From assembly GCA_029058455.1 (NCBI GenBank), contig JAIDXU010000281.1:1-16503 (forward strand): a DNA stretch of 16,503 bases, read 5' to 3'. Origin of the DNA: Paramuribaculum sp. Lineage in GTDB: Bacteria; Bacteroidota; Bacteroidia; Bacteroidales; Muribaculaceae. Made by a program: the position numbers and the translations under genes. Below the pieces are notes generated by a model. The model made no database searches. It was not told the DNA's origin and was given only the letters and a program-made list of their open reading frames with translations. Below are positions 1 through 16,503 of the stretch, piece after piece (position 1 is the stretch's first letter; the number at the start of each line of letters is the position of its first letter).

Positions 1-91
1 GGATACATAGCTGTTACACAACTTGACACAACCCTATAAACCAACAAGATAAAAGTTCACACAAAATATCACATTCCTGTTACATCACCGC
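1..91 (-). repeat. Left copy of a 91-bp inverted repeat flanking the window
   Basis: The reverse complement of this segment matches 16317-16407 without gaps at 84 of 91 positions. The mismatches fall at left-copy positions 3, 8, 9, 10, 19, 61 and 63, so there are identical runs of 41 bases (20-60) and 28 bases (64-91). It begins at the first base of the window, so the true repeat may extend further left. It lies 24 bp beyond the stop codon of the membrane-protein gene at 116-709 and, like the other copy, is oriented outward from that gene. Function is unknown. Confidence 0.93.
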
Positions 92-115
92 AAAATTTCT
101 GTAAATTTCTATTGT

Positions 116-709
116 TTATTGCTCATTCTGCTCTTGCAGGTCGGAGAGGAGGGTGTCGTTGGTGTGTTGCATTTTGCGGAAAATTATCACTATCACGACC
201 AGACCTATGAGTCCTCCGATTATCCCGCCGATTATGCCACCCTGACGCGCGGCGGCAAGATAGTCACCTGCAAATGACATATCGGTGTTGACCAACATAG
301 CCGTAATAAATGCGATAAGCCATATAAGAGTGAGGGGAAACATGACGCAGGTCTGAATCATGCGCTCTTTTTTCTGCCGTATCAGAAATTTCCCGAGGTC
401 GATGATAGAGGAATCGCTGAACATGCGGGGAGGTATGCGCACGGTGCACCAGTCTAAGGCGGTGTCGATGGCGCCGAATATCAGAAATGCTACTGCAAAC
501 CATTGGGAAATGCCATAGGCGGCACATATAACGGCGAGAAGAAGGTAAACGAGGGGTATAGCGATAATCTCGGCATTGACAAATCTGTTGAGCCACGAGG
601 CTTTTGAGCGCATGACCTTGCGCATGAGCTGGCGGTTAATGATCTGTTGGGTGTCAAGACTGTGTTTCATGGCAGCGAGCTGCTGACGCATTATTTCAAG
701 TTCATCCAT
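116..709 (-). CDS. Four-helix membrane protein downstream of an ECF sigma factor (possible non-canonical anti-sigma)
   Basis: This 197-residue protein has a charged, heptad-like N-terminus (about residues 1-40, probably a short coiled coil). Four hydrophobic segments follow at about 46-66, 69-87, 118-140 and 157-177, then a polar tail rich in Gln, Glu and Asp. The last membrane segment carries a glycine-zipper pattern (GGIIGGIIGGLIG, residues 158-170), which favours tight helix packing. There is no signal peptide, zinc-anti-sigma motif (HxxxCxxC) or FecR domain. The gene starts 12 bp after the stop of the sigma factor gene, so the two are almost certainly co-transcribed. I infer that it may hold the sigma factor at the inner membrane, as cognate anti-sigmas often do, but no recognised anti-sigma domain supports this. 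An unrelated membrane role is possible. No named family recognised. Confidence 0.85.
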   Translation of the reverse strand: MDELEIMRQQLAAMKHSLDTQQIINRQLMRKVMRSKASWLNRFVNAEIIAIPLVYLLLAVICAAYGISQWFAVAFLIFGAIDTALDWCTVRIPPRMFSDSSIIDLGKFLIRQKKERMIQTCVMFPLTLIWLIAFITAMLVNTDMSFAGDYLAAARQGGIIGGIIGGLIGLVVIVIIFRKMQHTNDTLLSDLQEQNEQ

Positions 710-721
710 TGATAGAAAGGG

Positions 722-1192
722 TTAGAGAGATTTGAGTTTTTCTTTGATTCTCACGAGGCGGGTGCCCACGGCGCGGGTTGATGTGCCCACAATGGCTGCG
801 ATCTCATCATAAGATAGATTTTCGAGCCATAACAACACTATTGCGCGGTCAACGGGCTGGAGCTTCATAATGCGGTTATGGAGCTGTTCGGTCTGACGGC
901 TTTCGCCCGAGTCGCCTCCTATTATATCGGGGGCGATGTCGAGGGGAATGGTGCGCGGGCGTTTCTTGCGTTTGTAGGATATGCAGGTGTTCATGCTCAC
1001 GCGATATATCCATGAGCGCAAGTCGGAGTCGCCGCGAAATTTATCAAAACCGTTCCATAGGTTGATGAGCACCTCCTGAAAGAGATCGTCGGTTTCTATT
1101 CGCGTCTCGGCAAACATATAACAGACCGAGTAGATGGTGGTTTTGTGTTGGGTCACCATCCTCTCGAAGTCATCTTTAAGATTGGATTCCAT
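722..1192 (-). CDS. ECF-type sigma-70 family RNA polymerase sigma factor
   Basis: This 156-residue protein directs RNA polymerase to a regulon that cannot be read from the window. Region 2 spans about residues 8-75: the core-binding stretch reads DDLFQEVLINLWNGFDKF, followed by DLRSWIYRVSMNTCISYKRK, the part that melts and recognises the -10 element. Region 4 spans about 104-155, with LQPVDRAIVLLWLENLSYDEIAAI and the recognition helix GTSTRAVGTRLVRIKEKL. There is no region 1 or 3, and the length is typical of the ECF group. The ATG at 1190-1192 is the natural start because region 2 begins a few residues later. The next gene, 12 bp downstream, encodes a membrane protein that may be its partner. 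Upstream on the minus strand lies TAGTTTG, one base short of the Bacteroidota -7 element, so the promoter is uncertain and could be self-recognised. Confidence 0.96.
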   Translation of the reverse strand: MESNLKDDFERMVTQHKTTIYSVCYMFAETRIETDDLFQEVLINLWNGFDKFRGDSDLRSWIYRVSMNTCISYKRKKRPRTIPLDIAPDIIGGDSGESRQTEQLHNRIMKLQPVDRAIVLLWLENLSYDEIAAIVGTSTRAVGTRLVRIKEKLKSL

Positions 1193-1277
1193 TTCAATCG
1201 AAGTAGAATTGTTGGGATTATATATATTAGACGCAAACTATCCTCAATAATTACCGATTTTCGGGAGAAATAAGCAC

Positions 1278-1321
1278 AAAAAAAGCCCGGAGAAGCTCGG
1301 GCGAGCCTTCCGGACTTTTTT
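1278..1321 (-). terminator. Rho-independent terminator after yebC
   Basis: On the minus strand the hairpin opens with AGTCCGGA pairing with TCCGGGCT (one G-U pair) and holds an inner GCTCG/CGAGC stem. It is followed by seven T residues. It lies 17 bp beyond the yebC stop. A run of T also follows on the plus strand, so it could work in both directions, though no plus-strand gene precedes it. Confidence 0.88.
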
Positions 1322-1337
1322 ATGACAGGAAAGATGA

Positions 1338-2075
1338 TTAATCTTCTTTCATGTTGTGGTAAACGTTCTGCACGTCTTCATCTTCCTCAAACTTCTCAAG
1401 GAGCTTTTCGAGTGAAGCGCGCTGCTCTTCGGTAACCTCCTTAAGTTCGTGGGGAATGCGCTCAAATTCGGCGCTTACGATCTCAAAGCCGTTATCTTCG
1501 AGATATTTCTGGATATTGGCAAATTCCTCAAAGGCACCGTAGATGGCGAGAACTTCGATTTCATCCTCCTCGCCGGCGGTATCCTGTTCGATTTCGTCAA
1601 CGCCATAGTCGATGAGCTCGAGTTCGAGATCTTCGAGTTCGACATCGGCTTTGGGTTTAACTTTAAAGACGCTCTTGTGGTCGAAGAGGAAGGCGAGAGA
1701 GCCCTGAGTGCCGAGGTTTCCTCCATGTTTGTTGAAATATGAACGCACGTTGGCCACGGTGCGGGTATTGTTGTCGGTAGCTGCCTCTACCACGATGGCG
1801 ATGCCGAAGGGGCCATATCCTTCATAAACGATTTCCTTATAATCGGAAGCGTCTTTTTCGGTGGCCTTCTTGATGGCGCGTTCAACGGTATCCTTAGGCA
1901 TGTTGGCGGCCTTGGCATTCTGCATCAGCACGCGGAGGCGGGGGTTGGTGTCGGGATCGGGACCACCGGCCTTGGCGGCGATGGTGATTTCCTTACCGAT
2001 ACGGGTAAAAGTGCGGGACATGTTGCCCCAACGTTTCAGTTTTCTTGCTTTGCGATATTCAAACGCTCTTCCCAT
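1338..2075 (-). CDS. yebC: YebC/PmpR (TACO1) family protein
   Basis: This 245-residue protein is typical in length and sequence for the family. The N-terminus MGRAFEYRKARKLKRWGNMSR and the block FTRIGKEITIAAKAGGPDP, then NPRLRVLMQNAKAANMPKD and YEGYGPFGIAIVVEAATDN, are the conserved blocks of domain 1 and the domain 1/2 junction. The acidic C-terminal half (about 130-245) contains domains 2 and 3. The family was long annotated as DNA-binding regulators. Mitochondrial TACO1 and later bacterial work point instead to a ribosome-associated role in translation of difficult stretches such as proline runs. Its position 66 bp behind pheT, with no promoter of its own that I can see and a terminator just after it, suggests one translation-related operon. 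The family call is secure. The molecular role is drawn from homologues. Confidence 0.97.
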   Translation of the reverse strand: MGRAFEYRKARKLKRWGNMSRTFTRIGKEITIAAKAGGPDPDTNPRLRVLMQNAKAANMPKDTVERAIKKATEKDASDYKEIVYEGYGPFGIAIVVEAATDNNTRTVANVRSYFNKHGGNLGTQGSLAFLFDHKSVFKVKPKADVELEDLELELIDYGVDEIEQDTAGEEDEIEVLAIYGAFEEFANIQKYLEDNGFEIVSAEFERIPHELKEVTEEQRASLEKLLEKFEEDEDVQNVYHNMKED

Positions 2076-2141
2076 AGTTGGATGTTATATTTGGGTTTTA
2101 TGATTTTAGATATAAGAGTCGCGTTGCGGAGCCTGAGAACC

Positions 2142-4610
2142 TTATCGAAGTTCGGCGCCGAGCTGCTTGGTGAGATTGTTGACAATTTTGGTCATCACAG
2201 CTTCGATCTGCTTGTCGACGAGAGTCTTTTCGTCGTCGCGCAGAGTGAGGGCTATGGCGTAGGATTTCTTGCCCTGAGGCAGCTTGTCGCCTTCGTAGAC
2301 ATCGAAGAGGGTAATGTCGCGGAGCAGCTTGCGCTCGGAGCTTCTTACCACTTCCTCGATCTTCGACATGGGAATCGAGGAGTCGATAAGCAGGGCGAGG
2401 TCGCGGCGCACGGCCTGAGTGCGCGGCAGGGGTGAGAAGGTTACCTGTTTCTTGAGGGCGAGTTCGGAGAGGGCGTTCCAGTCAAATTCGGCGTAGAGCA
2501 CCTCCTGACGAATATCGGCCTTGCGAGCGAGAGCCTTGGCCACAATGCCCCATGTGCCGAGATATTTGCCCGAGCGGGTTGAGATATCCATGCCGACCGA
2601 GAAGATGCGGCGAGTGGTGGGAGTCGACTTTAGTTCGCGCGAGCTGAAGCCGAGACGCGCCAGCACACCCTCGATGAGTGACTTGAGATGGAACGGTGTG
2701 GCGGCTTCGGCGGGGGCAAGCCAACCGGCGGGGCGGATGTTGCCCGAGAGCCAGATTGCGAGACGTGCGCCCTCTGAATAAGGAGCGAGGGGGGCGTCGG
2801 CTGTTGAAGACACGTCGGGGCGACGCGAATAGACATTGCCGATCTCATAGAACATGAGGTCGTTTTCGCGGCGGTTGATGTTATGGGCAAGGGATTCGAG
2901 ACCGCCGAAAAGCAGAGTCTGCCTCATTACGTTGAGGTCGTTGCTCAGAGGATTGAGCAGCTTGATGCAACGCTCGGCGGGGAAGTCCTCGAGGTTTTCA
3001 TAATAGGCTTCGGCTGTGAGCGAATTGTTGAGAATCTCGTTACAGCCGAGAGCTGTGAGCTGGTCGGAAATGATGTTGCGCAGCTCATCGTCGGCGTCAA
3101 CCTTCGATTTGATCTGAAGCGAAGCGTGCATTTCGTCGCTAAGCTCTATGTTGTTATAGCCGTAAATGCGGAGAATATCCTCTACCACGTCACAGGGGCG
3201 CTGCACATCGACTCTATATTGAGGCACGGCGAGAGTGAGGCCGCTGTCGGTGCGCTCGATCACCTTCATGTCAAGCGAGCGGGCGATGGCCTCGATGGTG
3301 TCGGCGGGAATCTCTTTTCCGATCAGGGCATTGGCATAGTCGAAGCGCAGATCAACCTTGAAAGGCTCAACGGGATTGGGGTAGATATCCACCGGCTCGC
3401 CGCAGATTTCGCCGCCGGCAATCTCCTTGATCATCATTGCGGCGAGTTTAACGGCAAAGAGGGTCATGTCGGGGTCTGTGCCGCGCTCATATCTGAATGA
3501 GGCGTCGGTGTTGAGGCCGTGGCGACGGGCGGTTTTGCGCACCGAGGTGGCGTTAAACCATGCGCTCTCGAGGAAGATGTCGGTAGAAGCTTCGGTAACG
3601 CCCGAATCCTCACCGCCAAACACGCCGGCGATGCACATCGGGGCGTTGGCATTGCAGATCATGAGGTCGCGGGCGTCGAGCTTGCGTTCCACACCGTCGA
3701 GAGTGGTGAAAGGTGTGCCCTCGGCGCAGGTCTTGACAATGATTTTGCCGCCGTCAACCTTGTTGAGGTCAAAGGCATGCATGGGCTGGCCGAGGCCGAG
3801 GAGTATGAAGTTGGTGATGTCGACAACATTGTTGATGGGGCGCTGGCCTACGGCGGTAAGCAGATTGCGGAGCCATTCGGGGCTTTCAGCCACCTTCACT
3901 CCGCGCATTGTGATGCCGGAATAACGGGGGCATAAATGAGTGTCGGCCACCTCAACGGTCAGCGCGCCGTCGGGGGTGTCGACCTTGAAACCATCAACCG
4001 AGGGGAGAGTCACTTCCACGGGATTGGCATGACAGTCGAGATAAGCCTTGATGTCGCGGGCCACGCCATAGTGAGAGGCGGCATCGACGCGGTTGGGAGT
4101 GAGGTCGACTTCAAGCACATAATCACTCGAGAGATTGAAATATTCGGCGGCGGGAGTGCCGGGGGCGGGCGCGTCGGTGAGCACCATTATACCGTCGTGG
4201 GAGGTGCCGATGCCAATCTCATCTTCGGCGCATATCATGCCGAATGATTCCACGCCGCGAATCTTTGACTTCTTGATCTGAAATTCCTTGCCGTCGGGAT
4301 CATAGAGCACGGTGCCTACGGTGGCCACCACGACATCCTGACCGGCCGCCACATTGGGAGCGCCACAGACTATCTGGGTTGCCTTGCCATCGCCGAGGTC
4401 AACGGTGGTGATATGCAGGTGGTCGGAATCGGGGTGCTCGACGCATGTCAGCACATGGCCGGTAACAATTCCTTTAAGGCCGCCCTTTATCGACTCCACT
4501 TCCTCAACCGATCCGGTTTCGAGACCTACTGAGGTAAGAGTGTCGGCCAAAGCCTCGGGAGAGAGTGTGAGGGGAATGTAGCGTTTAAGCCAGTTGTAGG
4601 ATATATTCAT
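2142..4610 (-). CDS. pheT: Phenylalanine--tRNA ligase, beta subunit
   Basis: This 822-residue protein is full length for a bacterial PheT, which pairs with PheS in an alpha2-beta2 enzyme charging tRNA-Phe in the cytoplasm. Reading from the N-terminus: an EMAP-like tRNA-binding domain at about 40-155 (HPDSDHLHITTVDLGDG and IVCGAPNVAAGQ); the B3/B4 domain holding the editing site, about 215-395 (RPINNVVDITNFILLGLGQP, FGGEDSGV); a B5 domain at about 405-475; the catalytic-like core at about 490-700 (NPLSNDLNVMRQTLL, INRRENDLMFYEIGNVY); and a C-terminal anticodon-binding FDX-ACB domain at about 727-820 (PRTQAVRRDLALLID, FDVYEGDKLPQGKKSYAIAL). The ATG at 4608-4610 begins MNISYNWLKRYI, the usual PheT opening. 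No pheS lies in the window. A strong promoter sits about 97-128 bp upstream, and yebC follows. Confidence 0.99.
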   Translation of the reverse strand: MNISYNWLKRYIPLTLSPEALADTLTSVGLETGSVEEVESIKGGLKGIVTGHVLTCVEHPDSDHLHITTVDLGDGKATQIVCGAPNVAAGQDVVVATVGTVLYDPDGKEFQIKKSKIRGVESFGMICAEDEIGIGTSHDGIMVLTDAPAPGTPAAEYFNLSSDYVLEVDLTPNRVDAASHYGVARDIKAYLDCHANPVEVTLPSVDGFKVDTPDGALTVEVADTHLCPRYSGITMRGVKVAESPEWLRNLLTAVGQRPINNVVDITNFILLGLGQPMHAFDLNKVDGGKIIVKTCAEGTPFTTLDGVERKLDARDLMICNANAPMCIAGVFGGEDSGVTEASTDIFLESAWFNATSVRKTARRHGLNTDASFRYERGTDPDMTLFAVKLAAMMIKEIAGGEICGEPVDIYPNPVEPFKVDLRFDYANALIGKEIPADTIEAIARSLDMKVIERTDSGLTLAVPQYRVDVQRPCDVVEDILRIYGYNNIELSDEMHASLQIKSKVDADDELRNIISDQLTALGCNEILNNSLTAEAYYENLEDFPAERCIKLLNPLSNDLNVMRQTLLFGGLESLAHNINRRENDLMFYEIGNVYSRRPDVSSTADAPLAPYSEGARLAIWLSGNIRPAGWLAPAEAATPFHLKSLIEGVLARLGFSSRELKSTPTTRRIFSVGMDISTRSGKYLGTWGIVAKALARKADIRQEVLYAEFDWNALSELALKKQVTFSPLPRTQAVRRDLALLIDSSIPMSKIEEVVRSSERKLLRDITLFDVYEGDKLPQGKKSYAIALTLRDDEKTLVDKQIEAVMTKIVNNLTKQLGAELR

Positions 4611-4706
4611 TGCAGGAAAAATCAGAAATTGAAGTTATCAAAACGAAACAGACATGAACTGACACAACGATTTTATACGCAAAACCAGCCCATGCCGATT
4701 ATCGCG

Positions 4707-4738
4707 CAAAATTACAAAATCTTGACCGTTTCCCCAAA
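4707..4738 (-). promoter_or_regulatory. Bacteroidota sigma-ABfr-type promoter for pheT-yebC
   Basis: On the minus strand the -33 box TTTG (4738-4735) and the -7 box TAATTTTG (4714-4707) are separated by 20 bp, matching TTTG-N19-21-TAnnTTTG exactly. Transcription should begin a few bases past 4707, leaving a leader of roughly 90 nt before the pheT ATG. I see no T-box or leader peptide in that leader. Confidence 0.85.
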
Positions 4739-4835
4739 AAAAGTTTAGCGCTCTATAATTAAATATGTGTAAAAGCCGCTGCAATAGTCGCTATAACCCA
4801 AAAATAAGAAAAAATCGCTCAAAAAGCTCAAAAAA

Positions 4836-4867
4836 TTTGGCGGATTAAAAAAAAGGTTATACCTTTG
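4836..4867 (+). promoter_or_regulatory. Bacteroidota promoter for the tRNA-Gly/tRNA-Leu unit
   Basis: TTTG at 4836-4839, a 20-bp spacer and TACCTTTG at 4860-4867 form a consensus-perfect promoter. The first base of tRNA-Gly is 34 bp further on, leaving a short precursor leader. It diverges from the pheT promoter; their -33 boxes are about 100 bp apart across an AT-rich stretch. Confidence 0.85.
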
Positions 4868-4901
4868 CAGCGCAAAAGGGGAGCAATCCCCGACAAACCA
4901 T

Positions 4902-4977
<76 letters not shown>

Positions 4978-5028
4978 AAATCCCTCCACATCTTCACGAT
5001 GTGCCTTCTCCACAAAAAATCAACCCAT

Positions 5029-5112
5029 GTCCGGGTGGTGGAATTGGTAGACACGCTACTTTGAGGGGGTAGTGGCCGTTGGGCTGTGTGAGTTCGAATC
5101 TCATCTCGGACA
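5029..5112 (+). tRNA. tRNA-Leu (anticodon GAG)
   Basis: This is a class II tRNA with a long variable arm. The acceptor stem GTCCGGG (5029-5035) pairs with CTCGGAC (5105-5111) with one G-T wobble, and A5112 is the discriminator. The anticodon stem CTACT/GGTAG encloses TTGAGGG, giving GAG and decoding CTC/CTT. The T arm carries TTCGAAT. CCA is not encoded, unlike the neighbouring tRNA-Gly. It sits 51 bp after tRNA-Gly, and the spacer holds a 6-bp hairpin (CACATC/GATGTG, 4987-5003). Confidence 0.96.
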
Positions 5113-5122
5113 CTGATTTCAA

Positions 5123-5158
5123 GCTGCATGACACACGTCGCGCAGCCTTTTTTATTTT
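5123..5158 (+). terminator. Terminator after the tRNA pair
   Basis: GCTGC (5123-5127) pairs with GCAGC (5142-5146), with an inner GAC/GTC helix, followed by TTTTTTATTTT. It starts 10 bp after tRNA-Leu and separates the tRNA unit from the GH110 gene. Confidence 0.8.
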
Positions 5159-5242
5159 CAGGCCTCTCTTCCTCGCCCCGCCGAAAAAGTTTTCAAAGAT
5201 AAATATTTAGAAATATAATTCAACCAACGAGTTATCCCTGAT

Positions 5243-7066
5243 ATGAAAAAAACATTCGCTGTTTTGGTTGGCATGGGTATCGCCCTGCTTGCATCCCTTT
5301 CTGCCGCAGCACAGGGCGTGGTGGTAGACGCCGCCCGCACCTACGGCATCCGTCCCGACACCGGCAAGAGCCTGACTCAGAAAATGGGCCGCGCTCTCGA
5401 CGATATCCGCAAGAAATATAACGGCCATCAGGTAACGCTCCGGCTCGCTCCGGGACGTTATGATTTCTATCCCCACAAATCTGCCGAACGCACCTATTAT
5501 ATCTCTAACCACGATCAGGATAATCCCAAAACAGTCGGGCTGCCCATCGAAGGTATCGACAGCCTGACAATCGACGGCCGCGGAGCCGACCTTATTTTCC
5601 ATGCCCGGATGCTTCCGATTGCAGTTATCGGCAGTCGTGGCTGCGTGGTGAATGATCTCCACATCGATTTCGCCCAGCCTCATATCAGCCAGATCACAAT
5701 CACTGCCAGCGACAGCGTCAACGGCATCAGCTTTAAGACAGCACCTTGGGTCAACTCGCGCATCAACCGGGATGGTGTGCTTGAATTCTTCGGCGAAGGA
5801 TGGCAAAACTCTCCCTGGGGTGGCATACTGTTTGAAGGCGACACCCGCCGGGTGGTTTACCGTACCGGCGACACAGGCGCCAATTTGAAACAGGTGAAAG
5901 CTACCGCTCCGGGATGCTACAACGCGCCGCTGTGGCGCAACGACCATATTCGCCCCGGAATGGTGATGGCTCTGCGAGGCTGGGGACGCCCGGCTCCTGC
6001 GGTGTTTCTCAGCGAATGTGTCAACCCTGTGCTCAATAATGTGCGCATTCATTACGCCGAGGGTATGGGTGTGCTTGCTCAGCTCTGCGACAGCGTGACT
6101 CTCCGTCAGGTCACCGTGGGGCTGCGTGGCGACGACGATCCCCGATACTTCTCTACTCAGGCCGATGCGACTCACTTCTCGGGTTGCAAGGGCTTGATCA
6201 GCTCCACAGGCGGACTGTATGAAGGCATGATGGACGACGCTATTAACGTTCACGGAACGTATCTCAAGGTAGTCGGTGTCGAAAATTCCAACACTCTTGT
6301 CGGAAGATATATGCACGGTCAGAGCTATGGATTCAAATGGGGCGAGCCGGGCGATTCTGTAAGCTTCATCCGCAGTGCCACCATGGAAAATATCGGCGAT
6401 GTCAATTACATCTCATCGATCACCCCTGCCGACGCTCCCACCGACCACGGTGCAAAAACTTTCCGCATCACCTTTAGCAATCCTCTGCCTGACGGAATCA
6501 ACGAGAAAGAGGGATTCGGTATCGAGAATCTTTCATGGACTCCGGAGGTATATTTCTCCGACAATGTGATTCGCAACAACCGTGCCCGCGGCTCCCTCTT
6601 CTCTACTCCTCGCACCACCTTAGTCGAAAACAACCTGTTCGACCACACCTCGGGCACCGCGATCCTGCTCTGCGGCGACTGCAACGGCTGGTATGAAACC
6701 GGCGCCTGCCGCGACGTGACTATTCGGGGCAACCGCTTCATCAATGCCCTGACAAGCCTTTATCAGTTCACCGAGGGCGTTATCTCAATCTATCCCGAGA
6801 TTCCGAACCTTATGGGACAGAAAGCTCTGTTCCACGGTGGCCCCTCTGTTCCCGGTGTAATCATCACCGACAATATCTTTGAATCTTTCGATGCCCCCCT
6901 GCTCTATGCAAAGTCAATCGACGGCCTGCAGTTCCGCAACAACCACATCACTTTCAACCACGACTACCCCGCCTTCCATCGCAACACGTTTAATGTCAAG
7001 CTGGAGCATACGCGTAATGTCGTGATCGACGGCAACAGTTCTCCCCTTTCCATCAAGATCGACTGA
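5243..7066 (+). CDS. Secreted GH110 alpha-1,3-galactosidase
   Basis: This 607-residue exoglycosidase belongs to the family that removes terminal alpha-1,3-linked galactose from blood-group-B-type and, in some members, linear Gal-alpha-1,3-Gal glycans. The N-terminus MKKTFAVLVGMGIALLASLS, followed by AAAQG, is a signal peptidase I signal. There is no lipobox, so a periplasmic or secreted soluble enzyme is expected. From about residue 30 the chain is a right-handed parallel beta-helix with recurrent short strands ending in N-rich turns. Family hallmarks include GRGADLIFHARMLPIAVIGS (112-131 region), EFFGEGWQNSPWGGILFEGD, and MDDAINVHGTYLKV. In the last, D331 and D332 sit in the conserved acidic motif and are candidate catalytic residues. 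Length is normal and there is no carbohydrate-binding module or sorting tail. It stands alone after the tRNA terminator. No convincing promoter was found upstream. Whether it prefers branched or linear substrate cannot be read here. Confidence 0.93.
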   Translation: MKKTFAVLVGMGIALLASLSAAAQGVVVDAARTYGIRPDTGKSLTQKMGRALDDIRKKYNGHQVTLRLAPGRYDFYPHKSAERTYYISNHDQDNPKTVGLPIEGIDSLTIDGRGADLIFHARMLPIAVIGSRGCVVNDLHIDFAQPHISQITITASDSVNGISFKTAPWVNSRINRDGVLEFFGEGWQNSPWGGILFEGDTRRVVYRTGDTGANLKQVKATAPGCYNAPLWRNDHIRPGMVMALRGWGRPAPAVFLSECVNPVLNNVRIHYAEGMGVLAQLCDSVTLRQVTVGLRGDDDPRYFSTQADATHFSGCKGLISSTGGLYEGMMDDAINVHGTYLKVVGVENSNTLVGRYMHGQSYGFKWGEPGDSVSFIRSATMENIGDVNYISSITPADAPTDHGAKTFRITFSNPLPDGINEKEGFGIENLSWTPEVYFSDNVIRNNRARGSLFSTPRTTLVENNLFDHTSGTAILLCGDCNGWYETGACRDVTIRGNRFINALTSLYQFTEGVISIYPEIPNLMGQKALFHGGPSVPGVIITDNIFESFDAPLLYAKSIDGLQFRNNHITFNHDYPAFHRNTFNVKLEHTRNVVIDGNSSPLSIKID

Positions 7067-7131
7067 TTCTCTCCTGCCGATAATCAGCCCAGCAGGGAAT
7101 CACCGCCTGTCACCCTGCGAGGAAACTCGGA

Positions 7132-7245
7132 TTACTCTATGAGTATATTTGTCGATGACGGGGTTAAGACATGCGCCTCCGGAAACATTATAAAATCGTC
7201 AAAATCAGTGCTTCGGCTGTCGATCAGTTCTTTCAGTCTGCCCAT
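7132..7245 (-). CDS. Unidentified 37-residue ORF abutting the four-helix gene
   Basis: The ATG at 7243-7245 follows the TAA of the four-helix gene with no gap (TAAATG), and the ORF runs 37 codons to TAA at 7132-7134. The product begins MGRLKELIDSRSTDFDDF and is acidic and soluble-looking, with no motif I recognise. The abutting stop and start suggest a translationally coupled gene. It is probably the truncated remnant of a longer downstream gene of a former restriction-type locus, but identity is unknown and it may be non-functional. Confidence 0.3.
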   Translation of the reverse strand: MGRLKELIDSRSTDFDDFIMFPEAHVLTPSSTNILIE

Positions 7246-7812
7246 TTAGTTTCCTAGTTTCCTTAGCAGATTATTTCTATAATTTATCCGTGCATTATAC
7301 ATCTGCTCTTTTATACCTCCGGATTGAAGAAACTGTTGTTGTTGAGTCTCAAGCAGTCGTCGAAGCATATAAGTGGCCTGATTTATAAGTGTAATGCATA
7401 GATTACAAAACTCTTCATCGTTCATCCGGTCAGCATATCGCAAGGGATTATTGTCAAATTCCTGCGATTTAACATACTCTCTCAGCTTGAGTGTGCGTGG
7501 GTGACCTTTATCCCATTGATTGAGTTGGTTTTGACGCAGATAGTCCTCATAGTCAAGCAAAAGCTCTTCGAGAGATGCTTTCGCGACATTGGTGAGTTTT
7601 ATTTCCGTTTCTTTTGAAGTAACCGAGGCTGCGCTTCCTTCGGCAATGTTCTGGCGTCCTGACCGGGCAGCCTGCTCAATCTGGTCACGCGTTCGGCTAC
7701 CCTGACGGATAAATCGTTTTGAGAAAATCATAGTCAGGTCGTATATAATCTCCGTGACGCGGAACACCCGCAGACGGCGGTAGCCGCCTCCCTTAGGCAG
7801 GAAGCCGCTCAT
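7246..7812 (-). CDS. Four helix bundle suffix domain protein (S23/IVP-related)
   Basis: This 188-residue protein has two parts. Residues about 15-95 match the 23S rRNA intervening-sequence-protein fold, with the signature QAARSGRQNIAEGSAAS (47-63) and the block KLTNVAKASLEELLLDYEDYL (72-92). Residues about 130-183 form the suffix, with a helical stretch and a FLQSGGIKEQMYNAR tail. The N-terminus MSGFLPKGGGYRRLRVF is the usual opening of this family, supporting the ATG at 7810-7812. That start overlaps the stop of the upstream HsdM-like fragment by ATGA and has an unusually strong ribosome binding site. Family members are helical, oligomeric and of unknown biochemical role. The link to type I restriction loci is my recollection plus the local remnant. 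It may be a surviving passenger of a lost locus. Confidence 0.85.
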   Translation of the reverse strand: MSGFLPKGGGYRRLRVFRVTEIIYDLTMIFSKRFIRQGSRTRDQIEQAARSGRQNIAEGSAASVTSKETEIKLTNVAKASLEELLLDYEDYLRQNQLNQWDKGHPRTLKLREYVKSQEFDNNPLRYADRMNDEEFCNLCITLINQATYMLRRLLETQQQQFLQSGGIKEQMYNARINYRNNLLRKLGN

Positions 7813-7818
7813 GAGAGG

Positions 7819-7827
7819 CCTCCTTTC
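7819..7827 (-). promoter_or_regulatory. Strong Shine-Dalgarno sequence before the four-helix gene
   Basis: On the minus strand GAAAGGAGG ends 6 bp before the ATG at 7812. It is a near-perfect complement of the 16S rRNA tail. Genes in Bacteroidota seldom carry such a sequence, and the other genes here lack it, so it marks this start and hints at a foreign or specially expressed gene. Confidence 0.7.
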
Positions 7828-7829
7828 GC

Positions 7830-7856
7830 AGACGGGTCAGACAAGTCAGACAGGTC
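7830..7856 (-). repeat. Three 9-bp tandem repeats
   Basis: On the minus strand GACCTGTCT, GACTTGTCT and GACCCGTCT follow one another directly, differing at two positions. In the frame of the 55-codon fragment they read as Asp-Leu/Pro-Ser tripeptides. They sit just before the ribosome binding site of the four-helix gene. Confidence 0.85.
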
Positions 7857-8106
7857 AGCCGGGATACCTGAAACGCAGCTCTTGTAATCCCGGCCGTCTG
7901 CCGAGTTGAGTAAATCCCCGGCAGTGGCCCATATCGCCTTGAATAATTCTTGCTTCTGCTGAGTGTTGGTTGCCATAATGCCATAATTAAAACCCGAACA
8001 TCGAATTACAAAGTTACAAACAAAATTTGAGGTAACAATCGGTTATGCTTAAAAACATAATCAATTGTGATTTTAGCGTATATATAATCGTAGAAATATA
8101 AACGCG

Positions 8107-9474
8107 TTAGTTATGGCTTTTGAGGAAGTCGGGGAGGTCAAGCGATTGGTAGCGCGGCACGTTGTTTTTTATCAGGTTGCCGTTTTTGTCAATCATCAGG
8201 TAGGTAGGGAAGCCCTGAATGTTAAGATGGCCCATGATTCGATCGGTCATTTCAACATCGTCTATAAAAATATGTGTAGCGTTTGAAATAGTGGGAGCTA
8301 ATTTAGCCCACTGATCAGCGGTTGAGCGAAGCCATATCACAGCAAACCGGATGTTGCTATCCTTGAACGATTTTCTCAGATCCTCACTCTTCATAAGTCC
8401 TGCCCGGCATGGACCGCACCATGTCGCACTAATGTCAAGGTATATCGGGTGACCTTTATATTCATTTATAAGCCATTCCAGGGGATTCTTATCAGAGATT
8501 TCCTTGATTTCACCACCCGAATAGACTATGATGCTGCCGGGCTTGATTCCGTCAATAGAGATTTCATCGACAGGCTTATTGTCAGCATACAGACGGTCAT
8601 AGTAGTTAGTGTTGAAAAACACCGACCTGCCGGGCACAGGAGCATCCTCATCACAGGCATACATGATGTCGCGCACAGTGCCTTTGGGAGCGCTGTCTCT
8701 CACATCAGCAAATTGACTCATTATCGCGGAAATATGATAAGCGAAAATCATGACTTTTGTATTCTCATCATTGAAGATGTCGAAAATAGGATCAAGGAAA
8801 AACGCGCGCTGTTCCTCAATATTCTTTCCACGATAACCACATGCAAAATTTGCCAGCGTATAAAGATATTCCGCATACAGCATCGATTTCACTTCCTGCG
8901 ACAAATTGTGTTTTTGTGCATAACTGTCGATGCTGTCACGCCCCTCCATGACATATTTCTTAAACACAGGCATATATTCTTGAATCGCAACAGTGTCAGA
9001 GGGTAAAGACACTGAGTTGATCAAACGATTCAGATACTGCATTGCGGGTGTATATTGCTGATTTATTTCAGAATGATCCCCGGAAAACGAGACTGAAAGC
9101 GGAGTGGTGGAAGCATCTATATCCAAATATATGGAATCGCCGGGAGCCGCAAAAGCGCTGATGAAGTTGCGGGTATTATAGTTTATGGTAAATGTGTGAG
9201 GATATGACAGGGGAATCCTGGCGCAGAAAGAATTGTTGCTGTCGAGTTCACATATTTTTCTTACGCTTTTGTCGGATATATCACATTCTATTATAACAAC
9301 GGTTCTCGGCATACCTTCAGCAATATTACTGATCTGTCCGGCTACTGTTATTGAGTCGGATACTGATTTTTCAGCGTAAGAATTCAGATATTCATTGGCC
9401 GCTCCTTTTGCCACGAATGGAATCAATCCGATCAGCATTAGAGATGCCACTACCATATAAACTCTTTTTGCCAT
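8107..9474 (-). CDS. Exported TlpA-like thioredoxin-fold protein
   Basis: This 455-residue protein, with the start taken at the ATG 9472-9474, begins MAKRVYMVVASLMLIGLIPF, a signal peptide with no lipobox Cys. An ATG two codons upstream is also possible. A start at 9606 would put 44 unlikely residues before the signal and extend past the probable promoter. After the signal comes a beta-rich N-terminal region (about 35-115, resembling the DUF4369-type domain common in Bacteroidota TlpA proteins), then a helical middle. The C-terminal thioredoxin fold (about 330-455) has WCGPC with C353 and C356 and the cis-proline loop GFPTY. It probably works as a periplasmic thiol-disulfide reductase whose substrate is unknown. 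It is a single gene; no clear terminator follows. It diverges from the membrane protein/Xre operon. Confidence 0.9.
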   Translation of the reverse strand: MAKRVYMVVASLMLIGLIPFVAKGAANEYLNSYAEKSVSDSITVAGQISNIAEGMPRTVVIIECDISDKSVRKICELDSNNSFCARIPLSYPHTFTINYNTRNFISAFAAPGDSIYLDIDASTTPLSVSFSGDHSEINQQYTPAMQYLNRLINSVSLPSDTVAIQEYMPVFKKYVMEGRDSIDSYAQKHNLSQEVKSMLYAEYLYTLANFACGYRGKNIEEQRAFFLDPIFDIFNDENTKVMIFAYHISAIMSQFADVRDSAPKGTVRDIMYACDEDAPVPGRSVFFNTNYYDRLYADNKPVDEISIDGIKPGSIIVYSGGEIKEISDKNPLEWLINEYKGHPIYLDISATWCGPCRAGLMKSEDLRKSFKDSNIRFAVIWLRSTADQWAKLAPTISNATHIFIDDVEMTDRIMGHLNIQGFPTYLMIDKNGNLIKNNVPRYQSLDLPDFLKSHN

Positions 9475-9563
9475 AATCATTCTTATTAGATTTTGAAATT
9501 CGGTATATATCAATTTTTTGTGCATTTTTTTGTAACAAACAGTTATCACTCGGTCTGTGAGGG

Positions 9564-9571
9564 CAAAATTA
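9564..9571 (-). promoter_or_regulatory. Probable -7 element for the TlpA-like gene
   Basis: TAATTTTG on the minus strand matches TAnnTTTG exactly and lies 89 bp upstream of the chosen start. No good TTTG box sits about 20 bp further upstream, so this is a half-supported call. Confidence 0.45.
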
Positions 9572-9742
9572 AGAAAATTAATTGAATCACAGGCCTTAAC
9601 CCACAAAATTTTGCTGATTTATATTGATACCAACGCTGTTATTTCAGAATGATTCGCCAACTCTGTGGTTATGATTATCAGGATAATTTGTTCATATCAA
9701 CAAAAATACTGTCAAATAAATTTGATAAAATATAAAGAATAC

Positions 9743-9773
9743 TTGTCTATATGTAAAATATTATATACTTTTG
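9743..9773 (+). promoter_or_regulatory. Bacteroidota promoter for the membrane protein/Xre operon
   Basis: TTG at 9743-9745, a 20-bp spacer and TACTTTTG at 9766-9773 give a good match. The operon's first ATG is 35 bp beyond. The spacing fits the start at 9809 and rules out the longer reading frame that begins at 9665. Confidence 0.8.
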
Positions 9774-9808
9774 CAGCGATAAACATTTTCTCACTAATTT
9801 CACCCTTT

Positions 9809-10204
9809 ATGAAAAAACTCCTTTTCCCTCACATCTTCCAATCTATAGGTTGGATTATGTTTATTCCCGCTATGATAGCAGGAGCGTTGATCTATTTCAA
9901 TATACTTGGTTTTTCCGCCAACATAGAAACGGTTGTTTACAATCTCGTGATTATCGGTATAGCACTCGGAGCATTGTTTATCGTATGCTCAAAAGAGCGC
10001 ATTGAGGATGAAATGATCCAATCAATCCGCCTGGCATCACTTCTTAACTCAATTTATGTATATGTTGCAATGCTCATAATATTCACGATAGTGTTTAACG
10101 GATTTGATTTTCTCAGGTTTGCGGTTATCAATCTTGTGCTTCTCCCAATACTTTTTGTGATTAACTTCCGATTGGAAATACATCGTTATAACAAGATAAG
10201 CTGA
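9809..10204 (+). CDS. Small four-helix membrane protein, operon partner of an Xre regulator
   Basis: This 131-residue protein starts MKKLLFPHIFQSIGWIMFIP and has four hydrophobic segments at about 10-32, 40-60, 76-95 and 103-119. The middle cytoplasmic loop (61-75) carries the charged amphipathic motif SKERIEDEMIQSIRL. The C-terminus is short and basic. The longer in-frame opening at 9665 would cover the promoter and is rejected. The next gene starts 2 bp after its stop. This arrangement, a small membrane protein with a loop of the form ER-x2-DE-x3-IR followed by a tiny Cro-like regulator, recurs in gut Bacteroidota and Firmicutes as far as I recall, with no established function. The loop could be a contact site for the regulator or another partner, which is inference. 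Confidence 0.85.
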   Translation: MKKLLFPHIFQSIGWIMFIPAMIAGALIYFNILGFSANIETVVYNLVIIGIALGALFIVCSKERIEDEMIQSIRLASLLNSIYVYVAMLIIFTIVFNGFDFLRFAVINLVLLPILFVINFRLEIHRYNKIS

Positions 10205-10206
10205 AA

Positions 10207-10407
10207 ATGAAGAATCGAATTAAGGTAGAGCGCGCAGAGATGGATATAACCCAGCAGCAGCTTGCCGAAGCTGTTGGCGTAAGCCGACAAACTATTGTCG
10301 CCATCGAGAAGAATCGCTTTTTACCCTCTACCCCGTTAGCGCTAAAAATCAGCAAATTTTTCGGCAAACCGGTCGAAAGTATTTTCATTCTTGAAGAAAC
10401 CGACTGA
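10207..10407 (+). CDS. Small Xre-family (Cro/CI-type) transcriptional regulator
   Basis: This 66-residue protein is almost entirely one helix-turn-helix domain. DITQQQLAEAVGVSRQTI (13-30) is the helix-turn-helix, with VSRQTIVAIEKNRFLPS the recognition helix and following turn. ALKISKFFGKPVESIFIL closes the fold. The tail ends six residues later, as in the YozG-like subgroup. There is no effector domain, so any signal must reach it through a partner, most simply the membrane protein encoded 2 bp upstream. It probably dimerises and binds its own operon's promoter region, though I see no clear operator there. A strong hairpin terminator lies 105 bp downstream. Confidence 0.95.
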   Translation: MKNRIKVERAEMDITQQQLAEAVGVSRQTIVAIEKNRFLPSTPLALKISKFFGKPVESIFILEETD

Positions 10408-10511
10408 CGACAGCACTTTCAATTCTCAACCCACCGGCACATATAACATCGTGTGTTTTCACCGTCATATCAACTTGAGGTCGATATAAGAATCTCACAA
10501 CCTCGATAATG

Positions 10512-10554
10512 AGAAAATCAGCCATTTAGTATCATATTAAATGGCTGATTTTCT
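10512..10554 (+). terminator. 17-bp perfect hairpin, terminator of the Xre operon
   Basis: AGAAAATCAGCCATTTA (10512-10528) is exactly complementary to 10538-10554 around a 9-base loop, with the 3' arm ending in TTTTCT. It lies between the Xre operon and the promoter of the GH89 gene. It has few G-C pairs and a short T run, so it might instead be a processing or protein-binding site. Confidence 0.75.
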
Positions 10555-10594
10555 TGGTAGATTCGCTGGTGATTACACAGAAAAAATCATGAAG

Positions 10595-10628
10595 TTTGGT
10601 GAATATAAAAAGATTATGCTTATCTTTG
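10595..10628 (+). promoter_or_regulatory. Probable promoter for the GH89 gene
   Basis: TTTG at 10595-10598 and TATCTTTG at 10621-10628 match the Bacteroidota boxes, but the spacer is 22 bp, slightly long. The GH89 ATG follows 28 bp later, giving a short leader. Confidence 0.65.
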
Positions 10629-10656
10629 TGTATATTTTAAACCAATCTGTATTATC

Positions 10657-13600
10657 ATGAAAAAGCTGCGTATATTGCTGGCTTTGGTTATGGCGTTGAC
10701 AGCTTCGGCGGCAGTCGTGGCTTCGACTCCCCAACAGGCCAAGGCACTGACCGATTTTCTTGACCGCATAGGCGGTGACGGCGCAAGTAAACTGATTGTT
10801 ACCGATGTCGATCCGTCGCTCAGCGTCAACGGCAAGGAGAGATTTGTGATTACCTCTCAGGATGGCAAACCTGCGGTTAAGGGCTCTTCGTTGTCGGCTG
10901 TCACTACCGGCATAAACTGGTATCTCAACCATTACGCGCATATCAATCTGTCGTGGAACAATCTCACCACCGACCTCTCAAAAGTCTCTCTTCCCATTCC
11001 GGTAGCCGAGGAGTCTCACGAATCTTCGGCCGACTACCGTTATTATCTCAACTACTGCACATTCAGCTACTCGATGTCGACATGGACATGGGATCGCTGG
11101 CAGAAAGAGATCGACTGGATGGCTCTTCACGGCATTAATATGCCGCTTCAGATCGTTGGTCTCGATGTGGTGTGGAGAAATCTGCTCACCAAATATTATG
11201 ACTATACTCCTGCCGAGGCCGACGCGTTTATCGCCGGCCCATGTTTTCAGGCATGGTGGGGCATGAATAATCTTCAGGGCTGGGGCGGTGCCAATCCCGA
11301 CTGGTGGTATGAGCGTCAGGCCAATCTCGCCCGCAACATTCTTGCCCGCGAGCGTGAGTTAGGCATGGATCCGGTTATTCCGGGCTATAGCGGCTCGGTG
11401 CCCGACAATTTCTATAAAAAGACCCGCAATCGCTCTATAGCTCAGGGCGGATGGTGCGGCTTCACACGCCCTCACCTCCTCGACCCCAACGGCAAGGCCT
11501 TTGCCGAAGTGTCGGCCAACTACTATAAGGAGCTGGAGGCTCTTATGGGCACTTCGGCCTATTATGCGATGGATCCTTTTCATGAGGGTGCCAACACCTC
11601 GGGCATAGATGTGCCGTCGGCCTACCGCGCCATCGGCAATGCCATGCTGTCGGCCAATCCCGAGGCCAAATGGGTGATTCAGTTCTGGCAGTGGAGCAAC
11701 GACCAATATAATGTGCTCGACCAGGTGGAGAAAGGCAAACTGATAATTCTCGATCTGTTCAGCGACGGCCACACTCATTTCAATGCCTATAAATCTCACG
11801 ACGCCGTTTATTGCTCGCTCAATAACTTCGGTGGCCGCACCGGCATGATGGGTCGCGTCAATAAGGTTGTTGACGGATATTTTGATGAAAAAGCAAAAAA
11901 CTCAAACATCAAGGGCATTGGCGCCACTCCCGAGGCTATCGAGCAGGTGAGCGCTCACTATGACATACTTTACGAACTGCCCTGGTATTCATCCAAGCCC
12001 GACCCCGAGGCATGGATGAACGATTATGCCATTGCCCGCTATAGCGTGAATTCGCCCGAAGCCGCCGAGGCATGGGAGTTGCTCAGGAACTCTACCCTCA
12101 GCTGCCCCACGGCGCTTCAAGGCCCTCATGAGGCAGTGATGTGCGGAAGGCCGGCGCTGACCATCAACAGTGTGTCGACATGGGGAGGCTCGACTCTGTT
12201 CTATGATCCTCAGGATGTTATTTCAGCCGCCTACAAACTGCTGGCCGCCAACATTACTGACGGCGAATCGGCTGTAAACAACTATTCTTATGACATAGTG
12301 GATGTTACCCGCCAGACCATGAGCGACTATTCAAAGGCTCTGCTCGACGGCATACGTCAGGCCAATGAGAAGAACGACATCCCTTTGTTTGAGAAGCGTC
12401 GTGACACCTTCCTCAACATGATGCTCGACGTTGACCGTCTGCTCAACACTCATCCCGATTTCATGCTCGGCCACTGGACCGAAATGGCGCGTGATATTGC
12501 CTCTGAATCTCCGGCCACTACCGAAGCCGACGCCGCATGGCTCGAGCATGATAATGCACGCACCCTCATCACGACATGGGGCCCGAGAGCAAGCAGCGAA
12601 AACGGCGGATTGCGCGACTACTCCTATCGTCAGTGGGGTGGCATGATGAAGGATTTTTATTACGGGAGATGGAAAAAATGGTTTGACTCCGGCATGAAGT
12701 CCACCAACTGGTTTACCTACGAATGGGATTGGGCGCACAACGATAATACCCGCTATCCCACAGAGGCTACGGGCAACTCCCGTGAGGTGGCCGAGGGACT
12801 CCTGTCGAAATATCTCTCGCCTCTCACCGGCTCTGACAGCAATGTCTATTACCTCAACCGCTGTCTCGACAATAATCTGCCCGATGAGTTTTCTATCAGC
12901 GTTGCCCGAGGCAATGATTTCACCCCAGCCCTCAATGCCGCCGGCACTACTATTGAGCGGATTGCCATAGACTTTGACAACAACAAGCGGTTTTCAGACT
13001 CGGAGACCGTTGAGAGCGGCGTGATGAAGATAGCTTCCGACGCACCCGTGGGGCGTCACAGCTGTCAAATCACTCTTGCCGACGGCACGGTGGCTAATCT
13101 CAGCGTGGTTGTGTTTGAGCAGATCACAGAGCCGCGCACCGTTTCGGTCGCCACCGAAGATCCCCTCAAGGGCCTTGTGACCATTGACGGTACCGACGCT
13201 CATGAGGTGACCAACACCGACTATGTGGTGATTCGCGCCCTTCCGACCGAGAAATATGACTTTTCGGAATGGACCGACGCCTCGGGCAAGAGTGTTGGAA
13301 ACGACAATCCCTATACATATTACGGTAAGGAAAATGCTTCGTTTACCGCACACTTTGTTGAAAACAAATGGGGCGTACCCGCCACCGACTACAAAGACCG
13401 CGCCGACATCGAGAAATATAAACAGTATGTCAAGTCTATCGATGTAGTGCAGAACGAGGTAGCTACCAACCTCTACTCCACCGAGTCGCTTCCCGAAAAG
13501 CAGTTCAACTACATTCAGCAGCGCATCAAGGCTGCTCCCGGCGGCGAGTTTGAGATTGACTGGAGCGATGCCGGTGGCCTTAAATGGCTCTTCCTGTCGG

Positions 13601-14352
13601 CTTATCTCGACTATGACGCTGACGGAAAGTTTAATAAGCAGAACGAATTGCTTTGCACCCTCGGCAAACATCGCAACAACAATAACAGTGATGTGGCCAA
13701 GGGTGTGATGAAGGTTGTTCTACCATTTGACGCGCCAAAGGGTGTAACCCACATGCGTATGCGTTTCGACAGCTCATGGTTTGAGCCGTGGGATGAAGCA
13801 ACCGGCGCTTATGACGCCGATATGACCGTGACACGTTTCGCATACGAGTTTCTGGTTGAGCTTAACGACTCGCCCGAATATGAGAGCAAGGTTTCGGTAA
13901 AGCCCAACGATCCGAAACTCGGCTCGGTGAGCATTGACCGCTCGACCTATCAGCCCGGCGAGAAGGTTGTGATCTTCTCCTATCCTTCCGAGGGTTATCA
14001 CATCGCAAGATGGGTCGATCAGCATGGCCGCACCCTTCCGTCAGAATGGATGGATGGCAACTCGCTCACCTTTATGGTGTATGACAATGCGGAAATCACT
14101 GCGATTTTTGAGCCCGGCGAATCAAATGCAGCTCGCCCCGATGATGACAAGCGGGCCCTCTCGTCGCTTCTCGAAGGCAATCGCCTTATAGTCTCCAATC
14201 TCAACGCCGGTGAGACCATTAGGCTCGTCAACATTTCCGGTCAGACACTTTCCACTATCACAGCTACCTCCTCTACCGCTACCCTCACTCTTCCCTCTCC
14301 GGGTGCCTATTTTGTAGCTACCCCTCTCGACACCATCAAAATTGTCTACTGA
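10657..14352 (+). CDS. Large modular GH89 alpha-N-acetylglucosaminidase with C-terminal sorting domain
   Basis: This 1231-residue enzyme should release terminal alpha-linked GlcNAc, as on class III mucin or heparan-type glycans. A signal peptide (MKKLRILLALVMALTASAAV) precedes the NAGLU N-terminal domain (about 25-110), the catalytic barrel (about 125-455) and the helical C-terminal domain (about 465-735). Barrel landmarks include YYLNYCTFSYSMSTWTWDRW, WWGMNNLQGWGG, E310 in DPFHEG and E426 in GATPEAIEQ, which line up by context with the two catalytic glutamates of human NAGLU (E316, E446). After a beta domain (about 740-822) come an InlB-B-like repeat (826-906), a GEVED-like domain (about 911-1068) and a second InlB-like repeat (about 1075-1153). 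The C-terminal domain (about 1165-1231, with GETIRLVNISGQTL and PGAYFV) resembles a T9SS type A sorting domain. The catalytic assignment is strong; the accessory domain names are by pattern. Confidence 0.95.
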   Translation: MKKLRILLALVMALTASAAVVASTPQQAKALTDFLDRIGGDGASKLIVTDVDPSLSVNGKERFVITSQDGKPAVKGSSLSAVTTGINWYLNHYAHINLSWNNLTTDLSKVSLPIPVAEESHESSADYRYYLNYCTFSYSMSTWTWDRWQKEIDWMALHGINMPLQIVGLDVVWRNLLTKYYDYTPAEADAFIAGPCFQAWWGMNNLQGWGGANPDWWYERQANLARNILARERELGMDPVIPGYSGSVPDNFYKKTRNRSIAQGGWCGFTRPHLLDPNGKAFAEVSANYYKELEALMGTSAYYAMDPFHEGANTSGIDVPSAYRAIGNAMLSANPEAKWVIQFWQWSNDQYNVLDQVEKGKLIILDLFSDGHTHFNAYKSHDAVYCSLNNFGGRTGMMGRVNKVVDGYFDEKAKNSNIKGIGATPEAIEQVSAHYDILYELPWYSSKPDPEAWMNDYAIARYSVNSPEAAEAWELLRNSTLSCPTALQGPHEAVMCGRPALTINSVSTWGGSTLFYDPQDVISAAYKLLAANITDGESAVNNYSYDIVDVTRQTMSDYSKALLDGIRQANEKNDIPLFEKRRDTFLNMMLDVDRLLNTHPDFMLGHWTEMARDIASESPATTEADAAWLEHDNARTLITTWGPRASSENGGLRDYSYRQWGGMMKDFYYGRWKKWFDSGMKSTNWFTYEWDWAHNDNTRYPTEATGNSREVAEGLLSKYLSPLTGSDSNVYYLNRCLDNNLPDEFSISVARGNDFTPALNAAGTTIERIAIDFDNNKRFSDSETVESGVMKIASDAPVGRHSCQITLADGTVANLSVVVFEQITEPRTVSVATEDPLKGLVTIDGTDAHEVTNTDYVVIRALPTEKYDFSEWTDASGKSVGNDNPYTYYGKENASFTAHFVENKWGVPATDYKDRADIEKYKQYVKSIDVVQNEVATNLYSTESLPEKQFNYIQQRIKAAPGGEFEIDWSDAGGLKWLFLSAYLDYDADGKFNKQNELLCTLGKHRNNNNSDVAKGVMKVVLPFDAPKGVTHMRMRFDSSWFEPWDEATGAYDADMTVTRFAYEFLVELNDSPEYESKVSVKPNDPKLGSVSIDRSTYQPGEKVVIFSYPSEGYHIARWVDQHGRTLPSEWMDGNSLTFMVYDNAEITAIFEPGESNAARPDDDKRALSSLLEGNRLIVSNLNAGETIRLVNISGQTLSTITATSSTATLTLPSPGAYFVATPLDTIKIVY

Positions 14353-14372
14353 TCCTAATTTTATCCTCAAAA

Positions 14373-14404
14373 AAACAGCCGGGCCGCGATAGGCTCGGCT
14401 GTTT
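14373..14404. terminator. Bidirectional terminator between GH89 and flippase genes
   Basis: AAACAGCCGGGCC (14373-14385) pairs with GGCTCGGCTGTTT (14392-14404), 13 bp with one G-T pair and a 6-base loop. On the minus strand it is followed by seven T residues, and on the plus strand by TTTCTGTTT. It serves the two convergent genes. Confidence 0.9.
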
Positions 14405-14417
14405 CTGTTTCATGCCA

Positions 14418-15689
14418 TTATGAATCAGTATTGTGGTCCTTGTGTTCTATGAATATCCTTGTTGAGAGATAAAGTCTGAAAAGCGCCTCCACAATATATG
14501 AGGTGACTATTACCAATATAAAACTGGTGATTGATGTTAGCCAGCCTCCTATCCACATGATTGCGAGCATGATCACATAGCTGCATGAGCTGAAGATAGT
14601 AGAATAGAGCACATATTTGTTTCTTCCGAACACTACAAACACTCCGGTGGGAATATAGTAGCTCAGCCCTGTAAAGATCGGCACAAGAAGATATATCCTA
14701 AGAGGCATCAGATCGATCTCCTCATTGATGAAGAATTTTACAATCTGTGGCAGAAAGAGATATATCACACTCACCATCGCTATTGACAACAGAAACAGGC
14801 CTCCCAATATCCTCTTTGTTTTCCTCACGTCGGGATTTCGCGACATGCTTGGGAAAATGGCGTTGCTGAATATAAAGGTAGGTTTGACAAGAAGATTCAC
14901 CATCTTCGTTCCTATGTCATATATCACTATATCACTCATGCCGAGAATACCTCCCATAAAGTTATAGCTGAGCTTATCCTTTATATTGAGCATTACATCG
15001 CTCAGAAATATCGGGGTTGTTTCCTTGAGGTGGAAACGGTAGTCTTTCAATCTGGGGCGAAGAAATCTCAGGTCATGCTTATTATATACTATATGCAGGG
15101 AATATATACCTCCGAGCAGATAACCCACCGACCACGTCAGCGGCACATATATATATTGATAGGGTTGGGTGATGAGTATGAAGGTCGCGACTATAAAGAC
15201 AAGTCGGGTAAAGACATTCACTATCGTTATATATCTCATCTGCTCTATACCCTGAAAATAGAAGTCAGGAAGCAGAAGTGCATTTAATGTAAGACCGTAT
15301 GAAAACAGGAAAAGAACCCAGTGCTCACGGTAGGACGGTATCAGACACACCACACTCATATATAGAATAAATGTGACAATCCATAATATGACCCGCAACA
15401 TCATAACGGTTGACACCACGCGGCTTAACTCCTCAATGCTTTCACGCACCGCAGCAACATATTTGGCACTTACACGACGGAATCCGAAATCTATAAGTAT
15501 TGTTGCATAGAATGACGTTGCCTGAGCCAGGATTACCCATCCGTATAGTTCCTTACCCAACACTCTTACAAGATATGGAAAGGTAATAATCGGCGCAAGG
15601 ATAGAAAATATTTCCAATATCGCCAGATAGGAGAAATTTGAAAATATCCTCTTATTTCTTGAAACCAACGATGTCAGTCGTCTATACAT
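14418..15689 (-). CDS. Wzx-type oligosaccharide flippase (MOP superfamily)
   Basis: This 423-residue polytopic inner-membrane protein, with roughly twelve hydrophobic segments, belongs to the polysaccharide biosynthesis/flippase family. Such proteins flip undecaprenyl-linked O-unit or capsule repeats to the periplasmic face. Family landmarks include an N-terminal amphipathic start, ITFPYLVRVLGKELYGWVIL (residues about 35-54), the DFGFRRVSAKYVA loop, and DVMLNIKDKLSYNFMGGILG (central, substrate-side helix). It is slightly shorter than many Wzx proteins but looks complete. No glycosyltransferase, Wzy polymerase or chain-length gene is next to it, so it is an isolated flippase. Its coding sequence is visibly richer in A and T than the GH89 gene beside it, a possible sign of separate origin. 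Substrate unknown. Confidence 0.92.
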   Translation of the reverse strand: MYRRLTSLVSRNKRIFSNFSYLAILEIFSILAPIITFPYLVRVLGKELYGWVILAQATSFYATILIDFGFRRVSAKYVAAVRESIEELSRVVSTVMMLRVILWIVTFILYMSVVCLIPSYREHWVLFLFSYGLTLNALLLPDFYFQGIEQMRYITIVNVFTRLVFIVATFILITQPYQYIYVPLTWSVGYLLGGIYSLHIVYNKHDLRFLRPRLKDYRFHLKETTPIFLSDVMLNIKDKLSYNFMGGILGMSDIVIYDIGTKMVNLLVKPTFIFSNAIFPSMSRNPDVRKTKRILGGLFLLSIAMVSVIYLFLPQIVKFFINEEIDLMPLRIYLLVPIFTGLSYYIPTGVFVVFGRNKYVLYSTIFSSCSYVIMLAIMWIGGWLTSITSFILVIVTSYIVEALFRLYLSTRIFIEHKDHNTDS

Positions 15690-15770
15690 TAGTTTTTATT
15701 CTTTGCAAGTTAGCGGGTTCTCAATGTGATAATCATTGATATCTATAGTCGGAAAAATTCCATCTACATA

Positions 15771-15778
15771 CAAAATTA
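15771..15778 (-). promoter_or_regulatory. Possible -7 element for the flippase gene
   Basis: TAATTTTG on the minus strand matches TAnnTTTG and lies 81 bp upstream of the ATG. No clear -33 TTTG is found at the proper distance. Offered as a candidate only. Confidence 0.4.
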
Positions 15779-15865
15779 CAAAGATTTCTCTATTTCGCCA
15801 TGTTTGCCCGACAAATTATATATAAGCGGAGGCGGAATGACATGGAAAGCGGAATTGCAGAAATG

Positions 15866-15873
15866 TAAATTTG
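15866..15873 (+). promoter_or_regulatory. Probable -7 element for the amidase gene
   Basis: TAAATTTG at 15866-15873 matches TAnnTTTG and lies 25 bp before the amidase ATG. The -33 region is weak, so activity may need another factor. Confidence 0.5.
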
Positions 15874-15898
15874 CACACTCATTTTTAAATTTTAAATT

Positions 15899-16315
15899 AT
15901 GCGAATAATCGACAAAATCATCATCCATTGCACCGCTACGCCCTTTGGCCGCGATGTCAACGCCGCCGAGATTGACCTATGGCATCGCGGCCGGGGCTGG
16001 AAAGCGATAGGCTATCATTACCTCGTGAAACTCGACGGAACCATCGAGGCGGGGCGCCCCGAAAGGCAGATCGGCGCCCACTGCCGGGGGCAGAACGCCC
16101 GCTCGATCGGCATTGCGTATGTCGGCGGTATTGATGCCCGGGGCAAATGTGCCGATACCCGCACCGACGCCCAGAAAAAATCGCTCCTTTCGCTTATCAC
16201 CACCCTCCTCGACAAATATCCGCAAGCCCGGGTATTCGGACACCGCGATTTCTCTTCAAAAGAGTGCCCGTGTTTTGACGCAACCGGCGAATATTACGCT
16301 TTAGCAAGAAAATGA
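15899..16315 (+). CDS. N-acetylmuramoyl-L-alanine amidase, T7-lysozyme-like (Amidase_2)
   Basis: This 138-residue zinc amidase should cut the bond between N-acetylmuramic acid and L-alanine in peptidoglycan. It is a single catalytic domain. By comparison with T7 lysozyme, the zinc ligands are H10 (in KIIIHCTAT), H115 (in VFGHRDFSS) and C123 (in KECPCFDATGEY). Y39 in IGYHYLV and K121 correspond to the catalytic Tyr and Lys. GAHCRGQNARSIGIAYVGG (59-77) is the conserved loop and strand. There is no signal peptide, membrane anchor, cell-wall-binding domain or adjacent holin, so how it reaches the wall is unclear. Single-domain amidases of this type occur widely in Bacteroidota, including mobile and phage-derived regions. 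The outward-facing 91-bp repeat begins one base after its stop. Confidence 0.95.
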   Translation: MRIIDKIIIHCTATPFGRDVNAAEIDLWHRGRGWKAIGYHYLVKLDGTIEAGRPERQIGAHCRGQNARSIGIAYVGGIDARGKCADTRTDAQKKSLLSLITTLLDKYPQARVFGHRDFSSKECPCFDATGEYYALARK

Positions 16316-16316
16316 G

Positions 16317-16407
16317 GCGGTGATGTAACAGGAATGTGATATTTCGCGTGAACTTTTATCTTGTTGGTTTATAGGGTTGTGTCAAGTTATGTAACAGTCG
16401 TGTAACC
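16317..16407 (+). repeat. Right copy of the 91-bp inverted repeat
   Basis: This copy matches the reverse complement of 1-91 at 84 of 91 ungapped positions and starts one base after the amidase stop. It contains several short TGTAAC/TGTGA-type units spaced about 11 bp apart (for instance starting near 16324, 16335, 16391 and 16402). A complete promoter follows at 16436-16465. The inner edge is set by the amidase gene; the outer match decays near 16407. Confidence 0.93.
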
Positions 16408-16435
16408 ATTTTAACATATTTTAATATGGTAAATA

Positions 16436-16465
16436 TTTGCATATCTCAAATTCTCTATACTTTTG
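16436..16465 (+). promoter_or_regulatory. Promoter for a gene beyond the right edge
   Basis: TTTG at 16436-16439 and TACTTTTG at 16458-16465 match the Bacteroidota boxes with an 18-bp spacer, slightly short. No start codon appears in the remaining 38 bases, so the gene it serves starts outside the window. The inverted repeat lies 28 bp upstream, where an activator would bind. Confidence 0.7.
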
Positions 16466-16503
16466 CATTGTCAAACGACAACAAACACTTCTCAACAACT
16501 CAA

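Follow-up and report, generated by a model that had tools for sequence, protein, structure and literature searches.

Inverted repeats at both ends of a Paramuribaculum contig probably mark two outward-facing control regions of an ECF sigma factor family

Homogenised duplicate genes in bacteria include tufA/tufB and the rRNA operons, and response regulators of the OmpR/PhoB type use operators built from tandem half-sites. Among ECF sigma factors of Bacteroidota, PMC13088901 describes Das1/Das2 of Bacteroides thetaiotaomicron (ECF21) together with Dma anti-sigma factors, and a title cited there concerns a further one, EcfO. We found no description, in the open-licence literature, of multi-copy homogenised ECF sigma genes in this group of bacteria. 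Here we analyse a Paramuribaculum contig bounded by an inverted repeat. Our interpretation is that each repeat copy is the upstream half of a cis-regulatory module that occurs twice and in each case drives an outward gene (probability about 0.8). Both putative genes lie off the contig.

The window, meaning the whole stretch of DNA analysed (16,503 nucleotides), is the entire contig G000:C203 of an assembly with 379 contigs and 79.75% completeness, so both window ends are assembly ends. By direct alignment, bases 1–91 and the reverse complement of 16317–16407 were identical at 84 of 91 positions without gaps, and lengthening the pair to 16310 gave 88 of 98. A repeat search of the whole window returned this pair, 1–98 (minus strand) and 16310–16407 (plus strand), both reading outward, as its longest inverted repeat. 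The longest exact run in the pair was 41 bases, far above the 12–14 reached by 20 sequences simulated from the window with a first-order Markov model, and the 91-bp outward inverted repeat reported in the initial annotation was thus confirmed. Its placement of the copies just beyond the outermost genes was also accurate. In its 91-bp version the right copy starts 2 positions past the last stop base of an N-acetylmuramoyl-L-alanine amidase gene (15899–16315, plus strand; PF01510, 65.3 bits), and the left copy ends at base 91, with the last stop-codon base of a predicted protein gene (116–709, minus strand; no Pfam or NCBIfam match) 25 positions further on. ORF 9665–10201 likewise matched no Pfam family, and ORF 7246–7812 matched only below the cut-off. 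The only Rfam matches in the window were two tRNAs, and 18 amidase loci gave none at the gathering threshold. We dropped both flanking genes as anchors for the locus: the protein encoded at 119–709 matched a single relative, G009, at 29% identity, and sequence downstream of the amidase differs among relatives.

The right copy continues into a complete control region. We use "sigma-A" as our own label for one ECF sigma gene family of same-genus relatives, and profile R2 was built from 32 of their sigma-A control regions with the window excluded; five of 37 distinct cores were omitted (G008c, G006b, G005c, G023a and G027B), and the G017a core was missed by the motif when the profile was assembled. 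R2 matched the window at 16390–16477 on the plus strand (58.5 bits, E 9.6e-18; E 1.2e-15 in the genus scan). This 88-bp core has the organisation of sigma-A control regions, namely the array TGTAACA-N5-GTAAC-N4-TTAAC-N5-TTAA followed by a TAnnTTTGCA promoter. The predicted promoter occupies 16436–16465 (plus strand), with TTTG at 16436–16439 and TACTTTTG at 16458–16465. The Bacteroidetes -33/-7 promoter consensus is TTTG / TAnnTTTG, which these two elements fit, and the TA and TTTG columns showed no variation in an alignment of the relatives' cores (A2). The conserved promoter block to the right of the repeat, reaching to 16477, was absent from the initial annotation. On the right the contig runs 26 bp past the core, and on the left it breaks off within the core; because it ends there the block has no left counterpart.

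Both copies also share an element upstream of the core. On the right, a distal TGTAACA (16324–16330, plus strand) lies 66 bp before the proximal site, and R2 gave a separate weak match at 16324–16344 (3.9 bits, E 1). On the left, the distal TGTAACA (78–84, minus strand) is likewise 66 bp from the proximal one (12–18, minus strand), which is the opening element of the core. This spacing recurred in 9 of 38 upstream regions of relatives, with at most two occurrences for any other offset, in a count where the motif had first been spotted by eye in part of the same sequences and G030a and G030b are not independent. With the right copy running into a sigma-A control region, the results support one of the readings first offered for the repeat, in which outward-facing paralogues have a duplicated control region in common.

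The sigma-A family is widespread among the relatives, and its genes often follow the module. Protein P0001 (G031) carries PF04542 and PF08281 above the cut-off, which identifies it as an ECF sigma factor. P0001 and its relatives (E<=1e-30) occurred in 33 of 34 genomes, a count that also takes in a more distant type lacking the module. Its best NCBIfam equivalog, the PG0214 family, scored below the cut-off (86.7 vs 130), and records from Bacteroides, Parabacteroides and Phocaeicola contain proteins about 60% identical to it. The R2 scan scored 130 candidates per genome and gave at least 90 strong matches in the 34 genomes. Among the 90 strong matches listed, 41 were sites with a sigma gene (40 genes and one partial gene, G033:C18), with 37–107 bp between core and gene match; we note that a profile built from sigma-A regions is biased toward such sites. 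Seven further strong matches preceded sigma-like genes, three of them only 31–42% identical. At the right end of the window, the full module would by analogy precede a sigma-A ECF sigma gene, whose start codon, judged from the spacings in relatives, would fall roughly 2–80 bp past base 16503.

Strong matches were also concentrated at contig ends. On the gene side, 35 of the 90 strong matches had a contig end no more than 650 bp away, compared with two on the opposite side and an expectation of 2.8, and in 24 of the 90, the window's included, the contig stopped before a gene came into view. Outward module copies cap both ends of G018:C38 (41,944 bp) and G002:C23 (18,313 bp), 41–43 bp from the ends. 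Within each of three pairs of contig ends (G010:C11/C39, G014:C33/C8 and both ends of G018:C38), the 33–42 bases past the core are identical and the sequence breaks off at one shared base. Since sigma-A copies can be near-identical, assembly would halt in or before the gene, leaving contigs that end in the control region. Contigs commonly end at rRNA operons, and the upstream regions of two such operons would likewise place an outward promoter just short of the break; 16S was not matched in the window's own assembly. However, the right end matches sigma-A control regions in R2, and we find this origin scarcely credible. Compared by eye, the right end was also unlike the 16S leaders of G008 and G014, the only two readable in the genus, and the rRNA leader was rejected as its identity.

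A decayed or non-autonomous mobile element would leave unique DNA between inverted repeats, as seen here, but the segment carries pheT, present once in its own genome and as one gene, intact or contig-split, in each of the other 33 of 33 genomes. Pfam scanning of 12 ORFs in the window found no transposase, integrase or recombinase family, in agreement with the initial annotation. Only two copies of the repeat were found in the genome, so there was neither a recombinase gene nor a set of dispersed element copies, and the right copy continues into a promoter module conserved genus-wide. In blastn searches with 16310–16503, four plasmid records matched over 27–40 query bases (E 2–7), and among the 20 listed of 73 phage records the best E was 0.6; no plasmid or phage match among the records listed covered more than 27% of this query. 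The exact 30- and 20-mer words searched for were absent from genome_contigs, and the 24- and 23-mers from viral_contigs, where records very near the own genome were possibly excluded. Given the single pheT, the lack of a recombinase family on the contig and the lack of a substantial plasmid or phage match, the element proposed earlier is unsupported, and we consider it very improbable. When window proteins were compared with 125 sigma/module loci, only pheT and yebC were shared, apart from weak matches: the window's own sigma gene (722–1192) was 20–22% identical to other sigmas, and one GH110-like match reached 24%.

A further possibility is that some cells carry the 16.2-kb segment in the opposite orientation, owing to recombination between the inverted copies. 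The copies are inverted, the arms would exceed 0.7 kb if full genes follow and could then serve homologous recombination, and G018:C38 and G002:C23 likewise have inverted outward pairs. Set against this, the contig has no recombinase family, although homologous recombination requires none, and where G030, G011 and G007 have two copies on the same contig, these lie in direct orientation. We regard inversion as improbable.

R1, a profile built from the two window copies of the repeat, gave 14 matches (E<=1) in relatives. Four of the 14 (E 0.02–0.76) lay immediately 5' of sigma-A or, in G010, of a contig-end core copy. Twelve of the 14 were viewed, leaving out L137 and L140; eight of these 12 had no sigma-A, and at one of the eight (G016:C6) another sigma-like ORF follows, as judged by eye. 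The L007 match (28 bp, 89%) was dropped, having no adjoining sigma-like ORF by eye.

Comparison of sigma-A copies within and between relatives suggests that some are kept alike by gene conversion. Within-genome DNA identity was 96.2%–98.8% over 589–740 bp of promoter and gene in G030, G008, G006 and G005, and shorter sigma-A remnants were 97.5% identical in G020 and 96.2% in G018. Near-identity is not universal, since gene identity was only 73%–87% in seven genomes (G011, G003, G022, G012, G017, G002 and G007) and third copies reached 76% in G006 and 74% in G005. AU tests rejected the groupings G030a+G011a, G030b+G011b, G006a+G005c and G006b+G005a (p <=3.4e-5), which had been picked after the first tree was viewed. 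Because the trees reject orthology by position, we interpret the copies as homogenised in these two species pairs, where, among relatives only, paralogues are closer than positional orthologues, as in concerted evolution. The copies of G003 and G022 are an exception and pair across genomes. Gene conversion is tree-supported in the two relative pairs and would extend to the window's genome only by inference.

The left copy is the part of our reading of which we are least sure. Its bases 18..1, TGTAACAgctatGTATCC, are the opening 18 core positions and match the right core at 14 of 18. Core position 16 is T, where 32 of 32 aligned relatives have A, and the left module may have diverged or decayed. 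The window pair was 95.9% identical upstream of the core, above its core identity, a pattern reversed in 14 of 14 other pairs (core vs 73 bp upstream). In the own assembly, the sole P0001 relative at E<=1e-30 was a 61% copy on C114, without a core. A second sigma-A copy is most likely the gene beyond the left end. The module could instead precede another gene, such as a C10-family peptidase, or be a decayed remnant, with sigma-A on the right only. C10 peptidases carrying an I69 inhibitor domain follow strong module matches in G030:C26 and G011:C46, as do a protein of similar look (by eye) in G007:C4 and an acetyltransferase in G033:C43; 17 of 47 further strong sites inspected showed no sigma match in the sequence fetched, with at least 195 bp available on the gene side, and the left core departs from an invariant position. 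Against this, a sigma-like gene lies directly 3' of 48 of the 90 strong matches and the contig breaks at the left module as at many sigma-A copies, making the alternative rather unlikely.

The sigma-A module has a distal TGTAACA, a proximal array in which four half-sites of the TAA(C) type are spaced 9–11 bp apart, and a Bacteroidetes-type promoter. The spacing suggests that a regulator could bind the array on one helix face and control sigma-A. More tentatively, and with the odds somewhat against it, dispersed, gene-converted copies of ECF sigma gene and operator could match sigma dose to operator genome-wide, with the same operator running a small regulon that includes secreted C10 peptidases, draft assemblies hiding copies because contigs end there, and inverted pairs able to flip segments. 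An apparent element boundary would become a readable marker of a sigma factor family lost from draft assemblies. If an ECF sigma gene and its promoter are indeed homogenised across several copies, this would be an unusual regulatory design, and why copies stay alike and what binds the shared operator become testable questions.

Compared with known systems, the array resembles OmpR/PhoB-type operators in its short half-sites repeated about 9–11 bp apart beside a promoter. P0001 has the Sigma70_r2 and Sigma70_r4_2 domains of Bacteroidota ECF sigma factors. Unlike those factors, sigma-A is carried two or three times in near-identical form by some genomes, and no single gene adjoins all 40 sigma-A loci when their neighbours are compared by clustering. 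As with tufA/tufB or rRNA operons, dispersed copies group by genome despite neighbourhoods that match across species, and contigs break there. In contrast to those duplicates, sigma-A has a regulatory role as a sigma factor, and homogenisation extends into its promoter.

The assembly of the window's genome (G000) comprises 379 contigs at 79.75% completeness, and the window is one complete contig (C203). The inverted repeat that the initial annotation reported at its ends was confirmed, with 84 of 91 bases identical, or 88 of 98 across the copies at 1-98 (-) and 16310-16407 (+), and a longest exact run of 41 bases compared with 12-14 in 20 Markov simulations. In searches for further copies, blastn found none elsewhere in the genome (other matches were 19-20 bp, E 0.3-0.6) and three matches of 20-28 bp in 60 relatives (E ≤ 0.01). 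The gene pheT is single here, and all 33 other genomes searched have one pheT, either intact or split between contigs, so the 16.2-kb segment is ordinary chromosome.

A sequence profile of both window repeat copies (R1), searched across the genus, gave weak matches, 14 in relatives at E ≤ 1. Four of these (G011:C45, G033:C18, G031:C1, and G010:C39; E 0.02-0.76) share one downstream context. The first three lie directly upstream of a gene of an ECF sigma family that we call sigma-A, and the fourth directly upstream of a sigma-A-type promoter block at a contig end. In G031 the encoded ECF sigma factor, P0001, is 168 residues long and has Sigma70_r2 and r4_2 domains. We inspected 12 of the 14 relatives' matches, and this context was absent from the other eight viewed and from two weak own-genome matches.

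At relatives' sigma-A loci we located an 88-bp region of half-sites and promoter, the core, and built a second profile (R2) from 32 sequences with the window left out. R2 matched the window at 16390-16477 (+) (58.5 bits, E 9.6e-18); therefore, the right repeat copy leads into a full control region of the sigma-A type, with the array TGTAACA-N5-GTAAC-N4-TTAAC-N5-TTAA ahead of the promoter, TTTG ... TACTTTTG. The second-best match in the window, at 8005-8054 (-) (10.2 bits, E 0.011), probably reflects promoter resemblance only; it lies upstream of a gene at 7246-7812 (-) for a 23S rRNA-intervening-sequence-like protein (Pfam below cut-off, 26.3 of 33.8 bits). Start codons in relatives, placed by alignment to P0001, fall 115-193 bp after the core start, so the right-hand start codon is expected about 2-80 bp past the contig end. 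We assign a sigma-A control region to the right copy, with the gene itself beyond the contig end, at a probability of about 0.95. The right copy may also be a long-standing neighbour of pheT, which is suggestive only, since sigma genes lie on that side of pheT in four relatives: G004 has a module-bearing one 5.8 kb away, oriented like the right copy, and G005, G006, and G013 have a more distantly related one with no visible module, about 12.5-13 kb away.

Contig ends cluster on the gene side of this module. Of 90 R2 matches in 34 genomes, 35 have a contig end no more than 650 bp away on the side of the gene and two on the opposite side (2.8 expected by chance on each side); at a limit of 200 bp, the counts are 26 and two, respectively (0.87 expected). 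Like the window, two contigs have an outward-facing copy at either end: G018:C38 and G002:C23, where the copies lie 41-43 bp from the terminus. In G010:C11/C39, G014:C33/C8, and both ends of G018:C38, the 33-42 bases past the core are identical and stop at the same base, the pattern expected from an assembly graph branching at shared sequence. The ends of G002:C23 lacked identical post-core sequence (63% over 41 bases).

Across 34 genomes (130 candidates scored per genome, cut-off 33 bits), R2 gave at least 90 matches, the window's included. A sigma-like gene lies directly downstream at 48 of the 90 (41 plus seven, three of the latter only 31-42% identical), 24 end too early to judge, including the window and G010:C39, 17 have 195 bp or more downstream with no sigma match, and one has a marginal match only. 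The module also precedes genes for C10 peptidases with an I69 domain, identified by Pfam in G030:C26 and G011:C46 and by eye in G007:C4, and all three look secreted. This sharing hints at a common regulon.

The left one is the least certain of the two off-contig genes. The left copy contains only the first 18 bases of the core (TGTAACAgctatGTATCC). In each window copy a further TGTAACA lies exactly 66 bp upstream of the first; nine of 38 relatives' regions show this spacing, and any other offset within 130 bp occurs at most twice. The left core departs at one position invariant in 32 relatives, and the window pair matches best upstream of the core, whereas the 14 other pairs compared all show the opposite pattern; the G018:C38 pair likewise has common upstream sequence (94% at 30-80 bp). 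We consider a second sigma-A off the contig at left fairly likely, and rate it below the right because of the non-sigma module sites, the left-core deviation, and the upstream-weighted match. The only P0001 relative found in the assembly at E ≤ 1e-30 (G000:C114:1456-1956) is 61% identical and has no control module.

Within the window, an ECF sigma gene at 722-1192 (-) is followed by a predicted protein with hydrophobic stretches and no family match (116-709, -), possibly a sigma/anti-sigma pair; G009:C31 carries counterparts of both, 56% and 29% identical, respectively. A near-perfect hairpin at 10512-10554, perhaps a bidirectional terminator, separates an HTH gene from the NAGLU gene; its 21-nt arms are 95% complementary and flank a 1-nt loop. 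Glycan-degrading genes (GLAA-B type, NAGLU) occupy 5243-7063 and 10657-14349; among 15 loci compared, such genes also lie beside pheT in relatives at L115, L116, and L118 (NAGLU in G027 and G030, GLAA-B type in G014).

In some relatives, the sigma-A copies have been homogenised. Compared across promoter and gene, copies from a single genome share 98.8% DNA identity in G005 (589 bp), 98.2% in G030, 96.8 and 97.0% in G008, and 96.2% in G006, and over shorter available parts 97.5% in G020 and 96.2% in G018. Gene identity is lower (73-87%) in G011, G003, G022, G012, G017, G002, and G007, and third copies stand at 76% in G006 and 74% in G005. In G030/G011 and G006/G005 both copies occupy matching gene neighbourhoods, yet the tree groups copies by genome. 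Positional orthology (G030a+G011a, G030b+G011b, G006a+G005c, G006b+G005a) was rejected by AU test (p-AU 6e-47 to 3.4e-5), using 16 of 71 genes and constraint groups picked after the first tree. The exception is G003/G022, whose a copies and b copies each pair across genomes in an earlier tree; the a copies share a neighbourhood, the b-copy neighbourhoods have no demonstrated match, and the 16-gene tree supports only the b pair. Such likeness is most simply accounted for by gene conversion; alternatively, the copies at these sites could have been replaced independently several times.
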